Virus record (IMG/VR): IMGVR_UViG_3300031957_001682
Coordinates: 43,633 to 107,632 of that record
Strand: one strand, 5' to 3'
DNA length: 64,000 nt
Source: a virus
Part shown: positions 1-64,000 of the stretch, in pieces
Position numbering within the stretch: position 1 is the stretch's first letter
Layout of the letters: each line of letters begins with the position of its first letter
Position numbers and translations under genes: made by a program
The notes under the pieces: generated by a model
Database searches by the model: none
Seen by the model: the letters and a program-made list of their open reading frames with translations, nothing else
What the model was told of the DNA's origin: nothing

Positions 1-413
1 CGCACTCTTTTGAACGCTTGTCCTCCAATGGAAAATCCTTGCAAATTACCCTTACGGATTTCTGCGGCCACTTCACGAGCCTTTTCAATGTCGTTGCGAA
101 GTGAAACAACCACAAACATACCAGTATCGTCAACTTCGGATTTCCACATCCTTCCGTTTGAGTCAACATAGGAGTCAATAACTTCTCCCACTTGAATGTT
201 AGAGTGAGCGAGTTGCACATTGCGGAACTTGTCACTCTTCATAAATCCGCCAAAAGCATCCTTTAGTGCTGAACGGGTAATGAGGTCGCCTTGCTTGTCC
301 ACCAGTTCAACTGATGCGTAGCCAGCGATAACCATGTCGGAACTGCCCTTGATGAGAGCAATGCCGGAGGTAGGTCGCTTGAGGGACAACATTACCCTCC
401 GATTCATTGTCAT
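1..413 (-). CDS. Prohead maturation protease (partial, C-terminus off the window)
   Basis: HK97-family prohead protease (peptidase U35/S78 type), which cleaves scaffold and capsid proteins during head maturation. The visible 137 residues show the family core: a GYASVELVDKQGD start, histidine H70 in LAHSNIQVGEV and the nucleophile serine S128 in GNLQGFSIGG. The gene runs off base 1, so the C-terminus is missing. Start chosen at 413; ATG at 407 is an alternative, and no strong ribosome binding site is seen. It follows the 1978-aa gene by 19 bp on the same strand. In most HK97-type viruses the major capsid gene comes next, which would put it just outside the window. Confidence 0.88.
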   Translation of the reverse strand, partial: MTMNRRVMLSLKRPTSGIALIKGSSDMVIAGYASVELVDKQGDLITRSALKDAFGGFMKSDKFRNVQLAHSNIQVGEVIDSYVDSNGRMWKSEVDDTGMFVVVSLRNDIEKAREVAAEIRKGNLQGFSIGGQAFKRV

Positions 414-432
414 GGTATATAGAATGATACTA

Positions 433-3400
433 TTACACTGAAAGAGTTGGAGTATCGTTTTCATCGTCATAAACGATGGACTCGTCTTCATCGGTCTTCA
501 TTTCAATGTGTTTTATTGGCTTTTTCTTTTTTTCTGCGGAATCGGGTTTTATTTCCCCTTCATCCGGTCTTTTCTTTCCGTCATAATCCGGTAAGTTGCT
601 TTCTTCGGTTAATTTTGTAGGACCGCTTGGAGATTCTATAGGTGTAGCCATATCAATTCCTAAGCCTCTCGGTCCAGTCCAAGTCAATTTTTCTTTAGCA
701 AGTTGGTCTAAAGCCCTACTGATTACTTCAAGTGCCTTTTTTGTTGAAGGTTTAAGCAAACGATTGTCGTCTTTTTCATCCAACACCCCTGCCGATTGCT
801 CATCTTGTTTTTTACGACTCGGTACATCTTTTTCATCCATTTCTAACTTCATAAGATGACCTTCAATCATCAATGGAGCAACGGTATGCCAATACGGGTG
901 AAGACTTTCTGCTAATGTAATTGAGTAATTTGACTTTCTCAAATCACCCAAAGCGGAAGAAGGTGTGTGTAAATACCAATTTTCTCCAATTCTTTCAACT
1001 TGATATGTCACTGTGTCGATATTTTTCAAAATTACTTGAATAGTATTGTTGTGATATTCTAAATCGTGTGGTATGAGTATAGGTGAAAATGATTTTGTAA
1101 GTAAGTCGAGGGATTCTGTGCTGGCCGCACCTTCACCTTCACCTTCACTTTCTATTTGTCCCACTTGTACATTGTACACATCTCGACTTTTTCTTCGTTT
1201 TTTAGAAACACCAGTGATAGTTGCTCGAACAATATCGCCAACTTTGAATGCCTTTTGTTGATTGTGTGCTGTTCCTACATCCATGTAAAATTTGTTTTTA
1301 TGTGTCACAGCCCGGTTGCCCAATGATTCACCATCAAGAATTGGACCAGCACCAAGTTGGTATGAGAATGGACCATTACCCTTACGGTTAAGGATAATAA
1401 AATTGAAGTCACGAGTTTTACGCAGTAATAACCACTTTGGATGACGACGCTCTCCTTTCATGTATGTAGATTTGTTGTCACGCAGAAGTACAACTTTATG
1501 TTCATTCTGCAAAATTTTAACAGCATCTTCAAGTCCTTCTTCATCAGTCATTTTAGTGTCATGCGGGCCGGGAATAATGACATTTTCATGGCTATCAAAC
1601 TGCCCTCTTAGCACTTTCATGCGTTCATGCATCAACATTTCACTCACATTAGTATCATCATAATTGATAATGTCGATGATGTTCAAATCTTTTTCACCTA
1701 CAATACCATCAATAACAAAATTATTGTCATTTAGTTCTGCAAGGCTTTCTTTGAAGGCTTTCTTCAATCCTACTTTACGGCCATTCTCGTCGTAAGTGGT
1801 AATTTCATTGTCTTTTTGTACGATAATAACACGCTTACCATCGTACCATTTACTTACAACCCAAGAACCACTGAACCCTCTTAAGTGTTCAAGGTCGCTT
1901 AAATCAAAGATACGATGCATGGGTCGTACAGGTGGAACCCATTCAGCATCACTACTCTTTGTTAAAAGAACATCCGGGTTCAAAAGAGAAGCAATATATT
2001 CTCCCATCTCCCCCAAAGCAATACGGTCTTCTGCTGTTTCGTAAGTTAATGGATTCATTGCTAAAGCCGGTGATGTGGCATTTTGTACTGGTATGCTTTC
2101 TAAACTTTGAAGCACTTGACTACCTACTTCTTTCCCGTGTAAACCAGTAATTGCATCTTGCCATGTATTTTGAAACAACTTTGGTTCAGTAAAAGTTCCG
2201 ACTATGGGTTCACCATCACTTGAAAAATCAATTCCAAATGTTGATTGTTGAGGATTAGCCACTGAATGTACTACACCGGCTCCGGTGTGTGTTGGAATAA
2301 TACCATAGGTATCGGGGTTTATTCCACCTACAGGTACAGGTTCTTCATTAAAACCAACAGACAGTGTGGTTTTTTCTTGAGGTGCTATATTATCAATGTT
2401 AATTTGATTTTGATTCAAGGCAACAATACTATCAAGTCGGTTTTTTGAAGCACGAGTCTTGTATTTTTTCTCCCCCGAACCAACACCAAAACGATTGTGA
2501 ATGTCAAATTGCTTACCACCAGCATCAAAGAACGATAAACCAGCAGGTGACATAAGTGAGTCATCGGCTACAGTGCGTACAACATTGCTTGTAATACTGT
2601 GAACTGGGTGTTGCTTCCATTTTTCGTGTTTTGGTTGTGCGTTTTCCATTGCAGTGTGGAAGCCTTCTTTTACACTGTCTTGTAAAAATTCATCATCACC
2701 AGCAAGGTGATGCAAAAAGAAATCATCATCAAATTTACCGCTTTCCATAAGTTGGCCCACGGTACTCACATGCAAGGGTTGGTTTGTATTGTTAGATTCG
2801 TCAATTATTCGTTGAACATGTGAAGCCATGCGGTTTTTTTGTTCTGTGGTTTTTGGAGTAAGACCAAGACCTTCTAAAACTTCATCGGTGTTCATAGTAC
2901 CGTCAACGGTAAAAATTTCGTCACCTTGCAGGTGTTCGGTTATTTTTGGATGTACACCCTTTTGTCGTTGGGGTACTTTTTCAGTTGTATTACCAAAACG
3001 GTATGCTTGAGTTTTGATACCGTGTACATCATGCGGTACTATACCCAACATTCTTTCAGCCTCAAACATCAGTCGATTGTGATTTGCAAGGAACTGTTGA
3101 GGGTCTGTTTTTGCTAATTCTTCACTAAAGTGATTTGGGTCATGTTCCAATACACGAGGTAGTAAAAATTGTGCGGCTTGAAATACAGACTCACGGCTTG
3201 CTTTGAGTAAGTTATTGAAAACTTTAGCATCTGCCTCAACAGGATTGGTTTTACCAAGTGCCCTCTTTGCGGCTTTACCTTGTAGTTGATTAAGTTCAAC
3301 TGTGAGTTCTTGTATTTCATTCATAATGCGCTTTGCCCCTTCGGGACTAAACTCTCCTTGTGCCGCAGGGTCATAGAGTGTTGATTGAAGTTTTTCAATT

Positions 3401-6369
3401 TCTGTACGAATATCTTCTTCTCTTTGAACAGAAGGGTACATACCACCCATTGATAACGCTCTATGAATAGTGTGAGCATCAAATGGTAGTAGATTACCTT
3501 CCTTATCAAGAGTTTTAATTTTACTCTTGCCAGTCAAACTTTCTTTTATGTTTTCTTTTCTTTTTTCTTGTGCCAGTTCATAACGGTGGTTTGTCAGCCA
3601 GTTATGTAAACCTTCAATGTCGCCAGTATTGAGTGCTACATCTTGTTGAGTAAGAGCATCCTTAAGTTGTTGAAATTCTATGTTATTTTCATCGTCATCA
3701 ATATCCCCATGAAGGTGATTAAAAACTTCGGTTGCTGAATTGTTGTTCAATTTTGCTAATGCAGTTAAAATCCTCATATTTTTAGCATCATCGGCGTTTC
3801 TAATGTACCGCTTAGTATGTGTAAACGATGGTTGTGTTTGCCCCATTCCTTGAAAATCTATGAAATCGTCATGGTCAGCACCATAAGTGACAGGTACATT
3901 TCCATCTTTTAATGCCTTGAGTTGTTCTATTGAAGTTTTGTTGGGTGCATGGGGTGAATTACTTCGACCGAGCATAGTTTTGAGGTAATGTAGTTTTCTT
4001 TTCTTTGCTAATATAGGCGTATCACCGCTATGTGATGAATATGCTTGTTCGGGATGAGTAGTTTTCATAGCGTTAGATGTAATGGATGGATGGAAATACC
4101 GTGTTTTAAATTTCTTCCTTTCTGCACTGTTCATATTCCTTATTGCATATTCTGTTTGAGGTGAAAGCGTTGTTTTATGAAGAGTCCAGTTATGTTTTTC
4201 ACCTGCTAATGTTTTTGTAAATACATTGGCTGGTGAAAATATGTTTTCCAACAAAGTGCGTTTATCACCTTTATCGAACTTTTTTGTGACCGGGTTCCAA
4301 GTACCAACAGGATTTGCTTTTCCAGTACCAAAATGTAATCCCAATGACATATTTTCGGGGTTTACATTTAATGGTTCATACTGTTTTGAACCTGTCATCG
4401 TATTAGTGTGCGGTATAGTTTCAAACATTGAAGAAAACTCCGGCATAGTATCGTCTTCCTTTATGCTTGAAGTTTGTACTGGTTTTTGACCTTCACCGGT
4501 AAAGGGGTTAAAAGGCTCATCAGCATCTATGGAAGCAGGTAATAGTTCATCGAGTGTTGATTGCATTCCGGGCGATAAACTGTGAATTATTTCGTTGTAA
4601 GCAGAATGAGTCATACCTGCTCCACCACCTACATCAAAACCTTGACTCCAAAATTTAGCCGGTCCTACGGTGAAATTACCATTACCACCAAGTTGCCAGT
4701 GTTTGGGTACATCTTCATCGGGATGAGGGCCATGTGGGGATTGAAGGAAAGTAAGGTGTTCCCTCATTTCCTTTCCTCTTGATGCGATATTACCGCTTAA
4801 TTTTGCTTCTTCTTCCATATTTTCTATGTCTTCTAATGGTATAATAGGACCATCCATGTTTCCGTAAATAGGGTGTTTTAACAGTGGTTTACGGGTTTTA
4901 GGGTCATAACCGGCAAGGAAAAGAATATCTTCCATTGACATAAATGTTTCATGTGGACCTTGCATGATACTTTTCTTTTTTGGTCGATGGTTTCTTGATG
5001 ATGCCCATAGACCCTTTACTCCATCTTTTGTTTCAAGAGGGTAAGATTCCGCCATGTCATTTTTGTCAAGATTCAATTTTGGTAAGAAACTGAATGGTTT
5101 ACCTACCCACTCACCGTTTTGGTCTTCTTCGATACCATGAGCATCATGCAACGCTTCAATGATATAATCAGCAATAGAACCAGTTGCTTCTTTTTTATCA
5201 TCTAAAAGTTGGTATGTATGTACGCCTTCACCAAAGGCATTTTGCAAAAATCTGTTATTACCTTGACTATAATCTTCCATACTTTCCATACGATGATGTG
5301 CATTAGCACCTCTATGTTCATCACCTCGTGTAGCCCAATTTAACTCCGGTGTACGACGAATTAAGTTATTCCAAGCAATGCGAGCAGAAGGTATTGTTTC
5401 ACCGTTAGGTAATTTTAGAAGAGGGCTTTTATCAAGACCACCTTCTTCATGTATTCGACGCATAACTGCTGTACGCTCAACAGGGTTTAGCCATTCAAGA
5501 CCATACATGTACCCCTCATGACCAAGTGCTGATGGGTGTTTATCACCATTTTCATCAACAACATAACCGTCACTTACCCATTGCTTGGCTCTTGCTTCAA
5601 AATGAGCAACTCGCAAGCGATTCTCATTTTCTTCTGCCGAACGACCCTCGGAAAGATTTGCCTCATTCATTTTGATAGCATCAATGTTATTTCGTTTCCA
5701 TCGTTGATAATCTCGTTGATACAAGTCATCTTGATGAGAAACATTGCTACCATTTACTCGGATTGGTCCTAAAAGTGTTTTTTTGTTGTGACCAAAAATA
5801 AGTGGACTTTTGACCTTTTCAAGTTCATCGTGTAGTAAACCTTCCATTCGTGCTTCTTCTTTTGAGTGTCCGTTGAAAATGTGACTTCTAAACTTCTCAA
5901 CAAAAGCCGGATAACCACTTGTGGAATTAGTATGCAATAAAGGATAAACGGAAGAATGGAATGGAAAATGCATTTTTGTGTAGGGTGAGCCGGGTTCGGG
6001 GGTAAAAGAAGGCCATACAGCATGAGAATGCATTATGTCTTTTGCACCACGCAGACCTTTATTCCAAATATGATTTGTAGGTTCATTGTAAATTTCTTGA
6101 CGACCAAGAAGCATACCCGGTCCTTCTGCTACTCCCGCTTGGGTATTTACCGTAGCAATATCTTGACTTGCTATTTTTTCTCGTTGTGCGTCATCTTTGA
6201 CAATCATTTCAGCACTGTATTTCAAAGTACGAAGAGTGTCATCGGTAGGTGCTTTTTCTAAAGACTCCCACGCTATAATGTATTCTGCGGCATTAAAGGC
6301 TAAATCCTTACCATCGGCTAATGACAAAAGAAAGTCATCTTTTACAATGTTGAAATTTTCTGCCACCAT
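433..6369 (-). CDS. Giant virion-arm protein with degenerate DNA-ligase-like C-terminal domain
   Basis: 1978 residues, the largest gene here, between small Zn-binding proteins and the prohead protease. Most of it is not recognised: long, polar, His/Asn-rich and probably a structural or ejected virion protein. Residues about 1485 to 1760 resemble an ATP-dependent DNA ligase nucleotidyltransferase plus OB fold: SKWYDGKR (K1507 to R1513) near motif I, NFVIDGIV at motif III, KWLLLRK near motif V and KVGDIVRATITGV in an OB-like segment. The motifs are degraded: the lysine is one residue out of register (K-W-Y-D-G rather than K-x-D-G) and the motif III glutamate is isoleucine, so it is probably not an active ligase. 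The tail is charged and lysine-rich. The start has a good GGTGA site 5 nt upstream. Confidence 0.75.
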   Translation of the reverse strand: MVAENFNIVKDDFLLSLADGKDLAFNAAEYIIAWESLEKAPTDDTLRTLKYSAEMIVKDDAQREKIASQDIATVNTQAGVAEGPGMLLGRQEIYNEPTNHIWNKGLRGAKDIMHSHAVWPSFTPEPGSPYTKMHFPFHSSVYPLLHTNSTSGYPAFVEKFRSHIFNGHSKEEARMEGLLHDELEKVKSPLIFGHNKKTLLGPIRVNGSNVSHQDDLYQRDYQRWKRNNIDAIKMNEANLSEGRSAEENENRLRVAHFEARAKQWVSDGYVVDENGDKHPSALGHEGYMYGLEWLNPVERTAVMRRIHEEGGLDKSPLLKLPNGETIPSARIAWNNLIRRTPELNWATRGDEHRGANAHHRMESMEDYSQGNNRFLQNAFGEGVHTYQLLDDKKEATGSIADYIIEALHDAHGIEEDQNGEWVGKPFSFLPKLNLDKNDMAESYPLETKDGVKGLWASSRNHRPKKKSIMQGPHETFMSMEDILFLAGYDPKTRKPLLKHPIYGNMDGPIIPLEDIENMEEEAKLSGNIASRGKEMREHLTFLQSPHGPHPDEDVPKHWQLGGNGNFTVGPAKFWSQGFDVGGGAGMTHSAYNEIIHSLSPGMQSTLDELLPASIDADEPFNPFTGEGQKPVQTSSIKEDDTMPEFSSMFETIPHTNTMTGSKQYEPLNVNPENMSLGLHFGTGKANPVGTWNPVTKKFDKGDKRTLLENIFSPANVFTKTLAGEKHNWTLHKTTLSPQTEYAIRNMNSAERKKFKTRYFHPSITSNAMKTTHPEQAYSSHSGDTPILAKKRKLHYLKTMLGRSNSPHAPNKTSIEQLKALKDGNVPVTYGADHDDFIDFQGMGQTQPSFTHTKRYIRNADDAKNMRILTALAKLNNNSATEVFNHLHGDIDDDENNIEFQQLKDALTQQDVALNTGDIEGLHNWLTNHRYELAQEKRKENIKESLTGKSKIKTLDKEGNLLPFDAHTIHRALSMGGMYPSVQREEDIRTEIEKLQSTLYDPAAQGEFSPEGAKRIMNEIQELTVELNQLQGKAAKRALGKTNPVEADAKVFNNLLKASRESVFQAAQFLLPRVLEHDPNHFSEELAKTDPQQFLANHNRLMFEAERMLGIVPHDVHGIKTQAYRFGNTTEKVPQRQKGVHPKITEHLQGDEIFTVDGTMNTDEVLEGLGLTPKTTEQKNRMASHVQRIIDESNNTNQPLHVSTVGQLMESGKFDDDFFLHHLAGDDEFLQDSVKEGFHTAMENAQPKHEKWKQHPVHSITSNVVRTVADDSLMSPAGLSFFDAGGKQFDIHNRFGVGSGEKKYKTRASKNRLDSIVALNQNQINIDNIAPQEKTTLSVGFNEEPVPVGGINPDTYGIIPTHTGAGVVHSVANPQQSTFGIDFSSDGEPIVGTFTEPKLFQNTWQDAITGLHGKEVGSQVLQSLESIPVQNATSPALAMNPLTYETAEDRIALGEMGEYIASLLNPDVLLTKSSDAEWVPPVRPMHRIFDLSDLEHLRGFSGSWVVSKWYDGKRVIIVQKDNEITTYDENGRKVGLKKAFKESLAELNDNNFVIDGIVGEKDLNIIDIINYDDTNVSEMLMHERMKVLRGQFDSHENVIIPGPHDTKMTDEEGLEDAVKILQNEHKVVLLRDNKSTYMKGERRHPKWLLLRKTRDFNFIILNRKGNGPFSYQLGAGPILDGESLGNRAVTHKNKFYMDVGTAHNQQKAFKVGDIVRATITGVSKKRRKSRDVYNVQVGQIESEGEGEGAASTESLDLLTKSFSPILIPHDLEYHNNTIQVILKNIDTVTYQVERIGENWYLHTPSSALGDLRKSNYSITLAESLHPYWHTVAPLMIEGHLMKLEMDEKDVPSRKKQDEQSAGVLDEKDDNRLLKPSTKKALEVISRALDQLAKEKLTWTGPRGLGIDMATPIESPSGPTKLTEESNLPDYDGKKRPDEGEIKPDSAEKKKKPIKHIEMKTDEDESIVYDDENDTPTLSV

Positions 6370-6381
6370 AATTTCACCGCC

Positions 6382-6549
6382 TCATTGTAGCGGTTGAAAT
6401 TTAGGACAAGCAAAAATATCCATACCGGGATGTAATTTACAACCTTCTCGTGGATTACCCCCACAAGTTAGGCAAGTCATTGGTTTACCCTGCTCGACTT
6501 CTTCACGAACTGCCGCTTTGGGTGACTTGATTACCATGATGTAAGCCAT
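6382..6549 (-). CDS. Small zinc-binding protein
   Basis: 55-residue protein with a CLTCGG..C..H..C arrangement typical of a small zinc site. It lies 9 nt after the preceding Cys-rich gene and 12 nt before the giant gene, so it fits a continuous leftward operon. No family assigned. Confidence 0.6.
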   Translation of the reverse strand: MAYIMVIKSPKAAVREEVEQGKPMTCLTCGGNPREGCKLHPGMDIFACPKFQPLQ

Positions 6550-6558
6550 GTGACCACA

Positions 6559-7014
6559 TCACTCGCCTTGATTATCTTCTCGCTCAACACCAGTACCAAC
6601 ATGTGGGTTCATACGACCGCCAAGTTTACCCAAGTCAACTTTTTTGTCATGCTTGTCACGCTTTGGTTTACCATCTTCATATTCAATGGTGTTGCCATTT
6701 GTGGTGTAGTAAGCGGTTTTGGTTTGCCCACCGGATTCGGTGACCAAGTGAGGGTTCACATCGGTGATTTTTTCTTTTGGAAGTGGCTTTGGGTTTTTGA
6801 TTGCGGCTTTTGCCATCTTTCCACCACAACCCATTTTCATGCAACCCATCTTGTTCATTTTAGAACCGCACTTAGGACAGTCTTTACACTTACAAGGTTT
6901 TTTTCCACAGTCACACTTGCCTTTTTCAAGAAGACCTAAACGATTGTTCATTTCTTCTGCTTTTTCAAGTATCTGCTTAACTTCATAACTTATTGCTTCA
7001 AATCTTGGCTTCAT
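6559..7014 (-). CDS. Cys-rich virion-arm protein
   Basis: 151 residues. A short N-terminal coiled coil (residues 1 to 31) leads into a dense cysteine cluster, CDCGKKPCKCKDCPKCG followed by GCMKMGCGG, likely to bind one or more zinc ions. The C-terminal half is polar and probably disordered. It sits two bases after the 111-aa gene in the portal-downstream operon. The function is unknown; a small virion or assembly protein is the likely role by position. Confidence 0.7.
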   Translation of the reverse strand: MKPRFEAISYEVKQILEKAEEMNNRLGLLEKGKCDCGKKPCKCKDCPKCGSKMNKMGCMKMGCGGKMAKAAIKNPKPLPKEKITDVNPHLVTESGGQTKTAYYTTNGNTIEYEDGKPKRDKHDKKVDLGKLGGRMNPHVGTGVEREDNQGE

Positions 7015-7016
7015 AC

Positions 7017-7352
7017 TTACACCTCGGTTTCTTTTGCTGATTGTGCCATTTCATGAATATCTTCCCACGACATATTGTGGAACTCTTCATTTGTTTGCGG
7101 CACAGAAGAGTTTACACCTTTCATAATTGAATCATCATTCATGTCATTACGAAAAGCATCGCCAGTGACATTTTCAGTAAATGGTGTTGTTGCTTTCACC
7201 ATGCCCATTTTTTTCAACATAATAGTTGGATTGTTAATCATCTTACGAAGGCGCATGTTTTCTTGCTTGAGTGATTCAAGGTCGCTGTCCATGCTTTCCA
7301 TCTTTGTAATTAAAACACCCATCAATCGTTCCGCATCCGATTGTTCAGTCAT
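7017..7352 (-). CDS. Coiled-coil protein downstream of portal
   Basis: 111 residues. Residues about 5 to 40 are a heptad-rich coiled coil (LMGVLITKMESMDSDLESLK), and the C-terminal half is polar. It is in a tight leftward operon between the 118-aa gene and the Cys-rich gene. No family recognised. Position after the portal and before the protease would suit a scaffold-like or head-joining role, but nothing in the sequence proves it. Confidence 0.7.
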   Translation of the reverse strand: MTEQSDAERLMGVLITKMESMDSDLESLKQENMRLRKMINNPTIMLKKMGMVKATTPFTENVTGDAFRNDMNDDSIMKGVNSSVPQTNEEFHNMSWEDIHEMAQSAKETEV

Positions 7353-7362
7353 TTAAATCACC

Positions 7363-7719
7363 TCATTGAGAGTGTCGGCCAAAGGTTCCGGTGACACGGG
7401 TATAGTTTGATGGTCGAACTCCGTTTGAAACAGTACCAGTAAGTCGTTGTCCTTGAAGGGATTGAGCCGAAGCAGGTCGATTATCGAACTTCATAACAGG
7501 TGCGCCACCAGCGTAAATATCGTTAGGACCAATAGTAAGACCACTTTCAGCCTTAGCAATAGCGGCAGACAAATCTTCCGAAAGATAGTCTGCTACCTTA
7601 CGCAATTCATTCAATTGTTGCTTTGCTAAGTTAGCATCACCATCTGTCAAAGCACTAATGAATGCTTTTTGATGTTGTTCCATCTTTCTTGCCATTGGGT
7701 CCATTTTGATTAAATCCAT
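7363..7719 (-). CDS. Hypothetical virion-arm protein
   Basis: 118 residues with an alpha-helical N-terminal half (residues 5 to 60, ISALTDGDANLAKQQLNELR) and a Gly/Ser/Asn-rich tail. It lies 43 nt after the portal gene. No recognised domain. Its size and place are compatible with a scaffold or decoration protein, as inference only. Confidence 0.7.
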   Translation of the reverse strand: MDLIKMDPMARKMEQHQKAFISALTDGDANLAKQQLNELRKVADYLSEDLSAAIAKAESGLTIGPNDIYAGGAPVMKFDNRPASAQSLQGQRLTGTVSNGVRPSNYTRVTGTFGRHSQ

Positions 7720-7762
7720 GTTCAGCCCTACCTTATCCCATGTTGTTGCTCTTTAAGAGTCT

Positions 7763-9547
7763 TTATGCACCTTTGAAATTTCTTGCATTCAAAAGAGCAT
7801 TGCTATTCTGTTGCCCAATAGAGGGTTGTGGACCTCTTTGTTGCACACTTGTTATTGGAGAGCCACTACCAGCCGATGTACGGCGTTGTGGAGCGGCTGG
7901 TCCTCGATTACGGATTCCCATACCTTGACCGCCGGGTTGTGGTGGCGGCATCGGCATACCACCCATTGGCATACCCGGAGGCATACCTCGCATCATTGGT
8001 GCGCCACCCATTGGCATACCCATTGGCATACCCGGTGGTGGCATTCCTCCACCCGGCATAGGTGGTGGCATTCCTCCACCCGGAGGTGCGCCACCCGGAG
8101 GTGCGCCACCCGGAGGTGCGGCAGGTTGTGGTGGAGGCTTACGATACACAAACCGAATATCGCTACTCGACTCTCCATCAACCAAGTCGGCTACAAAGCC
8201 AAGTTGAGTCATTCGCTGTGCTACATTGAGTTCTTGCTCATCACGGCGTAGTCGAGTAATTTCATCTTCTTCTTCGTTTGGATAAAGAGTGAGTTTCCAA
8301 TCATGAACCCCCATTTCTTTCAGCATCTTAGGGAATAAAACATCAGTGTAAATTTTTTGTCCAAATTCAACAGCACGATTTGTGACAAGAATTTGCATAC
8401 CTTCATTACTCAAGCCACCCGACTTACCGCTATCAACCATGAATACACTTGAAACACCAAAGTAAGCCGCAATACGATTACGAATTTCATCCCGAACTGC
8501 AATGTACTGCATTTCTTCAAGAGTGTCCATAAATTTAATCCAATTCACACCACCACGGCCAGTTTGACTTTCAATACCGACCTTTGGAATATAATGCGGG
8601 TCACGCTCCATTTTTTCATCAACAGACTTCCAAAATGATTTCATTGACTCAAGGTTATCAGTCGTGACTGAAATAATACCCTTTGGCATTCTTCGCTTTT
8701 GATAAGCAGTGTACATGTAGTTATCCATCGCTGTAAGTGTCATTGCTTGTCGCCACATTGTATTAACTGGTGAACGACCGTACAATTTAGATGGATTGTA
8801 TTTACTCAAGTGAAGAACTTCACCTTCAATGAAATACTGTGTTTTACCACTACCAGCCATATTGACATAGTGAACATCATGTAAGTCCATTCCGCATGTT
8901 TCACAGGTATCACTTTCGCTGTGTGTTTTTACTTGGTCCCTGTGTATTCTGCAAACTTTGTATCGCCCACCACGGACACCACGCTTATCAGCAACAATAC
9001 GCATAAAGATGGGGTCACCCCGAATCATTTCTTTAACACGGAAAAATGCAACTTCTTTTGATTCCGGGTCAATGTAGTATTCTTTTACCAAAATTAAGAA
9101 TGCATCATCAACAATGTTTAGGTCGTTTTCAACTTCATTAAGAATGTGAATGAATGCTTGGTCCATGCTATTGTTTTGATTTAACAACCATTTGACATAG
9201 GTAATTTCATCATGGTCGGGGTCACGCACCGGACCCTCGCAAACATTACAAACTTGAACTTCGTGTTGGTATTCTTCACCACAGTCAGTGCATTTTTTAT
9301 GAAAACGCTTTTCAAAATAGTGTCCTCTTCGGAACATTTCTTGTCGAATTTTTGAAAGAACCGTTCTTAAAATCAAACACTCGGTACTTACTGCATAAAG
9401 CGCAGGTATGGTAATACCCTGTGCCATGACTGGTTCTTGAATACCACTTGTCCAAAGTGGCATGGTTGGAGTTGGAGATTGCTTACGCTTGAATGGTTTT
9501 CCAAGCGCACCCAAAAATCGGCTTATTCTGCTATCGTCATCTGCCAT
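7763..9547 (-). CDS. Portal protein with two zinc-ribbon insertions
   Basis: 594 residues, start ATG overlapping the stop of the upstream gene. The portal forms the dodecameric DNA entry channel of the capsid. Portal-like segments include LHLSKYNPSKLYGRSPVNTM, the helical part around AMDNYMYTAYQKRRMPKG and AVRDEIRNRIAAYFGVSSVF; placement next to large terminase agrees. Unusual are two CxxC pairs in the N-terminal half, CTDCGEEY..CNVCEG and CRIHRDQ..CETCG, which look like inserted zinc ribbons. The C-terminal quarter is low-complexity Pro/Gly/Met with repeated APPGG and GMPMG units and is probably disordered. Confidence 0.85.
   Translation of the reverse strand: MADDDSRISRFLGALGKPFKRKQSPTPTMPLWTSGIQEPVMAQGITIPALYAVSTECLILRTVLSKIRQEMFRRGHYFEKRFHKKCTDCGEEYQHEVQVCNVCEGPVRDPDHDEITYVKWLLNQNNSMDQAFIHILNEVENDLNIVDDAFLILVKEYYIDPESKEVAFFRVKEMIRGDPIFMRIVADKRGVRGGRYKVCRIHRDQVKTHSESDTCETCGMDLHDVHYVNMAGSGKTQYFIEGEVLHLSKYNPSKLYGRSPVNTMWRQAMTLTAMDNYMYTAYQKRRMPKGIISVTTDNLESMKSFWKSVDEKMERDPHYIPKVGIESQTGRGGVNWIKFMDTLEEMQYIAVRDEIRNRIAAYFGVSSVFMVDSGKSGGLSNEGMQILVTNRAVEFGQKIYTDVLFPKMLKEMGVHDWKLTLYPNEEEDEITRLRRDEQELNVAQRMTQLGFVADLVDGESSSDIRFVYRKPPPQPAAPPGGAPPGGAPPGGGMPPPMPGGGMPPPGMPMGMPMGGAPMMRGMPPGMPMGGMPMPPPQPGGQGMGIRNRGPAAPQRRTSAGSGSPITSVQQRGPQPSIGQQNSNALLNARNFKGA
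7930..8130 (-). repeat. Pro/Gly-rich repeat in portal tail
   Basis: Short degenerate tandem repeats (units near CCACCCGGAGGTGCG on the + strand) encode the PPGGA and GMPM repeats of the portal C-terminus. Repeats of this kind change length easily by slippage. Confidence 0.7.
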
Positions 9548-10845
9548 CAAAGTCCCTCCGCATATCCACCTATGGTATCAGCATCCAAGCCCCACTTAGT
9601 CAAGAGGTTGTCGGCCTTCTTTTTATCATCTTTCCAATTACTGAAAGTGACAAGTTTTTGTAATTCGTTTTTTCTCATTTTATCTTTAGAGTCAATAAAA
9701 GTCAAAACAGCCTTTGCTTGCAATGATTTCATTTTCAAGTGAGGTAAGATTCCTTTGAGTAATTGTCGTAAATCATCCTTTGATTGAAAAACCAATCTGT
9801 GAAGACTCCGATTACTGTTTTTATGAATTTTTTGATTCAAAACTAAGCGACCACAACCAAGGGCTTTGTGTAAGTTTTCACAGTGGTCTTTACCCCTTTC
9901 TCCTGTAGCAACAAATGTTGCTCTTGGCTCACCTCTTTCGCTAATAAAAATACTTCCATCAGCATCAAGAAAACCAGCCGCATACGCCCAAATATCCTTG
10001 ATAATTAAACCATCAGTGCCCATTTTTAAAAATTGTCCACGAGTCGGTGAACGATAAATGTCGAGTTCTTCGCCGTACATTTTGATAAGCATACCAAGTT
10101 TACTGGGAGTAATGGACTTGTTTAAGACACCAACACCACGACGCACAATCTCACGGCTACTTAATTCACCGCTTTTTTCTAATTGCGTCGAAGCAAACTC
10201 TAAAGTTGTTTTATCGTCTTTTGAAATAGAATCAATTTGATGCAAAGTTTTTCTCCACATCTTTTGAGCATCTTTACGCATTTGCATTGCGTCAACCCAA
10301 TTTTCTTGTTCATCAGTACCCCAATCATCAAGTTCGTTTAGCATTGAAAGTACAGAAGTAGCCTTCAAAAACATTTGACATGCTTGTTGTAAACCGGTAC
10401 TTCTTGACTCACCAAACTTTCGCAGTGATTTTAGTGAGCGGTCATTTATTCCCATGTATCGTATGGTGTCTTGCAAACCGTCACTCCAAGTTAAATTATT
10501 GATTGTTGCTTCAACTTCCATTGCTTTAATAGTTCTCACATCATCAATAATAGCATCAATCATATCTCGATTACTTTTGTCGTTTCTACGCATTTTTCGA
10601 CACATACGAATAATTGAGTCGGCATCTTTACCGTATGTAGCCTCAAGCCACCCATCACCATTTTTTGGAAAACCGTATGATTTTATGTCTTCTTTGATAA
10701 ACAAAGACGACTCCTTGACTACAGGGATTTGTTTATTGTAAAAATGTGGATGTTGTGCTAATGTGTTAAACACGCTTTTGGTGAAATCATCGCCATTAAT
10801 TTGTGGAGTATCATACTCATCACCGACAATTGCACTACCCCACAT
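9547..10845 (-). CDS. Structural-arm protein with C-terminal LAGLIDADG domain
   Basis: 432 residues between portal and the DUF5872 gene. Residues 1 to about 280 are helical and unrecognised, with the character of a head or portal-associated protein. Residues 287 to 301, AYAAGFLDADGSIFI, are a clear single LAGLIDADG motif, followed by a basic region (RGEPRATFVATGERG, KALGCGRL) like a LAGLIDADG homing endonuclease half-domain running to the C-terminus. The domain is fused in frame and not split by an intron. It may be an intein or homing-endonuclease relic adopted by the host gene, or an active single-motif endonuclease acting as a dimer. Confidence 0.75.
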   Translation of the reverse strand: MWGSAIVGDEYDTPQINGDDFTKSVFNTLAQHPHFYNKQIPVVKESSLFIKEDIKSYGFPKNGDGWLEATYGKDADSIIRMCRKMRRNDKSNRDMIDAIIDDVRTIKAMEVEATINNLTWSDGLQDTIRYMGINDRSLKSLRKFGESRSTGLQQACQMFLKATSVLSMLNELDDWGTDEQENWVDAMQMRKDAQKMWRKTLHQIDSISKDDKTTLEFASTQLEKSGELSSREIVRRGVGVLNKSITPSKLGMLIKMYGEELDIYRSPTRGQFLKMGTDGLIIKDIWAYAAGFLDADGSIFISERGEPRATFVATGERGKDHCENLHKALGCGRLVLNQKIHKNSNRSLHRLVFQSKDDLRQLLKGILPHLKMKSLQAKAVLTFIDSKDKMRKNELQKLVTFSNWKDDKKKADNLLTKWGLDADTIGGYAEGL

Positions 10846-10870
10846 ATTGGCTACCTCATTGTCCTATCAT

Positions 10871-11605
10871 TTAGAGATTCCTATGATGTTGAAACACAGG
10901 AATTTTAGTATCTCCATGACCCATTTGACGAAGGGCTTCCATACGATGACCACCTTCTTGCATTCCAGTGTAATTATTATTGTTAAAACTTAACTCCGGC
11001 ATACCTATTGGCATCCCTGCTTTTATTCCCTCTATGATTCGAGCGATGTTTTCACGGCTTCCTCCTTGTGAGGTAAACTGGCGACCATCCCATCTGTATT
11101 CAGCATCTCTTCCCCCTACGGGTGGTTCATTGTGTTCTTCTGCACCTTGTCCTACAATGTCAAAATAATCATTCGGTGTCATTTGAGTAATTTTATCATT
11201 TTTACCATAAGCATAAGGTTGACCACCAATCACGGGTTCGGAGAAATCCATATTGTAAGCCATTCGTACACCCGGTATATCAGTATCAACAATAGGTGCT
11301 TTGACTAAGACGCTCTTGACAATTGTAGGTTTACCGCCTACGCCTTGTTTTTTTGCACGCTTGCGTTTGGTAGCGGCTTGCTTTTGACCCTCGGACATTG
11401 AGCCGCTGGTCTTAGGTGTTTTACTTGATACTTTGACGGAAGGACGACACTTTGGATAACCCTTGCTTGATTTACTTGCTTTAGAACGCCCACATGGTGG
11501 GTGCTTGCCGTCTTTGTCTTTGCGTGACACATCAACCCACTTTTCTTTGAACCAACGGTTCAAATCCTTAACGATGAGAACATCGTAGCAGGTACATCGA
11601 GTCAT
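10871..11605 (-). CDS. DUF5872-like plus ParB/sulfiredoxin-like protein
   Basis: 244 residues. The N-terminal half has the basic pattern of DUF5872 as seen in viruses: RWFKEKWVDVSRKDKDGKHP, GYPKCRP, then TSGSMSEGQKQAATKRKR. The C-terminal half ends in EGGHRMEALRQMGHGDTKIP, which resembles the ParB/sulfiredoxin-type nucleotide-binding core (GGHR..AL...G...IPV). It may be a DNA-associated virion protein. Operon neighbours are small Cys-rich proteins upstream and the LAGLIDADG fusion downstream. Both domain calls come from pattern recognition only. Confidence 0.6.
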   Translation of the reverse strand: MTRCTCYDVLIVKDLNRWFKEKWVDVSRKDKDGKHPPCGRSKASKSSKGYPKCRPSVKVSSKTPKTSGSMSEGQKQAATKRKRAKKQGVGGKPTIVKSVLVKAPIVDTDIPGVRMAYNMDFSEPVIGGQPYAYGKNDKITQMTPNDYFDIVGQGAEEHNEPPVGGRDAEYRWDGRQFTSQGGSRENIARIIEGIKAGMPIGMPELSFNNNNYTGMQEGGHRMEALRQMGHGDTKIPVFQHHRNL

Positions 11606-11770
11606 TCAAAGTACACCGACCATTTTCTTAATGTCTTTTTGCTTGTCAATAAGAGCGTAACAGGGACACTTCGGAGAAGAAGCAGAACACTGCATAACAC
11701 CTTTAATCATGCAAACACATGGTGTTTTTTCGGTTCCACCACAGCAACAAGATTTTCTTTTAAGTTTCAT
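11606..11770 (-). CDS. Tiny Cys-rich protein
   Basis: 54 residues with CCCGG, CVC and CPCY clusters, compatible with zinc binding. The ATG overlaps the stop of the upstream 63-aa gene, and its own stop abuts the start of the DUF5872-like gene, so it is part of the same tight operon. Confidence 0.6.
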   Translation of the reverse strand: MKLKRKSCCCGGTEKTPCVCMIKGVMQCSASSPKCPCYALIDKQKDIKKMVGVL

Positions 11771-11958
11771 TTTTTCTTCCCCTTCTTCTTACCTTTGAAC
11801 TTACCTTTGCAATATTGAACAGCCCATCCATTTGCATAGGCTGATGGGTAAACATCGAACTTGCGCTTTGCCGCCGCTTTACCAGCGGGACACAGTTTCT
11901 TTTCTAATGCATCCCACGCTGTTGTCATTCCGACACAGTGACCGCAATAGCAACTCAT
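11767..11958 (-). CDS. Small conserved viral protein (FDVYPSAYANGWA family)
   Basis: 63 residues. The central stretch CPAGKAAAKRKFDVYPSAYA is a pattern I recognise from many marine viral proteins of unknown role; the tail is polylysine (GKKKGKKK). CYCGHC at the N-terminus may bind metal. GMTTAWDALEKK at residues 10 to 21 weakly resembles the EPMxxAWxxLLK tag of neighbouring virion proteins. Start taken at MSCYC because it gives a one-base junction with the upstream gene. Confidence 0.65.
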   Translation of the reverse strand: MSCYCGHCVGMTTAWDALEKKLCPAGKAAAKRKFDVYPSAYANGWAVQYCKGKFKGKKKGKKK

Positions 11959-11959
11959 A

Positions 11960-12436
11960 TCAATCACTTCTTTGCGTAAAAGGATTTGGTGGGTCACTAA
12001 AATCTAAGACTCTTTCTTTAGCATGTTGCGGAGGGGGTGCTTGTGGCATCGTACTTCGAGTCATCTGTCTTTGTTGAGCGAAAGATGCTGGATTGATTGT
12101 ACCGCCGGGCGTTGAAGGTGTGGTAGGTACATCATCACCAAGTTCCGGTGATTTAGTTTCATTCTTTTCTGCATTAGGGTCATTTACATTTCCCATTTGC
12201 ATACGGGCTTGTTGATGTTCTTCTCTCCCTGCTCGCATTCGTGCAATAGGAGTTGAAAATGGTTTACCTGTTTTATCAGTTTCTTTCATCTTCAAAAATT
12301 TCCAAGCGTCACCCATTGGGATTGCTTTCTTTTTGCTGTCCGGGTCTGCTGTTTTTTCCGGCGACTTAGGCGGCTTACCACCAAGTGCAATTACAACAAC
12401 CATGCCTTTCTTTTTCTTTTTATCGTCTTCTTTCAT
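11960..12436 (-). CDS. Disordered virion-arm protein with AWxxLK tag
   Basis: 158 residues, ATGA overlap with the stop of large terminase. A lysine-rich N-terminus, Pro/Thr/Gln-rich middle and no globular domain point to disorder. IPMGDAWKFLK (12290 to 12322) is one copy of the peptide tag found in other virion-arm proteins here. Function unknown; tag and position suggest a virion or head-assembly protein. Confidence 0.65.
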   Translation of the reverse strand: MKEDDKKKKKGMVVVIALGGKPPKSPEKTADPDSKKKAIPMGDAWKFLKMKETDKTGKPFSTPIARMRAGREEHQQARMQMGNVNDPNAEKNETKSPELGDDVPTTPSTPGGTINPASFAQQRQMTRSTMPQAPPPQHAKERVLDFSDPPNPFTQRSD

Positions 12437-13923
12437 GGTACTAACCATCCGTCGCCAGTTCCTTTATTTCGATGTGGCATACCACCGATGTACTCATCGA
12501 GTCCCGGTAGTATGTCATCGAGTAGTTGCACTGAACCTTTGAACTCTTTTGTTCCCCAGTTCGCTAAAGCAAGTGCCATTGCCAAGTCATCGTGAGTACC
12601 GACCGATTCAAGTCGCCCATTCTTTTGCATACCGAATCGGTTCAATTCTTCTTCTAATTTGTGAGTGAATGTACGACTTCGCTCATCACCATACGGCAAT
12701 TGAATGTGTCCTTGTTCAAAAGCCATAAGCAAAGACATGAACATACTTTCTTTGCGCTGGCGTGTTGTCATAAAAGTACGAATAGGAATATCGTTTCTCA
12801 TGTCTTGAAGTTCAGCGGCAAACATTCGCTGGAAGTTGTTTCCTTCAAGTTCAATCAAATCCGGCTGGAAGCGATTGTTAAGAGTGAGAATGTGTTTTTT
12901 CTGTGCTAATCCACCAAGTCCTTTTTCGTGAACGATACCGACAATTTGCTTTATGTTTTCACCGGGTGGTGTACGAAGCACAAGCATGGCTGTGTAGTCA
13001 GCGTTCTTATCCGAAGCAATCGCTGTGTCCCATCCAATGAAGTGCTGTCCGAACACACCAGCGGGATTACCTTCTTCGTCGTATTCGGTATCAGCCCTGT
13101 CAAGTAATACCAGTTCATTGTTGCGAGCCTCATTTAGAATTGTAGCAGGGAACATACTCGCAACATCGTGAATAGGTTCACACAAATACTCACGGCTGAA
13201 TTGGATAGCGGGCATGGACATACGCCGTTGCTCAAGTGCCTCAAGATTCCACCGTTCCGGCCAAAGCGCATTACCTTCCCCATCAATAGCAGGGTATGTT
13301 TCGACACGGAATGTTTCTTTTTGCTCAAGTTCTGCGTACAAATCGTTGTACGAAAACGGTGTACCGACCATCATCAAACGAGAAGAGTGGTGCAGAACAG
13401 GCAAAAGAACACCATAGAACCAGTCAGCGGCACGCTGTAGTTCTCCACCTGTAGTACCCCAAAGAATATCGTCGCAAACGACCACATCGGGGTGGAAACC
13501 ACGGGTAGCACCACCAACGGACTTAGCCATCAATCGGCTACCGTTAGTGAACTCAAAGTACGACTTAGCCCACGGTCGGCCACCTTCGGGCTTGAGGTGT
13601 CGAAGAATATCGGATGATTCAATGTTGTTGCGAATAAATCGCATGTGTTCAAGCGTCTGTTCAAGAGAGTGAGAAAAAATCATGATGTGTGTACCGGGTT
13701 TGAAAGCGGCAATCCAAAGAGCATAGGCCATGAACAAAGTGGATTTACCGTGGTCACGACTCGCTTTAACACAGTAGTATCGGTGTTCGTTCAATCCTGT
13801 TTCCCAAGACTCGTGGTGATGACTGTAATGAAAGCCCAAAATTTCTGTAAAGAAATACTTGAATGACTTGGCCGACATTTTGCTATCCATCTCGTGGATA
13901 AACGCATTCATGTCCTCTCCCAT
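12433..13923 (-). CDS. Large terminase subunit (TerL)
   Basis: 496 residues. Packaging motor ATPase and headful nuclease. Walker A is ASRDHGKST (K60), Walker B DVVVCDDI (D151, D152). The RNase H-like nuclease half shows GWDTAIASD, LIELEGNNF and THDDLAMALA with the expected acidic residues. ATG at 13923 is preferred because it has a GGTGA site 6 nt upstream and clears the previous stop by 4 nt; the frame could be extended upstream only by overlapping that gene. The downstream gene is coupled by an ATGA overlap. Confidence 0.95.
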   Translation of the reverse strand: MGEDMNAFIHEMDSKMSAKSFKYFFTEILGFHYSHHHESWETGLNEHRYYCVKASRDHGKSTLFMAYALWIAAFKPGTHIMIFSHSLEQTLEHMRFIRNNIESSDILRHLKPEGGRPWAKSYFEFTNGSRLMAKSVGGATRGFHPDVVVCDDILWGTTGGELQRAADWFYGVLLPVLHHSSRLMMVGTPFSYNDLYAELEQKETFRVETYPAIDGEGNALWPERWNLEALEQRRMSMPAIQFSREYLCEPIHDVASMFPATILNEARNNELVLLDRADTEYDEEGNPAGVFGQHFIGWDTAIASDKNADYTAMLVLRTPPGENIKQIVGIVHEKGLGGLAQKKHILTLNNRFQPDLIELEGNNFQRMFAAELQDMRNDIPIRTFMTTRQRKESMFMSLLMAFEQGHIQLPYGDERSRTFTHKLEEELNRFGMQKNGRLESVGTHDDLAMALALANWGTKEFKGSVQLLDDILPGLDEYIGGMPHRNKGTGDGWLVP

Positions 13924-13927
13924 TGTA

Positions 13928-14758
13928 TCACCGTGTCTTAATATACATGAAAGCGGCGAGTTCACCAATTTCATTTGGTGTCATTTTGTAAAGATTATCG
14001 GGTCCGAGTAAGTCGAATAACATTCCATTAAACGCTTTGGTGGGCATCAATACAGGTCTTGGTTGTCCGGTCACGGGGTCTATGGATGCTTGATACTGCG
14101 CCATCCCCGATGGATTCATTTGTTGTTGAACGGTACTTGCCATATTTGACTGATTCAATACATTGGGAGGTAGTGGTGGATTCATTTGTTGTTCAACGGT
14201 ACTTGCCATATCTTGCTGATTCAATACATTGGGAGGTAATGGCACAGCAGGTGCGGCAGTTGCGGCAGGTTGGGGTAATGCAGGTATGGGTGCGGCAGGT
14301 GCAGATGCTACAGGTGCAGGTACGGATGGTGAAGTTGATACATTTACAAGACCAGTGGATGAAGGTAATGGTACTCCACCTTCATTTGCCGCCATACCCG
14401 GAGCGGGTAATGGGATAGAATTGGGTTTAACCCCGACATGAGAATTTCCTTCAATTTGTCTTGCTGTGAATGCCCCTGTTGGGTCAAGTCCTTGATAGGT
14501 GTACCCTGCTCCAAGTGGAGCGGCTATGTTGCCACCTTGCATTGCATCAGCGGTGCTTAAAGCAGTAGCCCCTAAAGCCGCACCTTTACCAGCAAGTCCA
14601 GCAAGTCCAACCAATCGACCTGTTCTGCTAACTTTGGAACCGGGTTTTGTACCACGACCACGAACCGCATTGAACAAATCCATTGCCGAAGGACTACCTT
14701 GACCCACTGTTTGAAATTGAGTCACATCTGCTTTTACCAAAACTTTGTTGCTCACCAT
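13928..14758 (-). CDS. Low-complexity virion-arm protein with internal duplication
   Basis: 276 residues, rich in Ala, Pro, Gly and Gln. An N-terminal basic part is followed by a small-residue segment (GLAGLAGKGAALGATAL) that could be a glycine-zipper or membrane-active helix, then a Pro/Ala linker. Two 22-residue direct repeats (PLPPNVLNQ..MASTV.QQMN) come from a 66-bp tandem duplication. Directly upstream of TerL. No family; virion protein by context. Confidence 0.65.
   Translation of the reverse strand: MVSNKVLVKADVTQFQTVGQGSPSAMDLFNAVRGRGTKPGSKVSRTGRLVGLAGLAGKGAALGATALSTADAMQGGNIAAPLGAGYTYQGLDPTGAFTARQIEGNSHVGVKPNSIPLPAPGMAANEGGVPLPSSTGLVNVSTSPSVPAPVASAPAAPIPALPQPAATAAPAVPLPPNVLNQQDMASTVEQQMNPPLPPNVLNQSNMASTVQQQMNPSGMAQYQASIDPVTGQPRPVLMPTKAFNGMLFDLLGPDNLYKMTPNEIGELAAFMYIKTR
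14114..14245 (-). repeat. 66-bp tandem duplication
   Basis: Two nearly identical 66-bp units in frame inside the Pro/Ala-rich gene encode two copies of a 22-aa block. The few differences between units suggest a fairly recent duplication. Confidence 0.75.
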
Positions 14759-14759
14759 A

Positions 14760-16961
14760 TCACCCCATGTTTGTTTTTATGACTTTGATAATCTTAGCAT
14801 CAACATTGTAGGACTTAGCGATGTTGTGCCAATCTCCCATTGTTTGATTGATTGTCACGACCTCACTTGCGGTTAGCCCGACATGTTTCGCCAGTGCGTG
14901 TGGATTGTTAAGATTACTGTTAATTTTAATCCCCTCGAATCCGGCTTCTTCTTGTTGCATTCGCTCTAATGCTTTCATCACTCGGTCCATTACCGGTAGG
15001 TGTGCATCTTCGCTTCTTAGGTACTGGTCAAGTAATTGCTGTCTTGGGTCGGAAAGTGATTGTTGCGCCCTTCTTTCAATCGGTGTTAAAAATTCATCCG
15101 GTGCTGGACTTGCTCGACCTCCACCACCAGCAACCATCATTTCTCTAAATTGCTGTGGTGTTTGATTTGCAATCTGTGGTCTAACTTGCTGGAACCGTGG
15201 GTCAAGAGGCGTAGCCGGTGGGCCTTGTGGTCTTACCGCTACAGGAGGAAGAGGTGCCGCACCGGAGGGAGGTGGTGAAGAAACCGGAACCTGCGAAAGA
15301 GCGGAAGCAGGGGATTCCGGTGCGACTGTATCACCACTTGGGCGAATTGGCATGGCTGTACTTTCTGCAAAGTCTTCCATAGGGTGTAGGTATGCATCCA
15401 TGTGAGGGTCGAGTGTGGCATCAACTCCTTCTTCGGGATAATCTAAAAATTGCATATTTTTTGCTGGTTCTGTTTTTATGTCACCAATGGGCATTTTTAC
15501 TGGCAAACCCTGTGATTCTGCTTGGTGGTCGGCTAATGCTTCGATAATACCACGAAAACGCTCGACTTGACCCATAAGCCGCTCATCGTATCGTACACCA
15601 AATGCGTTTAACTGCTCACTGTCAATTGAATGATTACTCAAATTACTTCGCTCGGAGTCATCATCACTTAGACCGGACCTGTGAGCGAGTGCCATAAGAC
15701 GGGCGGCAGTGGTGTCTTTTCCTTTGCTACCACCCCTACCGGGTTTGAAATGACGACTTTGTTCATCATAGGACAAACCTTCTTCTCCTTCACCATAGAT
15801 ACCCATGAGGCTATTGAAATGCTTGTTAAAATCACCTTGACCCGGCCTACCAAACAAATACATCATTGCTGGTACATTTGCCATATCTTGAATTAAACTT
15901 CTTCGTAGTTCACTATCTTGAAGAATGACACGAAGTGGGCGTTGAATCATTTCGGGACTCGCTAAAGTGCCCACATTGATTGTAGCGGGTACATCGGGAA
16001 TTGCATCTATGTTGCCCAAAGCGTTTGTAATGGCCCTTTCAGCCATTTGATATAATCCATTTTTGTGTTCCCAACTACCTTTTTTTCCGGCTTTTTGTCC
16101 ACTTGCTTTTGTGTTAGGATAAAAGAAAATGTCCGGTAGGTGGTGAGTAGTTGATTCAGTGTGTACCGCAGTTTGTTCACTGAAATAATCATCGGGTGCC
16201 CTTGACATGTGTTGTGTGCTTATTTGATTCGGATGTTCTTGATATGAAGCATCAACTCGACCTTTAGGTGCTGTTTCACGAGCGTAAATGTAAGGTCTTT
16301 TTACAAAAGTTAAATCCGATGATACTTCAAATGGAACTCCATGTTCTCTTTCAAGAATTTGACCAAGTTCGTGATTAAAAGGAATAGAATATGATTCAAT
16401 AAAACGACCCATTGGGGTATAGTTTTTGTCACCGGGGGTGAAATTTTTGTTAGTGTAAGTGGTAATCAAAGAACCATTTTTGGTTTTTGTTGGGCGTTCG
16501 GAGTGGCCTTCTGTGCTGTCACCCGGAGGTAGCATTCCAGCCCTAATTTTTCTCCACGCCATGTTGTCAAAAGGTGGTAATGCGTGCATTCCATTATTCT
16601 TATCATCATCACCTTTGTGACTTGTATGGTTTTGATTAAACAATTGAATTGCTTTGTTAATCAAATCGACAGGATGTGCTTTGATACCATGTTTTTCTAA
16701 AAACCACCCTAAGCGTGTAGCCGCCGCATCAATACCGTGTTGATAACTTCCCATTGGTGTGTTGTAGTGTAGTTCACCGTGGTCACCCGGAGCAAACTCA
16801 CCTTCAAGAATTTCTCCTTGAGCATGTGCAAAGGCGGGTACATCTTCTTCTGTAGGTGGTCGAAACGCTGTTGCCGGTGGGTTGCGAATCATTGCCGCAC
16901 CCTGTGGGGTAAAATGCTTCATTCCCCATGCTTTAATCAATGGAAAACGAACAGGTATCAT
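14760..16961 (-). CDS. Large hypothetical virion-arm protein
   Basis: 733 residues. No recognised fold. The N-terminus RFPLIKAWGMK (residues 5 to 15) looks like a degenerate copy of the PxxxAW tag found at the N-termini of other genes in this arm. The body is polar; a Pro-rich linker lies at about residues 540 to 590, and a helical C-terminal domain (QLLDQYLRSEDAHLPVMDRV onward) ends in a possible small HTH-like fold. Start ATG overlaps the stop of the upstream gene by 4 nt. Likely a virion or ejected protein. Confidence 0.65.
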   Translation of the reverse strand: MIPVRFPLIKAWGMKHFTPQGAAMIRNPPATAFRPPTEEDVPAFAHAQGEILEGEFAPGDHGELHYNTPMGSYQHGIDAAATRLGWFLEKHGIKAHPVDLINKAIQLFNQNHTSHKGDDDKNNGMHALPPFDNMAWRKIRAGMLPPGDSTEGHSERPTKTKNGSLITTYTNKNFTPGDKNYTPMGRFIESYSIPFNHELGQILEREHGVPFEVSSDLTFVKRPYIYARETAPKGRVDASYQEHPNQISTQHMSRAPDDYFSEQTAVHTESTTHHLPDIFFYPNTKASGQKAGKKGSWEHKNGLYQMAERAITNALGNIDAIPDVPATINVGTLASPEMIQRPLRVILQDSELRRSLIQDMANVPAMMYLFGRPGQGDFNKHFNSLMGIYGEGEEGLSYDEQSRHFKPGRGGSKGKDTTAARLMALAHRSGLSDDDSERSNLSNHSIDSEQLNAFGVRYDERLMGQVERFRGIIEALADHQAESQGLPVKMPIGDIKTEPAKNMQFLDYPEEGVDATLDPHMDAYLHPMEDFAESTAMPIRPSGDTVAPESPASALSQVPVSSPPPSGAAPLPPVAVRPQGPPATPLDPRFQQVRPQIANQTPQQFREMMVAGGGGRASPAPDEFLTPIERRAQQSLSDPRQQLLDQYLRSEDAHLPVMDRVMKALERMQQEEAGFEGIKINSNLNNPHALAKHVGLTASEVVTINQTMGDWHNIAKSYNVDAKIIKVIKTNMG

Positions 16962-18625
16962 CCCATGTGCCCCCGCTTTGAAGTAAGATAACCAGCGGGG
17001 TCAAGTCCTAAACGACTTGAATTGGTTTCAAGATTTTGAGTAGGACCGTCATTCTTCTCATCTTCATCTTCATTCTGTTGCACACCGGCTGGATGCGCTG
17101 GCACTGCCCCTTCTTCAAAAGCCGACGCTGTACCCGCTTTTTTCATATTGGCTTTTTTTCTTTGAAGTTCAATTAACTGCCTCATCAATTGAAGCATTTC
17201 AACACGATTAGCGTGACGATTACCTTTGAGTAAATCACTTTCAGTACGCTCTTCACTCATCATCATTGTTGACGATGGTGCTGGCATACTCGGAACGCTA
17301 CTCATCGGTGGAGCCATCTGTGGCATTTGTGGCATGGCTGGCACACGAGGCATACGAGGCACACGAGGCATACGAGGGCGGCGCATTCTTCGGAGAGAAG
17401 GCTGTCGCATTTGTCCCGATTGACCCGGTAATAGACCAGTTAAACGCCCAGCACCAGTTGGTCCAGCAGTAAACGACCTTGCGCTGTGACGAGCGTGTGG
17501 AGAATATGTGTTGCGAACACCACCAAGAATTTTTTGTGATTCTTGCTGGCCCATGTATTGACGGTATTTTTGTGGGTCTTTACTCATGGGTTGCTTAGTC
17601 GCAATACCACGGTGACTCATTTCAACAGACAAGTGAGGCTTCATCAAACCTGTTTTCTTTCCACCCTTGATACCACGCATTCTTGCTTTAAATCGCTTCA
17701 TGGTTGCACCAACACCACCGCTTTGCCCACCCGGTGGTTTCTTGAATTGTCCAGTTGAAGGGCGGAACTCTCTTCGTTTTTCACGGCGACGACGAGCCTC
17801 TATTGTACCCATTGTGTCACGCTTAAGTAGTGTACTCCAAGCATCAGCCATTGGTTCACTCATGGTAAAACTTGTTTCATCATTAAACGGTACATCAGTA
17901 AAATCACGATATTTACCTTCTATATCATCAAACGGAGGTTGTGCATCATCAACTTGAAAATTATGTAAATCATATAATTTCTCAAAAAAATCTTCACGAG
18001 ATGTAGCACTTGCTAAGTGGTTTATGTCGGGTTGTTGGAAATCATCTGCAAGACCCTCATACAAATGGGGGTTATCTATCTGTTCTTGAATCCAATTATA
18101 CCATTCGGGGTGAACATCATTACGATTTGGCATTTTGTAATCGTGTTTGTATTGATTTTCACCGGGATGAACCGTAGGTTCTTCTTTCAACAATGTACTC
18201 CAAGCACCATCCATCGGCTCGCCTGTTCTTACGGCTGAATTACCCGTACCCATCGCTGAACCTGTACCTGTCTTTGCACCTGTGGCTAAATCGAGTAAAT
18301 GTCCACGACTACCAGCCGGTCCACCTTGAAGCCCTATCTCACGCTCATCATCACGCTTGTTACCGTCATCAAGACCGGGTTCTGTTTCCAATCCCGCCCC
18401 TTGACCTAACCCTTGAGATGGTTTAATTTTGATGTGTTTGATTTCTTTGGCCTTTTTCTTAGCCTCTTCTTCTTTGAGTTTTTTTGCTTCTGCCCGCTTT
18501 TCATTATCTTCGGGTGAAGTAGGGTTGTATTTACCCTCATCTTCATTAGCAGAAGAATACATGTGAGATGATTCACTACGGGGTGCATACATGCGTGTGT
18601 CCGAACCTCGACCCATAACCATCAT
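16958..18625 (-). CDS. Disordered virion-arm protein with two EPMxxAWSTLLK tags
   Basis: 555 residues, highly charged and Met/Pro/Arg-rich. It carries two copies of the shared tag: GEPMDGAWSTLLK at residues 135 to 147 (18185 to 18220) and SEPMADAWSTLLK at 256 to 268 (17822 to 17857). After the second tag a strongly basic region (ARRRREKRREF, MKRFKARMRGIKGGKK) would bind DNA, followed by an MPRVPRMPRVP repeat. Each tag starts a different module, as in the 909-aa protein. Coupled by ATGA overlap to the upstream gene. Possibly a packaged DNA-binding protein. Confidence 0.65.
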   Translation of the reverse strand: MMVMGRGSDTRMYAPRSESSHMYSSANEDEGKYNPTSPEDNEKRAEAKKLKEEEAKKKAKEIKHIKIKPSQGLGQGAGLETEPGLDDGNKRDDEREIGLQGGPAGSRGHLLDLATGAKTGTGSAMGTGNSAVRTGEPMDGAWSTLLKEEPTVHPGENQYKHDYKMPNRNDVHPEWYNWIQEQIDNPHLYEGLADDFQQPDINHLASATSREDFFEKLYDLHNFQVDDAQPPFDDIEGKYRDFTDVPFNDETSFTMSEPMADAWSTLLKRDTMGTIEARRRREKRREFRPSTGQFKKPPGGQSGGVGATMKRFKARMRGIKGGKKTGLMKPHLSVEMSHRGIATKQPMSKDPQKYRQYMGQQESQKILGGVRNTYSPHARHSARSFTAGPTGAGRLTGLLPGQSGQMRQPSLRRMRRPRMPRVPRMPRVPAMPQMPQMAPPMSSVPSMPAPSSTMMMSEERTESDLLKGNRHANRVEMLQLMRQLIELQRKKANMKKAGTASAFEEGAVPAHPAGVQQNEDEDEKNDGPTQNLETNSSRLGLDPAGYLTSKRGHMG

Positions 18626-19302
18626 TCCACCCCCATGTTTGCTTCAAGTTGCTTTTTAATTCGAGTCCATGTTTCCGGGCTTTCTTTACTTAATTCGATT
18701 GACAACACATTGATTGTTTGATTAATTTGTTGTCCGTCGCTTTGTGCGCCCCATTGGTCTTGGAACCGAAGTAGGTCTTTGACTGTTTCTCGCACTTCTT
18801 TATGCAATATAACAGCATCCCTTACGAAGCCATCTTCGTGTACACTCCCCTCATCAAGTAATTCGGAAAGTTTATGATTTAATTTTTGAGCGTTTGAGCG
18901 TAGTAATTCAATTTCTCGACCTGCTGTAAGTGCTACTTCTAACGCCGCTGTTTTTTGCACCAGCGGTTGAAAGTGATTTTTCATGTGACTATACACTACA
19001 CTTTCACTTATTTCAAGAGCCGTAGCAATGGCATCAGTAGTTCCTCCATTGTTAAAATACTCAAATTCGTATTCAGCCCGATTAGGTGAAGCACATACAG
19101 GGCAAGATGGATTTGCCGCCATGTGGTATTCACCCATGTGATTACGATAATGACGGTCAGCGGTATTGGCTCGCCATCCCATGTTTTTATCCATTTCTTT
19201 AGGTGTGATGTGACCTTGTAAGAGTTGTTCTTCTAACTCATCACGGTCTTCATGAATGCACATTCGGCAAGAGCGTTTGACAACTTTATCACCGCCCTCC
19301 AT
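18622..19302 (-). CDS. Putative small terminase / Zn-HTH DNA-binding protein
   Basis: 226 residues. The N-terminal part has two Zn/HTH-like units: CRMCIHEDRDELEEQLLQGH with a helix-turn-helix, then CPVCASPNRAEYEFE followed by IATALEISESVVYSHMKNH, a good HTH recognition helix. The C-terminal half is coiled-coil and helical. Small terminase subunits usually combine an N-terminal HTH with a coiled-coil oligomerisation core, and it is transcribed with the packaging genes. Start taken at 19302 because a longer frame would run into the divergent gene at 19363. A virion-arm transcription regulator is an alternative. Confidence 0.5.
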   Translation of the reverse strand: MEGGDKVVKRSCRMCIHEDRDELEEQLLQGHITPKEMDKNMGWRANTADRHYRNHMGEYHMAANPSCPVCASPNRAEYEFEYFNNGGTTDAIATALEISESVVYSHMKNHFQPLVQKTAALEVALTAGREIELLRSNAQKLNHKLSELLDEGSVHEDGFVRDAVILHKEVRETVKDLLRFQDQWGAQSDGQQINQTINVLSIELSKESPETWTRIKKQLEANMGVE

Positions 19303-19362
19303 GACAGTGCTACGAGTTGCCTTTAGAAAACTGTTATGGTAAATGTAGTGTTCGCAAAAAAC

Positions 19363-19653
19363 ATGTGGAGGGTAAAAAGAGTAGCAGGTGTGCCGCTTAA
19401 CAAAGAAAGTATTCGTAGCCTTACACAAGCCGCTAAGGATGTTGTAAAAGGTGAATACGCACCTACAAATTTAGTGAAAGAAAGACTTCGTATATGTGGC
19501 ACTTGTCCTCACGGTGGTACAAAATGCTCACTTTGTGGTTGTTTTTTGAAGTCTAAAACAGCATTGCTTAACTCGCAATGCCCAATACACAAATGGCCGT
19601 CAGCGAGTGATACGGGAATAAACACCAGTGAGCATAAGGAAACTACCAAATAA
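19363..19653 (+). CDS. Small Cys-rich viral protein on opposite strand
   Basis: 96 residues, rightward within the leftward arm. ICGTCPHGGTKCSLCGCFL and QCPIHKW form a zinc site of the kind found in many short phage proteins (CxxC..CxxCGC..C). Start ATG 19363 fits the usual N-terminus of that family; ATG 19336 is an in-frame alternative. Its 3' end overlaps the convergent 83-aa membrane protein gene by 54 bp. Function unknown. Confidence 0.65.
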   Translation: MWRVKRVAGVPLNKESIRSLTQAAKDVVKGEYAPTNLVKERLRICGTCPHGGTKCSLCGCFLKSKTALLNSQCPIHKWPSASDTGINTSEHKETTK

Positions 19654-19851
19654 TCCTACAAGGTAATAAGAAACGCTGGCTGAATCCATTGTTCCTCCTT
19701 TAAAAATTAAAATCATAAGCATAGTCACAATAATAGAAATTAGTTGCACCATTACCATATCAATTATAATGCTTCGATTTGGATTTAACATATCGAGTGT
19801 AGTAGCGGCAAAGGAAGTTGGAATGTACCCTGTATAATCATATTCTTTCAT
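19600..19851 (-). CDS. Small membrane protein, two TM segments (holin-like size)
   Basis: 83 residues with two hydrophobic segments, about residues 28 to 50 (IIIDMVMVQLISIIVTMLMI) and 60 to 79 (VSYYLVGLFGSFLMLTGVYS). It lies 4 nt after the 204-aa gene. Size and topology would suit a holin or a virion membrane protein, but there is no diagnostic motif and no lysis enzyme nearby. Confidence 0.6.
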   Translation of the reverse strand: MKEYDYTGYIPTSFAATTLDMLNPNRSIIIDMVMVQLISIIVTMLMILIFKGGTMDSASVSYYLVGLFGSFLMLTGVYSRITR

Positions 19852-19855
19852 AATA

Positions 19856-20470
19856 TCACCTCATACCAATAAAACTGCGACCAAGACTACCAAGCCCTCC
19901 GCCGACTTTTTCCATTACACCTTCATTAGCAAGAGCCGCTGAAAGCGCACCACCCATCATAGACTGTTGAGCGAAAGTTGACAGTTGTTGTTGTTCCATT
20001 TCTGTTTGACTTACTTTCTGTGTAGCGGCGGCTTGAAGATTGGTAAATTGTCCCGTCACATTTTCTGCGCTCATAGTTTGCAAATTTGATGGAAGTGAAG
20101 TCACATCCATTTTCATTGTACCACTTTCTTCGTCAATAGTAAAAGTAGCATTACGAAGAACTTCAAGAACACTGAAACTCACAAGGTTGCTAAACATTTC
20201 AACAAGAGTTCCCATTTGTGGGCTGGCAACATATCGCTCAATAGGAGTAATACCTCGTAAAAGCATAATTTGAATTTCAAGTTCACTTGGAGGTGCTACC
20301 GGTTGTTGAGTAAATTGATTTTGTTGACCACCAAACATTCCTTGCATAATAGGGGCTTGACTCACACCCATCATTTGCTGATTAGCCCACGGATTTTGTT
20401 GTGTTGCGGGTGCGCCTAAATTCAAAGCACCGTTATTCATTGGTGTCGCACTTCCGCCTAATCCCAACAT
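19856..20470 (-). CDS. Hypothetical virion-arm protein
   Basis: 204 residues. N-terminal 60 residues are Gln/Asn/Met-rich and likely disordered; residues 60 to 110 form a compact predicted domain (LEIQIMLLRGITPIERYVAS); the C-terminus is Gly-rich. ATG 20470 has a GGTGA site 5 nt upstream and is preferred to the GTG at 20479. Coupled to the upstream 317-aa gene. No family recognised. Confidence 0.6.
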   Translation of the reverse strand: MLGLGGSATPMNNGALNLGAPATQQNPWANQQMMGVSQAPIMQGMFGGQQNQFTQQPVAPPSELEIQIMLLRGITPIERYVASPQMGTLVEMFSNLVSFSVLEVLRNATFTIDEESGTMKMDVTSLPSNLQTMSAENVTGQFTNLQAAATQKVSQTEMEQQQLSTFAQQSMMGGALSAALANEGVMEKVGGGLGSLGRSFIGMR

Positions 20471-20471
20471 C

Positions 20472-21425
20472 TCACTCACCTACCCCAATACTTTCTTGCT
20501 CAAGAGGGTTTTGATTGACTACTTGGGCTACTTGTTGTTGTACAAGTGCTTGAAAAGCCGGTGTTGCTTGTTGTTCTAACGCTAATTCATGTTGAAATAT
20601 ACGCAAATCAAAAGAAACCGTAGTAATGTCATTTTCTCCTGTAATTGGGTTGGTGTAATGATTCACATTGATGCCTTTTGTTTTGCGAGAATCTTTTTCC
20701 AGTTCAGCAAAAAAAGGCTCATATTTTTTCAACATAGTAGGAGTAGGGTCTTTTTTGGTGACAGCCGAAACAGGAACAGTCACAATTGATACACCCTGCT
20801 TGACTCTATCTCGTAGTCGTTTTGGATTTGATTCGTTAATGCGGTCTTCTTCTGCTTCCCACTTAACGAGTAAATGGTATAGATGCATGTGTTCGGGGCA
20901 ATAAGTTCCTCTCATTTTACGACCACTGGTGACTCGCTCTAAAGCCACAAACGCTTCCGGCTCACCTGTCACTGGATTTTGCCAATACATTTCCCAAAGA
21001 CTTCGCCCTGTATCTTCATCGCAAATCTTAGCGTACAAATTATCATATTGAATTAAAGTAGCACAATCACACCCATCGACTACACACACACTTGTTTGTT
21101 TATTGTAGTGGTATTTTCTTCCAAATACCCATCGTAAAGGATTTAAAAGCCCTCGCTTTGAGGGTGTAAGAAGTTTGTACGCTTGCTTAATATCTTTTTT
21201 TCTTGCTTTTTGTGGGTCGGGATGACGACTTGGGTAAAAATTAACTTTAGGAACTTGCAAATTATTTTGACTTGCAACTTTTTGCATTGCGCCTTGTGCT
21301 GTTGCTTGTTCCATTAAAGCGGCATACGAAAGAGTATCATTACCCTGTTGACTTAACGCCATTAAATGTGCTTGGTTTACACTACCGAGATTTGCTTGGT
21401 TTTGTTGACTAAACTGTGGTATCAT
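20472..21425 (-). CDS. Hypothetical protein with Cys/His cluster
   Basis: 317 residues. A Gln-rich N-terminus precedes a domain with VCVVDGCDCA and, 80 residues later, YCPEHMHLYH, which could hold a structural zinc. The rest is mixed and the C-terminus Gln-rich. ATGA overlap with the AbrB-like gene upstream. Not recognised; probably virion-associated because of its operon. Confidence 0.6.
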   Translation of the reverse strand: MIPQFSQQNQANLGSVNQAHLMALSQQGNDTLSYAALMEQATAQGAMQKVASQNNLQVPKVNFYPSRHPDPQKARKKDIKQAYKLLTPSKRGLLNPLRWVFGRKYHYNKQTSVCVVDGCDCATLIQYDNLYAKICDEDTGRSLWEMYWQNPVTGEPEAFVALERVTSGRKMRGTYCPEHMHLYHLLVKWEAEEDRINESNPKRLRDRVKQGVSIVTVPVSAVTKKDPTPTMLKKYEPFFAELEKDSRKTKGINVNHYTNPITGENDITTVSFDLRIFQHELALEQQATPAFQALVQQQVAQVVNQNPLEQESIGVGE

Positions 21426-21604
21426 TGTTTTTCACCTTTGTACATTTTAAGATAAAAACCATTTTGTAAGTCACCGCAAAGTTCCCATTTGATTTTATCA
21501 CCTGCTGATAATTCTAATAATTCTGCCATTACCGCTGGTATGACGGTTCTAACACATTTACTTTTTTTATTCACGGCAATTACAGTTGTAGTTTTGTTTA
21601 ACAT
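21422..21604 (-). CDS. AbrB/SpoVT-like small DNA-binding protein
   Basis: 60 residues. The segment VRTVIPAVMAELLELSAGDK followed by IKWEL fits the swapped-hairpin AbrB/MazE DNA-binding fold common in archaeal regulators. It is encoded 9 nt after the GTPase gene and overlaps the next gene by 4 nt. Likely a transcription factor controlling this or another operon; the target is unknown. Confidence 0.65.
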   Translation of the reverse strand: MLNKTTTVIAVNKKSKCVRTVIPAVMAELLELSAGDKIKWELCGDLQNGFYLKMYKGEKQ

Positions 21605-21613
21605 ATTTTTCCC

Positions 21614-22330
21614 TCAAGTTGTTAATAAGTCAATCATGGTTTCTTCCACATTCCATCCTATTCGTGTAGCCATAAAAGACCTGCGAGTAGGTATGTTTGC
21701 TTTTTGAAGTCGAATTAAATCATCTCGAAATGCATCAAAGATTTTGTGTTCACCAATGCGGTTTTGTTGCCAAAGCATAGCGGCATTTTCATCAAAAAAT
21801 CGGTCGGCTTTGTTAGCCACAAGCATAACTAAACGAGGTGCGTACTTTTTACCCTTCCAACGACTTTTGAAGTTTCTATACCGATATGAGCGATTGATTA
21901 AACTATCAACAAGATACTTGAAGCCAGCAATTTGTTGCAATGCTTCTTCACCACCTTTTATTGCCCTGTCATCAAAAACAAATAAAACGGCTTCAACTTG
22001 TCTTCCTACCATATCGTCAATCCAAAGATTCCAAAACCGTTCTTGTCCTCCTACATCGGATGAATACACCACTCGCTTTTGTCCTTTCCAAGAAATGCGT
22101 TTACGAGTTGCTTTAGGCATCATGTATCGACCAAGTAATTTCATGTGTGAAGTTCGCTCTTCATCACTTATTTCTTCCATTTCACCCGGAGTTGTCATGT
22201 ATCGGTCAAGTGTAGTTTTACCTACCATTGCCGCTCCATAGACACCTACTTTTCTTGGTCGCCAAGAGTTGTATAACATTTGACCATAAAGAGCCGCACC
22301 TACAAGTGCTGAACCTGCTGGGTCAACCAT
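21614..22330 (-). CDS. Arf/Ras-like small GTPase
   Basis: 238 residues with all recognisable G motifs: G1 GAAMVGKT (residues 32 to 39), G3 DVGGQERFW (92 to 100, the Arf/Sar-type DxGGQ), G4 NKAD (173 to 176) and a G5-like ATRIGWNVEE (221 to 230). G2 is not certain. Residues 5 to 22 (AGSALVGAALYGQMLY) form a small-residue hydrophobic or amphipathic helix, comparable in place to the membrane-binding helix of Arf proteins. It is co-transcribed with two membrane proteins just upstream. Expected activity is GTP binding and hydrolysis at a membrane. Small GTPases are rarely reported in viruses. The fold call is strong; the role is unknown. Confidence 0.88.
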   Translation of the reverse strand: MVDPAGSALVGAALYGQMLYNSWRPRKVGVYGAAMVGKTTLDRYMTTPGEMEEISDEERTSHMKLLGRYMMPKATRKRISWKGQKRVVYSSDVGGQERFWNLWIDDMVGRQVEAVLFVFDDRAIKGGEEALQQIAGFKYLVDSLINRSYRYRNFKSRWKGKKYAPRLVMLVANKADRFFDENAAMLWQQNRIGEHKIFDAFRDDLIRLQKANIPTRRSFMATRIGWNVEETMIDLLTT

Positions 22331-22583
22331 TTAACTTCCCCCATATCCAATCTGCAAGATTTTGTACTTTTTTCCAAACCCATTCAACGGTGTTTTCCCA
22401 AAAAGATTCACCTGTGGTTAGTTCCCATAGACTGATTATCAATGCAGTAATAAAACAAAAAAAGACTGTTCTTATCCAACCGATTCCTTTTTCGTAATAT
22501 GTGTCAAGAGTGTTTTGAGTGTGCATTGCACGAAGTGTGGCCTCGGTTGAATCATCAGTAGGGGTTTTGAAGATACGACCCAT
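22323..22583 (-). CDS. Single-TM membrane protein
   Basis: 86 residues with one clear TM segment at about residues 36 to 54 (IRTVFFCFITALIISLWEL) and an aromatic C-terminus. Overlaps the GTPase start by 8 nt and follows the coiled-coil membrane gene by 9 nt. Likely membrane partner of the GTPase module, by position. Confidence 0.7.
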   Translation of the reverse strand: MGRIFKTPTDDSTEATLRAMHTQNTLDTYYEKGIGWIRTVFFCFITALIISLWELTTGESFWENTVEWVWKKVQNLADWIWGKLNG

Positions 22584-22592
22584 TTAACCAAC

Positions 22593-23123
22593 TCACTTTT
22601 TCTTTTCTTCTTCTTCTTTTATACCAAGATTAATTGGTTGTTTTACTTCTGCTTCATGATTTGGAATACCCGGATTAAATTTTTCAGCGTCATGCTGTGA
22701 AATTAACGACTGTGAACCACCCGGTACACCCCAACTTGGAGGCATTTTACCGGGGTTCATTTCCATCCAGCGCAATTCTTGTTCAAGTTGTGCTTCTTGC
22801 ATACGCATTTCCATATCATTGCGTCGATTATCAAAACTAAGTTGCATTTGGCGGTATCGGTCTTGCCTACTCTTCTCAACTTGTGTTGTTCGTACTCTTT
22901 CTTGCATGTTTTGTTCAAAAAACATCTTAAAAAAGTAATATGCAATACCTTGAACAAAAAATGCCGCCATAGCATAAGTAAAACCATTTAACATTGGTGT
23001 ATCGCTAATTAACCATAATTCTGCATCAAAAACACCAATTGCGATACCTACTAATGCCGATTGAGCCAAAATTAGCCCCATAAGTCGTATTTCTGCGTCC
23101 GAGTCTTGCCTGTTGCCTTGCAT
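22593..23123 (-). CDS. Membrane protein with two TM segments and coiled coil
   Basis: 176 residues. TM segments at about residues 12 to 34 and 45 to 67, then a long charged coiled coil (residues 70 to 125, RQDRYRQMQLSFDNRRNDME) and a disordered acidic/lysine tail. First gene of the membrane/GTPase operon: a TATA-like CTTATATTGG lies at 23150 to 23159, about 30 bp before the start, with ATGACA repeats further upstream. Confidence 0.7.
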   Translation of the reverse strand: MQGNRQDSDAEIRLMGLILAQSALVGIAIGVFDAELWLISDTPMLNGFTYAMAAFFVQGIAYYFFKMFFEQNMQERVRTTQVEKSRQDRYRQMQLSFDNRRNDMEMRMQEAQLEQELRWMEMNPGKMPPSWGVPGGSQSLISQHDAEKFNPGIPNHEAEVKQPINLGIKEEEEKKK

Positions 23124-23149
23124 GTTGCTCGTTATTGGTCAATTTGGAA

Positions 23150-23159
23150 GCCAATATAA
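23150..23159 (-). promoter_or_regulatory. TATA box of the membrane/GTPase operon
   Basis: CTTATATTGG on the minus strand, about 30 bp from the ATG at 23123, the spacing expected for an archaeal TATA box with a short leader. Confidence 0.55.
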
Positions 23160-23171
23160 GCATTTCGCTAT

Positions 23172-23299
23172 AATTGTCATCATTGTCATAATACCATTCA
23201 AAATAATGAGTAGTATTACTATATATTTAGTGTAGGGGGGTGAAAATGACAAACATTAGTCAATTTGTTGACTACGATGATGACAATTATGACAATTGA
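23172..23299. promoter_or_regulatory. Operator-like region with ATGACA repeats
   Basis: Contains TGTCATCATTGTCAT at 23175 to 23189, the exact 15-mer ATGACAATTATGACA at 23280 to 23294 and the dyad GTCAATTTGTTGAC at 23259 to 23272. The same 15-mer and a GTCAA/TTGAC dyad recur at 32.7 kb. A rightward TATA-like TACTATATATTTAG (23217 to 23230) precedes a strong GGGGGGTGA site and a 17-codon reading frame (23246 to 23299). Confidence 0.55.
23246..23299 (+). CDS. Possible 17-aa leader peptide
   Basis: ATG behind GGGGGGTGAAA, reading MTNISQFVDYDDDNYDN then stop. The ribosome binding site is among the strongest in the window and a TATA-like box lies about 23 bp upstream, but the peptide overlaps the operator repeats, so it may be incidental. 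Confidence 0.25.
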   Translation: MTNISQFVDYDDDNYDN

Positions 23300-23302
23300 C
23301 AA

Positions 23303-26032
23303 TCAAAGTAAGGTTCCTTTGTCCTTGAAATGCCTCGCTCGGTTGGTATGAGGGTCTTCGGGAACAATAGTGTGCTGGCTGGTGTGGCTCATGTCCGGTC
23401 CACCCTGTCCCATAATGTGTCGTTGTCGGCGTTCACGGTTAAGTTCCTCTCGATACTTCACACGCTCCGGGCTGGACTCGTACTTCTTGTCGTACTCCAA
23501 CTTATGCCGCTTGGCTTCGGGGCTTACACGCTCTTTAAGTAATCGCATAGCAATCTCCATTGGTTCGCCTTGCTGTATCATTTGCGGTTGTTGAGATTGT
23601 AAATGATTCCAATACTCATAGGTATCGGGTCTATGTTGTAGCATTTCATTAACCCCCGTTTGATTTGATTGGTCCGATTGATGTGCACCATATTCATGAG
23701 CATACACTCTTGCTTGATTAGCCAACGCAACTCTTTGTTTTTCAGCATCCATTTCGGCTTGGTTTGTAGGTTTGGTCTTTAATCTTTGTAAAAAAGAGGC
23801 TCCTTGCATATCTGTAGGATATTCGGGTTTTACTTGAGATTGTAATGGCCCATGTTGTTGTTCTGCCCATTCATTTATTTCGGGGTTAATTAGACTGTGC
23901 GTATATTCATGCCCAAGAGTGTTTGCTAATCCTTGTATAGATTCATCACTGTCGTTTATACCACGCACATCAGCCCCAATAAAATCCCCATTTGATTGAA
24001 GTCGTGGTTGAGAGCCACCGGTTGTGTAATCACCTTTATTTTGAATTTCTTGCACAGTATTTTTATCCACTCCACTCATTCGATTCATAGTTTGATTGCG
24101 AGGTATTGATAGCAATGCTTCATTGCTAATATCGGCAGGTGTATAAAATCCCTGCATACCTTCTTCGTCATCACCAATATAGAACTCTTTGAGCAAACGC
24201 ATAGCAATATCCATTGGTTCGCCTTGCTGTATCATTTGCGGCTGTTGTACTTGCGGCTGTTGTACTTGCGGCTGTTGTACTTGCGGCTGTTGTACTTGCG
24301 GCTGTTGTAATGGTAATTGTTGTTGATTTGGGTCTGTTGGTTGTACAACTGGGTTAGGTTGCATGTATTGAGCCATTCGTTGATTATAGTCATCCGTAAT
24401 TTGTTCACGATTTTTCCCCCATCTCATTCTGTATGGCTCTTTAGGTCTAACTTCACCTCTTTGATTTGTTTGTTGAAGATTGGGTGTATCAATTTCTGTA
24501 TTTTCTCTTTGTGCTATTTGCCCTCCTATTGATAAAGCGGGTTGTGACATGGCTGTATTTATCTCATTTTGGTTATTTGTTCTCGCATGTGCTGTGTTTT
24601 CTAATACTGAATTTGTAATGGGTGTATTGGTTAAAAATTGTCTTGGTATATTTCCACCGTAATGTGTTGCATCACTAAAATCAACTGTTTGTCCTTGCGC
24701 TGTTTTAAAATTATGACTTGGGCCTATGAAATTTGGATGGTTTTGGTCGAAAGCGGCTTGTCTTATTGCTAATAATTTAGGTTTGGAGTGTGTACCTCCA
24801 CCATGATGACCCACACTTCTATCAATTGCATAACTAAGTGCTTCCGAAGGATTTGTACTCATGGTGCGGTAATTATCACTATGTGTTTTTAAACCATCTC
24901 CACCCATTATTTTTCTTGCATCATCACCCGTAGTTCCGTGATAAGCAACTACAGGGCCGTAAGGTGAAGGAAAGTCTTCATGATGCTCGCCTAAATTAGT
25001 TTGATATTTAAGCAACCGCATAGCGAGGTCCATTGGTTCGCTTCTATAGAATTGTGTTGGGTTTTTTAATGCACCCGGAATTGCAGTTAATTGGTCATCG
25101 AGTAATTGCATTTGTTCGGGCGAAGTATGTGTTTCATCTAATTCTGCTACACGCCCCGATGGTCCCATAGTTCGTTCCCATTGTTGAAAAGTACCATGTA
25201 ATGGGTCCATACCCCCACCTATGTTTCCTGTTAAATCGTTGAGGTTTTCTGTTATAGAAGAAATTACTTTTCCATCCGGTCCTATTTTTGTTGGTACAAT
25301 ATCTTGGAATGATTTTATACCATAGGCTCTTGCTGTTTGTGGGTCAATTAAAGCACCCGGAATTTCAGCATCCATTATCATTTGGGCAAGTTCACGAGCA
25401 CGATGACGCTGTGCTCCTTCCAGTCCTATTCTTGATGGAGGGGCATCTTTACTTCTTGGTAAAAACATACTTGCGGCTCTTTGAAGGTCATAAAGCATAA
25501 ATGGGTTTTTGTTAAGTCGGCGTACACTGTCTTCTTCTAAATCACCATAAATGATTCCTTCGGGGTCTTGATTTTTACCGTATCTTTCCGGTGTACTTTC
25601 AAAACCATACAAATTTAAAGGCCATGCTCTTTTACTTTCGGGTACATCAACAAATTCGCTACCTTGTCTTGGTGTTAAACCCATTGCATGACTCGGAAAA
25701 ACAAACCTTCCTCCAAGTGGCTCATCAGTCATTATGGTTTCAAGTGGTAGTTCTTCCCCTCGACCCATTTCTAAATTATGGTCCCTAAAACTTGTATTTT
25801 CACGATTGGCAAGTTTTCTTGCTAAATGTAAATTTTTACTTGGGTGGTATTTACTGGTATTTTGTGCAGAAGTTAATCTAAGTGACCTATTTGGAGAGTA
25901 TCTTTGGTGAAAACCAGCCATAAGTTCATCGAATTTTCGCTCATTATACTCACGAATAATTTCATCCCAACGCTCATTTTGGTTTTTAAGAAGGAGGAAA
26001 GCCTGTTCCATTGGCTCTAACTCTCTACGCAT
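23303..26032 (-). CDS. Modular virion-arm protein: ART-like and zincin-like modules, four EPMxxA tags
   Basis: 909 residues. Four copies of the tag EPM(D/E)xAMRLLK or close variants lie at residues 6 to 16, 332 to 342, 605 to 615 and 823 to 833, each opening a new module. After tag 2, VVAYHGTTGDDARKIMGGDG and YRTMSTNPSEALSYA resemble an ADP-ribosyltransferase-type fold (HGT...GL...S-T-A). After tag 3, LGHEYTHSLINPE is a zincin-like HExxH (residues 708 to 712), with a second HEYGAH at 779 to 784. After tag 4 a basic C-terminal module (YREELNRERRQRHIMGQGGP) resembles conserved tails of marine viral proteins. A Pro/Gln repeat separates modules 2 and 3. Probably packaged in the head and delivered to the host; catalytic activities are inference. 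Confidence 0.7.
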   Translation of the reverse strand: MRRELEPMEQAFLLLKNQNERWDEIIREYNERKFDELMAGFHQRYSPNRSLRLTSAQNTSKYHPSKNLHLARKLANRENTSFRDHNLEMGRGEELPLETIMTDEPLGGRFVFPSHAMGLTPRQGSEFVDVPESKRAWPLNLYGFESTPERYGKNQDPEGIIYGDLEEDSVRRLNKNPFMLYDLQRAASMFLPRSKDAPPSRIGLEGAQRHRARELAQMIMDAEIPGALIDPQTARAYGIKSFQDIVPTKIGPDGKVISSITENLNDLTGNIGGGMDPLHGTFQQWERTMGPSGRVAELDETHTSPEQMQLLDDQLTAIPGALKNPTQFYRSEPMDLAMRLLKYQTNLGEHHEDFPSPYGPVVAYHGTTGDDARKIMGGDGLKTHSDNYRTMSTNPSEALSYAIDRSVGHHGGGTHSKPKLLAIRQAAFDQNHPNFIGPSHNFKTAQGQTVDFSDATHYGGNIPRQFLTNTPITNSVLENTAHARTNNQNEINTAMSQPALSIGGQIAQRENTEIDTPNLQQTNQRGEVRPKEPYRMRWGKNREQITDDYNQRMAQYMQPNPVVQPTDPNQQQLPLQQPQVQQPQVQQPQVQQPQVQQPQMIQQGEPMDIAMRLLKEFYIGDDEEGMQGFYTPADISNEALLSIPRNQTMNRMSGVDKNTVQEIQNKGDYTTGGSQPRLQSNGDFIGADVRGINDSDESIQGLANTLGHEYTHSLINPEINEWAEQQHGPLQSQVKPEYPTDMQGASFLQRLKTKPTNQAEMDAEKQRVALANQARVYAHEYGAHQSDQSNQTGVNEMLQHRPDTYEYWNHLQSQQPQMIQQGEPMEIAMRLLKERVSPEAKRHKLEYDKKYESSPERVKYREELNRERRQRHIMGQGGPDMSHTSQHTIVPEDPHTNRARHFKDKGTLL
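24240..24310 (-). repeat. 15-bp tandem repeat coding PQVQQ
   Basis: Four and a half copies of GGCTGTTGTACTTGC in frame give a QPQVQ-type linker between the ART-like and zincin-like modules. Confidence 0.85.
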
Positions 26033-26091
26033 ACGCACCAGTTGGTGGTAAAAAGCGATACCATTTAGAATGCTCGCCCGCTACGAGAGTC

Positions 26092-27609
26092 ATGGGCCGA
26101 CATGTTGCTGTGCGTAAAGCACCTACTCCGGCTGATGCTGGGGGTGCAGTTGCAGGTCGAGCCGCCGGAGGCGGTATAGGTAGTGCCATAGGTGGTGTTT
26201 TAGGTTCTATTATCCCCGGTGCTGGCACTGCGGCTGGTGCTTCTGCTGGTGGTGCAGTTGGTGGTGCAGTTGGTGGTGCAGTTGGAAAAGTTGGTGCTAA
26301 GAAAATTGCTGTTGGAGCCGCTGAAATGGCACAAAATCAAGCCAATGCTCAAGCCGCTCAATCACAACAAACCATGCAGAATAACATTCAAAGCGCAAAG
26401 GACACGGCTCAACAAGCCAAAGACCAAGCCGGTATCGAAAAGGCTTGGAAGTTTCCAGCAAGAATGATGCACCCGGAATTTAAATCATATCGGGATAGCA
26501 TTATTGAGCGGGCTAAAAAAGCACCTCGACAAGATGAAGATTTTCGTCAAAACCAGCATTGGAATGAACGCATGGGTCATAAAGAAGGCAGACCCCAAGA
26601 GGCTCGCTACATTCCAAACCAACACTTTGAACATGAAGATGAAGTACACAACATTACTCCATTTCAAGTTGCTTATGCTACATTGCAACACATGAAAGAA
26701 AATAGGTTAATTGATGAAGACAATCACGATGCTGTAGCATTGCGGGAATTACTTCATACTGACCAACCACACCCCGACCCTAATCAAATGGAAAGTGGTA
26801 TGGCTCACATATTTTCTCCTGTAATGGATATTAGGACTATGAGGGGTAAATCAGCACACGCTCAACCATTTATTGACCCAAAGGGTGCAAAAACACAGCA
26901 TATTTACGCACAAGATGTAGTAAAACCCGATAATCTTTCATATTCATCACAAGAAAAAATTGCTGTGCGACCAAAATCAATTGTAAATGAATATATGCCC
27001 GGTAAAAGAGCAAAACCAAGTGAAGAAGAACTTATTGACAGTTTTATTGACACTCCGGCAAGTAAATTACAAAGAAATTTTGGTATTGAAGACAATAGAC
27101 TTGCAGGGCAAGAATATATTGCTCAAAGAAAATATGAAAAAGAACAAGCCAAACAACAAGCGGCTCAACAGGCTCAACAAGAAGCACAGGCTAAAGAAGA
27201 ACAATTTCAACAACAACCAATAACAGTAAATGATATGGGCGGTGTGTACTTTGTCACAGACCCCGCTTACGGTTATAATGGTGAAATGATGGATTATCAA
27301 CAATTAGTTCAAGGTGGGTATGACAAATATCTTAACAATGATAACAAAAGTGAACCAATGGACTTAGCGTGGCAAATGTTGTTTAAAGCGGGTGTTGAAG
27401 TTCACCACGATGAACCACTGCCGCAAGAGTTTACTCAAGACATTACTACACTTGACCGTCAACACAAAATGGTTCCAACAGAAAACGGCACTATGATTGA
27501 CAATATCAGCCCACACATGCTCCGTACCATTGAACTAATGGCGCAAAATCACAAAGATGATGATACTTTCACACCTAAACCATTTAAAATGCCTACAACT
27601 TTTCATTGA
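26092..27609 (+). CDS. Glycine-zipper protein with tag near C-terminus
   Basis: 505 residues, rightward inside the leftward arm. Residues 17 to 72 are a long glycine-zipper (AGGGIGSAIGGVLGSIIPGA then GGAVGG repeats), a pattern of membrane-inserting or pore-forming proteins, followed by a Gln/Ala-rich coiled coil. A second coiled coil is at about residues 345 to 385. SEPMDLAWQMLFK (27352 to 27387) is a tag copy near the C-terminus. ATG 26092 is preferred over TTG 26011, which would overlap the divergent 909-aa gene. Possible DNA-ejection or pore protein; inference from composition. Confidence 0.65.
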   Translation: MGRHVAVRKAPTPADAGGAVAGRAAGGGIGSAIGGVLGSIIPGAGTAAGASAGGAVGGAVGGAVGKVGAKKIAVGAAEMAQNQANAQAAQSQQTMQNNIQSAKDTAQQAKDQAGIEKAWKFPARMMHPEFKSYRDSIIERAKKAPRQDEDFRQNQHWNERMGHKEGRPQEARYIPNQHFEHEDEVHNITPFQVAYATLQHMKENRLIDEDNHDAVALRELLHTDQPHPDPNQMESGMAHIFSPVMDIRTMRGKSAHAQPFIDPKGAKTQHIYAQDVVKPDNLSYSSQEKIAVRPKSIVNEYMPGKRAKPSEEELIDSFIDTPASKLQRNFGIEDNRLAGQEYIAQRKYEKEQAKQQAAQQAQQEAQAKEEQFQQQPITVNDMGGVYFVTDPAYGYNGEMMDYQQLVQGGYDKYLNNDNKSEPMDLAWQMLFKAGVEVHHDEPLPQEFTQDITTLDRQHKMVPTENGTMIDNISPHMLRTIELMAQNHKDDDTFTPKPFKMPTTFH

Positions 27610-27617
27610 GGGATAGT

Positions 27618-27734
27618 ATGGAATGGCGTTATTGGGCTGATGCTGTACTTGCTGTTTGTTTAATTCCTATTTTACTCATTGCAATAACGGTACTTTATGT
27701 TCCTTTTCGTTTAATGCAATTTGTTGTGCGATAG
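27618..27734 (+). CDS. 38-aa membrane peptide
   Basis: 38 residues, nearly all one TM helix (ADAVLAVCLIPILLIAITVL). GAGGG lies 5 nt before the ATG and the gene follows the glycine-zipper gene by 8 nt. Its end overlaps the convergent lyase gene by 59 bp. Small size keeps confidence moderate. Confidence 0.5.
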   Translation: MEWRYWADAVLAVCLIPILLIAITVLYVPFRLMQFVVR

Positions 27735-28521
27735 TTGATGCAACTTTAAGTGTGTCAATGCACACACCGGTTTCAAAACCCCATACATTAAGATGCAATA
27801 CCAGTGTTTCGGTTGACAAGTTTGCTCCACTATTGTCAACAAACGGACAACCGCCGAGTCCACCGATGCTTGAGTCAAACTCACGAACACCAGCCATAAG
27901 ACCCGCACGAATTAGTTGCAATGCTTTTTCTTCGTCACCTTTGTGATGTAAATGCAATGCGGGAGTCATACCTTCGAGTATAGCCATCTCGGACCACAAA
28001 TGTACCTCTTCTCTTGTTCCTACCCCCACTGTATCAGCAAACACTACAGTATTGCCAAACATTTTTGCATCTTTAATGCACGATTGCATGGTTAATGGGG
28101 AAACTTGACCACTGAATGGACTACCAAACGCCATGCTGATGTACACACGCACATTTTCCTTTGGTGTTTTATCCAAGAATGTTTTGTACATCAACACAAG
28201 TTCACTTCGGGTTTTTCGCATGTTTTTCATGTTGAAGGTTTCACACGGGCTAATGACTATGTTGATTTTTTTAGCACCAACAGCAATGGCTCGGTCAAAA
28301 CCACGCTTGTTCATGACAAGCGCACCGCCACGCTGATACACTTTTTCAGCATCAGCCATTTGCGGCACAAGTTTTGGGTGTGCAAAACTAACTTCTTCAA
28401 TTTCTGTCAAGCCAGCGTCGTATAATGCATCAATAAGTTCGGTTTTTTTAGAAGTGGGTATTGGAAATTTAAGTGATTGCAAACCGTCACGAGGGCCAAC
28501 CTCGTACACGGTCACTTTCAT
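27676..28521 (-). CDS. HMG-CoA lyase-family enzyme (DRE-TIM metallolyase)
   Basis: 281 residues, near the normal length of about 300. HMG-CoA lyase splits 3-hydroxy-3-methylglutaryl-CoA into acetyl-CoA and acetoacetate with a divalent metal. Family residues are visible: VGPRDGLQ (R11, D12), IEEVSFAHPKLVPQM (E42), ADTVGVG, metal ligands H190 and H192 in LHLHHKGD, and the active-site loop GLGGCPF (C225) with N234 and E238. The Asp after that Glu is Thr here. All known catalytic positions appear kept, so it is probably active. ATGA overlap with the upstream membrane-protein gene shows it belongs to the virion-arm operon. Related aldolase-type lyases cannot be excluded. Confidence 0.88.
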   Translation of the reverse strand: MKVTVYEVGPRDGLQSLKFPIPTSKKTELIDALYDAGLTEIEEVSFAHPKLVPQMADAEKVYQRGGALVMNKRGFDRAIAVGAKKINIVISPCETFNMKNMRKTRSELVLMYKTFLDKTPKENVRVYISMAFGSPFSGQVSPLTMQSCIKDAKMFGNTVVFADTVGVGTREEVHLWSEMAILEGMTPALHLHHKGDEEKALQLIRAGLMAGVREFDSSIGGLGGCPFVDNSGANLSTETLVLHLNVWGFETGVCIDTLKVASTIAQQIALNEKEHKVPLLQ

Positions 28522-28718
28522 TCAATTCCCTTCCTCATACCGTTCCAGCACCCTTCTTCCAATTCTTCTTTAGTAGAAAAGTAAATTACATCACTACCGA
28601 GGTCATCAAATAAAAACCATACAAAAGCAAAACCCGCAATAAAAGCAAGTCCAAAAAAAAGCCACAAACTCATGTTGTAAGACAGTGCGGTGTAGAAATT
28701 AAACCTTTCGCTAATCAC
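28518..28718 (-). CDS. Single-TM membrane protein
   Basis: 66 residues with one TM segment at about residues 16 to 38 (MSLWLFFGLAFIAGFAFVWF) and a charged C-terminus. GTG start overlaps the upstream stop; an internal ATG at 28673 would remove the first 15 residues. Translationally coupled to the HMG-CoA lyase, so the two may act together at the membrane. Confidence 0.6.
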   Translation of the reverse strand: MISERFNFYTALSYNMSLWLFFGLAFIAGFAFVWFLFDDLGSDVIYFSTKEELEEGCWNGMRKGIE

Positions 28719-29659
28719 TGTCCACCAATAAATGGCGAAGTGCTTCTTGCGGCTCGGCCTTGCATACGAGGTGTGACTCTTGGCTCATCCATTTGTCCAC
28801 GCTTGTTTTGACGAGGACTTCCTCTTAAGTTTGTTGAAGCAATGTTATGTGCCGCTGGATTGTTTTCATGAAGTGGTTCATTTTCATATTCACTCTCTAC
28901 ATCGTCATCATACATTTGATTTAGGTCAAAAATACTTCCGCCCTCATCGTATGTTCTATCGACTATATCCGGCTTACCCGCTTTACGACCTGCGCCAGCG
29001 GCCCAATCATGCAAACTATTTTGTAAGTGTTGAGTTGTAACGGGTTTTTGAGTGAATGGGTTTTCAAATGGGCCTAATCGGTTTAAATGACCTACATACT
29101 CGTCATGCCAATCGGGGTCATGTGAGGCCATTTCATTACTTATGTCATCACTACCAACAGGAGGTCTGCCGGAACTTCCAGCCCGGCCTTCGTTTGGGGC
29201 TGGACCCCTGCCGCCAATTGAACGACTCATAGGCATACCTGTTTCATCCATTTCCGGCATACCCATTGCATCCATTTCATCGGCTTCGGGTTGTTGACCC
29301 ATGCGGGCAAGAGTTTGTCGGTCAAGGTCGTCTTGTAATCTTTCAAAGTGACTTTCTTCACCTTCATGACCCATAGCGTTAATGAGTTGGTCCTCTATTT
29401 CCTTTTGATTGAGCCTTTGGTTATCTAAAAATGCCATAGCGTCAGCCATACTGTTAATATGTGGAGTTTGAGTACCCGCCATTTCAATTTCATTTAATGC
29501 ATGTTTTTGTCTGCTTGCGGCATCAACACGCCTATCAGTCAAATCTTGTGGACTCAAACTTCTTGCAGGGTTATCGCCGTCTATGGTTGGTGGGGGTAAA
29601 TTTAGTTCGTGACCACGCTGTTTCAATAGCATCCACGCTTGATTAAAAGGGGCGACCAT
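28715..29659 (-). CDS. Tagged, mostly disordered virion-arm protein
   Basis: 314 residues. The N-terminus APFNQAWMLLK (29621 to 29653) is a tag copy. The rest is polar, Asp/Glu/Met/Pro-rich and probably disordered, ending in a basic Arg-rich tail. No domain recognised. The tag at the very start is comparable with the next upstream gene. Confidence 0.65.
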   Translation of the reverse strand: MVAPFNQAWMLLKQRGHELNLPPPTIDGDNPARSLSPQDLTDRRVDAASRQKHALNEIEMAGTQTPHINSMADAMAFLDNQRLNQKEIEDQLINAMGHEGEESHFERLQDDLDRQTLARMGQQPEADEMDAMGMPEMDETGMPMSRSIGGRGPAPNEGRAGSSGRPPVGSDDISNEMASHDPDWHDEYVGHLNRLGPFENPFTQKPVTTQHLQNSLHDWAAGAGRKAGKPDIVDRTYDEGGSIFDLNQMYDDDVESEYENEPLHENNPAAHNIASTNLRGSPRQNKRGQMDEPRVTPRMQGRAARSTSPFIGGQ

Positions 29660-29683
29660 GTTAATCGCAGGTAAATCAAATAC

Positions 29684-29797
29684 TTAACGATTAAGAAACA
29701 TTTGATTATTCAATGTGATATAAGACCACGAAATAAACACAACCACTAAAAGGGCCAATGCTAATGCGTCACTGCGGGTTATTTCCTTGCCTTTCAT
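29684..29797 (-). CDS. 37-aa membrane peptide
   Basis: 37 residues: a short basic N-terminus (MKGKEITRSD) and one TM helix (ALALALLVVVFISWSYITL). Overlaps the 3' end of the 342-aa gene by 29 bp, which is compatible with coupling. Confidence 0.5.
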   Translation of the reverse strand: MKGKEITRSDALALALLVVVFISWSYITLNNQMFLNR

Positions 29798-30797
29798 AAA
29801 AACCTTGATTATTATAATATCCGTCGTACAACGGAGGGGATTCATTTTCAAAATTTGGGTCAAATCTTTGTTGCTTGGTATTTCTTGCCATTGGTTGTGT
29901 GGTATCATACTTCGCCGTTTCCGCTATATGACCTTGACCTCGCCTAATTTTAAGTCTGTCTTGTTCGGCTAACTCATCCATGTTTCTTGCTTGATTTTTT
30001 TGATTGACGATAGGAATTGCACCGTAATCTTGTCTGTTTAATCCACTACGCTGTCCTCGTGCATCAAGGAACTGTGGTACATCTTGCCGTTGATAACCAA
30101 GTGCTTGATGATGACTACCATCATCTTCTGTAAGGTGGTCACCTTTAATATTCGCTGGTAAATTTTGCATAAATTTACGATGGAATGGGTCGGATTGGTA
30201 GTTTCGTTCGTTTGATACTATTGGAATACCTGCTCCAATTAAGGCTTGCATTAAATTCCTGTACATATTTTGTCTTCGATATGGTTCCGGTGTACTACCG
30301 TAAAAATCATGGATTTGTGGGTTGTATTTATCTCCACCATGTCCCGATATTTGTGAAAGCACTTCACCTTCATCATTTACAAGTGAAAAATCTTTCTTAC
30401 CACGATTATTATCACGAGGTGATATCTCAATTCGGGAGGGAACAGCCTCACGACGATTACTTTCACGACCCATTCTCGCATTTAATTTTCGCTGTTCCGA
30501 TACCTTTGGGTCACGATTTATACTACCATCGTTTTCAAATGTGGTTTGAAATGGCTGGTTTTTGGGCCACGGGTAATCGGGATTTTTCTTAGTCATCATT
30601 CCAGCGAGTATTCGTTCTGCTGATTCTTCAATTAGTTCATCATACCTTTCATCAGTCATCCAGTGCGGTTGTGGATTTGCGCCTCTTGCCAACTCATACG
30701 CTTTATGTTGCAATTGAAGATTGATTTCTTCCACCAGTGTTAGCGGGTACGGCTCATTTTTCAACAAAGCCCATGCAGAATTGAATGGACCTTCCAT
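29769..30797 (-). CDS. Tagged virion-arm protein, first gene of the leftward arm
   Basis: 342 residues. Opens with GPFNSAWALLK (30759 to 30791), a tag copy. The middle part, about residues 145 to 220 (SLVNDEGEVLSQISGH, then YRRQNMYRNLMQALIGAGI), looks globular and is loosely like an acetyltransferase-type domain, but this is uncertain. A polar tail follows. A TATA box (minus-strand ATTTTTTATAC, 30819 to 30829) lies about 27 bp before the ATG, so the message is nearly leaderless. Confidence 0.65.
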   Translation of the reverse strand: MEGPFNSAWALLKNEPYPLTLVEEINLQLQHKAYELARGANPQPHWMTDERYDELIEESAERILAGMMTKKNPDYPWPKNQPFQTTFENDGSINRDPKVSEQRKLNARMGRESNRREAVPSRIEISPRDNNRGKKDFSLVNDEGEVLSQISGHGGDKYNPQIHDFYGSTPEPYRRQNMYRNLMQALIGAGIPIVSNERNYQSDPFHRKFMQNLPANIKGDHLTEDDGSHHQALGYQRQDVPQFLDARGQRSGLNRQDYGAIPIVNQKNQARNMDELAEQDRLKIRRGQGHIAETAKYDTTQPMARNTKQQRFDPNFENESPPLYDGYYNNQGFYERQGNNPQ

Positions 30798-30818
30798 AGC
30801 AGTGCTATGACTTACCTG

Positions 30819-30829
30819 TATAAAAAATC
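30819..30829 (-). promoter_or_regulatory. Leftward TATA box of the virion arm
   Basis: Minus-strand ATTTTTTATAC about 27 bp from the ATG at 30797. The neighbouring A/T tracts contrast sharply with the GC-rich pivot to the right. Confidence 0.6.
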
Positions 30830-30846
30830 CGCTTTCAAATTTTTTT

Positions 30847-30856
30847 TTATAAAACG
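30847..30856 (+). promoter_or_regulatory. Rightward TATA box into the pivot region
   Basis: TTTATAAAAC on the plus strand, back to back with the leftward box. Transcription would start near 30875 to 30881 and run through the GC-rich repeats. Confidence 0.45.
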
Positions 30857-30880
30857 CCGTGTGTGGTTAAAAGAAGTGCT

Positions 30881-31075
30881 ATGGGAGGTGCTATGGGTAT
30901 TTCTCCTTCTAAGGGGGGTGCTATGGGGGTGTGCTATGGCCGCAGTACCCCGTTCTATAGACCGCACCCCGTTGCTGTGCTATGGTACAGGGCGGGTGGC
31001 ACAGGGGCGGGCGGGCGTGTGTCGCTTCCCTTCTATAGACCGCCCCATTGCGGGCCTGTATGCGGGGGCGCATAG
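30881..31075 (+). CDS. Possible 64-aa Gly-rich peptide
   Basis: ATG about 30 bp after the rightward TATA box opens a frame with repeated GGAMG and PFYRP units, produced by the DNA repeats of the pivot. No ribosome binding site, no known domain. The repeats more likely act as DNA or RNA. Confidence 0.2.
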   Translation: MGGAMGISPSKGGAMGVCYGRSTPFYRPHPVAVLWYRAGGTGAGGRVSLPFYRPPHCGPVCGGA

Positions 31076-31252
31076 CGTTCTATAGATACCGATGTACAAC
31101 TCGCACGCCCCCTTGCCTAACCCGCCATAGCCTAACCCGCCGCTTGGCGCACCCCCATGAATAGCGGCCCTTGACCCAACCCATATAGGTGCGGTTGCAC
31201 CTATCCATTACCTGCGCTATGTGCTGTGCGCTATGGGGAGTCGAATCGAGGT

Positions 31253-31296
31253 ACTGAATGGCAATTGCATATAAAGGACTAAAGAAACGGGAGTTG
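31253..31296 (+). promoter_or_regulatory. Conserved early promoter, copy 1
   Basis: ACTG..CATATAAAGGACTAAAGAAACGG block ending exactly at ATG 31297. The distance from ACTG to ATG is 44 bp, the same as copy 2. It sets the start of the GC-rich gene. Confidence 0.8.
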
Positions 31297-32166
31297 ATGC
31301 CACAAGTTACCGATGCCATTGCCCAGCCTGCCTATGACCGAACCGCCGCTCGTGGTACACAGTTCACCCCTGTGTTCCGAGCCATTGGAGCCTTCCTTGA
31401 CTCCACTGCCAAGCGTGTGTCCCTGCCCGTCAAGTTCGACGCTCAAGGCGTGATTGACTTCACCTCCACGCCGGACACCAAAGCCGGTGATGACCCCACC
31501 GCTTGGGTTCCAGCCGCTTCGACCTTCGTGACCTACACTCGTGCCGAGATGCGTACTCACATGAACACCGTTGTTGCCATGTGCTTCAAGCACGCACCAT
31601 CCACTGCGTTCACGAGCAAGGTTCCCGACCGGTCCTCGTATACCTACGCTGACCTCGTTGCCATCCTCTCCCACGACTACACCGTGAGCAAGGGTGATAA
31701 CAAGGGCCAAGTTCGCAACCTCGTTGCCCACACAGGAGCCTCCGCTCGCAGTGCCATCAACCGCACCATCAAGGCCGGTGTCGTTGAGTTGGCCGTCGTT
31801 GAAGGCACTGCTTGGATGGCCGAGGGAGTCGTTGACAAACAAGGCAACCCCACTCCGTTCACCTCCGAGAAGAAGGCTCGCAAAGCCCACGCTCGACAGG
31901 CTCACAAGGACTCCGGTGCTGACGGCGAGTGGTACTCCGACGCTGACCGCAAGGCGGCGTACCTCAAGAACGCCGTTGTCGCCAAGTTCGACCCCGCTGG
32001 CATTGCCTCCGCAGTGAGCATCTATGCCATGTCCCACATCCAAGTGCGACAACTCGCCAAGAAAGCGGGCGCACCAGCCGATGTGTCCACCGGTGCAGGT
32101 GCAACACAGCGTTGCATTGCATGGTTCGAGGCTGACTTGGCTCGCCTCGACCTCGCCAATGCTTGA
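31297..32166 (+). CDS. GC-rich, strongly codon-biased unknown protein
   Basis: 289 residues, Ala/Thr/Val-rich and mixed alpha/beta in character; no family recognised. Third positions are dominated by C and G (GCC, ACC, CTC, AAG), giving much higher GC than the rest of the window, which suggests either very high expression or recent transfer. The conserved promoter fixes the start at 31297 with GGAG just upstream; the in-frame ATG at 31258 lies inside the promoter. A strong hairpin terminator follows. First rightward gene, next to the pivot, so possibly an abundant early protein. The residues do not resemble the HK97 capsid family. Confidence 0.8.
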   Translation: MPQVTDAIAQPAYDRTAARGTQFTPVFRAIGAFLDSTAKRVSLPVKFDAQGVIDFTSTPDTKAGDDPTAWVPAASTFVTYTRAEMRTHMNTVVAMCFKHAPSTAFTSKVPDRSSYTYADLVAILSHDYTVSKGDNKGQVRNLVAHTGASARSAINRTIKAGVVELAVVEGTAWMAEGVVDKQGNPTPFTSEKKARKAHARQAHKDSGADGEWYSDADRKAAYLKNAVVAKFDPAGIASAVSIYAMSHIQVRQLAKKAGAPADVSTGAGATQRCIAWFEADLARLDLANA

Positions 32167-32196
32167 GCCGGTCACCGTCGTTGACTGACGCTCCCT

Positions 32197-32217
32197 CTCA
32201 CCCCCGCAGGGGGTGAG
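32197..32217 (+). terminator. GC-rich hairpin after the codon-biased gene
   Basis: CTCACCCCC GCA GGGGGTGAG, a perfect 9-bp stem 30 bp after the stop codon; no T tract. May protect the transcript end or assist the stronger hairpin that follows. Confidence 0.6.
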
Positions 32218-32236
32218 TTCCCCTCACGGGGTCGCC

Positions 32237-32275
32237 GCCCTCACCCCCGCTTCGGCGGAGGTGGGGGCTTTTTTT
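32237..32275 (+). terminator. Intrinsic-type terminator with TTCG tetraloop
   Basis: A 14-bp stem with one mismatch and one G-T pair (32237 to 32250 with 32255 to 32268) closed by a TTCG loop and followed by seven T. This is the classical bacterial rho-independent shape, notable in a virus with an archaeal replisome. Confidence 0.85.
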
Positions 32276-32522
32276 ATTTCGATTTCCCCATAGCGTGTGC
32301 GCTGGGGGTTCCAGCGACCTCACTGCGCCTGTACGATTCGACAGCCTTGTTCGCATCGTCGCTTCCACCCATATAGGTTGGACTCTTCACGGCTCTCATG
32401 CGTTTCCGCCTGTGCTGAAAATGATTTCTTGTAGTGCGAGCGAGAGCCAAACCCAGACCGCTGTGGTATAACGGGCGGGCGATGACCTGCTTCTTCCATC
32501 TCATGCAGTAGTAAGTTATCAC
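32274..32522 (-). CDS. Possible small leftward protein
   Basis: An 82-codon open frame convergent on the terminator; the last 41 residues (from MRAVKSPTYMGGSDDANKAV) look more protein-like than the start, so ATG 32402 may be the real one. No family, no clear promoter. It may simply be an open frame in GC-rich DNA. Confidence 0.25.
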   Translation of the reverse strand: MITYYCMRWKKQVIARPLYHSGLGLALARTTRNHFQHRRKRMRAVKSPTYMGGSDDANKAVESYRRSEVAGTPSAHAMGKSK

Positions 32523-32783
32523 TTACTCACTTTCCTATACAAGTGGAAGCATGATGAGTGCTAAAGTAAAACCAACCATCCCCATGTTTGTCATGTTTCT
32601 CATCACTCATGTCACCGTTTTGACAATCGTACAATACTCACTACTCATAGTACCTTACTCTCTATTATTATAATGAGTGTAGGTATAGTGTAAATGACAA
32701 TCGTATCGTTCGTCAAATGTTTGACATGGGTATTGACATACATGACAATTATGACACGCATTACTTGATGATGAAAACGATGG
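32523..32783. promoter_or_regulatory. AT-rich operator region paired with 23.2 kb
   Basis: Non-coding. Holds ATGACAATTATGACA at 32742 to 32756 (identical to 23280 to 23294), the dyad GTCAAATGTTTGAC at 32712 to 32725, further TGTCA/TGACA elements at 32589, 32609 and 32693, and a TATA-like TATTATTATAATGAG near 32663 to 32677. Likely binding region for a viral or host regulator; an origin with iterons is an alternative. Confidence 0.5.
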
Positions 32784-32827
32784 ACTGAAAGCCAATCTTA
32801 TTTAAAGGACTAAAGAAACGGAAACTG
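32784..32827 (+). promoter_or_regulatory. Conserved early promoter, copy 2
   Basis: ACTGAAAGCCAATCTTATTT then AAAGGACTAAAGAAACGG, ending at ATG 32828; the TATA core is weaker (TTATTTAAAG) than in other copies. Confidence 0.75.
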
Positions 32828-33076
32828 ATGAAGCCAATCAATCAACAAACCTTAACCCCAACAAATGCGTTGGGTGCAGACATAAACCCAACAGTTGTCA
32901 CATGGTCGTGGGAATCACGCATCGTGGACCGCTACGGTATGCCCACTGATGAAACCAAGACTTACCACTCCGAGTTCACGGTCATGAACTCGCTCGACCT
33001 TGAGTGTATCATTGAAGTCCTCAACAGTCCACACACCGGAACCACCTGTGTATCAGTCGTGGAGGTGACAGCATGA
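32828..33076 (+). CDS. Hypothetical early protein
   Basis: 82 residues, no recognised family. Ends SVVEVTA, the tail that arises from an embedded Shine-Dalgarno (GGAGGTGACAGC) for the next gene, whose ATG overlaps the stop. First gene of the unit under promoter copy 2. Confidence 0.65.
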   Translation: MKPINQQTLTPTNALGADINPTVVTWSWESRIVDRYGMPTDETKTYHSEFTVMNSLDLECIIEVLNSPHTGTTCVSVVEVTA

Positions 33077-33363
33077 CCATGACATTGAGATACTTCCGTG
33101 TGACATTCTATCACCAAGACTTCCACATCGCAACCACCATCAACAACCTCAACATGGGCATTGATGAGAACACAGATGTAACAAAGGCTCAAGCCATCTA
33201 TGACATTCGTTATGTGGCAAGCATCAAGTTGCGTGACAACCTTCCTTTCGTTGGGTTGGGTGGCATGGGTGACTGGTTCATCAAGCACGCAAAGGCAATC
33301 ACCATTGATGAACTCAAAGGCGATGGCACAAACAACTGGGTCAAGACCGAGGTGGTTGCATGA
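33073..33363 (+). CDS. Hypothetical early protein
   Basis: 96 residues; beta-rich N-terminus (MTLRYFRVTFYHQDFHIATT) and no recognised family. ATGA overlap with both neighbours. Ends TEVVA with GAGGTGG as ribosome binding site for the next gene. Confidence 0.65.
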   Translation: MTMTLRYFRVTFYHQDFHIATTINNLNMGIDENTDVTKAQAIYDIRYVASIKLRDNLPFVGLGGMGDWFIKHAKAITIDELKGDGTNNWVKTEVVA

Positions 33364-33515
33364 GCATCAGCACATGGGCCATGAAGAACGGACTGATTCA
33401 ATGTATGGGATGCAAAGGCTACGACCAGTCGCATCACATGACATGGTATCACAACAAGAAGTACGGCACTGCCTTTCCATATTGCACAATAGAATGCCAC
33501 CAAAACGATGACTGA
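33360..33515 (+). CDS. Small zinc-finger-like protein
   Basis: 51 residues with CMGCKG..HH..C..C, a compact zinc-binding or HNH-like arrangement (GYDQSHHMTWYHNKK). Too short for a full HNH nuclease. Its last codons overlap the start of promoter copy 3. Confidence 0.6.
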   Translation: MSISTWAMKNGLIQCMGCKGYDQSHHMTWYHNKKYGTAFPYCTIECHQNDD

Positions 33516-33560
33516 ATACCGAACTGATATAAAGAACAAAAGAAACAGGAGATGAATACC
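33511..33560 (+). promoter_or_regulatory. Conserved early promoter, copy 3
   Basis: ACTGAATACCGAACTGATAT then AAAGAACAAAAGAAACAGGAG. GGAGATGAATACC precedes ATG 33561 exactly as GGAGATGAATAAC/T does at copies 6 and 7, which supports ATG 33561 over ATG 33552. Confidence 0.85.
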
Positions 33561-35891
33561 ATGACCAACCAAACACCAAACCCCAAAGCCCAACCCGTCA
33601 GCCAAAAGTATGACGGCATGAACAAATTCAAGAAGATGAAAAGTGTTGATGCTCTCTATGCACCCTACTGGGACGACCTTGCCGCCGTCAAGATTGATTT
33701 GATTGCCGACCCCGAAGAGCGCAGACAGGCTTGCCACACTGCTTACAATTCTTTGTCGGACCATGATGTGTTCGTGCGTGCTTGCCCTCTTGCACCACGC
33801 CCCGGCGTGCTTGAGTCCTCAAGAGCATTGGACATAAGCGAAGTCATCACCATCGTTGACCGCATCACTATGACGATGCTTGGACCGGACCCCGACCCTA
33901 CCAATCCTATGTACGAGCATGGTTTGTGTGACCCCTATGGTTGCATCATGCTCATGCCTTACCTCGATGCTACTGCTTCCTGTGTGGTAGCACCCTACTC
34001 CTATGTCACTGTTGGTGAAGGCAACGCTGGTGTGACCTCACCTCATGGTGGCTTCCAAATTGTCATGGACTTGAGCCAAAGCGCAGAACAATACTCACGG
34101 GAGGCACTTGAGAATATGGGAATTGACCCAGCCAAGATTGAACTTGAGTTCGTTCACCGTGTTCACGATGGTGACTTGAATGCAAAGGTACGCTCAAGCA
34201 CAAAGAAGTCAAACCATTGGGGCAACACACGCATCGTGCAACTGCGTGGTGCAGAAGATGGACACAAGCCTATCCGTTCTCCACCTCACCCGTTTGAAAT
34301 CAGTGGCTTCGTACAAGGTGGTACAATCACAGTCAAAGAAGTGCTTACACTTGTGGATGGTAGTGATGAAGAACTCGCTCGACTCGAAGAATATTTGCGT
34401 GGCCGTGACCTTGATGGTGTCGTCGTTGCACACCCCGATGGTAGTCCACTCTCCCACCATGCAGGGCAGTGTACTAAGTGGGGAGTCACTTACATCAACA
34501 GTGACAAGCCAAAGGTCGGTGACACATGGGTTGAGGTTGACGGATGGGTTATTGATGACCCCACCATCGAGCCTCAACCATTCAACCAGTACCATTGGCG
34601 TGAGTCCTTTGACCGAGGGCTTGCTGTTGGTATGACCAAGTTCTCTCGACAGTACGGTTGGTTGTCTAACCACTTCCATCAGTTCCTCGGTGGCGCAGTG
34701 ATGAGAAGTCCACAAGACACAGCCTACCTTGCTGGTGTCTTTGCTGGCTACCTTCCCAATGCTATCCTCTCCGTGTCCTTCGGTGAGTTGCGCTACATGA
34801 ATCGAATCAAGTCCAACACACTCCCTATCAACAACATCACATTCATGGCCTTGTCCGATGGCATCGGTATTGAGGAAGTGTACACACAGACTCGTCGTTC
34901 ATACTACCGGAAGATGGAAGACAAACCACTCACCATCCACTCCCTACTTGGGCAACTACAGTGGTGCGCCGAGATGTACAGCACAGGCTGGGAAGGCAGT
35001 GGCTACGGTGGCAAGAACACCTATGGCAATGCTACCAACAAGGGTGTTGCTATCGTTGAGGGCATCATCAAGTACGGTGCTGACCCCAGTGAAGATAACT
35101 TCCGAGCCTTGCTTGGCCTTGTCAATGAGGGTGAGAACATCGTACACAACAATGGTTTCTTCTTGGATAAGTACATCAGCAAGCGTGCCTTTGACATTGG
35201 TACAAACCCCAAAGAACTTTCAGCATTCTATCCCGATGACTTCTTTGCTGTGTACGGTGCGGCATCACACGCTTACCAATACATCAACGGCTTCAAGTCC
35301 GTTGACAAGACTGACACCACCCTCATCACGAACTTTGCTCTTAACAGCAAGGGTGCTAACAATGTCCACAAGCAAATGGAACAACCCATCATGGCTGTGG
35401 ATGATTCCCCGTTCACTACATTCAATACACCAAAGTATGTTCAATACATTCACGGCCACAACAGCAAATACAGTGGTGACAACCCCGACAAGTTCGTCCC
35501 ATGTGGTTCCCTTCACTGTGGAAAGTGCAAGCAGGTTGCACTCGACAAGATTAGCGCAGATGCACAAGCGATGATTCAACTACCACTACCAAGCAACCAA
35601 CCGCAGTACGACATGAACTTGCCACTCGATATTGAAGTGTCCTATGTCCTTCCCGAATACATCGAGGGACACAGTGGCTTACTACTCACCATCTTCAAGG
35701 GTCACTCTTACATTGAGCAGGTCATTCCCAACATCATGTCCTTCCTCAATGAAGCACACGAGCATGACCTACAAGACAATGCCTCCAAGATAGCACAGCA
35801 ATTGGTGAAGCACTATGCTTCATACATATACAACGCTCCACTTGACTTCAAGGTGAAGTTGATGCAAGCATACACAGGTGAAGAAGAATGA
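33561..35891 (+). CDS. Large unrecognised early protein
   Basis: 776 residues, globular throughout, no family recognised. Visible features: SPHGGFQIVMDLSQSAEQYS near residue 165, a Trp/His-rich part around YGWLSNHFHQFLGGAVMRSP (about 365), and a late CGSLHCGKCKQ metal-site candidate near residue 655. Ends TGEEE with the GGTGAAGAAGA junction into the phosphatase gene (ATGA overlap). An amidoligase-like identity was considered but the needed motifs were not found. Likely an enzyme of host takeover or nucleotide metabolism by size and position. Confidence 0.7.
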   Translation: MTNQTPNPKAQPVSQKYDGMNKFKKMKSVDALYAPYWDDLAAVKIDLIADPEERRQACHTAYNSLSDHDVFVRACPLAPRPGVLESSRALDISEVITIVDRITMTMLGPDPDPTNPMYEHGLCDPYGCIMLMPYLDATASCVVAPYSYVTVGEGNAGVTSPHGGFQIVMDLSQSAEQYSREALENMGIDPAKIELEFVHRVHDGDLNAKVRSSTKKSNHWGNTRIVQLRGAEDGHKPIRSPPHPFEISGFVQGGTITVKEVLTLVDGSDEELARLEEYLRGRDLDGVVVAHPDGSPLSHHAGQCTKWGVTYINSDKPKVGDTWVEVDGWVIDDPTIEPQPFNQYHWRESFDRGLAVGMTKFSRQYGWLSNHFHQFLGGAVMRSPQDTAYLAGVFAGYLPNAILSVSFGELRYMNRIKSNTLPINNITFMALSDGIGIEEVYTQTRRSYYRKMEDKPLTIHSLLGQLQWCAEMYSTGWEGSGYGGKNTYGNATNKGVAIVEGIIKYGADPSEDNFRALLGLVNEGENIVHNNGFFLDKYISKRAFDIGTNPKELSAFYPDDFFAVYGAASHAYQYINGFKSVDKTDTTLITNFALNSKGANNVHKQMEQPIMAVDDSPFTTFNTPKYVQYIHGHNSKYSGDNPDKFVPCGSLHCGKCKQVALDKISADAQAMIQLPLPSNQPQYDMNLPLDIEVSYVLPEYIEGHSGLLLTIFKGHSYIEQVIPNIMSFLNEAHEHDLQDNASKIAQQLVKHYASYIYNAPLDFKVKLMQAYTGEEE

Positions 35892-37183
35892 GTAGCAAGA
35901 AGACACGAAGACAACAACGCAAGAAAAACAAACACACTAATAACAAGGAGATGAACAAGATGACCAAGAAGATTAAACACACTAAGAAAACAACGCCAGC
36001 ACTACCGAGCAAGACCAACTGCCACACCGGACAGACATTGATATTCAAAACAGTCGAGGGTATCGAGGTGTACGCTGGTGGCAAGAACCGACAGGGTGGT
36101 TGGCACAAGATGAACCCACTACCTCAATTGGCAATGGGTCCAAGTGAAACGCTTGGTGGTTGGGGCGTGGGTAGCAAGACCGAAGTACCGGAGGGTTGGT
36201 CATGCGAGCAACACCTTGAGGTCGTCACTCCACCACTCATGCTCTCTCTTGACTGGCCGGATTTCAGCATCCCAAATGTGAGTAAGTATTTTTGGTACGC
36301 TGTCATTGATGACATTCGTGAGCATGGTATCACGAGAATCAGTACGCAGTGTGCTGGTGGTCATGGTCGCACTGGTGTACAGTTGGCTATCCTCGCATAC
36401 CTACTTGGCACAGAAGATGAGCGAGCCGCTTGGCCCGACGCTGGTGTGCTGACTGAATGGGTGCGTGAGCAACACTGTGTTCATGCTGTCGAGGCTAAGT
36501 CACAACAGCAGTACATCGCAGATGTATGTGACATTCCACTTGGCGAGAACAAGGTTCACGAATCCACCTACACCTTCGGAGGCTACACCACCGGAGGCTG
36601 GTCGGGAAAAGCAAAGGTGGCTGGGGCCACCGATGGGTATGATGAACCACTGTTTAATTCACCTAACTACGGGCGCATCATTGACCAGTACGGTGCAGAC
36701 TACTGCCCTCACTGTGGGGATGAGCCTCAGTCAATGATTGAGTACGGCGACTTGTGTGGTGCGTGTGGTAAAGACCCACAAGAGAGTACCTCAACTGACA
36801 CCACCTCGCTCAAGGAAGAGAGGGTTGAGATTGAACACTGCCCTGCTTGTGACTTCGATGTTATCATTGACGATGAGTGTACCCACTGTGGGTATGACTT
36901 GAAGATTGGGGCATCTAAAGCAGGTGAGGAATGCTTTGACTGCAATAGGAAATCAATGGACCATGATACTTTCAGTGGTATTCGATGTGTACCATGTCAC
37001 ACTATTGAACACGCCATCTCCATGAAGACATTGAAGTTGGAAGCCAAGAAGGGTACTTTCAATGTGAAGTGTTTGGAGTGTAAGAAGTTCGTGCCTTCCA
37101 ATCTCATTGCTGATACCAAGATAGGTGAAGGCTATGTTTGTTTCAAGTGTAGTGCCGAGCCAAAGAAGGAGGTGAAGGCATGA
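35888..37183 (+). CDS. Tyrosine-phosphatase-like protein with four zinc ribbons
   Basis: 431 residues. Lys/Arg-rich N-terminus (1 to 35), then a PTP-type domain: WPD loop LDWPDFSIP (general acid D125) and P-loop QCAGGHGRTG (C155, R161, CX5R). Residues about 270 to 425 hold four CxxC/CxxC ribbons: CPHCGDE..CGACGK, CPACDFD..CTHCGYD, CFDCNRK..CVPCHT and CLECKKF..CFKCS. Expected to remove phosphate from protein Tyr/Ser/Thr or from nucleic-acid 5' ends, with the ribbons binding RNA, DNA or a protein. Translationally coupled on both sides. Confidence 0.75.
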   Translation: MSSKKTRRQQRKKNKHTNNKEMNKMTKKIKHTKKTTPALPSKTNCHTGQTLIFKTVEGIEVYAGGKNRQGGWHKMNPLPQLAMGPSETLGGWGVGSKTEVPEGWSCEQHLEVVTPPLMLSLDWPDFSIPNVSKYFWYAVIDDIREHGITRISTQCAGGHGRTGVQLAILAYLLGTEDERAAWPDAGVLTEWVREQHCVHAVEAKSQQQYIADVCDIPLGENKVHESTYTFGGYTTGGWSGKAKVAGATDGYDEPLFNSPNYGRIIDQYGADYCPHCGDEPQSMIEYGDLCGACGKDPQESTSTDTTSLKEERVEIEHCPACDFDVIIDDECTHCGYDLKIGASKAGEECFDCNRKSMDHDTFSGIRCVPCHTIEHAISMKTLKLEAKKGTFNVKCLECKKFVPSNLIADTKIGEGYVCFKCSAEPKKEVKA

Positions 37184-37512
37184 ACAGAACATACGAAGAC
37201 ATGAGCAAGGAAGAACTGGTGACACTGGTGACACGATTGGCAAAGCAACACGATGAGTGGAGTGGAAAAGCATTCAAGTTGTGGGCTGTGATAGATAACA
37301 ATGCACCAAGTCTTCTGTACATAGCAAATGAAATCTTTAACCCATACCCCAATGAGCCATCAACTTATGAACGGGACTTCAAGCATGACGAGAGTGACGA
37401 AGCAAAGGAGTTGCGTGAGCAAGTTGAATACTTCAAAGGTTTAGTTGACCACTACAAAGATGAACTACTGAAAGCAAAGGATGAATGGCAACCAAAGGAG
37501 ACGATTGAATGA
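37180..37512 (+). CDS. Coiled-coil protein upstream of SNF2 helicase
   Basis: 110 residues; two helical stretches, the last (residues 72 to 105, AKELREQVEYFKGLVDHYKD) a coiled coil. ATGA overlaps at both ends. May be an accessory of the helicase because of coupling; no family. Confidence 0.65.
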   Translation: MNRTYEDMSKEELVTLVTRLAKQHDEWSGKAFKLWAVIDNNAPSLLYIANEIFNPYPNEPSTYERDFKHDESDEAKELREQVEYFKGLVDHYKDELLKAKDEWQPKETIE

Positions 37513-40082
37513 ACACCGTCGCAGTACACCGAATGATTCGAGTCTTCACTGGCTACGGCTCACCCGACTTGGGTAAGGATGGCGTGGGTCCAAACAAATC
37601 CGATTGGTCTTTCTTCTCCGGCGTGGCACATCAAGATGGGATGCAAGACCATCAGTTGCTTGAGGCGGCTGAACGATTCCACAAGTATCGCAACACACAA
37701 CTACCATCCATCCTCACTGACGCTGGACTGATTGAACAGAAGGAGCAAGTAAGTTCCTTCTTACTTGACATGAAGAAGGAGGGCGAGCGAGGTAAGCGTG
37801 AGTATGAAAGGATGCAACAGCAACGAGCCGACAAGTGGGAGCGTGAATCAAATGGTGACCGTGTACTTAGCAAGTCAATGCTCTCTCGCAAGAATGTATT
37901 CGATGACATGGTTGTCGAGGCTATCATGTACGCTCGTGAATGTGATGAGGCTACTGCCAAGCACTACATCAAATCATACATGGAGTCATGGCAACCACCA
38001 TCATCAGTGCGTGTGTCTGTACAGCAAGTCGATGATGTGTGGCGCAACAAGTGGGGCAAGGAGATTAAGTCTTCACGCATCGCTTTGTCATACACATACA
38101 ACCCTGCTTTCAATGCGGCCCTCAAGGGTGCGCTGTCATTCCCTCAAGTCAAGTTCGATGGGCGCACTAAGATGTGGAGCATCATGGATGATGAAGCGGT
38201 ACTCAACAAAGCAGTGAAGGCGTTGGAAGATGCCGGTGCTTTCTTTGACGACACCCTCACTCAACTACGGGGCGACCATACTTTCACTGCTAAACCACAG
38301 GGCAAGAAGGTCACTGCTACCACTGCTACCTTGCGTGGTTCATCGGTGGTCTTGCAGTGGCCCTACATCAGTGAGCCTCACATTCGTACTGCTGTCATGG
38401 GTGCAGTGAAGCAGACACAAGGCCGCAAGTGGAACCCCGACAAGAAGACATGGAGCGTGGCTCTTAGTGAGGCGGCTCCCCTTATCGACAGGCTTCGTAA
38501 GTTAGAACTTACTCAAGCAACTGCGCTGGCACAAGCCATCGAAGTTATCCCCGAAGTTCACACAGTCATGGAAGAACGAGCCAACCGTATTGCTATCAGC
38601 AGTGCGGCTCGGCTTGATGATACCATGCTCGTGAGTGAGATGCGTAATGCACTGGCTGAACACTTCCCTGCTGGTCGTGAACTGTACCCCTTCCAATATG
38701 TCGGTGTGCAGTTCGCACAACTGGCTGGTGGTCGTTGCCTCATCGGTGACGACATGGGTATTGGCAAGACTATCCAAGCCCTTGCTTACATCGCACTGAA
38801 CCAAGACAAACTACCTGCGCTGGTAGTATGCCCTGCCAATGTCAAGTACAACTGGGCGAAGGAGGTCAAGGCTTGGCTACCTAACTTGAGTGTGAATGTT
38901 ATCGAGGGTCGTAGCAAAGGAACCATCGAACCTGCTGACATACACATTTGCAACTACGACATTATGAAAGGGCGACTCCCTCAACTGTTGACACATGGTA
39001 TCAACATCGTAGTGTGTGATGAGTCACACTACCTCAAGAATGCTAAGACGCAACGCACTGCGGCTACCCTTGAGATTGCAGAAGAGAGTGAGTCGGTTCT
39101 GTGCTTGAGTGGTACAGCCATCACCAACAGACCGATTGAGTTCTTCACTACACTCAACCTGCTTCGACCCAATGAGTTCAGTTCATCCTATCAGTTCGGA
39201 CAGTCGTACTGTGATGCTCACCACAATGGATGGGCATGGGACTACTCCGGCTCAAGCAACTCCGCCGAGTTGCACGAGCGCACTCGTGACTTCTGTATTC
39301 GCAGACTCAAGAGTGAGGTGCTGACTGAACTACCCGACAAGCAACGCACACTCCACACAGTCAAGCCATCCAAGCAACAACTGTCACACTACAACGGTGT
39401 GCATCAAGCGTGGCTTGATGAGTGGGCTGGCTACCGTGAAGCATACAATGTACCAGCAGGGTTCGTACTGAATATGCTGACCGACCTGCGCCACGAGTGC
39501 GGGAAGATGAAGGCGGCATCAGCAGTGGACTACATCATGGAGTACCGAAACATCACAGGCAAACAAATCGTTGTCTTCGCACATCACAAGGATGTACTCA
39601 AGGCAGTGTACGATGGACTCCAATCACTCAAGGAAGACATACCAAAGACAGCCGCCATCACCGGAGAAGTAGCCGCCGATATGCGACAGATGCGAGTCGA
39701 AGCATTCCAAGCAGGGCACATAGATGTATTGCTGTGCAGTACAGTGGCGGCGAAGGAAGGACTCACTCTCACTGCGGCAGACACAGTGCTGTTCGTTGAA
39801 AGAGAATGGGTTCCAGCATGGGAGGAACAAGCCGAGGACCGTGTGTACCGCATCGGTCAAGACAGTGACTCCGTACAGGCAGTGTACCTTACAGTAGCAG
39901 GTACGATTGATGAGAAGTTCAACGCTGTCATTGAAGCCAAGCGAGCAGTGGTCAAGGCTGTGCTTGATGGTGGAGATGTGGATGAGCGCATGGGTATAGC
40001 CAGCGCACTCATCGAAGCGATGATGGATGCAGGTGACCTACCTGCTGACTTCAACAAGAAGCAAAACAAAACAAGGAACTGA
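37509..40082 (+). CDS. SNF2-family helicase with HARP-like repeats
   Basis: 857 residues. Superfamily 2 Snf2 motor: motif I GDDMGIGKT (K420), motif II VCDESHYLKN (D504), motif III LSGTAITNRP, C-terminal VFAHHKDVLKAVYDGL and the arginine-finger region EDRVYRIGQDSDSVQAVYL. Two repeats at about residues 189 to 258 and 275 to 340 (FDGRTKMWSIM and WNPDKKTWSVAL) resemble the HARP domains of SMARCAL1-type annealing helicases. Expected to use ATP to remodel or reanneal DNA at forks. Coupled to the coiled-coil gene. Confidence 0.9.
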   Translation: MNTVAVHRMIRVFTGYGSPDLGKDGVGPNKSDWSFFSGVAHQDGMQDHQLLEAAERFHKYRNTQLPSILTDAGLIEQKEQVSSFLLDMKKEGERGKREYERMQQQRADKWERESNGDRVLSKSMLSRKNVFDDMVVEAIMYARECDEATAKHYIKSYMESWQPPSSVRVSVQQVDDVWRNKWGKEIKSSRIALSYTYNPAFNAALKGALSFPQVKFDGRTKMWSIMDDEAVLNKAVKALEDAGAFFDDTLTQLRGDHTFTAKPQGKKVTATTATLRGSSVVLQWPYISEPHIRTAVMGAVKQTQGRKWNPDKKTWSVALSEAAPLIDRLRKLELTQATALAQAIEVIPEVHTVMEERANRIAISSAARLDDTMLVSEMRNALAEHFPAGRELYPFQYVGVQFAQLAGGRCLIGDDMGIGKTIQALAYIALNQDKLPALVVCPANVKYNWAKEVKAWLPNLSVNVIEGRSKGTIEPADIHICNYDIMKGRLPQLLTHGINIVVCDESHYLKNAKTQRTAATLEIAEESESVLCLSGTAITNRPIEFFTTLNLLRPNEFSSSYQFGQSYCDAHHNGWAWDYSGSSNSAELHERTRDFCIRRLKSEVLTELPDKQRTLHTVKPSKQQLSHYNGVHQAWLDEWAGYREAYNVPAGFVLNMLTDLRHECGKMKAASAVDYIMEYRNITGKQIVVFAHHKDVLKAVYDGLQSLKEDIPKTAAITGEVAADMRQMRVEAFQAGHIDVLLCSTVAAKEGLTLTAADTVLFVEREWVPAWEEQAEDRVYRIGQDSDSVQAVYLTVAGTIDEKFNAVIEAKRAVVKAVLDGGDVDERMGIASALIEAMMDAGDLPADFNKKQNKTRN

Positions 40083-40126
40083 AACCGATTTGGTATAAAG
40101 AACAAAAGAAAAAAGAGATGAGAACT
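40078..40126 (+). promoter_or_regulatory. Conserved early promoter, copy 4
   Basis: ACTGAAACCGATTTGGTATA then AAGAACAAAAGAAAAAAGAGATGAGAACT before ATG 40127. It starts inside the last codons of the helicase gene. Confidence 0.8.
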
Positions 40127-40576
40127 ATGGCAATTAATACAGAAGCAATAGAATACAAAACAGAACGAGAGATTGAAGAAGGCGTACCCATGCTACAAGC
40201 AAGGGTGAACGCAGGGAGTGGTACACTTCACCTACAAGGGTGGAGCAATACATTCACTGTGAACAGAAATTATGGATGGGCGGCTAAGTTCAATGTCCCT
40301 GCTCAACTGACAACATGGCTGGCAAAGCATGAGCCGACTCACACTTCTTTCGCAAGCAGTGAGAGAGTGTATGTTCGTGGACTGACAGTTAGAGAATTTA
40401 CGGATGGCATTCAGTTGCACATCTATACGGGTGGTGAAGTGCCGGGTGCAAATTACAACGACACTACATTCGTACTGGACATGAACCCAAACAAACCATT
40501 GGTTGCGGAGATGCTTGACTTCCTACGAGGCAATGACCTCATCGAAACATTCGATGAAATGAGGTGGACACAATGA
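40127..40576 (+). CDS. Hypothetical early protein
   Basis: 149 residues, beta-rich (LQARVNAGSGTLHLQGWSNT), no family. ATG 40127 is chosen over ATG 40118 because the same leader spacing (GAG(A/T)TGAGAAC then ATGGCA) precedes the clamp-loader gene. Confidence 0.6.
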   Translation: MAINTEAIEYKTEREIEEGVPMLQARVNAGSGTLHLQGWSNTFTVNRNYGWAAKFNVPAQLTTWLAKHEPTHTSFASSERVYVRGLTVREFTDGIQLHIYTGGEVPGANYNDTTFVLDMNPNKPLVAEMLDFLRGNDLIETFDEMRWTQ

Positions 40577-41187
40577 ACCATGCGTTTCAATCGGTAGTTG
40601 ATGCACTGACCGAGTTGCACGAGTTGATGACCAATGATGTAGTGTCATGGCAAACATGGACTGATGAGTTCACCACTGCTTATCAGTTTAACAAGAGTGC
40701 GGCTGGTCTTCTTGAAGAGAGGATGACAGCAGACTCACCATACCACTCCTTGTGGATAGATGGCTACACGGCAGTACATGGTAGCAGTTCGTTCGACGCA
40801 GGGTTTTGGATTATGTCTTTCAAACACTTGGCGAAGATATTCGATGTTCCTATGTCATGGATGGCGGCACTACGCTTCACTGCTATTGCTGACCCTACCT
40901 CCGGTTATCGTTGGGGGTTGAAAGGACTACCATCATTCGTTGATGAAGAGGGGTACTGTAATGAATCACTATGGGCATCACACCGTGACGGTGTAGCGGC
41001 TGGTCTTATTGAGAACACCGAGTTCCCATTCCTACGCAAGCCCGACGCAGTGGCGATAAGTGACATTGCTATGAAATCAGCAACGGAGGCGGCGAAGTCA
41101 CTTGACCTATCGTTGAGTCAATACCTTGAGCATCTCACGGACACGAGCATGGACATGACGCTTCCCGCACGAGGTGATGATGAATGA
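40573..41187 (+). CDS. Hypothetical early protein
   Basis: 204 residues, alpha-helical, Trp-rich in the middle (FWIMSFKHLAKIFDVPMSWM). No family recognised. ATGA overlap upstream and downstream shows coupling in the copy-4 unit. Confidence 0.65.
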   Translation: MNHAFQSVVDALTELHELMTNDVVSWQTWTDEFTTAYQFNKSAAGLLEERMTADSPYHSLWIDGYTAVHGSSSFDAGFWIMSFKHLAKIFDVPMSWMAALRFTAIADPTSGYRWGLKGLPSFVDEEGYCNESLWASHRDGVAAGLIENTEFPFLRKPDAVAISDIAMKSATEAAKSLDLSLSQYLEHLTDTSMDMTLPARGDDE

Positions 41188-41657
41188 TGATAGTCACTGA
41201 TGAGCAGATGAAACAGGATTGGTATGACAACTTGACGAATGCGTATGACCTACAGGCGATTGTTCTTGCTCATTATGATGCTGGAAGTTTTGGCTTTGCA
41301 GACTACGACGAGGCACAGGATAACTTAGCCAGCGAGAACTTCCTCGTGTACACAGACGAAGAGGCTGACGAAGCAGTGCGTGATTACATAGAGGAATCAG
41401 TATGGGCTTTCACTCCATCGTTCTTACGAGCACATACAGACCACAGGGCAAGAGTCACTGTTGAAGCAATTGCGAAACTACAGGAGATGTGTGAGAGTGC
41501 AAACGAACCACTCAAGGCGATGATAAAGGACTTCGATGCCTTTGTTGAAGACGCAGTATCATGCGACGGGCGAGGACATTTCCTTGCTCCATACGACCAT
41601 GAAGAGAACGAGATTACTTTCAATGGCATAACATACTACATTTACCGGAGGAATTGA
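41184..41657 (+). CDS. Conserved phage-type hypothetical protein
   Basis: 157 residues. The C-terminus CDGRGHFLAPYDHEENEITF is a pattern seen in many phage proteins of unknown role. Acidic, mainly helical. ATGA overlap with the previous gene. Confidence 0.65.
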   Translation: MMIVTDEQMKQDWYDNLTNAYDLQAIVLAHYDAGSFGFADYDEAQDNLASENFLVYTDEEADEAVRDYIEESVWAFTPSFLRAHTDHRARVTVEAIAKLQEMCESANEPLKAMIKDFDAFVEDAVSCDGRGHFLAPYDHEENEITFNGITYYIYRRN

Positions 41658-41658
41658 A

Positions 41659-41724
41659 ATGAGCGTACTGAAAATTAGGATTGAAACGGAAGAATACATT
41701 TACGAAGAATACTTGGAGGCATAA
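41659..41724 (+). CDS. 21-aa peptide
   Basis: MSVLKIRIETEEYIYEEYLE plus one residue, directly behind CCGGAGGAATTGAA, so probably translated. It carries the GGAGG for the next gene. Function unknown. Confidence 0.4.
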   Translation: MSVLKIRIETEEYIYEEYLEA

Positions 41725-41726
41725 GA

Positions 41727-41867
41727 ATGAAACTAAGTGAAGCAGAAAACATGGATGATGAAGATTTTAGAGAATGGTGGATAAATGAAGTGAGTGGTAT
41801 TCCCAAAGGCGAATTGATTCAACTGTTTATGACTGACGAATGGCAACTCATAGAGGTGGACGCATGA
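41727..41867 (+). CDS. 46-aa acidic protein
   Basis: Acidic helical protein (NMDDEDFREWWINEVSG). GGAGG precedes it; its own end IEVDA is another version of the VEV-A junction tail and overlaps the next ATG. Confidence 0.5.
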   Translation: MKLSEAENMDDEDFREWWINEVSGIPKGELIQLFMTDEWQLIEVDA

Positions 41868-42100
41868 AACTAATCATAGGCACAGACCGATACATTATGC
41901 TTGAAAGTATTCCCGACCTTGAATGGTATCAAGTGACCGAATCAATTCGATGCCAGCACATCACCGACGCAGGTGACATGGTGCGGAGAACACAACGAGG
42001 ATGGGAGTTTTTCTCATCGCTCACAGATAACAGTCCAAGATATGTGCTACCCAGTAGGGCGGCAATACTTGACACACACACGGAAGGTGAAGAAGAATGA
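41864..42100 (+). CDS. Hypothetical protein ending GEEE
   Basis: 78 residues, beta-rich, unrecognised. ATG 41864 chosen for its ATGA overlap and the GAGGTGGA site. Ends EGEEE with the GGTGAAGAAGA junction to the Myb-like gene. Confidence 0.6.
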   Translation: MKLIIGTDRYIMLESIPDLEWYQVTESIRCQHITDAGDMVRRTQRGWEFFSSLTDNSPRYVLPSRAAILDTHTEGEEE

Positions 42101-42666
42101 ACAATAAGAAAGGAAAATGGACAGATATAGAAACGAATGCACTGCTACGAATGCGTACTGCTGGTGTTCCCTACAAGGAAATCGCCAAGCAACTGAATCG
42201 TAGCGCACATGCTTGTACACAACAGTACAGCAAGGTGAAAGATACTTTGGCATATCACACCGATAGAACAGTTAAGTCACCGGAGGTGCAAAGGAATCAC
42301 GATATGATAAAGATGTTAGCCAACCCTAAGCAACAACCTTACACCCCATCAGTGCAACCACTATCCACAGAACGCAACAACAAGGCATGGACCGGCAAAG
42401 AAGACCGACTACTCAAGAGCATGGTAAGACACAAGGCAACCATGCTTCAACTCATGACCGCATTGAAGCGTACTGAAAAGGCCATTGATTCAAGAATCCG
42501 TACTCTTGGTAAGAAAACACGCAAGCCAAGACCTGCTAAGGTTGAAACCACTACGGACATTGGTATCGAAAATCTCATTGGGTTCATTCGTGGACTCCAA
42601 GAAGAGAACAAGCAACTACGAGCCAAGTTGGAAAGCATTCGTGACGCATTGAAAAACAATGACTGA
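42097..42666 (+). CDS. Myb/SANT-like DNA-binding protein
   Basis: 189 residues. Two Myb/SANT-like units: KWTDIETNALLRMRTAGVPY followed by KEIAKQLNRSAHACTQQYS (residues 7 to 46), and WTGKEDRLLKSMVRHKATML followed by ALKRTEKAIDSRIRTLGKK (93 to 133). A C-terminal coiled coil (GLQEENKQLRAKLESIRDAL) would dimerise it. Likely a viral transcription regulator; candidate reader of the repeated promoter or operators. The next gene overlaps it by 8 nt. Confidence 0.65.
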   Translation: MNNKKGKWTDIETNALLRMRTAGVPYKEIAKQLNRSAHACTQQYSKVKDTLAYHTDRTVKSPEVQRNHDMIKMLANPKQQPYTPSVQPLSTERNNKAWTGKEDRLLKSMVRHKATMLQLMTALKRTEKAIDSRIRTLGKKTRKPRPAKVETTTDIGIENLIGFIRGLQEENKQLRAKLESIRDALKNND

Positions 42667-43315
42667 AAGTGCTTTCAATCACATTCAAAGTAGTGATGTA
42701 GCGGGAATATACATGGGGGGTGGCACTGGGGCTTTGCTCCACTACACTCCCTATGGCCGTTTCGTTGAGAAGCGGGGTAGGAACTCACACCATGTACACA
42801 ATGAGTGGTGCATGAACAGGTTCCTCGATGCACTCGGAGTGTGTGTCCCACAGGCTACCTTACATCTTGACACTCACTTGAATTATGTCATGCTCACGGA
42901 GTATGAAGAGGGTGCTACTCGCTATCAACCTAAACGGGATGCTGAACAGGTCACGCATGACTTCGTACCCCACGCACTAATAGCAAATTGGGATATGCTT
43001 GGGCTGGACAATGACAACATACTACGCCGACCCGATGGTAGGCTAACCTATGTTGATGTAGGAGGTTCGGGTCCGTTCCGAGCAGAAGGGAAACCCAAAG
43101 GTGAAATGTTCACAAGTACAGTAGGTGAACTCGATACGCTACGGGACAAGAACCCATACGAATTAGGACACATCACCGAACAGGACATAGCGCAATCATT
43201 CGATAGGTACGGTGGCGAGGATGCCATGTATGATGCACTGCGACACATACAAGATGGACGGACACGAAAGATTATGCGACAACGAATACAAGATGTTGCG
43301 AGAAGAGTTGCTTGA
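42659..43315 (+). CDS. HipA/PI3K-like protein kinase candidate
   Basis: 218 residues. Kinase-like landmarks in order: Gly-rich loop MGGGTGALLHYTPYGRFVEK (residues 19 to 38, K38), a helix glutamate HNEW (E49), hinge-like YVMLTEYEEG (76 to 85), catalytic loop IANWDMLGLDNDN (D112, N118, N120) and a metal-binding YVDVGG (D133). The order and spacing match HipA- or PI3K-like atypical kinases, but the protein is short. May phosphorylate a host protein and counterbalance the two phosphatases. Confidence 0.45.
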   Translation: MTESAFNHIQSSDVAGIYMGGGTGALLHYTPYGRFVEKRGRNSHHVHNEWCMNRFLDALGVCVPQATLHLDTHLNYVMLTEYEEGATRYQPKRDAEQVTHDFVPHALIANWDMLGLDNDNILRRPDGRLTYVDVGGSGPFRAEGKPKGEMFTSTVGELDTLRDKNPYELGHITEQDIAQSFDRYGGEDAMYDALRHIQDGRTRKIMRQRIQDVARRVA

Positions 43316-43324
43316 AAAAACAAC

Positions 43325-43367
43325 ACTGAAAGCAATTTGATATAAAGAGTAAAAGAAACGGTAATTG
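43325..43367 (+). promoter_or_regulatory. Conserved early promoter, copy 5
   Basis: ACTGAAAGCAATTTGATATA then AAGAGTAAAAGAAACGGTAATTG to ATG 43368. The upstream half is identical in copies 6 and 7. Confidence 0.85.
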
Positions 43368-43643
43368 ATGGAATCGAATACCGACACCCCAACCCCCCAA
43401 GAGAGCGCAACAGCAGATATGATTGACAGCATGGCTTTGTACAAAGCGATGATGGAACAAGCAATGTTCATGCGGCCACAACTTACGATGGAACAAGTGG
43501 ATGAAGTTATCATTCGTACACTGAAAGACTGTGAAGATGAAGATGAAGATGTTGTACTCCGCTTGGAGTTCCATGCAGATGATGTGCTTGGCTACGGCGA
43601 CGATGAGTACGCATTCCCAAAGAAGGTGAAGAAGAATGATTGA
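43368..43643 (+). CDS. Acidic hypothetical protein
   Basis: 91 residues; acidic cluster CEDEDEDVVLR in the middle. Unrecognised. Begins the unit carrying the Ead-like family; its stop overlaps the next ATG by 8 nt with the GGTGAAGAAGA junction. Confidence 0.6.
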   Translation: MESNTDTPTPQESATADMIDSMALYKAMMEQAMFMRPQLTMEQVDEVIIRTLKDCEDEDEDVVLRLEFHADDVLGYGDDEYAFPKKVKKND

Positions 43644-43797
43644 CACAGACAAATACGAATACATGGTGACACACTTCAAAAGTGGAGAGTCCGATGGGGC
43701 ATTTGCTACTTACGAAGAAGCAAAGGCTCACTATGATTCACACGATGAAGAATGGCGTGAAGCACATTACATTGAGGAAGTGAGAAGAAATGATTGA
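43636..43797 (+). CDS. Ead-like family member 1 (short)
   Basis: 53 residues. Shares the N-terminal MIDTDKYE with the genes that follow but lacks the DAPLLL motif. 8-nt overlaps (ATGATTGA) at both ends. Confidence 0.6.
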   Translation: MIDTDKYEYMVTHFKSGESDGAFATYEEAKAHYDSHDEEWREAHYIEEVRRND

Positions 43798-44053
43798 CAC
43801 AGACAAATACGAAGGAGTCAAAGGCTCTTTGGTGCATATTATTCCACATGAAGTATGGGTGACACTCACACCTGCGGCTCAAGCATTGATAGCAGACGCA
43901 CCACTCCTCCTCGCAGAAGTTAAGCGGTTGCGTGAAAATTTGAAGCGTATTCGTCACACCGTGTTTTATGATATTGAAGAGAACTTCACTGACGAACAAG
44001 CGTATGACCCTGTGCTTATTGAGATAATGGAAAAGATGAAGGCGGTGTTGTGA
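43790..44053 (+). CDS. Ead/Ea22-like protein 2
   Basis: 87 residues: MIDTDKYEG start, then ALIADAPLLLAEVKRLREN and a helical tail. The plan (short N-terminal block, variable middle, ADAPLLL, coiled coil) is that of Ead/Ea22-type phage proteins, whose role is unknown. Confidence 0.65.
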   Translation: MIDTDKYEGVKGSLVHIIPHEVWVTLTPAAQALIADAPLLLAEVKRLRENLKRIRHTVFYDIEENFTDEQAYDPVLIEIMEKMKAVL

Positions 44054-44386
44054 ATGATTGACACAGACAAATACGAAGGACACACAGAAGGAGTATGGGA
44101 TTTACATTCGATGGGTGATGGTTGGACAATTGGACAATTGAAAAAGATTGACAGAACTTTGATGCAAGACGCACCACTTCTCCTTGAAGAAGTCAAGCGT
44201 TTGCATTTGTTAAGCGTTCACTATCGTGAAGTAATTTCAAGAGCAATCGCTACACTACTCTCCAACCCACCGGAGGAAATGTTTGAATCATCAAGCCCTA
44301 CTTTGACTCAAGACACAGGTGACCTTGTAGGATTTTACACACAAGCAATGGGACATGCTATCGGAATTTTGGAGGGAACAGAATGA
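44054..44386 (+). CDS. Ead/Ea22-like protein 3
   Basis: 110 residues: MIDTDKYEGHTEGVW, then QDAPLLLEEVKRLHL and a longer helical tail. Starts directly after the previous stop. Confidence 0.65.
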   Translation: MIDTDKYEGHTEGVWDLHSMGDGWTIGQLKKIDRTLMQDAPLLLEEVKRLHLLSVHYREVISRAIATLLSNPPEEMFESSSPTLTQDTGDLVGFYTQAMGHAIGILEGTE

Positions 44387-44652
44387 TTGACACAGACAAA
44401 TACAAAGGACACACACCTGCGCCGTGGACAGGAGTTACAATCGACACCATGCGTCAATATCCCGATAGCCCGACCATGATACTTGCACAAGACGCACCAC
44501 TACTTCTCGCAGAAGTTAAGCGGTTGCGTAAGTTGCGTAAGCAACTTGAGGATTGTAAGCGACAAATACAATTTACTGCTGATTGGATAAGGGATAGAGG
44601 CGAGGACACTCATGCAAAAGAGTTGGATGAATTTTTGGAGTGGATGGAATGA
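44383..44652 (+). CDS. Ead/Ea22-like protein 4
   Basis: 89 residues: MIDTDKYKGHTPAPW (the TPGPW-type motif of the family), AQDAPLLLAEVKRLRK and a coiled coil. ATGA overlap upstream. Confidence 0.7.
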   Translation: MIDTDKYKGHTPAPWTGVTIDTMRQYPDSPTMILAQDAPLLLAEVKRLRKLRKQLEDCKRQIQFTADWIRDRGEDTHAKELDEFLEWME

Positions 44653-45026
44653 TTGACACAGACAAATACGAAGGACATACAAAAGGACCGTGGTTTCTTA
44701 ATGAAGAATACGCTTACGAGTTATTCATTTGTGCAGGTGATGTAAGGCATGGTAATGTCGAGTTTGTGTTGAACAACGCTTCCGTAGATGTAAATGCACA
44801 ACTGTTAGCAGACGCACCACTACTCTTAGAACATGTCAAGCGTTTGACTAAGACACTTGAACTGATAGGAAAGAACATGGAGTACGACCCATGGATGCAC
44901 ACTCTCATCAAAGATGTGATAGGCTACGAGAAAGCAGAAGTCAAGCAGTTGCGTGAGCGAGTCGCTACATTGGATTCGCTGATGGAATACATTGCGGAAG
45001 ATTATGAAGAGAAGGTGATTGAATGA
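44649..45026 (+). CDS. Ead/Ea22-like protein 5
   Basis: 125 residues: MIDTDKYEGHTKGPW, middle NAQLLADAPLLLEHVKRLTK, coiled coil tail. Best preserved member. ATG 44649 chosen because it matches the family start and overlaps the previous stop. Confidence 0.7.
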   Translation: MIDTDKYEGHTKGPWFLNEEYAYELFICAGDVRHGNVEFVLNNASVDVNAQLLADAPLLLEHVKRLTKTLELIGKNMEYDPWMHTLIKDVIGYEKAEVKQLRERVATLDSLMEYIAEDYEEKVIE

Positions 45027-45268
45027 ACGACCATCAAGACAGCGAGAACTTTTCTTACAATCGTACATGGGTAGAGATTCAAGACCTACTACATGAAGCC
45101 GAGCGCAAACAGAACCAACACCTACTCGCACTACAGAACACACGACTCACGAAGAAACAGAAGGTACAACACATGAGGGACTTCAAGGGATTGCAGGGTG
45201 TCATCCACGCACTACGCTGGACACTCGGTGACCTACACATGCCTCGTGACAAGGTACTTGGAAAGTAA
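45023..45268 (+). CDS. Helical hypothetical protein
   Basis: 81 residues, basic and helical (LLHEAERKQNQHLLALQNTR). Unrecognised. ATGA overlap with the previous gene; last of the copy-5 unit. Confidence 0.6.
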   Translation: MNDHQDSENFSYNRTWVEIQDLLHEAERKQNQHLLALQNTRLTKKQKVQHMRDFKGLQGVIHALRWTLGDLHMPRDKVLGK

Positions 45269-45275
45269 AAACAAC

Positions 45276-45344
45276 ACTGAAAGCAATTTGATATAAAGAA
45301 CAAAAGAAACAGAAGATGAAACAAACAAAATGGAGATGAATAAC
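45276..45344 (+). promoter_or_regulatory. Conserved early promoter, copy 6, with extended leader
   Basis: ACTGAAAGCAATTTGATATA then AAGAACAAAAGAAACAGAAG, followed by a leader ending AAAATGGAGATGAATAAC before ATG 45345. The leader is nearly identical to copy 7, except for one base that changes frame, so the GGAG-ATG(9 nt) pair is the conserved part. Confidence 0.85.
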
Positions 45345-46946
45345 ATGGCCCGAAAAATAACATATAGAGCATACAGAAAAGCAGACACATGGCAAGAGCA
45401 AGGATTGATTGGTGATACACTACTGTTCACGGATGATGAGATTGTGACACAACAGGCGATTGGGTACACCAAACAACTGTGTGATTATAACTGTCCGATG
45501 GACATTGCTGTGGTGTACAGCATGTTGAACCGAGGACAAGGTGCTACACCCACAGCAAGGGAACTACTCAACGACCATACACGAACCGCATATTACTTTG
45601 AGGCGGGACTCGTGGCAGATGGTTGGGTGTACGAACCAACAGAAGAATTGTACACTTGTACACCCACCGTGGACTTCCCTCAATTGGAATACAGTGAAAG
45701 TTCATACGGTAATTTAAGACATTCACCTGCGCTTGACCCTGCTAAGTTGGAAGGGTTCATTGCCAAGATACTTGAGAAGAAAGATTTGGCACTCATGAAT
45801 GCACTTCTTGATGCGTACAATTGGGAAGGTGGTCCGAGGTATACTTTCGCAGGGGCCGCACAAGGTGACTACAAAGATTTCTTCTTGTTCAAGCGGGATG
45901 GTACAGTCAACAACCAACCATTCCAAGACATGATGAAAGCACAGCGTGATGAAGGTGAAACTGTTCGTGCATCCACAGTCATTGCACTCATCCAAGAGTA
46001 TGTACCGTGGGAAATTAACACGAATGATAGGTGTGGTCGTTATGCAGACGAGGAAGAATACTGTACTACCCACAACCCGAAGAACTTTTACAACAGGGCT
46101 TGGGTGTTTAACCCCAACTCCAATAGGCGGTTGTACACAAACGAGCCTGTGAGTTCATGGGATAATCGTGGTACTCAAATTGGTAAGAACCACAGTGATA
46201 CAATGTCGATGGTTAGGTTCAGCGACCACAAGCGACGGCTTATCCAAGAGGTCAATGACAAAGAGGTTCTCAAGTTAATCAACAAGTCATTGACTCGTAT
46301 GGCAAAGCGTGGTACTGTTCGTCAAGTATCATCGGGCCGAGGGCGCATGTTCGAGTGGACCGCATGGACATGGTTAGAGCGTATTCGTACACGCATCCTT
46401 GCTTCCAATGCCAAGCAACGAAAGATTGGGGATGAGGTCAATGGTTGGAAGTACACCACTGGAAGAACCATCGAGTCATTCGGTATGGAAATCCACGACC
46501 ATGATTGGCAACCTGTGGAAGACCTATACTACTGGACAATTGAATGCAGGTTCCCATCGACAGACACATGGAATGGGCAAAATGGCCGTATGAATAACCA
46601 GCGTTTGATTCTCCCGATTGTCTTCTTTGATGAAGCGTCGGCAGAAGCACACATGAGTCAAATGGAATCCTTTTCCATGTACTCACCCACAGAAGTAGGG
46701 CTTAACTGTGTACCAACACAACGGCTACTCGACAGTGACTACAATGTGTCTTCTCCCGAACCAACTTGGTCGGTGAAAAAGATTAGTGTGTCTATGTCCG
46801 TTGATGGCACCGCTGTCATTGAAGACTACGATACACCACAAGTCATGTACAAAGCAATGCAGATGGGTAATACATCCGCTTGGGAAAACATGGCCGAATT
46901 GCTTCGTGATGTTCCAAGACGACTTACAAAGTTGGTGACACAATGA
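45345..46946 (+). CDS. Large unrecognised early protein
   Basis: 533 residues. Globular, aromatic-rich, no family recognised. Two parts: residues 1 to about 330 (with RASTVIALIQEYVPWEI) and a basic stretch LTRMAKRGTVRQVSSGRGRM then a Trp-rich domain (FEWTAWTWLERIRTRIL). The basic stretch may contact nucleic acid. ATGA overlap with the phosphatase downstream. Confidence 0.65.
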   Translation: MARKITYRAYRKADTWQEQGLIGDTLLFTDDEIVTQQAIGYTKQLCDYNCPMDIAVVYSMLNRGQGATPTARELLNDHTRTAYYFEAGLVADGWVYEPTEELYTCTPTVDFPQLEYSESSYGNLRHSPALDPAKLEGFIAKILEKKDLALMNALLDAYNWEGGPRYTFAGAAQGDYKDFFLFKRDGTVNNQPFQDMMKAQRDEGETVRASTVIALIQEYVPWEINTNDRCGRYADEEEYCTTHNPKNFYNRAWVFNPNSNRRLYTNEPVSSWDNRGTQIGKNHSDTMSMVRFSDHKRRLIQEVNDKEVLKLINKSLTRMAKRGTVRQVSSGRGRMFEWTAWTWLERIRTRILASNAKQRKIGDEVNGWKYTTGRTIESFGMEIHDHDWQPVEDLYYWTIECRFPSTDTWNGQNGRMNNQRLILPIVFFDEASAEAHMSQMESFSMYSPTEVGLNCVPTQRLLDSDYNVSSPEPTWSVKKISVSMSVDGTAVIEDYDTPQVMYKAMQMGNTSAWENMAELLRDVPRRLTKLVTQ

Positions 46947-47407
46947 AGAAGATTAACATGGTATCTCACGGTACGAACAAACCATTACCGATTGGTGGTG
47001 GTACGCTTACACTGTGTGGGCTTGATGACTTTAGGGACACACTGCGGGGCTACCATGAGGTAGTAACCCTATGTAAGTGGGAACCTACTTACCCGAAGGG
47101 GAGTGAGAACAAAGCGTATCACAGTTATTTTCGTGCCTTCCATGATGATGAATCGAAGTGGCGGGATGCGATACAACTGGTGGAGGTTTTACTTTCACAG
47201 GGAAAGGATGTGTTGCTTCATTGTATTCATGGTCGTGACCGGACTGGTGGGGTAGCGTATGTTGTCCTTCGTAATACCGGCAAGGACCATCGTGAAACAT
47301 GTACACTACTCAACAAGATTCGACCACGCATGGCGTTGGAATGGAAAACAATAATGCAAGACCGGCGAGTGTTCCACGAGAGTTTGATGTGGGGTGAAGA
47401 AGAATGA
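46943..47407 (+). CDS. Dual-specificity phosphatase-like protein
   Basis: 154 residues, the usual size of a small DSP. P-loop LLHCIHGRDRTG (C94, R100, CX5R) preceded by a possible acid loop FHDDE (D68 or D69). Expected to dephosphorylate protein or RNA 5' ends. Second phosphatase-like gene in this arm, not closely similar to the one at 35.9 kb. Ends WGEEE with the GGTGAAGAAGA junction. Confidence 0.8.
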   Translation: MKKINMVSHGTNKPLPIGGGTLTLCGLDDFRDTLRGYHEVVTLCKWEPTYPKGSENKAYHSYFRAFHDDESKWRDAIQLVEVLLSQGKDVLLHCIHGRDRTGGVAYVVLRNTGKDHRETCTLLNKIRPRMALEWKTIMQDRRVFHESLMWGEEE

Positions 47408-47580
47408 TTAACACAGACAAATACGAAGGATGCACAGACCAAAGGGCAACCGTGTTTGACAAACATGGGAGTGGTATCGGTGGGTGGATTGATTGCACCC
47501 AACAAAAAGGTAGCAAGTCCATAGACTCAGGCAATTGGTGTCGCGCTTGCTTCAAGTATTACGGAGGCGAAGAAGAATGA
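47404..47580 (+). CDS. Ead-like N-terminus with zinc motif
   Basis: 58 residues: MINTDKYEG start as in the family, then a Gly-rich part and CRACFKYYGGEEE. The DAPLLL part is absent, so it looks like a hybrid of the family N-terminus with a small zinc protein. Confidence 0.55.
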   Translation: MINTDKYEGCTDQRATVFDKHGSGIGGWIDCTQQKGSKSIDSGNWCRACFKYYGGEEE

Positions 47581-47846
47581 TTGACATAGACAAATACGAG
47601 AACCACGACATGATACGAATTGCCAAACAACTGTTGATTGAAGACGCACCACTTATCCTTGAAGAACTCATCAAATACAAGAAGTTGTATGAATACCGTG
47701 TCGCTCGGACCCGTGAAAACTGGGCAGAAATCGAGCGGTTGCGTGAGCAACTAAGGCTTGCGAAAGAATGGGTAGCGAATGAACATCTAAATTGTCTTTC
47801 CACAATGGACATATTTACAGAATACATAGGAGGCGAAGAAGAATGA
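47577..47846 (+). CDS. Ead/Ea22-like protein 6
   Basis: 89 residues: MIDIDKYENH, then IEDAPLILEELIKYKKL and a coiled coil, ending GGEEE. ATGA overlap at both ends. Confidence 0.6.
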   Translation: MIDIDKYENHDMIRIAKQLLIEDAPLILEELIKYKKLYEYRVARTRENWAEIERLREQLRLAKEWVANEHLNCLSTMDIFTEYIGGEEE

Positions 47847-48046
47847 TTGACGATGCAGGGCAAGAGATTGAATTAGGAATGTGGTATAAATTGTTAGAAG
47901 AAAAACAAGACCTGCTCGCAGAAGTTAAGCGGTTGCGCTTTCATTTGGAAAGTGTAGTGGATGAATTAGCAACTCATCTCGGTGACTACGAGAATGAGAT
48001 GTATGATTGGGTTAGAAAAATGCACAAGTTATATGGAAGTGATTGA
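47843..48046 (+). CDS. Ead/Ea22-like protein 7 (degenerate)
   Basis: 67 residues: MIDDAGQE start and QDLLAEVKRLRFHLESVVDE. The N-terminal block is worn down. A 15-codon open frame beginning MIDTT follows at 48047 and runs into promoter copy 7, perhaps the remnant of another member. Confidence 0.55.
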   Translation: MIDDAGQEIELGMWYKLLEEKQDLLAEVKRLRFHLESVVDELATHLGDYENEMYDWVRKMHKLYGSD

Positions 48047-48073
48047 ATGATTGACACAACGGAGAAGAATAAC

Positions 48074-48143
48074 ACTGAAAGCAATTTGATATAAAGAACA
48101 AAAGAAAAAAGAAATGAAAGAAAACAAAATGGAGATGAATAAT
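48074..48143 (+). promoter_or_regulatory. Conserved early promoter, copy 7, with extended leader
   Basis: ACTGAAAGCAATTTGATATA then AAGAACAAAAGAAAAAAG, followed by the duplicated leader ending AAAATGGAGATGAATAAT before ATG 48144. Confidence 0.85.
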
Positions 48144-49190
48144 ATGGCACACAATATAGCACAAACGAAAGACGCAGAATGGATGACAGCATGGAGCGGT
48201 AGTACACCGTGGCATGGCTTAGGAACACAAACAGAAGGACTGATGACAAGTTATGAGGCGTTAGAAAAAGCGCATCTAAATTGGCAAGTCGAAAAGATAC
48301 CACTGATGTACATTGATGGTACGAACGGCTTGGAAGTTGTACCGGAAACCTACGGTGTATTCCGCAACGATGGAGAGAAACTTGTACCACTGACACGCAA
48401 CGGCAAAGCAGTGGGCAAGGTATGGAAGGCGTGGCAGAATGCTGATGCCTTCTCCTACATTGACGACCTCTTCCAAACACAGGAAGGTAAGATTGAGGTT
48501 TGCGGTGCGCTTGGTAATGGTGAGAAGGTATGGGTCTTGGCCCGTATGCCAAACAACATCGTGCTTGGCGGAGTTGACACAATCAATCAGTTCCTCCTTA
48601 TCACGAACACTCACGATGGCACAGGTTCACTTGTCATCATGCTCACACCTATCCGTGTGGTATGCCAAAACACATTGAACATGGCACTCCAACAGGGTAG
48701 CGATTTCATTTGGCGAGTACGACACACCGGCAAGAAGGGCGAACACTTGGAGGCTATTCAAAAGGTATTCAACCAAGCCAACGAAGCCTTCTTTGCATGG
48801 GGTGAGCAAGCGGTTGAACTGCTTGACATTGAGATGACATTGGATGAGGCGAAGGAATACTTCATTGATACACTACAACTCAAACGCAACGAAGAAACCG
48901 GCGACCTCGCCGCTCGTGGAAAGGGTATGCTCAACAAGTGCGTGGCCCTGCTTGCTGGCGACAACAACAAGGTCGGCAACATGGAGGGTACAGCATGGGC
49001 CGCTTACAATGCACTGACTGAATACATTGACCACCACGCTACTGAACTACGCAACGGTGACAAGAGCATCAAGCGTATGGAGAGCGCACTGTTCGGGCTA
49101 CTGGCACGACGCAAGCAAGCGGCATGGACCAACGCATTCGAGGACTACTCCGAGGCGGCGGCACTACAAGCAGTGGTGGTTGAAGAATGA
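48144..49190 (+). CDS. DUF932 / phage-plasmid-like protein
   Basis: 348 residues. Matches the DUF932 (TIGR03299-type) pattern: TPWHGLGTQ near the start, a central LGNGEKVWVLARM, and NTHDGTGSLVIMLTPIRVVC then QNTLNMAL. This family is widespread in phages and plasmids and its biochemical role is not settled. An in-frame ATG at 48114 exists, but the leader shared with copy 6 favours 48144. Confidence 0.85.
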   Translation: MAHNIAQTKDAEWMTAWSGSTPWHGLGTQTEGLMTSYEALEKAHLNWQVEKIPLMYIDGTNGLEVVPETYGVFRNDGEKLVPLTRNGKAVGKVWKAWQNADAFSYIDDLFQTQEGKIEVCGALGNGEKVWVLARMPNNIVLGGVDTINQFLLITNTHDGTGSLVIMLTPIRVVCQNTLNMALQQGSDFIWRVRHTGKKGEHLEAIQKVFNQANEAFFAWGEQAVELLDIEMTLDEAKEYFIDTLQLKRNEETGDLAARGKGMLNKCVALLAGDNNKVGNMEGTAWAAYNALTEYIDHHATELRNGDKSIKRMESALFGLLARRKQAAWTNAFEDYSEAAALQAVVVEE

Positions 49191-49318
49191 ATGTAATCAA
49201 GAGATGCTGTATGGATTGTATCTATACGCTATTTATTTTAGGTAAAGGGCATGTACCATACGACCACATGGTTTGTGATGTATGCAACGAAAGAATGGAT
49301 TTCACGGAGGAAGAGTGA
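49187..49318 (+). CDS. 43-aa zinc-ribbon-like protein
   Basis: RCCMDC near the start and VCDVCNERM near the end form a two-knuckle zinc ribbon. ATGA overlap with the DUF932 gene; ends FTEEE. Confidence 0.6.
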   Translation: MNVIKRCCMDCIYTLFILGKGHVPYDHMVCDVCNERMDFTEEE

Positions 49319-49687
49319 ATGTGGGTGGCATTGACAGAAGGCTGGTTGAGCATCGTTGCTCACCGACACAAGCCCGACCACTTACTGGTGCGGGCACGCA
49401 ACCCTAAGCACATCACTCGTACATTCCGTGATGCGGAGTTGTACATCAATACTGACGCAGACTATCCGTTTCGTGCTGATGTACCACGAGAAGATGTGAT
49501 TGAGTTCATGTCCCGTCGCTTGGAACACATGTCCTATGACAACTTCAAGAACACAATCGACAAGCAAGACTACGGGTACAGGGAAGTGGCGAATACCGTT
49601 TGGACTGCCCTGTATCAGTATGGCATACCTTACCGATTCGACAACTCATCATCATACTTCACAGAAGATAGCAGTGATTCGATTTGA
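49319..49687 (+). CDS. Conserved phage-type hypothetical protein
   Basis: 122 residues beginning MWVALTEGWLSIVAHRHKPD then LLVRARN; this start, with DYPFRADVP and YDNFKNTI, is a pattern common to small phage and actinophage proteins of unknown role. Its last codons overlap promoter copy 8. Confidence 0.75.
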   Translation: MWVALTEGWLSIVAHRHKPDHLLVRARNPKHITRTFRDAELYINTDADYPFRADVPREDVIEFMSRRLEHMSYDNFKNTIDKQDYGYREVANTVWTALYQYGIPYRFDNSSSYFTEDSSDSI

Positions 49688-49721
49688 TATAAAGAACAAA
49701 AGAAACGAGAGTTGAGAAACA
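49673..49721 (+). promoter_or_regulatory. Conserved early promoter, copy 8
   Basis: AGTGATTCGATTTGATATAA then AGAACAAAAGAAACGAGAGTTGAGAAACA to ATG 49722. The upstream ACTGAAAGC half is less conserved here. Confidence 0.8.
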
Positions 49722-50009
49722 ATGAAAGAAAAACAAATAGAACAAAACATACGAGAGCAAATGCTTGCTCTTGAATCACAGATGAAACGACTACAAGAGT
49801 GGCGTGACACAGGCTACTCCGCTACGGTGTGTGCTGATGATAAACACGCATGGTTTGATATTGATACAGTGAAACTGAAAGAAGGTATCAGTGTAGTAAG
49901 TCAATGTAAGTGGTGCGGTATTAAGCGACATGTGTATTATGCAATGAACGATTCAATTACTCTTAGCGATGAGTGGTCGGATTTTAGAGAAGGCGGTGAA
50001 GAAGAATGA
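49722..50009 (+). CDS. Hypothetical protein with coiled coil and CxxC
   Basis: 95 residues: N-terminal coiled coil (IEQNIREQMLALESQMKRLQ), then a beta-rich part with CKWCGIKRH, ending GGEEE. First gene of the copy-8 unit. Confidence 0.6.
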   Translation: MKEKQIEQNIREQMLALESQMKRLQEWRDTGYSATVCADDKHAWFDIDTVKLKEGISVVSQCKWCGIKRHVYYAMNDSITLSDEWSDFREGGEEE

Positions 50010-50131
50010 ATGAAGAAGAGTGCGCCATTTGTGCAGACGACTACCATGACAGTGACCAGTACATTTGTGACGATTGCCACAACGAACTTGAGGCACTACA
50101 AGCAGACCAACAAGCATCGAGGTGGGACTGA
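50006..50131 (+). CDS. 41-aa zinc-ribbon protein
   Basis: CAICADD and CDDCHNE, a compact two-CxxC zinc ribbon in an acidic chain. ATGA overlaps at both ends. Preferred to the overlapping +1 frame (50010 to 50198), which has no protein character. Confidence 0.55.
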   Translation: MNEEECAICADDYHDSDQYICDDCHNELEALQADQQASRWD

Positions 50132-50364
50132 TGAAGAAAAACAAGCACGATTGGGAAATCGTCGCACACGATTTTCGATGCGATGTCATCATAGTTGATG
50201 CCAAATGCACGAAGTGTGGAGCATTACAGTACCTAACGGTGGACCTCGACAACCCCTCCGCATCATGTTGGCAAAGGTGGCACCCGAAATCGGGCGACAC
50301 CCACTTTGATACAATTGAAGAGGAAGAGGAATGCACTGTGTCATCAAGGAAGGTGGTAGTATGA
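50131..50364 (+). CDS. Small Cys-containing protein
   Basis: 77 residues with CTKCGALQY in the middle. TGATG overlap with the previous gene. Unrecognised. Confidence 0.55.
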   Translation: MKKNKHDWEIVAHDFRCDVIIVDAKCTKCGALQYLTVDLDNPSASCWQRWHPKSGDTHFDTIEEEEECTVSSRKVVV

Positions 50365-50960
50365 ACATCTTCGTACTTGACACCGACCCTACCGTTGCGG
50401 CTCACATGCACTGCGACAAGCATGTGCCCAAGATGGTCGTAGAGGCCGCACAGATGATGGCATCAGCCTTGCGCCGACATGGTGCGACTGATGAGGACAT
50501 GCCACTCACCAAAGCGGGTAAGCCCTACAAGGGCGGCTACGCTCACCACCCATGCACAGTGTGGGCTGGTGACAGTCGTGCTAACTTTTGGTGGCTGGCG
50601 ACACATGCCCAAGCACTATACTGTGCCTACCAATTGAGGTTCGGCAAGAAACATGCGTGTGCTGACCCTATTGACCAAATGCAAGCACTCGCAGATAGCA
50701 TTCCCGAATACACAGGGACCAACCACACTGGACTCACACCATTCGCACTGGCTATGCCCGATGAACACCGACCTATGTGGGTTAGTGGGCATAAAGGCAT
50801 CATGTTCCCCGACGACTATGCCGATAAAAGAATTACTCATGCTTCACATCAAACAGCAGTTAAAGCGTACCGTCGCTACTACCATTCCAAGCAGTTCGCC
50901 AAGTGGGAGAAGGGTACACCTGCTCCCGATTGGTGGCGAGGCGTGGAGGTGAAGGCGTGA
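50361..50960 (+). CDS. Conserved phage protein (MNIFVLDTDP / CDKHVPKM family)
   Basis: 199 residues. Begins MNIFVLDTDPTVAAHMHCDK then HVPKMVVEAAQM, with a later YAHHPCTVWAGDSRANFWWL and KAYRRYYHSKQFAKW. This is a frequent phage family; its opening resembles pyrimidine-dimer-glycosylase-like proteins, but activity is not established. Ends VEVKA with the GGAGGTGAAGGCGTGA junction. Confidence 0.75.
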   Translation: MNIFVLDTDPTVAAHMHCDKHVPKMVVEAAQMMASALRRHGATDEDMPLTKAGKPYKGGYAHHPCTVWAGDSRANFWWLATHAQALYCAYQLRFGKKHACADPIDQMQALADSIPEYTGTNHTGLTPFALAMPDEHRPMWVSGHKGIMFPDDYADKRITHASHQTAVKAYRRYYHSKQFAKWEKGTPAPDWWRGVEVKA

Positions 50961-51148
50961 GAGATTGGGAGCATGAAGTCTTGATGTTTATTGACAGAAC
51001 AGGTAGGGATTTTTCCTATGACTATTTTCTTTGGTTGGCAACTAATGCCGCATGGTGCCCTAAGTGTAATAAAGTCAATGATGACGAAGGTGGTCCACAT
51101 ATTGGAAACGATGTGATTTGCGATGAATGCGTGGAGGTGACGGCGTGA
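50957..51148 (+). CDS. Small zinc-ribbon protein
   Basis: 63 residues from GTG (GTGA overlap). CPKCNK and CDECVEVTA form a zinc ribbon; the second knuckle merges with the junction tail. ATG 50984 is an alternative start. Confidence 0.55.
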   Translation: MRDWEHEVLMFIDRTGRDFSYDYFLWLATNAAWCPKCNKVNDDEGGPHIGNDVICDECVEVTA

Positions 51149-51249
51149 CCGACGCATACCTATTCAGTGAATGGCAGTGCGGCAACTGCGGTCGTGGCTT
51201 CCCCGACAAGAACGATGCAGAAGAATGTTGTAAGGAGGTGACGGCTTGA
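51145..51249 (+). CDS. 34-aa zinc-finger-like peptide
   Basis: GTG start overlapping the previous stop. CGNCGRGF then EECCKEVTA, a C2H2-like spacing. Ends with the AAGGAGGTGACGGC junction. Confidence 0.5.
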   Translation: MTDAYLFSEWQCGNCGRGFPDKNDAEECCKEVTA

Positions 51250-51422
51250 AGTGCATACCCAAGATGAACAGCCGAGCGTATTCTAATACAAGCCAAGTTG
51301 ATTGGTTGTTGGACATTGACTGTGATACTTGTAGAAGTCGGACATCAATGTGTAGAGTCAAGGTGACAATGGATGAGATGGAAGATTGGATTGCTGAACG
51401 AGGCGTGGAGGTGAAGGAGTGA
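51246..51422 (+). CDS. 58-aa Cys-containing protein
   Basis: TTG start overlapping the previous stop. CDTCRSRTSMC in the middle and GVEVKE at the end. Unrecognised. Confidence 0.5.
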   Translation: MKCIPKMNSRAYSNTSQVDWLLDIDCDTCRSRTSMCRVKVTMDEMEDWIAERGVEVKE

Positions 51423-51538
51423 AGTGCAATTGTGACGCTTACCCCTTTCAGCATTACAAATACCCCGATGGGCTTTGTGATTCGGTGGGGGAATGTTTGC
51501 ATGAAGAAGATTGTAAATGCGTGGAGGTGACGGTATGA
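51419..51538 (+). CDS. 39-aa Cys-rich peptide
   Basis: GTG start overlapping the previous stop. CNC, LCDS, ECLH and DCKC clusters over 39 residues; likely metal-binding. Ends VEVTV. Confidence 0.5.
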   Translation: MKCNCDAYPFQHYKYPDGLCDSVGECLHEEDCKCVEVTV

Positions 51539-51663
51539 AACCAAAAGTTGAGATAGAGATGCACAGTGATGGTACATTATATGTTTGGATATACCACGAT
51601 GGTAAGAAATATATGAATTGTTGGTGGGAAGAAGATTGGCAAGAATGGGAGGTGACGGCGTGA
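51535..51663 (+). CDS. 42-aa Trp-rich peptide
   Basis: Beta-hairpin-like (SDGTLYVWIYHDGKKYMNCW) followed by a WEEDWQEWEV tail. ATGA overlap. Ends EVTA. Confidence 0.5.
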   Translation: MKPKVEIEMHSDGTLYVWIYHDGKKYMNCWWEEDWQEWEVTA

Positions 51664-51842
51664 TGTTGAAGAAAGATTATGAAGAAATGACGAAGGCTCT
51701 TATTGATGAATTGAATAGGATTGACCCGAAAGGACATTACATGAATTGCACAGGGAGTCATTCGTACAATGCACACCGACAATATGTTGTTGATAGTGTT
51801 AGAAGCATCATGAAATCCTATGGCGTGGAGGTGAAGGAGTGA
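51663..51842 (+). CDS. 59-aa hypothetical protein
   Basis: Helical, one small motif GHYMNCTGSHS. ATG 51663 overlaps the stop; GTG 51660 is equally possible. Ends GVEVKE. Confidence 0.5.
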   Translation: MLKKDYEEMTKALIDELNRIDPKGHYMNCTGSHSYNAHRQYVVDSVRSIMKSYGVEVKE

Positions 51843-51997
51843 TTTACAAATGCAAAGCAAATCAAAAGACTTACACTCGTACTAAGAAAAGGAAGAGTGA
51901 GAACTATTGGAATGGTCACTTCACTCATGCTACTTCTTATGGAGTATGTTGGAATTGTGGGCAGGGGTATTGTTTGAAGAATGAGGTGAAGGCGTGA
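51839..51997 (+). CDS. 52-aa basic zinc-like protein
   Basis: GTG start. Basic N-terminus (TYTRTKKRKS) and CWNCGQGYC. Ends NEVKA. Confidence 0.5.
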   Translation: MIYKCKANQKTYTRTKKRKSENYWNGHFTHATSYGVCWNCGQGYCLKNEVKA

Positions 51998-52377
51998 AGT
52001 ACGGAGAACTACTTGAAAATATGCTTGCTGAATCTCGTGGTAAAATCACGGCAAGCGTCCTTGCACGCTATCGCTACCGTTTAGATGAGAGTGATGGGCC
52101 ATTCTTGGAAGACCCCGACTGGTGGGGTTCTATGCGGGAAGCAAAACAGTTTGAAGAGGCTTGGGATGATGTTGAAGAATGGTTTTGCGGTCAGTGCGGC
52201 GTACAATACGATGACATAGATTACAAAGCATTCAAGTCTTGGAAAAAGCGTTTTACTCTCAAGGTAGGTTGGCACACTGATGGTACATGGTCCCACCCGT
52301 GGTGTTTCAAACACAAGGGCAAGAAGTACAATATCCAGTGGCCTTCGCTTGATGCAGAAGTGGAGGTGACGGCGTGA
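51994..52377 (+). CDS. Hypothetical protein with CxxC
   Basis: 127 residues from GTG. Trp-rich, with WFCGQCGVQYDD (CGQCG). Ends VEVTA on the GTGGAGGTGACGGCGTGA junction. Confidence 0.6.
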   Translation: MKYGELLENMLAESRGKITASVLARYRYRLDESDGPFLEDPDWWGSMREAKQFEEAWDDVEEWFCGQCGVQYDDIDYKAFKSWKKRFTLKVGWHTDGTWSHPWCFKHKGKKYNIQWPSLDAEVEVTA

Positions 52378-52670
52378 GTAAAGCAAGTATGATGAAGAGA
52401 TTAGAATGGAGTATGATTCAAAACTCAAATCAATGGTTCACAGCAAAGGAGATGATGGACCTCCTTCTTACACATAGAGATACTGATGTGAATAAGAAAT
52501 ACCAAAGGGATAATGGTATGAAGTCAAGAATCCCTCCCAAGTTCTCTCATGGTCCTCCAAACACTGTATCTCTTGCCTATATGATTACAAAAACTAAGCG
52601 ATATGAAATGAAGTATGTTAGTCGAAGTAGCAGAAGTATTCGAGCGTACAGATTGAAGGTGGAAGCATGA
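52374..52670 (+). CDS. Winged-helix-like small protein
   Basis: 98 residues from GTG. Residues 8 to 70 (SNQWFTAKEMMDLLLTH, later TVSLAYMITKT then a beta hairpin) look like a winged helix and the chain is basic, so DNA binding is plausible. Ends KVEA. Confidence 0.5.
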   Translation: MSKASMMKRLEWSMIQNSNQWFTAKEMMDLLLTHRDTDVNKKYQRDNGMKSRIPPKFSHGPPNTVSLAYMITKTKRYEMKYVSRSSRSIRAYRLKVEA

Positions 52671-52927
52671 GCAAAGATATAGTGATACCGGAAACGGCTG
52701 GTGATTTGATGGGGTACGAACTTCTCATCAATGACGAGTGGCTGACTATCGTGACTGAAATGAATGCAAAGGACATAGAAATGAACTGCCCTACTTGTGG
52801 AGAACTTCACGATGAAAGTATTCTGTATCTTTTAGATGGAGGACAGCACCTTTACAAAGGGTTGTGCTGTGGGATGTTTGGAGTCTTAGTGACTAATGGT
52901 GAGGACAATGGATTGGAAGCCGAATGA
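52667..52927 (+). CDS. Small zinc-ribbon-like protein
   Basis: 86 residues, CPTCGELHD and GLCCGMFG as metal-site candidates. ATGA overlap upstream; its 3' end overlaps the next gene by 20 nt. Confidence 0.55.
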   Translation: MSKDIVIPETAGDLMGYELLINDEWLTIVTEMNAKDIEMNCPTCGELHDESILYLLDGGQHLYKGLCCGMFGVLVTNGEDNGLEAE

Positions 52928-53618
52928 AGAATTGATTGCTTGGGGAAAGGAACACTTGGGAGCCATACCTGTTGATGGTATATGGTCACCGGAAGGCAGT
53001 GGTGTACAATACAGGAAGATGGGCGAACATACTTTCGCATTGATGTTTATGTACAATCATCCTACTTCTCAAGAACAACATACCAAATTCAAGATACTTA
53101 TGGAGAACTGTGACTACACAGTTCTCGAAGGTGATGATGTTGAAATGGTCACACCTGCTCTTGACCCATCACGCCAAATGCAAGATGAGTATGAACGCAA
53201 GCAAGCGGTGGCTCAAGGATGGGCTTGCCCCGAATGTGAGTACCCTCTCGCTAACAGTGAGTTGGAGTATCGTGTTGACGAGTTCGTTGAAACAACCGAA
53301 ATGGAATTGTCCAATGGTGAACATGCAGAAATTGAACTGTGGCGTTGCCTCATCAACTGTGGTGGTTGCGGTACAGTGATTCCTATGGAACCCGATGACT
53401 ACCACTTGATTGCTGGTGATGGCCTCTTCATGTCGTGGCGAAGTAAAGACTACAGGTTCACTGCTTTGACACGAGGCGACATGAAAGACTTGGCTGATGC
53501 TGGCGTACAAACAGGTCATGTACTTGGGAGCAAGTACGATGGACAACGAGTACCTCCGTGGATGTGGGGTATTTATGCCATCAAGACTCAACTACGAGAG
53601 AGTAGTGAAGAAGAGTGA
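52908..53618 (+). CDS. Hypothetical protein with zinc ribbon
   Basis: 236 residues. CPECEYPL and NCGGCGT in the middle suggest an elongated zinc ribbon. The C-terminal GHVLGSKYDGQRVPPWMWGI may be a separate small fold. Ends SSEEE. ATG 52908 was chosen; the TG-rich start region offers no stronger alternative. Confidence 0.6.
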   Translation: MDWKPNEELIAWGKEHLGAIPVDGIWSPEGSGVQYRKMGEHTFALMFMYNHPTSQEQHTKFKILMENCDYTVLEGDDVEMVTPALDPSRQMQDEYERKQAVAQGWACPECEYPLANSELEYRVDEFVETTEMELSNGEHAEIELWRCLINCGGCGTVIPMEPDDYHLIAGDGLFMSWRSKDYRFTALTRGDMKDLADAGVQTGHVLGSKYDGQRVPPWMWGIYAIKTQLRESSEEE

Positions 53619-53902
53619 AGCGGAACACCGAGCGGGATTACTGGGTGGACGATTCCAAAGTCCAAAAGTGGTCAGCCGGTAAGGGGAAGATTCGTCTTGC
53701 TTGGACTAAATGGTTAGGTCGTAATTGGATTGACCTGCGTATCATGCGGAGAGAGGATGATGGATATGTACACACACGACATGGAGTTCGCATTTCACCC
53801 GACCAACTACGCTCAATGCTACCAGCACTCAACGAGATGCTTGAACACATCGACAACACAGAAGAAGAAGAGAAAAGGAAATCCCCACCCAATGAAGATT
53901 AA
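53615..53902 (+). CDS. PC4-like ssDNA-binding protein (putative)
   Basis: 95 residues from GTG. WSAGKGKIRLAWTKW then WIDLRIMRRE and GVRISPDQLRSMLPALNEML follow the strand-strand-helix pattern of the PC4/p15 coactivator domain, which binds single-stranded DNA. The tail is acidic and lysine-rich. A role in viral transcription or replication fits the neighbourhood. Assigned by pattern only. Confidence 0.45.
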   Translation: MKRNTERDYWVDDSKVQKWSAGKGKIRLAWTKWLGRNWIDLRIMRREDDGYVHTRHGVRISPDQLRSMLPALNEMLEHIDNTEEEEKRKSPPNED

Positions 53903-53912
53903 GGGTGAAAGT

Positions 53913-54248
53913 ATGAGAGCGTATCGTTTAACTTGGCAACAAAGAAACAGGGTGTGGGTCTTCAAAGACGGACCACTGCGAGGCGAGCCGTTGTTCTATG
54001 GCTTCGATGGTGTCATCACTAAGATGCTCACCAAGTTAGGTGCAGTGAAGTACCGTCGTGCGTTGAATGATGGTTGCCACCTTCTCTTAGGCGAGCGACC
54101 ATTCCCTGCTTCTTTCGCAATGAAAGTAATGTTCAAGGAGAACACGGGCGCACGCTACGAGCATGATGAACTTGGTACTGGTTGGCTTGAATGCGAATTG
54201 CTTGATGCTTGTTATGATGTACTCCATGTCGCCGTCGAGGTGAAGTAA
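53913..54248 (+). CDS. Hypothetical early protein
   Basis: 111 residues, beta-rich, unrecognised. ATG 53913 follows GGGTGA by 4 nt and is preferred to ATG 53892. Carries the GAGGTGA site for the next gene at its end (VEVK tail). Confidence 0.6.
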   Translation: MRAYRLTWQQRNRVWVFKDGPLRGEPLFYGFDGVITKMLTKLGAVKYRRALNDGCHLLLGERPFPASFAMKVMFKENTGARYEHDELGTGWLECELLDACYDVLHVAVEVK

Positions 54249-55462
54249 TGCTCCTATCACGAGCGACTATCATCGTTTCAAAAATGCCTCACCGACTCTC
54301 GGTGGAGGACTTAACGAGGGAGGAAGCCCACGAAGTGTGGGCCTTCTTGTCAAGTGAAGACAGGCTCTCAATGACACGGCAAGCAGTGAAGGTACAACTC
54401 GCTAAGGAATGCGGAGTGTTCATCGAACAGATGGATGCGGTAGCCAACGGTGCTACACTCACCGAGTTGTTGGTATGGGAATCATCCGATAGCGAGGGTG
54501 GTACACTCACACTGGAAAACATCACTGCTATGTTTCGTAATCCTAATCAAGATGATGAATGGGTGATTGAACTATGTCGCATGATGAATCCATACGAAGG
54601 AGAACTGGCTTGGCGTTGGGCGTTGGGTGAACGACTCATCATGCTCCGCAATAGAATGCGTACATGGAGCAAGAAGGTTTCTGTAAAAAATGACACACTA
54701 CTACCAACTGAAACACTTATCGACATAGCGTTTGGTGAGGTCGATGCAGAAGTAGTCACTGATACATCGGTCTTCAAACGACTACGCAAATGGGTAGGTG
54801 ATGAGCCGGATGCTTGGTGGCTTGTACCCGATTGTGCTACACTACTCCACATCAGCGATGGTGCGGTACGCAATCGCAGGGGTGACATTGACATTGAGTT
54901 CACTCCGCTCACTGGTGATGCTGAACCCTGTTGGTCATGGGTGAATGCAGTGGGAACGCTAAGGCATCATACCGTCAATCAACAACTTTCATACTCAAAG
55001 TATCAAGAACCCATGTCACTGTCGTGGGCTGAATCAATGACAGTGCTACAAAAGTACCCGAAGAGTGGGTACATCATACTCCATGAGGGTGAGTACCACC
55101 TGCTAACAAGCGGCTCAATCACCCTCTATGCTCAAGCCCTCACGGTGAGGCGCATCAAGAACATCGGCTACGAGTTCACGATAGGCTTCAAGGATGGGCT
55201 GGACATTATCGACACTGCTACTTTTAGAATGAAAGAAATGGTGTACGACCTTGAGAGTTCGTTGAAGATGCGTGGCATCACACTACACAACTCTCACACC
55301 ACCCATGACATTCCCGATGGCTTAGTGCTGTCACTGGTGTACACTTGGAGTCCGAGTGATGATTGGCACTTGCGCTACGCTGGTACTCATCGTGACATGG
55401 GTATCAGTGATGTGGATGAGATAGTGGACTACTACATGCTGGTGGGTGAAGACAATGAGTGA
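54248..55462 (+). CDS. Unrecognised 404-aa early protein
   Basis: Helical N-terminal half (residues 15 to 150, with NPYEGELAWRWALGERLIML), mixed C-terminal half. The WRWALG stretch faintly recalls the N-terminal domain of archaeal DNA ligases, but no nucleotidyltransferase motifs were found. TAATG overlap with the previous gene. By position just ahead of the replication block it may be a DNA-processing factor. Confidence 0.6.
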   Translation: MLLSRATIIVSKMPHRLSVEDLTREEAHEVWAFLSSEDRLSMTRQAVKVQLAKECGVFIEQMDAVANGATLTELLVWESSDSEGGTLTLENITAMFRNPNQDDEWVIELCRMMNPYEGELAWRWALGERLIMLRNRMRTWSKKVSVKNDTLLPTETLIDIAFGEVDAEVVTDTSVFKRLRKWVGDEPDAWWLVPDCATLLHISDGAVRNRRGDIDIEFTPLTGDAEPCWSWVNAVGTLRHHTVNQQLSYSKYQEPMSLSWAESMTVLQKYPKSGYIILHEGEYHLLTSGSITLYAQALTVRRIKNIGYEFTIGFKDGLDIIDTATFRMKEMVYDLESSLKMRGITLHNSHTTHDIPDGLVLSLVYTWSPSDDWHLRYAGTHRDMGISDVDEIVDYYMLVGEDNE

Positions 55463-55850
55463 AACAATGCGAAGCGTCGGATTGGGTATTATCATAATGA
55501 AAGTAAGATTCCAAGTGTCCGTATCGAAGGTGACATGGGGATTTGGTTTCCGTACTAACATGTATGTTGACTTGGGTGAAATGAATGAGCATCAACGACT
55601 CGCCATGCAATTATGGTGCGATGAAAACGACTTGCTCTTACAGTCAAGGGTGCAAGAAAAGGAAGCACTGAAAGCATGGGTGGATGCTCTTACCCCCTAC
55701 GAAACGCTACTGTGTGACACACGGGGCTGGGAACGCATGAAATGGATGATGGCTACGCCAATGCCCCAAGCAAGGAGCAAATCATGGAATGACTTCTATG
55801 AATGGGCCGAGCAATGGGACAATCTAAATGATGGACTGAAACCGAACTGA
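55455..55850 (+). CDS. Hypothetical early protein
   Basis: 131 residues, beta-rich N-terminus then Trp-rich helices. Overlaps the previous gene by 8 nt; its last codons run into promoter copy 9. Confidence 0.6.
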   Translation: MSETMRSVGLGIIIMKVRFQVSVSKVTWGFGFRTNMYVDLGEMNEHQRLAMQLWCDENDLLLQSRVQEKEALKAWVDALTPYETLLCDTRGWERMKWMMATPMPQARSKSWNDFYEWAEQWDNLNDGLKPN

Positions 55851-55883
55851 TATAAAGAACAAAAGAAACAGAAGTTGAGAACA
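55835..55883 (+). promoter_or_regulatory. Conserved early promoter, copy 9 (replication operon)
   Basis: ACTGAAACCGAACTGATATA then AAGAACAAAAGAAACAGAAGTTGAGAACA to ATG 55884. Heads the clamp-loader/clamp/polymerase block. Confidence 0.85.
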
Positions 55884-56825
55884 ATGGCAAATTGGAATGA
55901 GCAAATACGACCCACTTCATGGGATGAGATTGTCGGAAATGGGGATTTCACGACAGCCTTCAAATCATGGGCGGAGTCGGGTGAGTACCCACCGGCACTC
56001 CTACTTGTAGGACCATCCGGTACGGGTAAGACCAGTGCGGCTAACGCAATTGTTCACACCATGCTCGGTAAGTGGAACAACGAAATGAATGTTCTATGGG
56101 TCAACGCCAGCGACGATAGGGGGATTGATTTCATCCGAAAGGAGATTAAGCAGTTCGCCCGTTTAAGCGGGGTAGGGGTATCTCGTAAGGTCGTGGTGTG
56201 CGATGAGGCGTGCGGGCTAACTGTCCCATCGCAAGACGCATTCAAAGGCATCATGGAGAAGTACGCTCACCGAGTGCTGTTCGTTCTCACCGCTAATTAT
56301 CCCGACAAGATTCGACCGGCCATCAAGAGCCGTTGTCAAACCTATGTCTTCAACCCAGTCACCGCTAAGGAGGGTGCAAAGCACCTCGCTCGTCTTGAGT
56401 CAATCGGTGCGCCCAGTGAGTGGACACAGCACTACGAGGCTGTTGTTGAGCAACATGCTGGCGACCTGCGTTCAGCGGTTAATTACTTGGAGAGCCTACC
56501 GAGGACTCCCGAATCACTTTCCTCCCCATCCGAGGCATCCGAAGATAACGATGACTGGATGAACTTCACACTATCCAACAGTTGGCTTGATACACGAGAG
56601 TCGCTGTTAGATTCTTTATATCGGGTCGGCAACAGGCTGGCTATGATGAACAATTTCCACCGAACTGTCCGAGGACACTTCGATACTTCGCCCGATGTGG
56701 CGTTTACCGTACTTGAGGTATGGGGCGGCATGATGGAGAAGGTACACGAGTGGCCGGGAAGCGATGACGCTTTCGTTGATGTGTTGGTGGCAAGACTAAG
56801 AAAACAAATAGAGGTGAATACATGA
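55884..56825 (+). CDS. Clamp loader, RFC small-subunit type
   Basis: 313 residues, AAA+ ATPase that loads the sliding clamp. Walker A GPSGTGKTS (K49), the RFC signature NASDDRGIDFIR, Walker B VVVCDEAC (D107, E108; DEAC in place of DEAD) and sensor/arginine-finger IKSRCQTYVF (R150). The C-terminal collar is helical. ATG 55884 is set by the promoter leader. No large subunit is seen, so it may act as a homo-oligomer or use the host subunit. ATGA overlap downstream. Confidence 0.95.
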   Translation: MANWNEQIRPTSWDEIVGNGDFTTAFKSWAESGEYPPALLLVGPSGTGKTSAANAIVHTMLGKWNNEMNVLWVNASDDRGIDFIRKEIKQFARLSGVGVSRKVVVCDEACGLTVPSQDAFKGIMEKYAHRVLFVLTANYPDKIRPAIKSRCQTYVFNPVTAKEGAKHLARLESIGAPSEWTQHYEAVVEQHAGDLRSAVNYLESLPRTPESLSSPSEASEDNDDWMNFTLSNSWLDTRESLLDSLYRVGNRLAMMNNFHRTVRGHFDTSPDVAFTVLEVWGGMMEKVHEWPGSDDAFVDVLVARLRKQIEVNT

Positions 56826-58135
56826 GTTGGAACGAACAAGATGAATACATGGAAGAAGAAGCAAGCAACGGATTTGCGGAGGCAACTACGGAAGTAGCCC
56901 TCCCACCGGGTGTAGCGCAACGAATTGTTGCCTACGCAGAACGAACGAACAAGATAGCAAAAGAGGTCAAGGAAGAGTATCTTGCATACATCGCCAAAGA
57001 ATATGGTGTTGCAGACATTAGCACTGAAACAGATGAAGATATTCTCATCGACTGGGCCGAGCAAATCTTCGTACAAACCCGAAAGCAAACTGGTGGTAGC
57101 AGTAATACCAGTATGTGGGTTGGCTCTTTTGTTGGCGTTGCTGACCGAAAGAAGGACAGACTACAGAACATTGTACGCTCGAATGTAGCACTGTACAACA
57201 AAGACCCTGCCGAGGCTATTGGTACGGGTCGTATAGGGTTGTTTGAGAAGCAGGGCGATGTATGGGCCATTCACAACAAAGAAGGGCTTACAACACTCAC
57301 AAACAGTTCAAGCGAAGACCCACCACATGGAATCAAGAATGGTGACGAGTGGTTGTGTTTGGTGACTCGCAAGGGTCTTCCATCACCTCAAACTCGCATG
57401 GGTCGATACGCATACTTCCTCGGTGGGGAAGAAGGAAACTTCGTGAACAACAACGCTGTTTCACTGTGGAAGGTTGACTTGACCAATGAGAACGCTGACA
57501 TGTCGCTTGACATTGGTAGGCCGTGTAAGATTTCAGTTGTTCCACCTCGTGAGAACACCACGAATGAATACTTCAAGACTGTTCTCGGTACATACGATGA
57601 CTTCTCACCGAACTACACTGATGAGTTCCTACCCGAACAGTTCCGGTCACTCTTGAAGCCAGCCAACTACTGGACTATGGCTGACCATGAACTCTTCACT
57701 CCTATTGATGGGCTTGAAGAAGCCTTTGAGAACAAGAAGGAGCGCACCGAGATTGGAGGCCGACAGGTCACCTACGGTCCTCTTGTCGTCACTAAGGGTA
57801 CGGTCAATCGCATGAGTACAGAACCTCGTGATAGCGAGTACGACCCGGAAGGGTTCAACTACAACATGACACTTTCAAGCACCATCGTTGGTGACATTGA
57901 TTGTTGGATTGCTGGTGCTGTCGGTGTGATGTGTGACCCGTTCACAAGCGGTTGGGGCGATGATGCCTTCGACTACGCTGAAAAGTCCACAGTCTATGTC
58001 TTTGGCCGTTTGGGTATGAAAGACCGTGACGGACTACTCACTCCCAAGATTAGCGTGATGGGAATTTACGCTGACCCACGCCGTTGCCGAAAGCGAGCGA
58101 CTGGCGGCGATACAGGAGTTGGACAGTTTGAGTGA
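56822..58135 (+). CDS. Putative RPA-like single-strand DNA-binding protein
   Basis: 437 residues. Acidic helical N-terminus, then a beta-rich region beginning SMWVGSFVGVADRKKDRLQN that fits the first strands of an OB fold, and a second possible OB region at about 300 to 420 (VTKGTVNRM to KISVMGIYADPRR). Archaeal viruses with this replisome usually encode RPA here. No zinc ribbon seen. Assigned from context and strand pattern, not a diagnostic motif. Confidence 0.5.
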   Translation: MSWNEQDEYMEEEASNGFAEATTEVALPPGVAQRIVAYAERTNKIAKEVKEEYLAYIAKEYGVADISTETDEDILIDWAEQIFVQTRKQTGGSSNTSMWVGSFVGVADRKKDRLQNIVRSNVALYNKDPAEAIGTGRIGLFEKQGDVWAIHNKEGLTTLTNSSSEDPPHGIKNGDEWLCLVTRKGLPSPQTRMGRYAYFLGGEEGNFVNNNAVSLWKVDLTNENADMSLDIGRPCKISVVPPRENTTNEYFKTVLGTYDDFSPNYTDEFLPEQFRSLLKPANYWTMADHELFTPIDGLEEAFENKKERTEIGGRQVTYGPLVVTKGTVNRMSTEPRDSEYDPEGFNYNMTLSSTIVGDIDCWIAGAVGVMCDPFTSGWGDDAFDYAEKSTVYVFGRLGMKDRDGLLTPKISVMGIYADPRRCRKRATGGDTGVGQFE

Positions 58136-58421
58136 TGAATGCAACTGTGTGGATGATGAAGTCGGTTGGTGTTCCACACTTCAATATGTGATGCACCCTA
58201 CTACGGATGGAGAAAAGGAGTTTCCCTCACCACTCTATGTATGCGAAGGTTGTAATACAGAAGTTCCAATGGTTCGTGAATCACACCTGTGGGATGATTT
58301 GCAAAGTGTCTTACTTGAATTAGGGGAAATGATGGCAAAATACACACCGGACAGACTAATCGAAAATGTCACATTGCGAGAAGAAGGACCACTACAAATG
58401 AACATTGACAAGGAGGAATAA
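58119..58421 (+). CDS. Small Cys-containing protein
   Basis: 100 residues if TTG 58119 is used. CNCVDDEVGWC and YVCEGCNTE could bind zinc; the C-terminus is helical. The start is uncertain because it overlaps the previous gene by 17 nt. Ends DKEE with a perfect AGGAGG site for the RecA-like gene. Confidence 0.5.
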   Translation: MDSLSDECNCVDDEVGWCSTLQYVMHPTTDGEKEFPSPLYVCEGCNTEVPMVRESHLWDDLQSVLLELGEMMAKYTPDRLIENVTLREEGPLQMNIDKEE

Positions 58422-58423
58422 TT

Positions 58424-59380
58424 ATGGCAGGTTTTGGACAAACAGCAGAAGCGCAGAAGAAAATTAAGGATGAAGTAGTTGAGCCGGTGGAGGTTGAGAA
58501 GCCTTTCATGGGCGACCCCTTCGCTGAAATGCGAGCCGAAGATGCGGCCCGCACTCATATCATGAAGACTCACCAACTCATCGGTATCATGGGACACGAC
58601 GGCACATGTAAGTCGGCTATTGTTCTCGATGCCTTCGTGAAGGATGACACTAAGCCGGAAGACGCTACCTTAGAACTGGTGGACTTCGACGGTGGTGGAG
58701 TCATGCTCAACTCATCGGTGTACAAGAATGAAAACATCAAGTCATGGAATCCGTGGCAGATGGGTCACGACCGTACAGCACACGACTACCCCGCTACACA
58801 CGAGCGCATTATGAAAATCATGCGCTACCTCATTCACGAGGCTGAAAGCGGCAAGCCGATTTGGGGTGTACTCCTAAGCGGTATTGATTCATGGCTTGAG
58901 ATATGCAACCACAACATGCGTATCGTTGACTTGGGTATGGCGAAAGACTCCATCCAATCAGCAGACTACAGTGGTGGCGGTATGGAGAAAATCAAGTCAC
59001 AGACAGCGTGGGGTATGCGTAATGCTCGCTTCCACCAACTCACTCGATTGAGCCGTGACCTTGTTCGGCTTGGTGTCCGTGTCTTTTGGGAAACCCACAT
59101 GACCATCGCTAACTTCTCTTACAAGAGTGGCCCTGTCGATGAGTGGAAACCAGCATGGGAGAAGAAGATGAACGGCTACCTGCCCACCATCATTCACATG
59201 CAAGAGAGCCAACATCATGACGATGAGGGTGAATTGGAAAAGACAACTTTCACAGCAACATACACTAAGTGCAAGACGAATCCAAATCTTGTGAATCAAT
59301 CTCGGACTGTCTTCGTGACAAGACCCGACAGTGATTACACATGGCATGGACTACCGGACTTGTATGACGGTACGCTTTGA
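58424..59380 (+). CDS. RadA/Sak4-like RecA-fold ATPase with altered Walker A
   Basis: 318 residues. P-loop MGHDGTCKSAIVLDAF (residues 56 to 71): the glycine before the lysine is cysteine (C62, codon TGT), which is unusual for GxxGxGKS. Later parts show LLSGIDSWLEI in Walker B position and a helical region with GGGMEKIKSQTAWG like phage AAA_24/Sak4 proteins. Likely role is strand exchange or annealing during viral DNA replication or repair, as known for the RecA/RadA family. AGGAGG site 6 nt before the ATG. Confidence 0.75.
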   Translation: MAGFGQTAEAQKKIKDEVVEPVEVEKPFMGDPFAEMRAEDAARTHIMKTHQLIGIMGHDGTCKSAIVLDAFVKDDTKPEDATLELVDFDGGGVMLNSSVYKNENIKSWNPWQMGHDRTAHDYPATHERIMKIMRYLIHEAESGKPIWGVLLSGIDSWLEICNHNMRIVDLGMAKDSIQSADYSGGGMEKIKSQTAWGMRNARFHQLTRLSRDLVRLGVRVFWETHMTIANFSYKSGPVDEWKPAWEKKMNGYLPTIIHMQESQHHDDEGELEKTTFTATYTKCKTNPNLVNQSRTVFVTRPDSDYTWHGLPDLYDGTL

Positions 59381-59491
59381 TACTCCCAGTGAGGTAGGTT
59401 TGTACAGTAATAAGTGGGCAGTTTCGACCGTTCAACGGGGGTGCGGTTTTTCCCTCCAACCACTTTTCCTACCACACTACGAGGTGATATT

Positions 59492-60247
59492 ATGACTAAA
59501 ATTACAGTGAATAAAAGCGATTTCCTATCGTTCCTTTCGTCATTCACGAAGGGACTACCGGACTTGCGTATGGAAGCATTGGGTACTCGACTTATCGTTG
59601 AGGTTGCCTATGCATCCTTTTACTTGCGAAAGTATTTCGTATCACCTACACCGTTTGCAGAAGATGGTGTACTACACATTGCTGACCTTGAGAAAGCAAT
59701 CAAATTCATCAAGGCGACCAAAGAAGATACAATCACACTTAGACAAGTGGATTCTCATAAACCGCTACACATAGATGCAGGTGGGAACAAGTTGCAACTA
59801 CCAAGCACTGATGATATTGAGTCGGCAAGTAAGTGTGTGTACATCCGTGGTTTGCTAACAGCATCACAAGAAGCAGGGTGGGGTGAGTTCGGTACAGACC
59901 GGCTTAGTACACATGCTACGATGATGACAAAGGACTTACTTTCATTCGCAAACATGCGTGGACTTCTCGGCAAAGATACAGACTTCAAGTTGCGTATTCA
60001 TTGTGGTGAGGGAGAGATGGGTATAGTGGGTGGTAAAGCATCGACTGGTCGCTTGTTCACTACACTACCTGTGTCGGACACTGATGGCCCTGCTACCACC
60101 ATACAGTCGATGTTCACGGACAGCCTACCTGCTTCGTTGAACTACCTTGATGATGGTGTCACTCGTATGCACATGGGCAACAACACTCGTGTTATCTTTG
60201 AACAGACAGCAACACTGTTGGTTGTCGTAAATGTAGGTGATGATTGA
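59492..60247 (+). CDS. PCNA-type sliding clamp
   Basis: 251 residues, the normal PCNA length. Two PCNA-like halves: N-terminal KITVNKSDFLSFLSSFTKGL, C-terminal end TLLVVVNVGDD, with central strands around YIRGLLTAS and LRIHCGEGEMGIVGG. Forms a ring that tethers the polymerase. ATG 59492 has GAGGTGA 5 nt upstream; the frame is open to 59414 but lacks a site there. Immediately upstream of polB and downstream of the RecA-like gene. Confidence 0.85.
   Translation: MTKITVNKSDFLSFLSSFTKGLPDLRMEALGTRLIVEVAYASFYLRKYFVSPTPFAEDGVLHIADLEKAIKFIKATKEDTITLRQVDSHKPLHIDAGGNKLQLPSTDDIESASKCVYIRGLLTASQEAGWGEFGTDRLSTHATMMTKDLLSFANMRGLLGKDTDFKLRIHCGEGEMGIVGGKASTGRLFTTLPVSDTDGPATTIQSMFTDSLPASLNYLDDGVTRMHMGNNTRVIFEQTATLLVVVNVGDD

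Positions 60248-64000: not shown

Follow-up and report, generated by a model that had tools for sequence, protein, structure and literature searches.

A short, position-independent peptide recurs on unrelated virion-arm proteins of a probable magrovirus-like lineage and may load cargo into the viral head

To our knowledge, signals that direct cargo proteins into virions have been described in very few viruses, in each case on a handful of proteins. In encapsulins, short and often C-terminal cargo-loading peptides dock unrelated cargo to the shell interior. The internal proteins IPI-III and Alt of phage T4 are loaded into the prohead core by a short targeting peptide that the prohead protease cuts, and Alt, also an internal protein, is an ADP-ribosyltransferase (PMC9026906). 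For phage P1, the N-terminal 30 residues of DarB are enough to direct a reporter into the head (PMC9024508). Polyvalent proteins are multi-domain late-gene products that join ADP-ribosyltransferase and zincin-like metallopeptidase domains and are thought to be injected and then split by proteolysis (PMC5512222). Proteolysis also accompanies the making of the shell, as in HK97, the major capsid protein of which is cleaved at K103/S104 (PMC10275583).

The window analyzed here is a 64-kb stretch that covers bases 43633-107632 of a viral record 107,632 bases long. A first-pass annotation reported a shared peptide in seven virion-arm genes of this window, with ten good and three weaker copies. All ten good copies proved to be in frame, within ORFs and correctly placed. 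A strict six-frame regular expression over the 64 kb returned nine matches, all within the tagged genes, and a looser expression recovered the tenth (EPMEQAFLLLK, 25985-26017, minus strand), which has F for W/M. These strong copies are spread over six genes, of 162, 555, 911, 532, 314 and 342 aa; the seventh, encoding a 63-aa DUF5872-like protein (11767-11958, minus strand), bears only the variant MTTAWDALEK (11899-11928, minus strand). Judged by its sequence context this is a true tag variant, because 26 of the 33 distinct contexts of the same domain have the full tag beside it. The other two weaker copies fared less well: that at 16917-16946 was dropped, its orthologues retaining LIK/LLK only, and IIAWESLEK of the 1978-aa protein is probably not a tag, being common to two close relatives and missing in the rest. 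The rightward arm of the window is free of the tag, as had been claimed, with only weak, chance-like matches at 38097 and 54105. PHROG 9713 (23 positions) was considered as the tag's family and rejected, for its overlap with the tag in one window protein was weak, short tag peptides went unmatched and 12 of 14 control genomes also matched.

Most of the tagged genes of the window lie on the minus strand. Among these, the 162-aa gene (11960-12448) carries IPMGDAWKFLK (12290-12322), of which a relative retains AMKKAWEFLK, while the 555-aa conserved late gene (16958-18625) has two internal tags, GEPMDGAWSTLLK (18185-18220) and then SEPMADAWSTLLK (17822-17857), together with a variable insert; its orthologues have one to three tags each, with differing material between them. 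N-terminal tags are found in the 314-aa gene (28715-29659), which has (MV)APFNQAWMLLK at 29621-29653, and in the 342-aa gene (29769-30797), which has (ME)GPFNSAWALLK at 30759-30791. On the plus strand, SEPMDLAWQMLFK (27352-27387) stands in a 505/532-aa gene (26011-27609), the N-terminal half of which is a glycine-zipper. Five more tag-like copies occur outside the window in the same genome: those in the genes at genome positions 9916, 10548, 11195 and 39378 are N-terminal or nearly so, and that in the gene at 38532 is internal.

Four of the strong copies belong to one modular, polyvalent-protein-like product of 909/911 aa (23303-26038, minus strand; all of its features are on this strand). The looser copy noted above stands at its N-terminus, EPMDLAMRLLK (25007-25039) precedes an ADP-ribosyltransferase (ART)-like module containing YHGTT (24479-25036 with its tag), EPMDIAMRLLK (24188-24220) precedes a zinc-metallopeptidase-like module with HEYTH ... 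HEYGA (23549-24184), and EPMEIAMRLLK (23534-23566) precedes the C-terminal SPEAKRHK domain (23306-23524), a match to the PHROG 6437 family. An ART-like module, an HExxH module and a PHROG 6437 domain are thus combined in a single polypeptide encoded near virion genes, the combination expected of a polyvalent protein.

Because the AlphaFold model of the ART-like module is poor (pLDDT 41, very low confidence), its assignment rests on profile matches. In the PDB, a profile of the PYHGTT family matched (best E 0.0014) Tpt1/KptA phosphotransferases, catalytic domains of the exotoxin-A type and DarT, and a profile that included the window's module matched the same ART group at E 0.07-0.9; almost all PDB profile matches of the family of the window's module and of a related family were ART-fold chains. 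Pfam ART-PolyVal (0.0023) and Tpt1 (0.0026) each matched one tagged protein, and among the recognizable cargo ART-fold domains sit directly behind the tag (LLK-MPYHGTT...). Alignment and the weak profile match indicate that the window's module is probably ADP-ribosyltransferase-like. The metallopeptidase-like module is recognized from its motif and from alignment with a relative. The pattern HE(Y/T)(T/V)H...HE(Y/F)GA is kept in two relatives, with no family match and a model of very low confidence (pLDDT 40), and in another genome the order is tag, module, tag, HD domain. PDB sequence searches with either module singly gave nothing useful.

The capsid protein (MCP) of this virus is 37% identical to that of HVTV-1, and its genes include an ERCC4 nuclease, a TCP-1/cpn60 group II chaperonin and an HMGL-like (HMG-CoA lyase-like) gene. 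From the capsid protein, the gene content and the marine source, the lineage is probably magrovirus-like, that is, of marine archaeal tailed viruses with a Poseidoniales host. A search of HVTV-1 and two methanogen-type viruses found no such tag. Any docking partner of the tag would have to be lineage-specific, because HVTV-1 lacks the tag despite this capsid protein similarity.

The tag is abundant in the lineage and strongly biased toward the virion arm. In ten genomes, with genes called by simple ORF rules, the strict form has 79 copies on the virion-arm strand (203,769 aa) versus three on the other (106,202 aa), and two of these three are in inverted virion-type genes, one of them the window's 532-aa gene. 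Shuffling the virion-strand proteins 200 times gave a mean of 1.28 tags and a maximum of 5. A DNA pattern for EPM(D/E)xAWxxLLK matched 70 stretches among 2.9 million viral contigs, whereas the reversed peptide matched none in the same set. Cellular matches as frequent as viral ones had been named beforehand as evidence against a virion tag; a search of 257 Gb of cellular sequence (one genome per species, 84,980 prokaryote species) with the strict pattern gave none. Coincidence or low-complexity similarity, for which we found no support beyond the shortness of the pattern, can hardly account for 79 copies against 1.3 in shuffled proteins or for 70 matches against zero in the reversed control, and its probability is negligible.

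The tag also follows the lineage. In 49 of 50 contigs bearing the strict pattern (IMG/VR records derive from metagenomes, most being fragments, and contig counts include close relatives) a relative of the window's terminase is encoded. Its identity is 71-100% for nearly all of these contigs and 53% for two of them, and the one contig lacking it is a 9-kb fragment. An N-terminal form, Mxx F(D/E)xAWxLLK, matched at least 119 stretches of viral contigs, and the terminase was found in 39 of 50 contigs examined among the matches listed, mostly at ~75% identity, with a second clade at ~45%. Three genomes of this second clade have 9-15 tags each, against 0.15-0.25 in shuffles; all but one are on the virion strand and most are N-terminal, such that 8-12 proteins per genome have an N-terminal tag. 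In cellular genomes the N-terminal form matched 15 stretches, which included three in-frame peptides, none at an evident protein N-terminus, and these were taken as chance.

At the DNA level, 151 distinct contexts comprise 89 peptides and 137 DNA versions, in which the Glu, Pro, Leu and Lys codons vary synonymously. Because synonymous codons vary freely, selection acts on the peptide and not on the DNA. Among 281 distinct contexts, which are deduplicated without phylogenetic weighting, the tag lies within 30 residues of the N-terminus in 101, within 30 of the C-terminus in 16 and internally in 164. C-terminal tags end 2-6 residues from the end of the protein, which revises the claim that the tag stands at N-termini or module starts. 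DUF5872 proteins carry a C-terminal tag (MDDAWQILK or the variant AFDDAWNTLNR) in some viruses and none in others, and the SPEAKRHK domain has the tag three residues upstream in most relatives and five residues downstream, at the C-terminus, in another clade. Because it can be N-terminal, internal or C-terminal, and on either side of one domain, the tag is a portable element and not a leader peptide. A rival reading is a linker or mini-domain spread by recombination, without common function: module shuffling is plain in these genomes, and two tag copies of the 911-aa gene have the longer repeat QQPQMIQQGEPM in common. Nevertheless, such an element would not be expected to keep its peptide fixed while synonymous codons vary, to flank the same domain on one side or the other and occur in some 60 unrelated families, or to be absent from the replication arm and from cellular genomes, and we consider this origin very unlikely.

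The host proteins are indeed otherwise unrelated, as the first-pass annotation had proposed, and clustering by similarity places the tagged ORFs in 59 groups. Tagged genes are mostly accessory, being missing from most relatives or only partly kept, with the 555-aa gene as the main exception, and no tag is carried by those conserved genes of the window's genome that encode portal, capsid protein, terminase, tail and neck. Recognizable cargo comprises ART, the HExxH module, HD hydrolase, SLOG, DUF5872, DUF6321, NUDIX and GP88, and small basic proteins are also found among the tagged late proteins. ART, HD hydrolase, SLOG, DUF5872/6321 and NUDIX would be the kind of cargo expected of injected effectors. 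This distribution bears on whether the tag might bind a late hub outside the head, such as the group II chaperonin, a tail or baseplate adaptor or a host protein, with a role in folding, assembly or lysis. The virus does encode a TCP-1/cpn60 chaperonin, and tags occur throughout the late arm, some adjoining tail genes. However, the core structural proteins, which such a hub would most naturally serve, are untagged, the tag goes with accessory, enzyme-like and rapidly changing genes, and ART, HD and metallopeptidase domains suit injected proteins better than assembly factors; binding to a non-head hub is thus rather improbable.

The tag is 10-16 residues long, and in most copies (V/I/F/L)xx(S/G)E lies upstream of its Pro. 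The strict expressions demand Lys, and only counts anchored on (P/A/S)(M/F)xxAW are unbiased for this residue; with that anchor, a hydrophobic residue followed by Lys occurs in 166 of 175 contexts. Lys is at W+4 in 67 of the anchored contexts and at W+5 in 98, with Leu at W+3 common to both. In terms of sequence, this floating Lys suggests two sub-motifs, P(M/F)xxA(W/M) and a Leu-(Leu)-Lys tail, joined by variable spacing. The tail also occurs by itself. At the SPEAKRHK boundary, two hydrophobic residues and Lys are present in 28 of 31 contexts and the whole tag in only 18. The left end of the window (1-491, minus strand) holds the N-terminal part of a 504-aa prohead protease-scaffold protein (genome 42609-44123) that matches Pfam Peptidase_S78 (1.1e-9), the prohead serine protease family, and this is the proposed processing enzyme. 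Its ALIK (348-359, minus strand), ahead of the protease domain in an alignment that includes a more distant clade, is a candidate autocleavage site; two hydrophobic residues and Lys precede the protease domain in every genome whose called ORF covers this N-terminus. Related sequences occur at positions where cutting by a prohead protease would be expected. Directly upstream of the S78 domain stands (A/S)LLK|(S/G/A), the boundary between protease and scaffold has (I/L)LK|E(D/H), and the capsid protein has (E/D)(L/I)LK|AD in its N-arm, e.g., SELLK|AD; the first and last of these are also present in the 45% clade. None of these protease, scaffold-boundary and capsid sites has the helix part of the tag. 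Outside tags, an N-terminal hydrophobic-Lys is found in 15.6% of virion-arm families and in 7.7% of others (p = 0.0046, the families not being fully independent), a modest point in favor of a protease site. The Lys after Leu(-Leu), a feature missed in the first-pass annotation, probably marks a maturation-protease site.

If the capsid protein and the protease are cut at LLK, the helix would be unnecessary for cutting, because both lack PMxxAW. This matters for the possibility that the peptide is a protease recognition element only, with a helix that makes the LLK bond accessible to the maturation protease or the metallopeptidase module while cargo enters by other means. Hydrophobic-Lys does stay at module boundaries after the helix is lost and is present at helix-less protease, scaffold and capsid sites, as recognition would have it. 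On the other hand, recognition would leave hard to explain why an N-terminal cut alone should be placed on single-domain proteins of 60-200 aa, or why tags should lie 2-6 residues from a C-terminal end, and the occurrence of LLK without PMxxAW in capsid and protease speaks against it as well. A role in recognition alone is therefore unlikely.

We favor, as reasonably probable, a tag that unites a capsid-loading helix with a maturation-protease site, so that cargo is loaded in the prohead, freed and injected into the host. The stretch (V/I/F)xx(S/G)(E)P(M/F)xxA(W/M/F) would fold into a short, capped and amphipathic helix by which cargo docks on an interior part of the head under assembly, be it scaffold, portal or capsid protein, and tagged proteins would thereby be collected into the prohead during assembly. 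The scaffold-fused S78 prohead protease would have its cut site in the L(L)K tail. At maturation the protease would cut after Lys, which would free N-tagged proteins and separate the modules of multi-tag proteins, and the freed cargo would be ejected with the DNA and act on the new host. Release of C-tagged cargo would have to differ, because a cut after Lys leaves the tag on the cargo.

More tentatively, quite possible but short of probable, one position-independent peptide code may serve the whole lineage in loading and releasing fast-changing injected effectors, including polyproteins cut at the tag by the capsid-maturation protease. If so, the injected-effector set would be open-ended, with polyproteins split into modules at the tag itself. 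Because one motif occurs on 9-15 proteins per genome in several whole genomes of uncultured marine archaeal viruses, genes annotated as hypothetical proteins become a predicted list of injected effectors, obtained from sequence alone, which would include any archaeal counter-defense genes among the tagged proteins. The tag might also serve to bring proteins into the capsid of an archaeal virus, and the system bears on a possible second role of capsid-maturation proteases in polyprotein processing.

Several known systems share features with this tag. As general background, encapsulin peptides are likewise short and found on unrelated cargo; unlike the tag, they are not viral, are uncut and are not repeated within one protein. 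The analogy with T4 that was drawn at the outset holds in the virion-arm bias, the unrelated proteins and an ART-like module as in Alt, and the T4 capsid-targeting sequence, a peptide of 10-19 residues, is likewise carried by internal proteins that are unrelated to one another (PMC9026906). In contrast, the T4 propeptide is N-terminal and gp21 cuts at another kind of site, e.g., LIE, whereas the tag ends in Leu-Lys, may be N-terminal (about a third), internal or C-terminal, and is repeated in one protein. Comparison with the N-termini of T4 IPI, IPII, IPIII and Alt revealed no sequence similarity. Because the tag shares neither the N-terminal position rule nor the sequence, it falls outside the T4 family. 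DarB of P1, a large anti-restriction protein, also has a targeting signal on the cargo itself; this signal is N-terminal, on DarB, and in the available part of the report is not described as a short motif of dozens of families (PMC9024508). The 911-aa protein resembles the polyvalent proteins of phages and conjugative elements, although the accessible portion of their description ascribes splitting to the embedded metallopeptidase and describes no shared inter-domain tag for loading or cutting (PMC5512222), and most of the tagged proteins of this lineage are small and single-domain.

The protein encoded at window 7017-7352 (-) ends in a peptide, NMSW(D/E)(E/D)(V/I)H(N/E)(L/M)A, that is nearly identical to the C-terminal peptide of the protease-scaffold protein, a Peptidase_S78 prohead protease fused to a scaffold (genome 42609-44123, with its C-terminus outside the window). 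Alignment of nine genomes revealed that the scaffold ends in this conserved peptide in each. Judging from these sequences, it is perhaps a second linear motif, of a scaffold type, in addition to the tag shared by many unrelated late proteins.

A tag-like stretch, VDDAFLILVKEYY, was also noticed around residue 146 of the portal (window 7763-9550, -). Because it is internal and has no match in some relatives, it was set aside as a coincidence. The adjoining 432-aa gene (window 9547-10845, -) encodes a C-terminal HNH/LAGLIDADG-like part (PHROG 5046, 2.8e-9); because it is retained in 8/9 genomes, this gene is perhaps not a selfish element.

Elsewhere in the virion arm, the leftward late-gene arm, a Ras/Roc-like small GTPase (window 21614-22330, -; Pfam Roc, E 0.0036) has a relative in all nine of the other genomes compared. 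The late arm also includes an HMG-CoA-lyase-like gene (window 27676-28521, -), and the early arm carries a group II chaperonin (genome 5185-6687, +; TCP-1/cpn60, 4.8e-125). Outside the window, the tail region contains a single ORF of 6359 aa (genome 11527-30606, -).

A lone plus-strand gene lies amid the leftward arm (window 26011-27609, +). The N-terminal half of its product is a glycine-zipper stretch, and in a PHROG comparison this half matched families of tail-associated lysin and tape-measure proteins.

Follow-up and report, generated by a model that had tools for sequence, protein, structure and literature searches.

Arf-like small GTPases are familiar mainly as switches of membrane traffic in complex cells, and we know of no settled account of the route by which tailed archaeal viruses exit from their hosts. 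To form vesicles, Haloferax requires ArvA (OapA), a small GTPase which has a helix at its N-terminus and is encoded in the archaeal vesiculating operon ArvA–ArvB–ArvC (PMC10927574). The Magrovirales (Aoguangviridae, Apasviridae) are viruses of Poseidoniales with genomes of approximately 108 kb in two opposed gene clusters, for which PolB, a clamp loader and an HMG-CoA-lyase-like gene, the latter reported for Aoguangviridae, have been described (PMC10768690, PMC12999244).

The window analysed here is a stretch of 64,000 nucleotides (positions 43,633 to 107,632) of the 107,632-base IMG/VR virus record IMGVR_UViG_3300031957_001682, and coordinates are those of the window unless a relative is named. 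Its virus resembles the Magrovirales in genome size, opposed gene clusters, PolB, clamp loader and HMG-CoA-lyase-like gene (27676-28521, minus strand, next to the late operon; Pfam HMGL-like, E 3e-19), and the assignment to the Magrovirales rests on these shared features. These two accounts of the Magrovirales mention no GTPase (PMC10768690, PMC12999244), in contrast to the virus of the window, which encodes an Arf-like small GTPase of 238 aa (21614-22330, minus strand). Nor was a GTPase mentioned in the Poseidoniales virus literature searched, though one may be annotated in PMC11706807, PMC5434244 or supplements.

A core gene of the late operon

An earlier note on this DNA, made from the sequence alone, had placed the GTPase in a tailed archaeal virus, and the genes of the record bear this out. 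The late genes lie on the minus strand, among them the large terminase subunit (TerL; 12433-13974; PHROG 38, E 3e-62; Pfam Terminase_6C) and the portal protein (7763-9550; PHROG 18178, E 1e-67; Pfam Phage_portal), the latter co-directional with the GTPase module. The plus strand carries PolB (60244-62634), which among isolated phages is closest to the PolB of haloarchaeal tailed viruses, as well as a clamp-loader-like AAA protein and an SNF2 helicase.

TerL served as the anchor of the core-gene test, a PolB-anchored presence test being hampered by the fact that most contigs are fragments. In all 36 loci whose upstream sequence extends for 9.9 kb or more, the GTPase was found 7.8–9.9 kb upstream of the terminase. 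As these loci were drawn from the 80 closest among 248 relatives of the terminase, the count applies to this virus group and not to magroviruses as a whole. The GTPase is a fixed core gene of the late operon of this group of tailed archaeal viruses. Related IMG/VR stretches numbered 125 in a single-sequence scan and 216 in a profile scan, and the earlier description of such a gene as very unusual has to be amended, since it belongs to the core of a virus group with more than 200 related stretches and does not represent an isolated acquisition. With a dN/dS of 0.05–0.10, the lowest or near-lowest in the module, the gene is under strong purifying selection.

A short peptide motif, approximately (E/G/A/I)P(M/F)xxA(W/F/M)xxLLK, is present in 10 copies in six proteins of the window, compared to a mean of 0.005 after shuffling. 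Five of these proteins are encoded on the minus strand (11960-12448, 16958-18625, 23303-26038, 28715-29659 and 29769-30797) and one on the plus strand (26011-27609). The motif recurs in several related loci, is absent from the divergent group, and could serve these proteins as a shared tag for targeting or cleavage. Two divergent relatives, L214 (16653-17474) and L165 (18196-19062), encode proteins that are serine-recombinase-like by their N-terminal sequence, with tRNA-Arg genes nearby, and for these an integrating or temperate life style is possible; magroviruses have been described as being without integrases (PMC10768690, PMC12999244).

GTPase motifs and predicted structure

The minus strand at 21614-22330 is an ORF with exactly these bounds in the ORF list of the window; the plus strand of the same interval is full of stops. 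The encoded protein, examined in alignments A1 and A3, contains G1 as GAAMVGKTT (residues 32-40, fitting the P-loop pattern GxxxxGK[ST]), G3 as DVGGQE (residues 92-97), G4 as NKAD (residues 173-176) and a G5-like motif, MATRIGW (residues 220-226), directly after the predicted strand b6. At the G5 position close relatives read MATRIG, and divergent ones ISAQHG, SSQHG or ISALHG. Both the order and the spacing of the motifs agree with the predicted strands b1 (26-32), b3 (84-94), b5 (167-172) and b6 (215-219).

Throughout alignment A3, which comprises 21 divergent members with identities down to approximately 31–32%, Y31, G32, G37, K38, T39, T40, L41 and D42 are invariant, as are R59, T60, H62, D92 and G95 in switch I and G3, W103, D106, M107 and R110 in switch II, and N173, K174 and D176 in G4. 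The R59-T60-x-H62 element lies in a long switch I region, and its threonine is a candidate for the Mg2+-linked G2 threonine, in a part of the protein where the confidence of the model is low. Both switches are conserved as strongly as the P-loop, as expected for a switch with a fixed partner. Motif variants were also tabulated for 120 distinct homologous proteins, where the P-loop is retained, G4 reads NKAD, NKMD or NKSD in every protein, and a simple DxGG/DxAG pattern for G3 matches all except two (118/120); retention on this scale argues that the motifs are not due to chance. The protein presumably binds and hydrolyses GTP. The fifth residue of DxGGQ varies (Q in 69, E in 29, D in 17 and H in 3 of the 120), and as the catalytic-type Gln is replaced by E, D or H in approximately 40% of the homologues, hydrolysis could be slow or partner-dependent.

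In the AlphaFold model (pLDDT 74.5, with low values around the P-loop and the first switch), strands and helices follow one another as in a Ras-like G domain, with an additional helix at the N-terminus. A Foldseek search against the PDB yielded 979 matches at E<=0.001, the 50 best of which were all Rho/Rac/Rab/Rheb-type GTPases (top match E 8e-8, probability 1.00, TM-score by target approximately 0.5–0.6), the rank order of such matches being a weak guide to subfamily. When viral models (BFVD) were searched, the best matches were giant-virus Ras/Rab GTPases. Taken together, the predicted fold and the motif conservation mark the protein as a Ras-superfamily GTPase, as the earlier note had read it from G1, G3, G4 and the G5-like motif, and the structural placement with packaging or dynein-like ATPases that would have spoken against this reading did not occur. 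An N-terminal hydrophobic helix had likewise been proposed; a helix is indeed predicted, at residues 4-23, but it is only moderately hydrophobic (best 19-residue Kyte–Doolittle mean 0.99), and with a low amphipathic moment of approximately 0.1–0.3 it is not clearly amphipathic.

Affinity within the Ras superfamily

The window protein gave no match to Pfam Arf (PF00025) at E<=1, and so did not reach the curated cut-off. Its Pfam matches were weak (Roc, E 0.0036), and a single relative, L179, passed the Arf cut-off (24.9 vs 22.3 bits). A profile built from the 21 members of A3 matched, at E 1.2e-4, PDB entry 8oun ("GTP-binding protein"), which we take to come from Asgard archaea and to be of Arf type, followed by ARL8 (E 0.004–0.008) and Rab33B (E 0.013). 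Profile–profile comparison yielded scores of 103–114 for Arf, 65–69 for Ras/Rab, 54–63 for Rag (Asgard sets) and 54–57 for ArvA, a ranking in which Arf is favoured by a set larger and more varied than the others; with the Arf set split in two, the subgroup profiles scored 71 and 95.

In a first tree, calculated without ArvA, the virus clade (100/100) joined an Asgard Arf subgroup at 95/95. The support for this subgroup was lost when ArvA was added, and the best tree with ArvA joined the virus and ArvA clades at 75/84, at a point where long branches meet. Constrained tree tests rejected none of the groupings with Arf, the Arf subgroup, Ras or Rag (p-AU 0.16–0.40, with 0.36 for virus plus Arf). 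The phylogeny suggested as a check delivered a firm virus clade and left the Arf, ArvA, Ras and Rag placements side by side. Since the addition of ArvA removed the tree support, a firm Arf claim was withdrawn, while the profile comparisons and PDB matches, which favour Arf, make "Arf-like" the description that fits best, in the sense of a sequence affinity and not of a proven Arf. Of the original label, Arf/Ras-like, membership of the Ras superfamily with Arf-type proteins as nearest affinity stands, but placement in the Arf family proper would go beyond what the Pfam cut-off and the tree provide.

Composition of the late module

The neighbourhood of the gene was compared across 179 fetched GTPase loci, some of which overlap as they stem from repeated scans. 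Directly upstream of the GTPase lie the two membrane proteins of the operon predicted from the sequence, all on the minus strand. The first (22593-23123, 176 aa) consists of hydrophobic stretches, one with a hydropathy window over the threshold and a second weaker, followed by a long, charged, coiled-coil-like helix; it has homologues in 165/179 loci (alignment A5) and is a probable membrane partner of the GTPase. The second (22323-22583, 86 aa) is a small single-TM protein by hydropathy (alignment A6), with homologues in 164/179 loci, and the end of its gene overlaps the start of the GTPase gene by 8 bases. A third, small membrane protein of 83 aa is encoded downstream (19600-19851, minus strand; hydropathy 2.73 at residue 32; 164/179 loci).

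Between the GTPase and this third membrane protein, on the same strand, are the genes of a small AbrB/MazE-like accessory protein of 60 aa (21422-21604; weak Pfam match, E 0.03; homologues in 64/179 loci), a helical, Zn-finger-like protein of 317 aa (20472-21425) and a Q/M/G-rich helical protein of 207 aa (19856-20479; alignment A7; 173/179 loci). The 317-aa protein has conserved Cys and His residues (C114 and C176-P-x-H179), and a homologue is present at all 179 GTPase loci, just downstream of the GTPase in those examined. Its model (pLDDT 76) had no fold match, and it is a candidate effector or regulator of the GTPase. Further towards the terminase lies a Cys-rich protein with an HTH-like segment (18622-19428, minus strand; weak HTH matches; 173/179 loci), possibly the small terminase subunit. 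The module genes in the window are closely packed, with gaps of 9, −8, 9, −4, −8 and 4 bases.

No module protein other than the GTPase has a known fold or family, so that it is the position of the module and its membrane proteins that carry the case for a role in egress. No Pfam match to roadblock, ArvB (OapB, PF09846) or ArvC-type proteins was obtained among the module proteins scanned. Inside the late operon, but on the other strand, a small CxxC-rich ORF (19336-19653, plus strand) has homologues in 86/179 loci. In the divergent relative L165, a gene that is thermosome-like chaperonin by sequence (7095-8633) is found close upstream of the GTPase module.

Distribution and hosts

A search of 84,980 species genomes located the GTPase family on five contigs. 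One is a 106-kb contig of the Poseidoniales single-cell assembly AG-422-I20, with 36% identity, which encodes the same GTPase sequence as the IMG/VR contig L170. The other four belong to MAGs labelled Maricaulis, Asgard archaeon, Cytophagaceae and Flavobacteriales and display the same viral gene order, for which reason they were taken as mis-binned virus contigs and not accepted as true genes of those organisms. A further relative, L179, was found in a second genome of the Poseidoniales order, on a 128-kb contig with the same gene order. Neither the 50,697 phage records (isolated phages) nor the PHROGs phage families contained a homologue, and viral contigs searched with L165 and L179 alone gave no matches. 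In this analysis the family was virus-specific.

The copies in AG-422-I20, with its GTPase identical to that of a viral contig, and in another genome of the same order point to Poseidoniales, abundant ocean archaea, as hosts of these viruses. Among 244 genomes sampled from the order of this single-cell assembly (G001), the family was present in two, one of them G001, and both copies lie in the same viral synteny; recent capture from the host is not backed by this pattern. In 60 genomes of this order no Arf match reached E<=0.001, and 40 genomes searched for Roc-type matches gave none over the cut-off, while Asgard genomes, used as a positive control, gave many matches. The sampled host genomes are without Arf/Ras-type GTPases. 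OapB (ArvB) was detected in 72/194 genomes of the phylum and in none of those listed from the order sample, which suggests that the order is also without the known vesiculation system.

Proposed role

The preferred reading, to which we assign a probability of roughly one half, is that the protein is a virus-specific, strongly diverged Arf-like GTP switch which acts at a membrane in virion assembly or exit and is fixed in the late operon. Action at the membrane, in line with the membrane-remodelling or egress-control module that the earlier note had suggested, is an inference from the conserved switch, the adjoining membrane proteins and the late-operon position. The GTPase would be a late GTP-dependent switch in tailed viruses of Poseidoniales, recruited to the host cytoplasmic membrane by the helix at its N-terminus together with the membrane proteins of the module. 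In its GTP form it would engage the Zn-type protein, co-encoded at every locus, through the invariant switch regions, and would in this way direct the assembly of virions at the membrane or their exit there. A stronger version, which we regard as a doubtful possibility, is that Arf-like GTPase, membrane receptors and a dedicated effector form a self-contained, GTP-switched membrane-remodelling machine for non-lytic or controlled exit from hosts without such a GTPase; viruses would then be a setting, beyond Asgard archaea and eukaryotes, in which an Arf-type membrane system evolved.

The co-directional position of the GTPase upstream of the terminase and portal cluster in every locus tested would also suit a timing or assembly factor, a chaperone-type switch for capsid assembly or DNA packaging, with the membrane proteins as independent late genes and their proximity as coincidence. 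This is unlikely, however, as the nearest and partly overlapping neighbours of the GTPase are membrane proteins, conserved with it in approximately 165 of the 179 loci, and the PHROGs phage families hold no comparable GTPase. Membrane partners are also compatible with a host-takeover or exclusion factor, in which a membrane-anchored switch dispensable for virions would act on the envelope, division, vesicles or superinfection, and the virus may impose a function on hosts whose sampled order has no Arf/Ras-type GTPase. Takeover genes usually vary between relatives and sit in early regions, whereas here the gene keeps a constant late-operon position in 36/36 loci, and we consider such a factor quite improbable.

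Two further alternatives concern the identity of the protein. That it is a viral relative of ArvA and not of Arf, acquired from an archaeon and then reshaped, is rather unlikely. The virus family and ArvA have in common an N-terminal layout (helix, basic stretch, (V/I)GIYGP..xGKTTL, EIP..xR), a local profile match of 42–50 columns (31 ArvA sequences), a similarly long spacing from P-loop to G3, and the join at 75/84 in the best tree. Yet this join brings long branches together, the whole-domain profile score is approximately half of that for Arf, G3 reads DxGG in the virus family and DTPG in ArvA, and neither ArvB nor ArvC adjoins the GTPase by Pfam. The P-loop taken by itself would also permit a protein other than a GTPase, for instance a packaging or dynein-like ATPase, but this is very improbable given that the guanine-specificity motif NKxD is invariant, that the G5-like motif reads SA or SS in relatives, and that the predicted structure matches Ras-superfamily proteins.

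With its fixed place in the late operon, next to membrane proteins, the GTPase offers a concrete, testable candidate for a component of viral exit. The presence of Arf-like GTPases as core genes in an abundant group of marine archaeal viruses, with sampled hosts that are without them, is relevant to the distribution of this switch family and to its possible movement between viruses and archaea.

Comparison with known systems

From MglA-type GTPases, which have a roadblock (MglB-like) partner, the virus protein differs in its partner genes, none of this kind being found by Pfam among the module proteins scanned. The GTPases of giant viruses (Edafosvirus, Klosneuvirus and Pithovirus relatives) are likewise virus-encoded members of the Ras superfamily and provided the best BFVD matches; they are encoded by large DNA viruses that infect eukaryotes and carry Rab/Ras/Ran-type annotations, whereas the present family is found in tailed archaeal viruses, adjoining packaging genes.

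With the Arf/Arl family (PF00025; PDB 8oun, 8oum) the virus GTPase has in common a Ras-like G domain, a DxGGQ G3 and a helix before the P-loop, and Arf is the family to which its sequence profile has the best affinity, with one relative over the Pfam cut-off. It differs from Arf in a longer switch I, K38 and D92 being 54 residues apart where the corresponding span in human Arf1 is 37 residues, in a G3 Gln that is not fixed, and in being encoded by a virus with partner genes of its own.

ArvA differs from the virus family in G3, which is DTPG in all ArvA sequences fetched as opposed to DxGG/DxAG, and the virus module holds TM proteins in place of an ArvB or ArvC homologue. Both are nevertheless small GTPases with an N-terminal helix and a long switch I, with similarity in GIYGPxxxGKTTL and EIPxExR that is local and not domain-wide, and an operon partner with possible zinc ligands in the virus module has its counterpart in ArvC, a Zn-ribbon protein. 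By analogy, the vesicle-driving ArvA would be a precedent for a viral GTPase that acts at a membrane.

Follow-up and report, generated by a model that had tools for sequence, protein, structure and literature searches.

The ORF at 23303-26038 encodes a chain of unrelated modules, each standing behind a copy of an 11-residue tag, and the same tag is found at the N-terminus of stand-alone late proteins. We put at about one half the probability that its product is a head-delivered precursor of polyvalent effectors, whose modules carry tags like the capsid targeting sequence (CTS) of T4 and would be loaded into the head and probably cleaved close to the tags. The modular anatomy, the conservation of the tag, the ADP-ribosyltransferase (ART) fold of one module, the late-gene context and the presence of an S78 prohead protease are set out below, and from them we infer packaging, cutting, injection and enzymatic action on host targets. 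The DNA analyzed (the window) is a stretch of 64,000 nucleotides, corresponding to bases 43633-107632 of a 107,632-base virus record.

Modular anatomy of the ORF

The ORF is uninterrupted and can start at a GTG or at an ATG two codons downstream, the latter fitting the end coordinate given in a first-pass annotation of this DNA. The four tags recognized in that annotation lie exactly where it placed them, and its remaining landmarks are likewise present in the translation: VVAYHGTT...GDGL...YRTMSTNPSEALSYA after tag 2, HEYTH and then HEYGAH after tag 3, and a basic C-terminal module after tag 4, which corresponds to phrog_6437. Its proposal of one tag per module is supported by the anatomy of the ORF, which is as follows.

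23303-26038 (-): tag-punctuated polyvalent protein ORF, 911 aa from GTG at 26038 or 909 aa from ATG at 26032
25985-26017 (-): tag 1, EPMEQAFLLLK, N-terminal copy, 5 residues past the ATG
25040-25984 (-): module 1, ~315 aa, no assigned fold
25007-25039 (-): tag 2, EPMDLAMRLLK
24590-25006 (-): ART-fold module, YHGT at 24932-24943
24950-24994 (-): ART lead-in LGEHHEDFPSPYGPV, conserved ahead of ART-type modules
24221-24343 (-): Q/P-rich low-complexity linker, ending in QPQMIQQG, an octamer that recurs before tag 4
24188-24220 (-): tag 3, EPMDIAMRLLK
23567-24187 (-): HExxH (zincin-like) module, TLGHEYTH at 23897-23920 and AHEYGAH at 23681-23701
23534-23566 (-): tag 4, EPMEIAMRLLK
23303-23533 (-): C-terminal basic module, phrog_6437 (E 8e-16)

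No Pfam family matched the whole protein or the modules in the window, and a search of IMG/VR for the whole protein by exact peptide patterns gave no match; IMG/VR relatives came instead from alignments of the tag and of the modules. For module 1 a single relative was found (L025, 41% identity over ~120 aa). The C-terminal module shares 41–56% identity with cyanophage proteins, and is present in all seven genomes compared, either standing alone or joined to varying partners. In this comparison, the PolB proteins of the other six genomes are 36–50% identical to that of the window.

Distribution and conservation of the tag

The tag follows the pattern [GS]EPM[DE]xA[WMF]RLLK and occurs in four copies in the ORF. 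A degenerate DNA pattern for EPMDxAWxLLK matched 32 stretches in IMG/VR, where fewer than one chance match is expected by a hand estimate. Within the ORFs of the fetched loci the tag pattern was matched 221 times, against a mean of 0.0 in residue-shuffled ORFs, and 180 of the 192 sites seeded with P[MF][DEN]xA[WMF] were completed by two hydrophobic residues and K/R, so that chance can be set aside as the origin of the tag. All loci together contain 200 tag copies in distinct contexts, representing 133 peptide sequences. No two of the ten copies of EPMDLAWRLLK have the same DNA sequence, indicating that the constraint acts on the protein. When diverged relatives were aligned pairwise, identity was higher in the internal tag than in the 25 aa flanking it in 57 of 63 cases (by a median of 20 points), a figure that is biased upward because the query tags were chosen by pattern, and in which related sequences are not independent.

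Of 118 small tagged ORFs, 97 have a Met no more than 10 residues upstream of the tag; internal copies mostly come after GE or SE (the E of the tag standing behind G or S). It is a family-wide device, opening stand-alone late proteins and preceding the modules of polyproteins, and it shares with a CTS the property of being a short N-terminal peptide common to otherwise unrelated late proteins. The tag is predicted to form a helix ending in LLK.

The virus and its head-gene neighborhood

The record encodes PolB, an RFC-like clamp loader, an ERCC4 nuclease and a thermosome-type chaperonin, along with TerL, portal, an S78 prohead protease and an HK97-type MCP, the last recognized by its similarity to annotated MCPs of archaeal viruses. 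The nearest relatives of its MCP and PolB are from haloarchaeal tailed viruses, and in an MCP tree Druskaviridae such as HVTV-1 fall among the magroviruses (PMC8651126). Typical magrovirus genes include those for PolB, DNA ligase, ERCC4 nuclease and prohead protease (PMC10160649). Compared with that description, the record carries the gene set of a magrovirus (PolB, ERCC4 nuclease, DNA ligase, portal, terminase, MCP and prohead protease, in an archaeal virus genome of ~90–110 kb), the DNA ligase being a weak domain match only. Based on these PolB and MCP affinities and on gene content (PMC8651126, PMC10160649), rather than on placement in a reference tree, we regard the virus as a magrovirus-like tailed virus of marine archaea.

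The S78 protease gene spans the low end of the window and the MCP gene lies just beyond it. The head genes within the window, and the tagged genes outside the ORF described above, are:

433-14758 (-): head genes for a 1978-aa ligase-fusion protein, portal and TerL, in the same operon direction
11960-12448 (-): late protein with one tag, IPMGDAWKFLK
16958-18625 (-): conserved late protein with two tags (EPMDGAWSTLLK, EPMADAWSTLLK)
26011-27609 (+): divergent neighbor with a glycine-rich (pilot/tape-like) stretch and one tag, EPMDLAWQMLFK, at 27352-27387
28715-29659 (-): late protein with N-terminal tag APFNQAWMLLK
29769-30797 (-): late protein with N-terminal tag GPFNSAWALLK and a GNAT-like stretch, EPYRRQNMYRNLM, seen by eye and without a Pfam match

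Across the seven genomes, tagged genes cluster around, and are co-oriented with, the genes for GTPase, TerL, portal, ligase fusion, S78 protease and MCP, and no tagged gene was found in the replication block of any of them. Exceptions on the opposite strand are rare, namely a tagged phrog_6437 gene in one relative (G001) and 26011-27609 in the window; one tag in another genome (G003) is probably a false positive. Both the S78 prohead protease and the MCP are encoded in 24 of the 24 relatives tested.

Several other genes of this region deserve mention. Near its C-terminus, the 1978-aa head-cluster protein (433-6369, minus strand) gives a weak match to an ATP-dependent DNA ligase domain, with a KWYDGKR motif; it is conserved in the seven genomes, where portal and S78 protease flank it, coverage being low in some. 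The GTPase, a small Ras/Roc-like protein (21614-22330, minus strand), is found in the neighborhood of tagged genes and TerL in all seven genomes with 59–75% identity. By eye, the C-terminal part of 9547-10845 (minus strand) is similar to LAGLIDADG homing endonucleases (AYAAGFLDADGSIFISE), and 27676-28521 (minus strand), amid the late genes, resembles HMG-CoA lyase and is a possible metabolic gene.

Probable module shuffling among tagged genes

Modules of one kind can form a separate protein with an N-terminal tag in one virus and part of a polyprotein in another, and tandem stand-alone tagged ORFs may abut or overlap (e.g., L043:164-763 and 763-1188). The simplest history suggested by these arrangements would be fusion and fission of adjoining tagged genes, with the tag carried along. 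Tagged proteins gave weak to clear matches to the HD, DnaJ zinc finger, GNAT, DUF5872 and DUF6321 families, and ParB-like and further GNAT modules were identified by eye.

Two further features of this gene pool were observed. In the window, 10871-11605 (minus strand) joins a DUF5872-like basic N-terminus to a ParB-like module; in its relatives in L015, L030 and L031 a tag precedes the ParB-like part, whereas the corresponding stretch here is SVLVKAPIVDT, which looks like an eroded tag. The L034 genome encodes a small basic protein of DUF6321 type (L034:11198-11536, minus strand), the N-terminus of which (SPADLAFAVIKAKKEKPFHGYNP) resembles a diverged tag, and a stand-alone tagged protein adjoining the tail genes (L034:9919-10596, minus strand) that is the second ART-type protein of this genome and belongs to the R-type (see below).

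The ART module

Relatives of the module following tag 2 were collected by aligning it with those of L014, L018 and L033 and then scanning IMG/VR, which gave 74 loci. They have a common lead-in, RQTxLGEfHpDfPSsxGPV (95 matched places in viral loci, with redundancy not removed), after which they divide into a YHGT type and an R-type. Scanning GTDB genomes with the ART profile revealed no relative of cellular origin.

It had been suggested at first pass that the modules be folded separately and compared with fold libraries, and for this module the outcome was an ART fold. The AlphaFold2 model, built from 24 sequences, had a pLDDT of 80 and a pTM of 0.72; Foldseek placed KptA/Tpt1 on top, followed mostly by other ART enzymes. 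VIA aligned the model to TkoKptA with a Z of 10.3 (rmsd 2.7, 89 residues), compared to Z 6–7 for other ARTs, and among the VIA matches listed ART enzymes dominate. When the alignment profile was run against PDB sequences, only Tpt1, exotoxin A-type and diphtheria ARTs were matched, with E up to 1. Taken together, the model and the Foldseek, VIA and profile matches establish the fold as far as prediction allows, and we are confident in the predicted ART fold, with KptA/Tpt1 nearest.

Activity is another matter. The copy in the window retains the H of YHGT and the R of AIR; at the position of the strand-2 Tyr it has, by alignment, a Met, and there is no conserved third catalytic residue, and none that is acidic. 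Of the residues of the H-Y-[EDQ] clade only the H is kept, and because the second and third positions are missing, it is doubtful, judging from its residues, that this copy is an active ADP-ribosyltransferase. The first-pass assignment to this class thus stands for the fold and not with any assurance for the enzyme. Among the relatives, the first-strand H and the R of AIR are invariant (24/24), most have Y or F in strand 2 (by eye), and the Glu motif is retained in 25 of 30 of the R-type. The active site is not of the R-S-E kind found in T4 Alt (Alt/VIP2), since the first-strand residue is the invariant H, and kinship with T4 Alt is rejected on this ground (PMC5512222). The earlier picture of a takeover kit like T4 Alt remains apt for what such a protein would work like; it fails as a statement of membership, given that Alt belongs to the R-S-E clade (PMC5512222) and the predicted fold here is KptA/Tpt1-like.

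The HExxH module

The motif pair of the module after tag 3 (TLGHEYTH...AHEYGAH) is closely matched in L112 (TLGHEYTH...AHEVGAH), and similar HExxH modules lie behind tags in seven loci (L047, L048, L052, L054, L101, L126 and L136). A chain in L052 has, by eye, both an HExxH module and an ART-like module, with a tag-like stretch ahead of each, the same combination as in the window. An alignment of five modules showed HExxH and HExxA to be invariant. Non-redundant segments following tags contained 15 HExxH motifs, some of which are ParB-like HEGRH and not zincin, against a mean of 2.8 and a maximum of 9 in shuffled segments. Searches restricted to the zincin-like module returned one new contig, found twice.

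Separate folding was less informative here: the AlphaFold model had a pLDDT of 40 with three sequences only, a failure attributable to too few relatives. Pfam and PDB profile searches gave no supporting match for this module, the PDB matches all being to unrelated proteins. The combination of HExxH with a downstream Glu helix motif is that of zincins at the motif level only, and we accept the motif, describing the module as zincin-like by motif.

Proposed packaging and cutting

The process we envisage is as follows. The 11-residue tag would bring each late protein into the prohead, as CTS does for T4 internal proteins, and tandem stand-alone tagged genes would have fused to give the polyproteins. 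As the head matures, the chain would probably be cleaved close to the tags; the simplest candidate for this is the viral S78 prohead protease, possibly with help from the HExxH module. The separate modules would stay in the capsid and then enter the host with the DNA.

The candidate cut site is the LLK end of the tag. It resembles a predicted maturation region of the MCP, LLK[AS]D[AS]P, and the C-terminal boundary of the S78 domain, ILK[EQ][DE], a match that is confounded and weak because both proteins are conserved overall. The related HK97 protease cuts its own MCP after a lysine (K103). This likeness and the HK97 lysine cut suggest, but do not show, that the prohead protease cuts at the tags. 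The LLK-like motifs of the S78 protease may simply be edge strands of its fold; as possible autoprocessing sites, the [LI]LK motifs in this protease were given little weight, since they coincide with expected edge strands. The ART lead-in (RQTxLGEFHPDFPSPxGPV) was also considered as a T4-type LxE cut site and rejected: its LGE is invariant yet confined to ART-type modules, and so cannot be a general signal.

The reading of a tag-directed, packaged and cut precursor is favored by the N-terminal placement of the tag, selection at the protein level, the clustering with head genes and the S78 protease in 24/24 relatives. The LLK likeness also counts for it, as do the overlap of the modules (ART, HExxH, ParB-like, GNAT, HD and Zn-finger) with the polyvalent repertoire (PMC5512222), the HVTV-1 chain of Zeta kinase and ART with a repeat, and the T4 CTS precedent (PMC9026906). 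Weighing against it are the two triad positions missing from the ART of the window and the opposite-strand tagged genes mentioned above; moreover, the LGE of the ART lead-in could be the cut site instead, and one tag might suffice per chain, the repeats then providing avidity rather than cut sites.

Several alternatives were considered. The tag could be a docking motif for some other late partner (portal, tail, the Ras-like GTPase or a host protein), the proteins being unpackaged assembly or late-phase factors. Its generic, amphipathic-looking character would suit such a role, the GTPase gene is conserved near tagged genes in 7/7 genomes, and tags also occur in structural-looking proteins (16958-18625 and L035:18535-19377); however, a repertoire of ART, GNAT, ParB-like and HExxH modules suits early host-directed effectors, and the position of the genes beside the head genes and the CTS-like N-terminal placement of the tag point away from docking, which we consider rather unlikely. 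We rate no higher the chance that the chain is packaged uncut, its repeated tags binding the prohead core multivalently, and is injected whole like the N4 virion RNA polymerase. That polymerase is indeed packaged unprocessed despite its metallopeptidase domain (PMC5512222), and the cut site here is a candidate only; against this, many relatives have a single tag per short protein, so multivalency is not generally needed, and internal tags remain aligned with individual modules.

Two other explanations concern the modules themselves. The ART- and zincin-like folds may be catalytically dead decoration, retained in minor head proteins for binding or as filler, as might be read from the ART of the window (H kept, Met at the Tyr position, no acidic third residue) and from the poor zincin-module model (pLDDT 40, three sequences). 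This appears unlikely in view of the relatives, in which H and R are invariant (24/24), Y or F is found in most (by eye), the Glu motif persists in 25/30 of the R-type, and HExxH...HExxA is invariant across divergent zincin-like modules. Distinctly improbable is a zincin-like module that processes the polyprotein by autoproteolysis, as proposed for phage P1 DdrB and for polyvalent metallopeptidases (PMC5512222). The module does sit within the chain, but most tagged polyproteins lack such a module and some zincin-like proteins stand alone behind a tag, so it is unlikely to be a general cutter of tags.

Returning to the packaged and cut precursor, a stronger version can be offered tentatively, in which a single interchangeable 11-residue capsid ticket, opening dozens of small effectors and preceding every module of the polyproteins, would be both targeting helix and prohead-protease cut site, and the maturing capsid would dice the polyprotein into combinatorial injected effectors. 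To our knowledge, a CTS-like cargo code has not previously been described for archaeal viruses. If the tag is a packaging signal, the T4 CTS idea would extend to archaeal viruses, and the composition of the head cargo would become directly testable. With the shared tag as a simple rule, unknown proteins that probably reach the archaeal host can be flagged, and a large set of exchangeable modules of ART-, zincin-, ParB- and GNAT-like type comes to light.

Comparison with known systems

The closest parallel in architecture is with the polyvalent proteins (Iyer et al. 2017, PMC5512222), long chains with ART, zincin-like metallopeptidase and other unrelated modules that are encoded with head and packaging genes and predicted to be injected with the DNA. 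The present ORF appears to combine at least two unrelated domains (the predicted ART fold, phrog_6437 and the HExxH module), and in seven genomes such genes are encoded with virion and head genes. It differs in belonging to an archaeal magrovirus-like lineage, in having an 11-residue tag between modules that is common to stand-alone genes, in its KptA-like rather than N4-type ART, and in the absence of any Pfam match, including to the polyvalent ART and metallopeptidase families; as the polyvalent class is defined by architecture, this absence excludes named domain families only. The first-pass annotation had stressed the union of ART and protease in one chain, and the HExxH motif and ART fold do share the ORF, but this combination has already been described for polyvalent proteins (PMC5512222). 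What is new is the CTS-like tag shared between modules.

In T4, CTSs of ~10 residues carry both targeting and processing information and take internal proteins into the prohead core (PMC9026906). As with T4 Alt and the CTS-bearing internal proteins, otherwise unrelated late proteins carry an N-terminal tag of this size here, the virus has its own prohead protease gene, and the cargo would include an ART; the differences are that the tag is repeated internally before each module, the ART is of H-type and not Alt-like R-S-E, and the roles of the tag in targeting and cutting are putative. The ART lobe of the KptA/Tpt1 tRNA 2'-phosphotransferase is the best fold match (Z 10.3) and the best PDB profile match, but its N-terminal lobe is absent here, identity over the shared lobe is ~15–26%, and RNA phosphotransferase activity is not indicated. 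Small cyanophage proteins of phrog_6437 are matched over most of the length of the C-terminal module; they are mainly hypothetical (one match also spans a lysozyme gene), and here the module is fused behind a tag.

The nearest archaeal parallel is gp115 of HVTV-1 (L149:16303-20244), a virus whose MCP is 37% identical and for which no PDB entry of the MCP was found. In gp115 a Zeta kinase (E 3e-20) and an ADPrib_exo_Tox ART (E 1e-8) occupy one chain, with a repeated element between the modules (WVSDPTEQAPNRWTxTxTGEHRYQETKP, LKDWVSDPTEQAPNRWT...), and its gene lies between that for the MuF-like gp114 and the prohead protease. ART genes have been noted in HVTV-1 and HCTV-5 (PMC8651126). Both gp115 and the present protein are multi-module products of the head cluster of related archaeal tailed viruses, with an element repeated between modules, whereas the tag sequence, the ART clade (ADPrib_exo_Tox) and the modules of gp115 are its own; a loose pattern for the 11-aa tag gave one weak match only in the late halves of HVTV-1 and HCTV-1. 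By this analogy, archaeal tailed viruses may more widely place repeated elements between their effector modules, and since HVTV-1 can be grown in a laboratory host, Haloarcula vallismortis, the idea is open to experiment.
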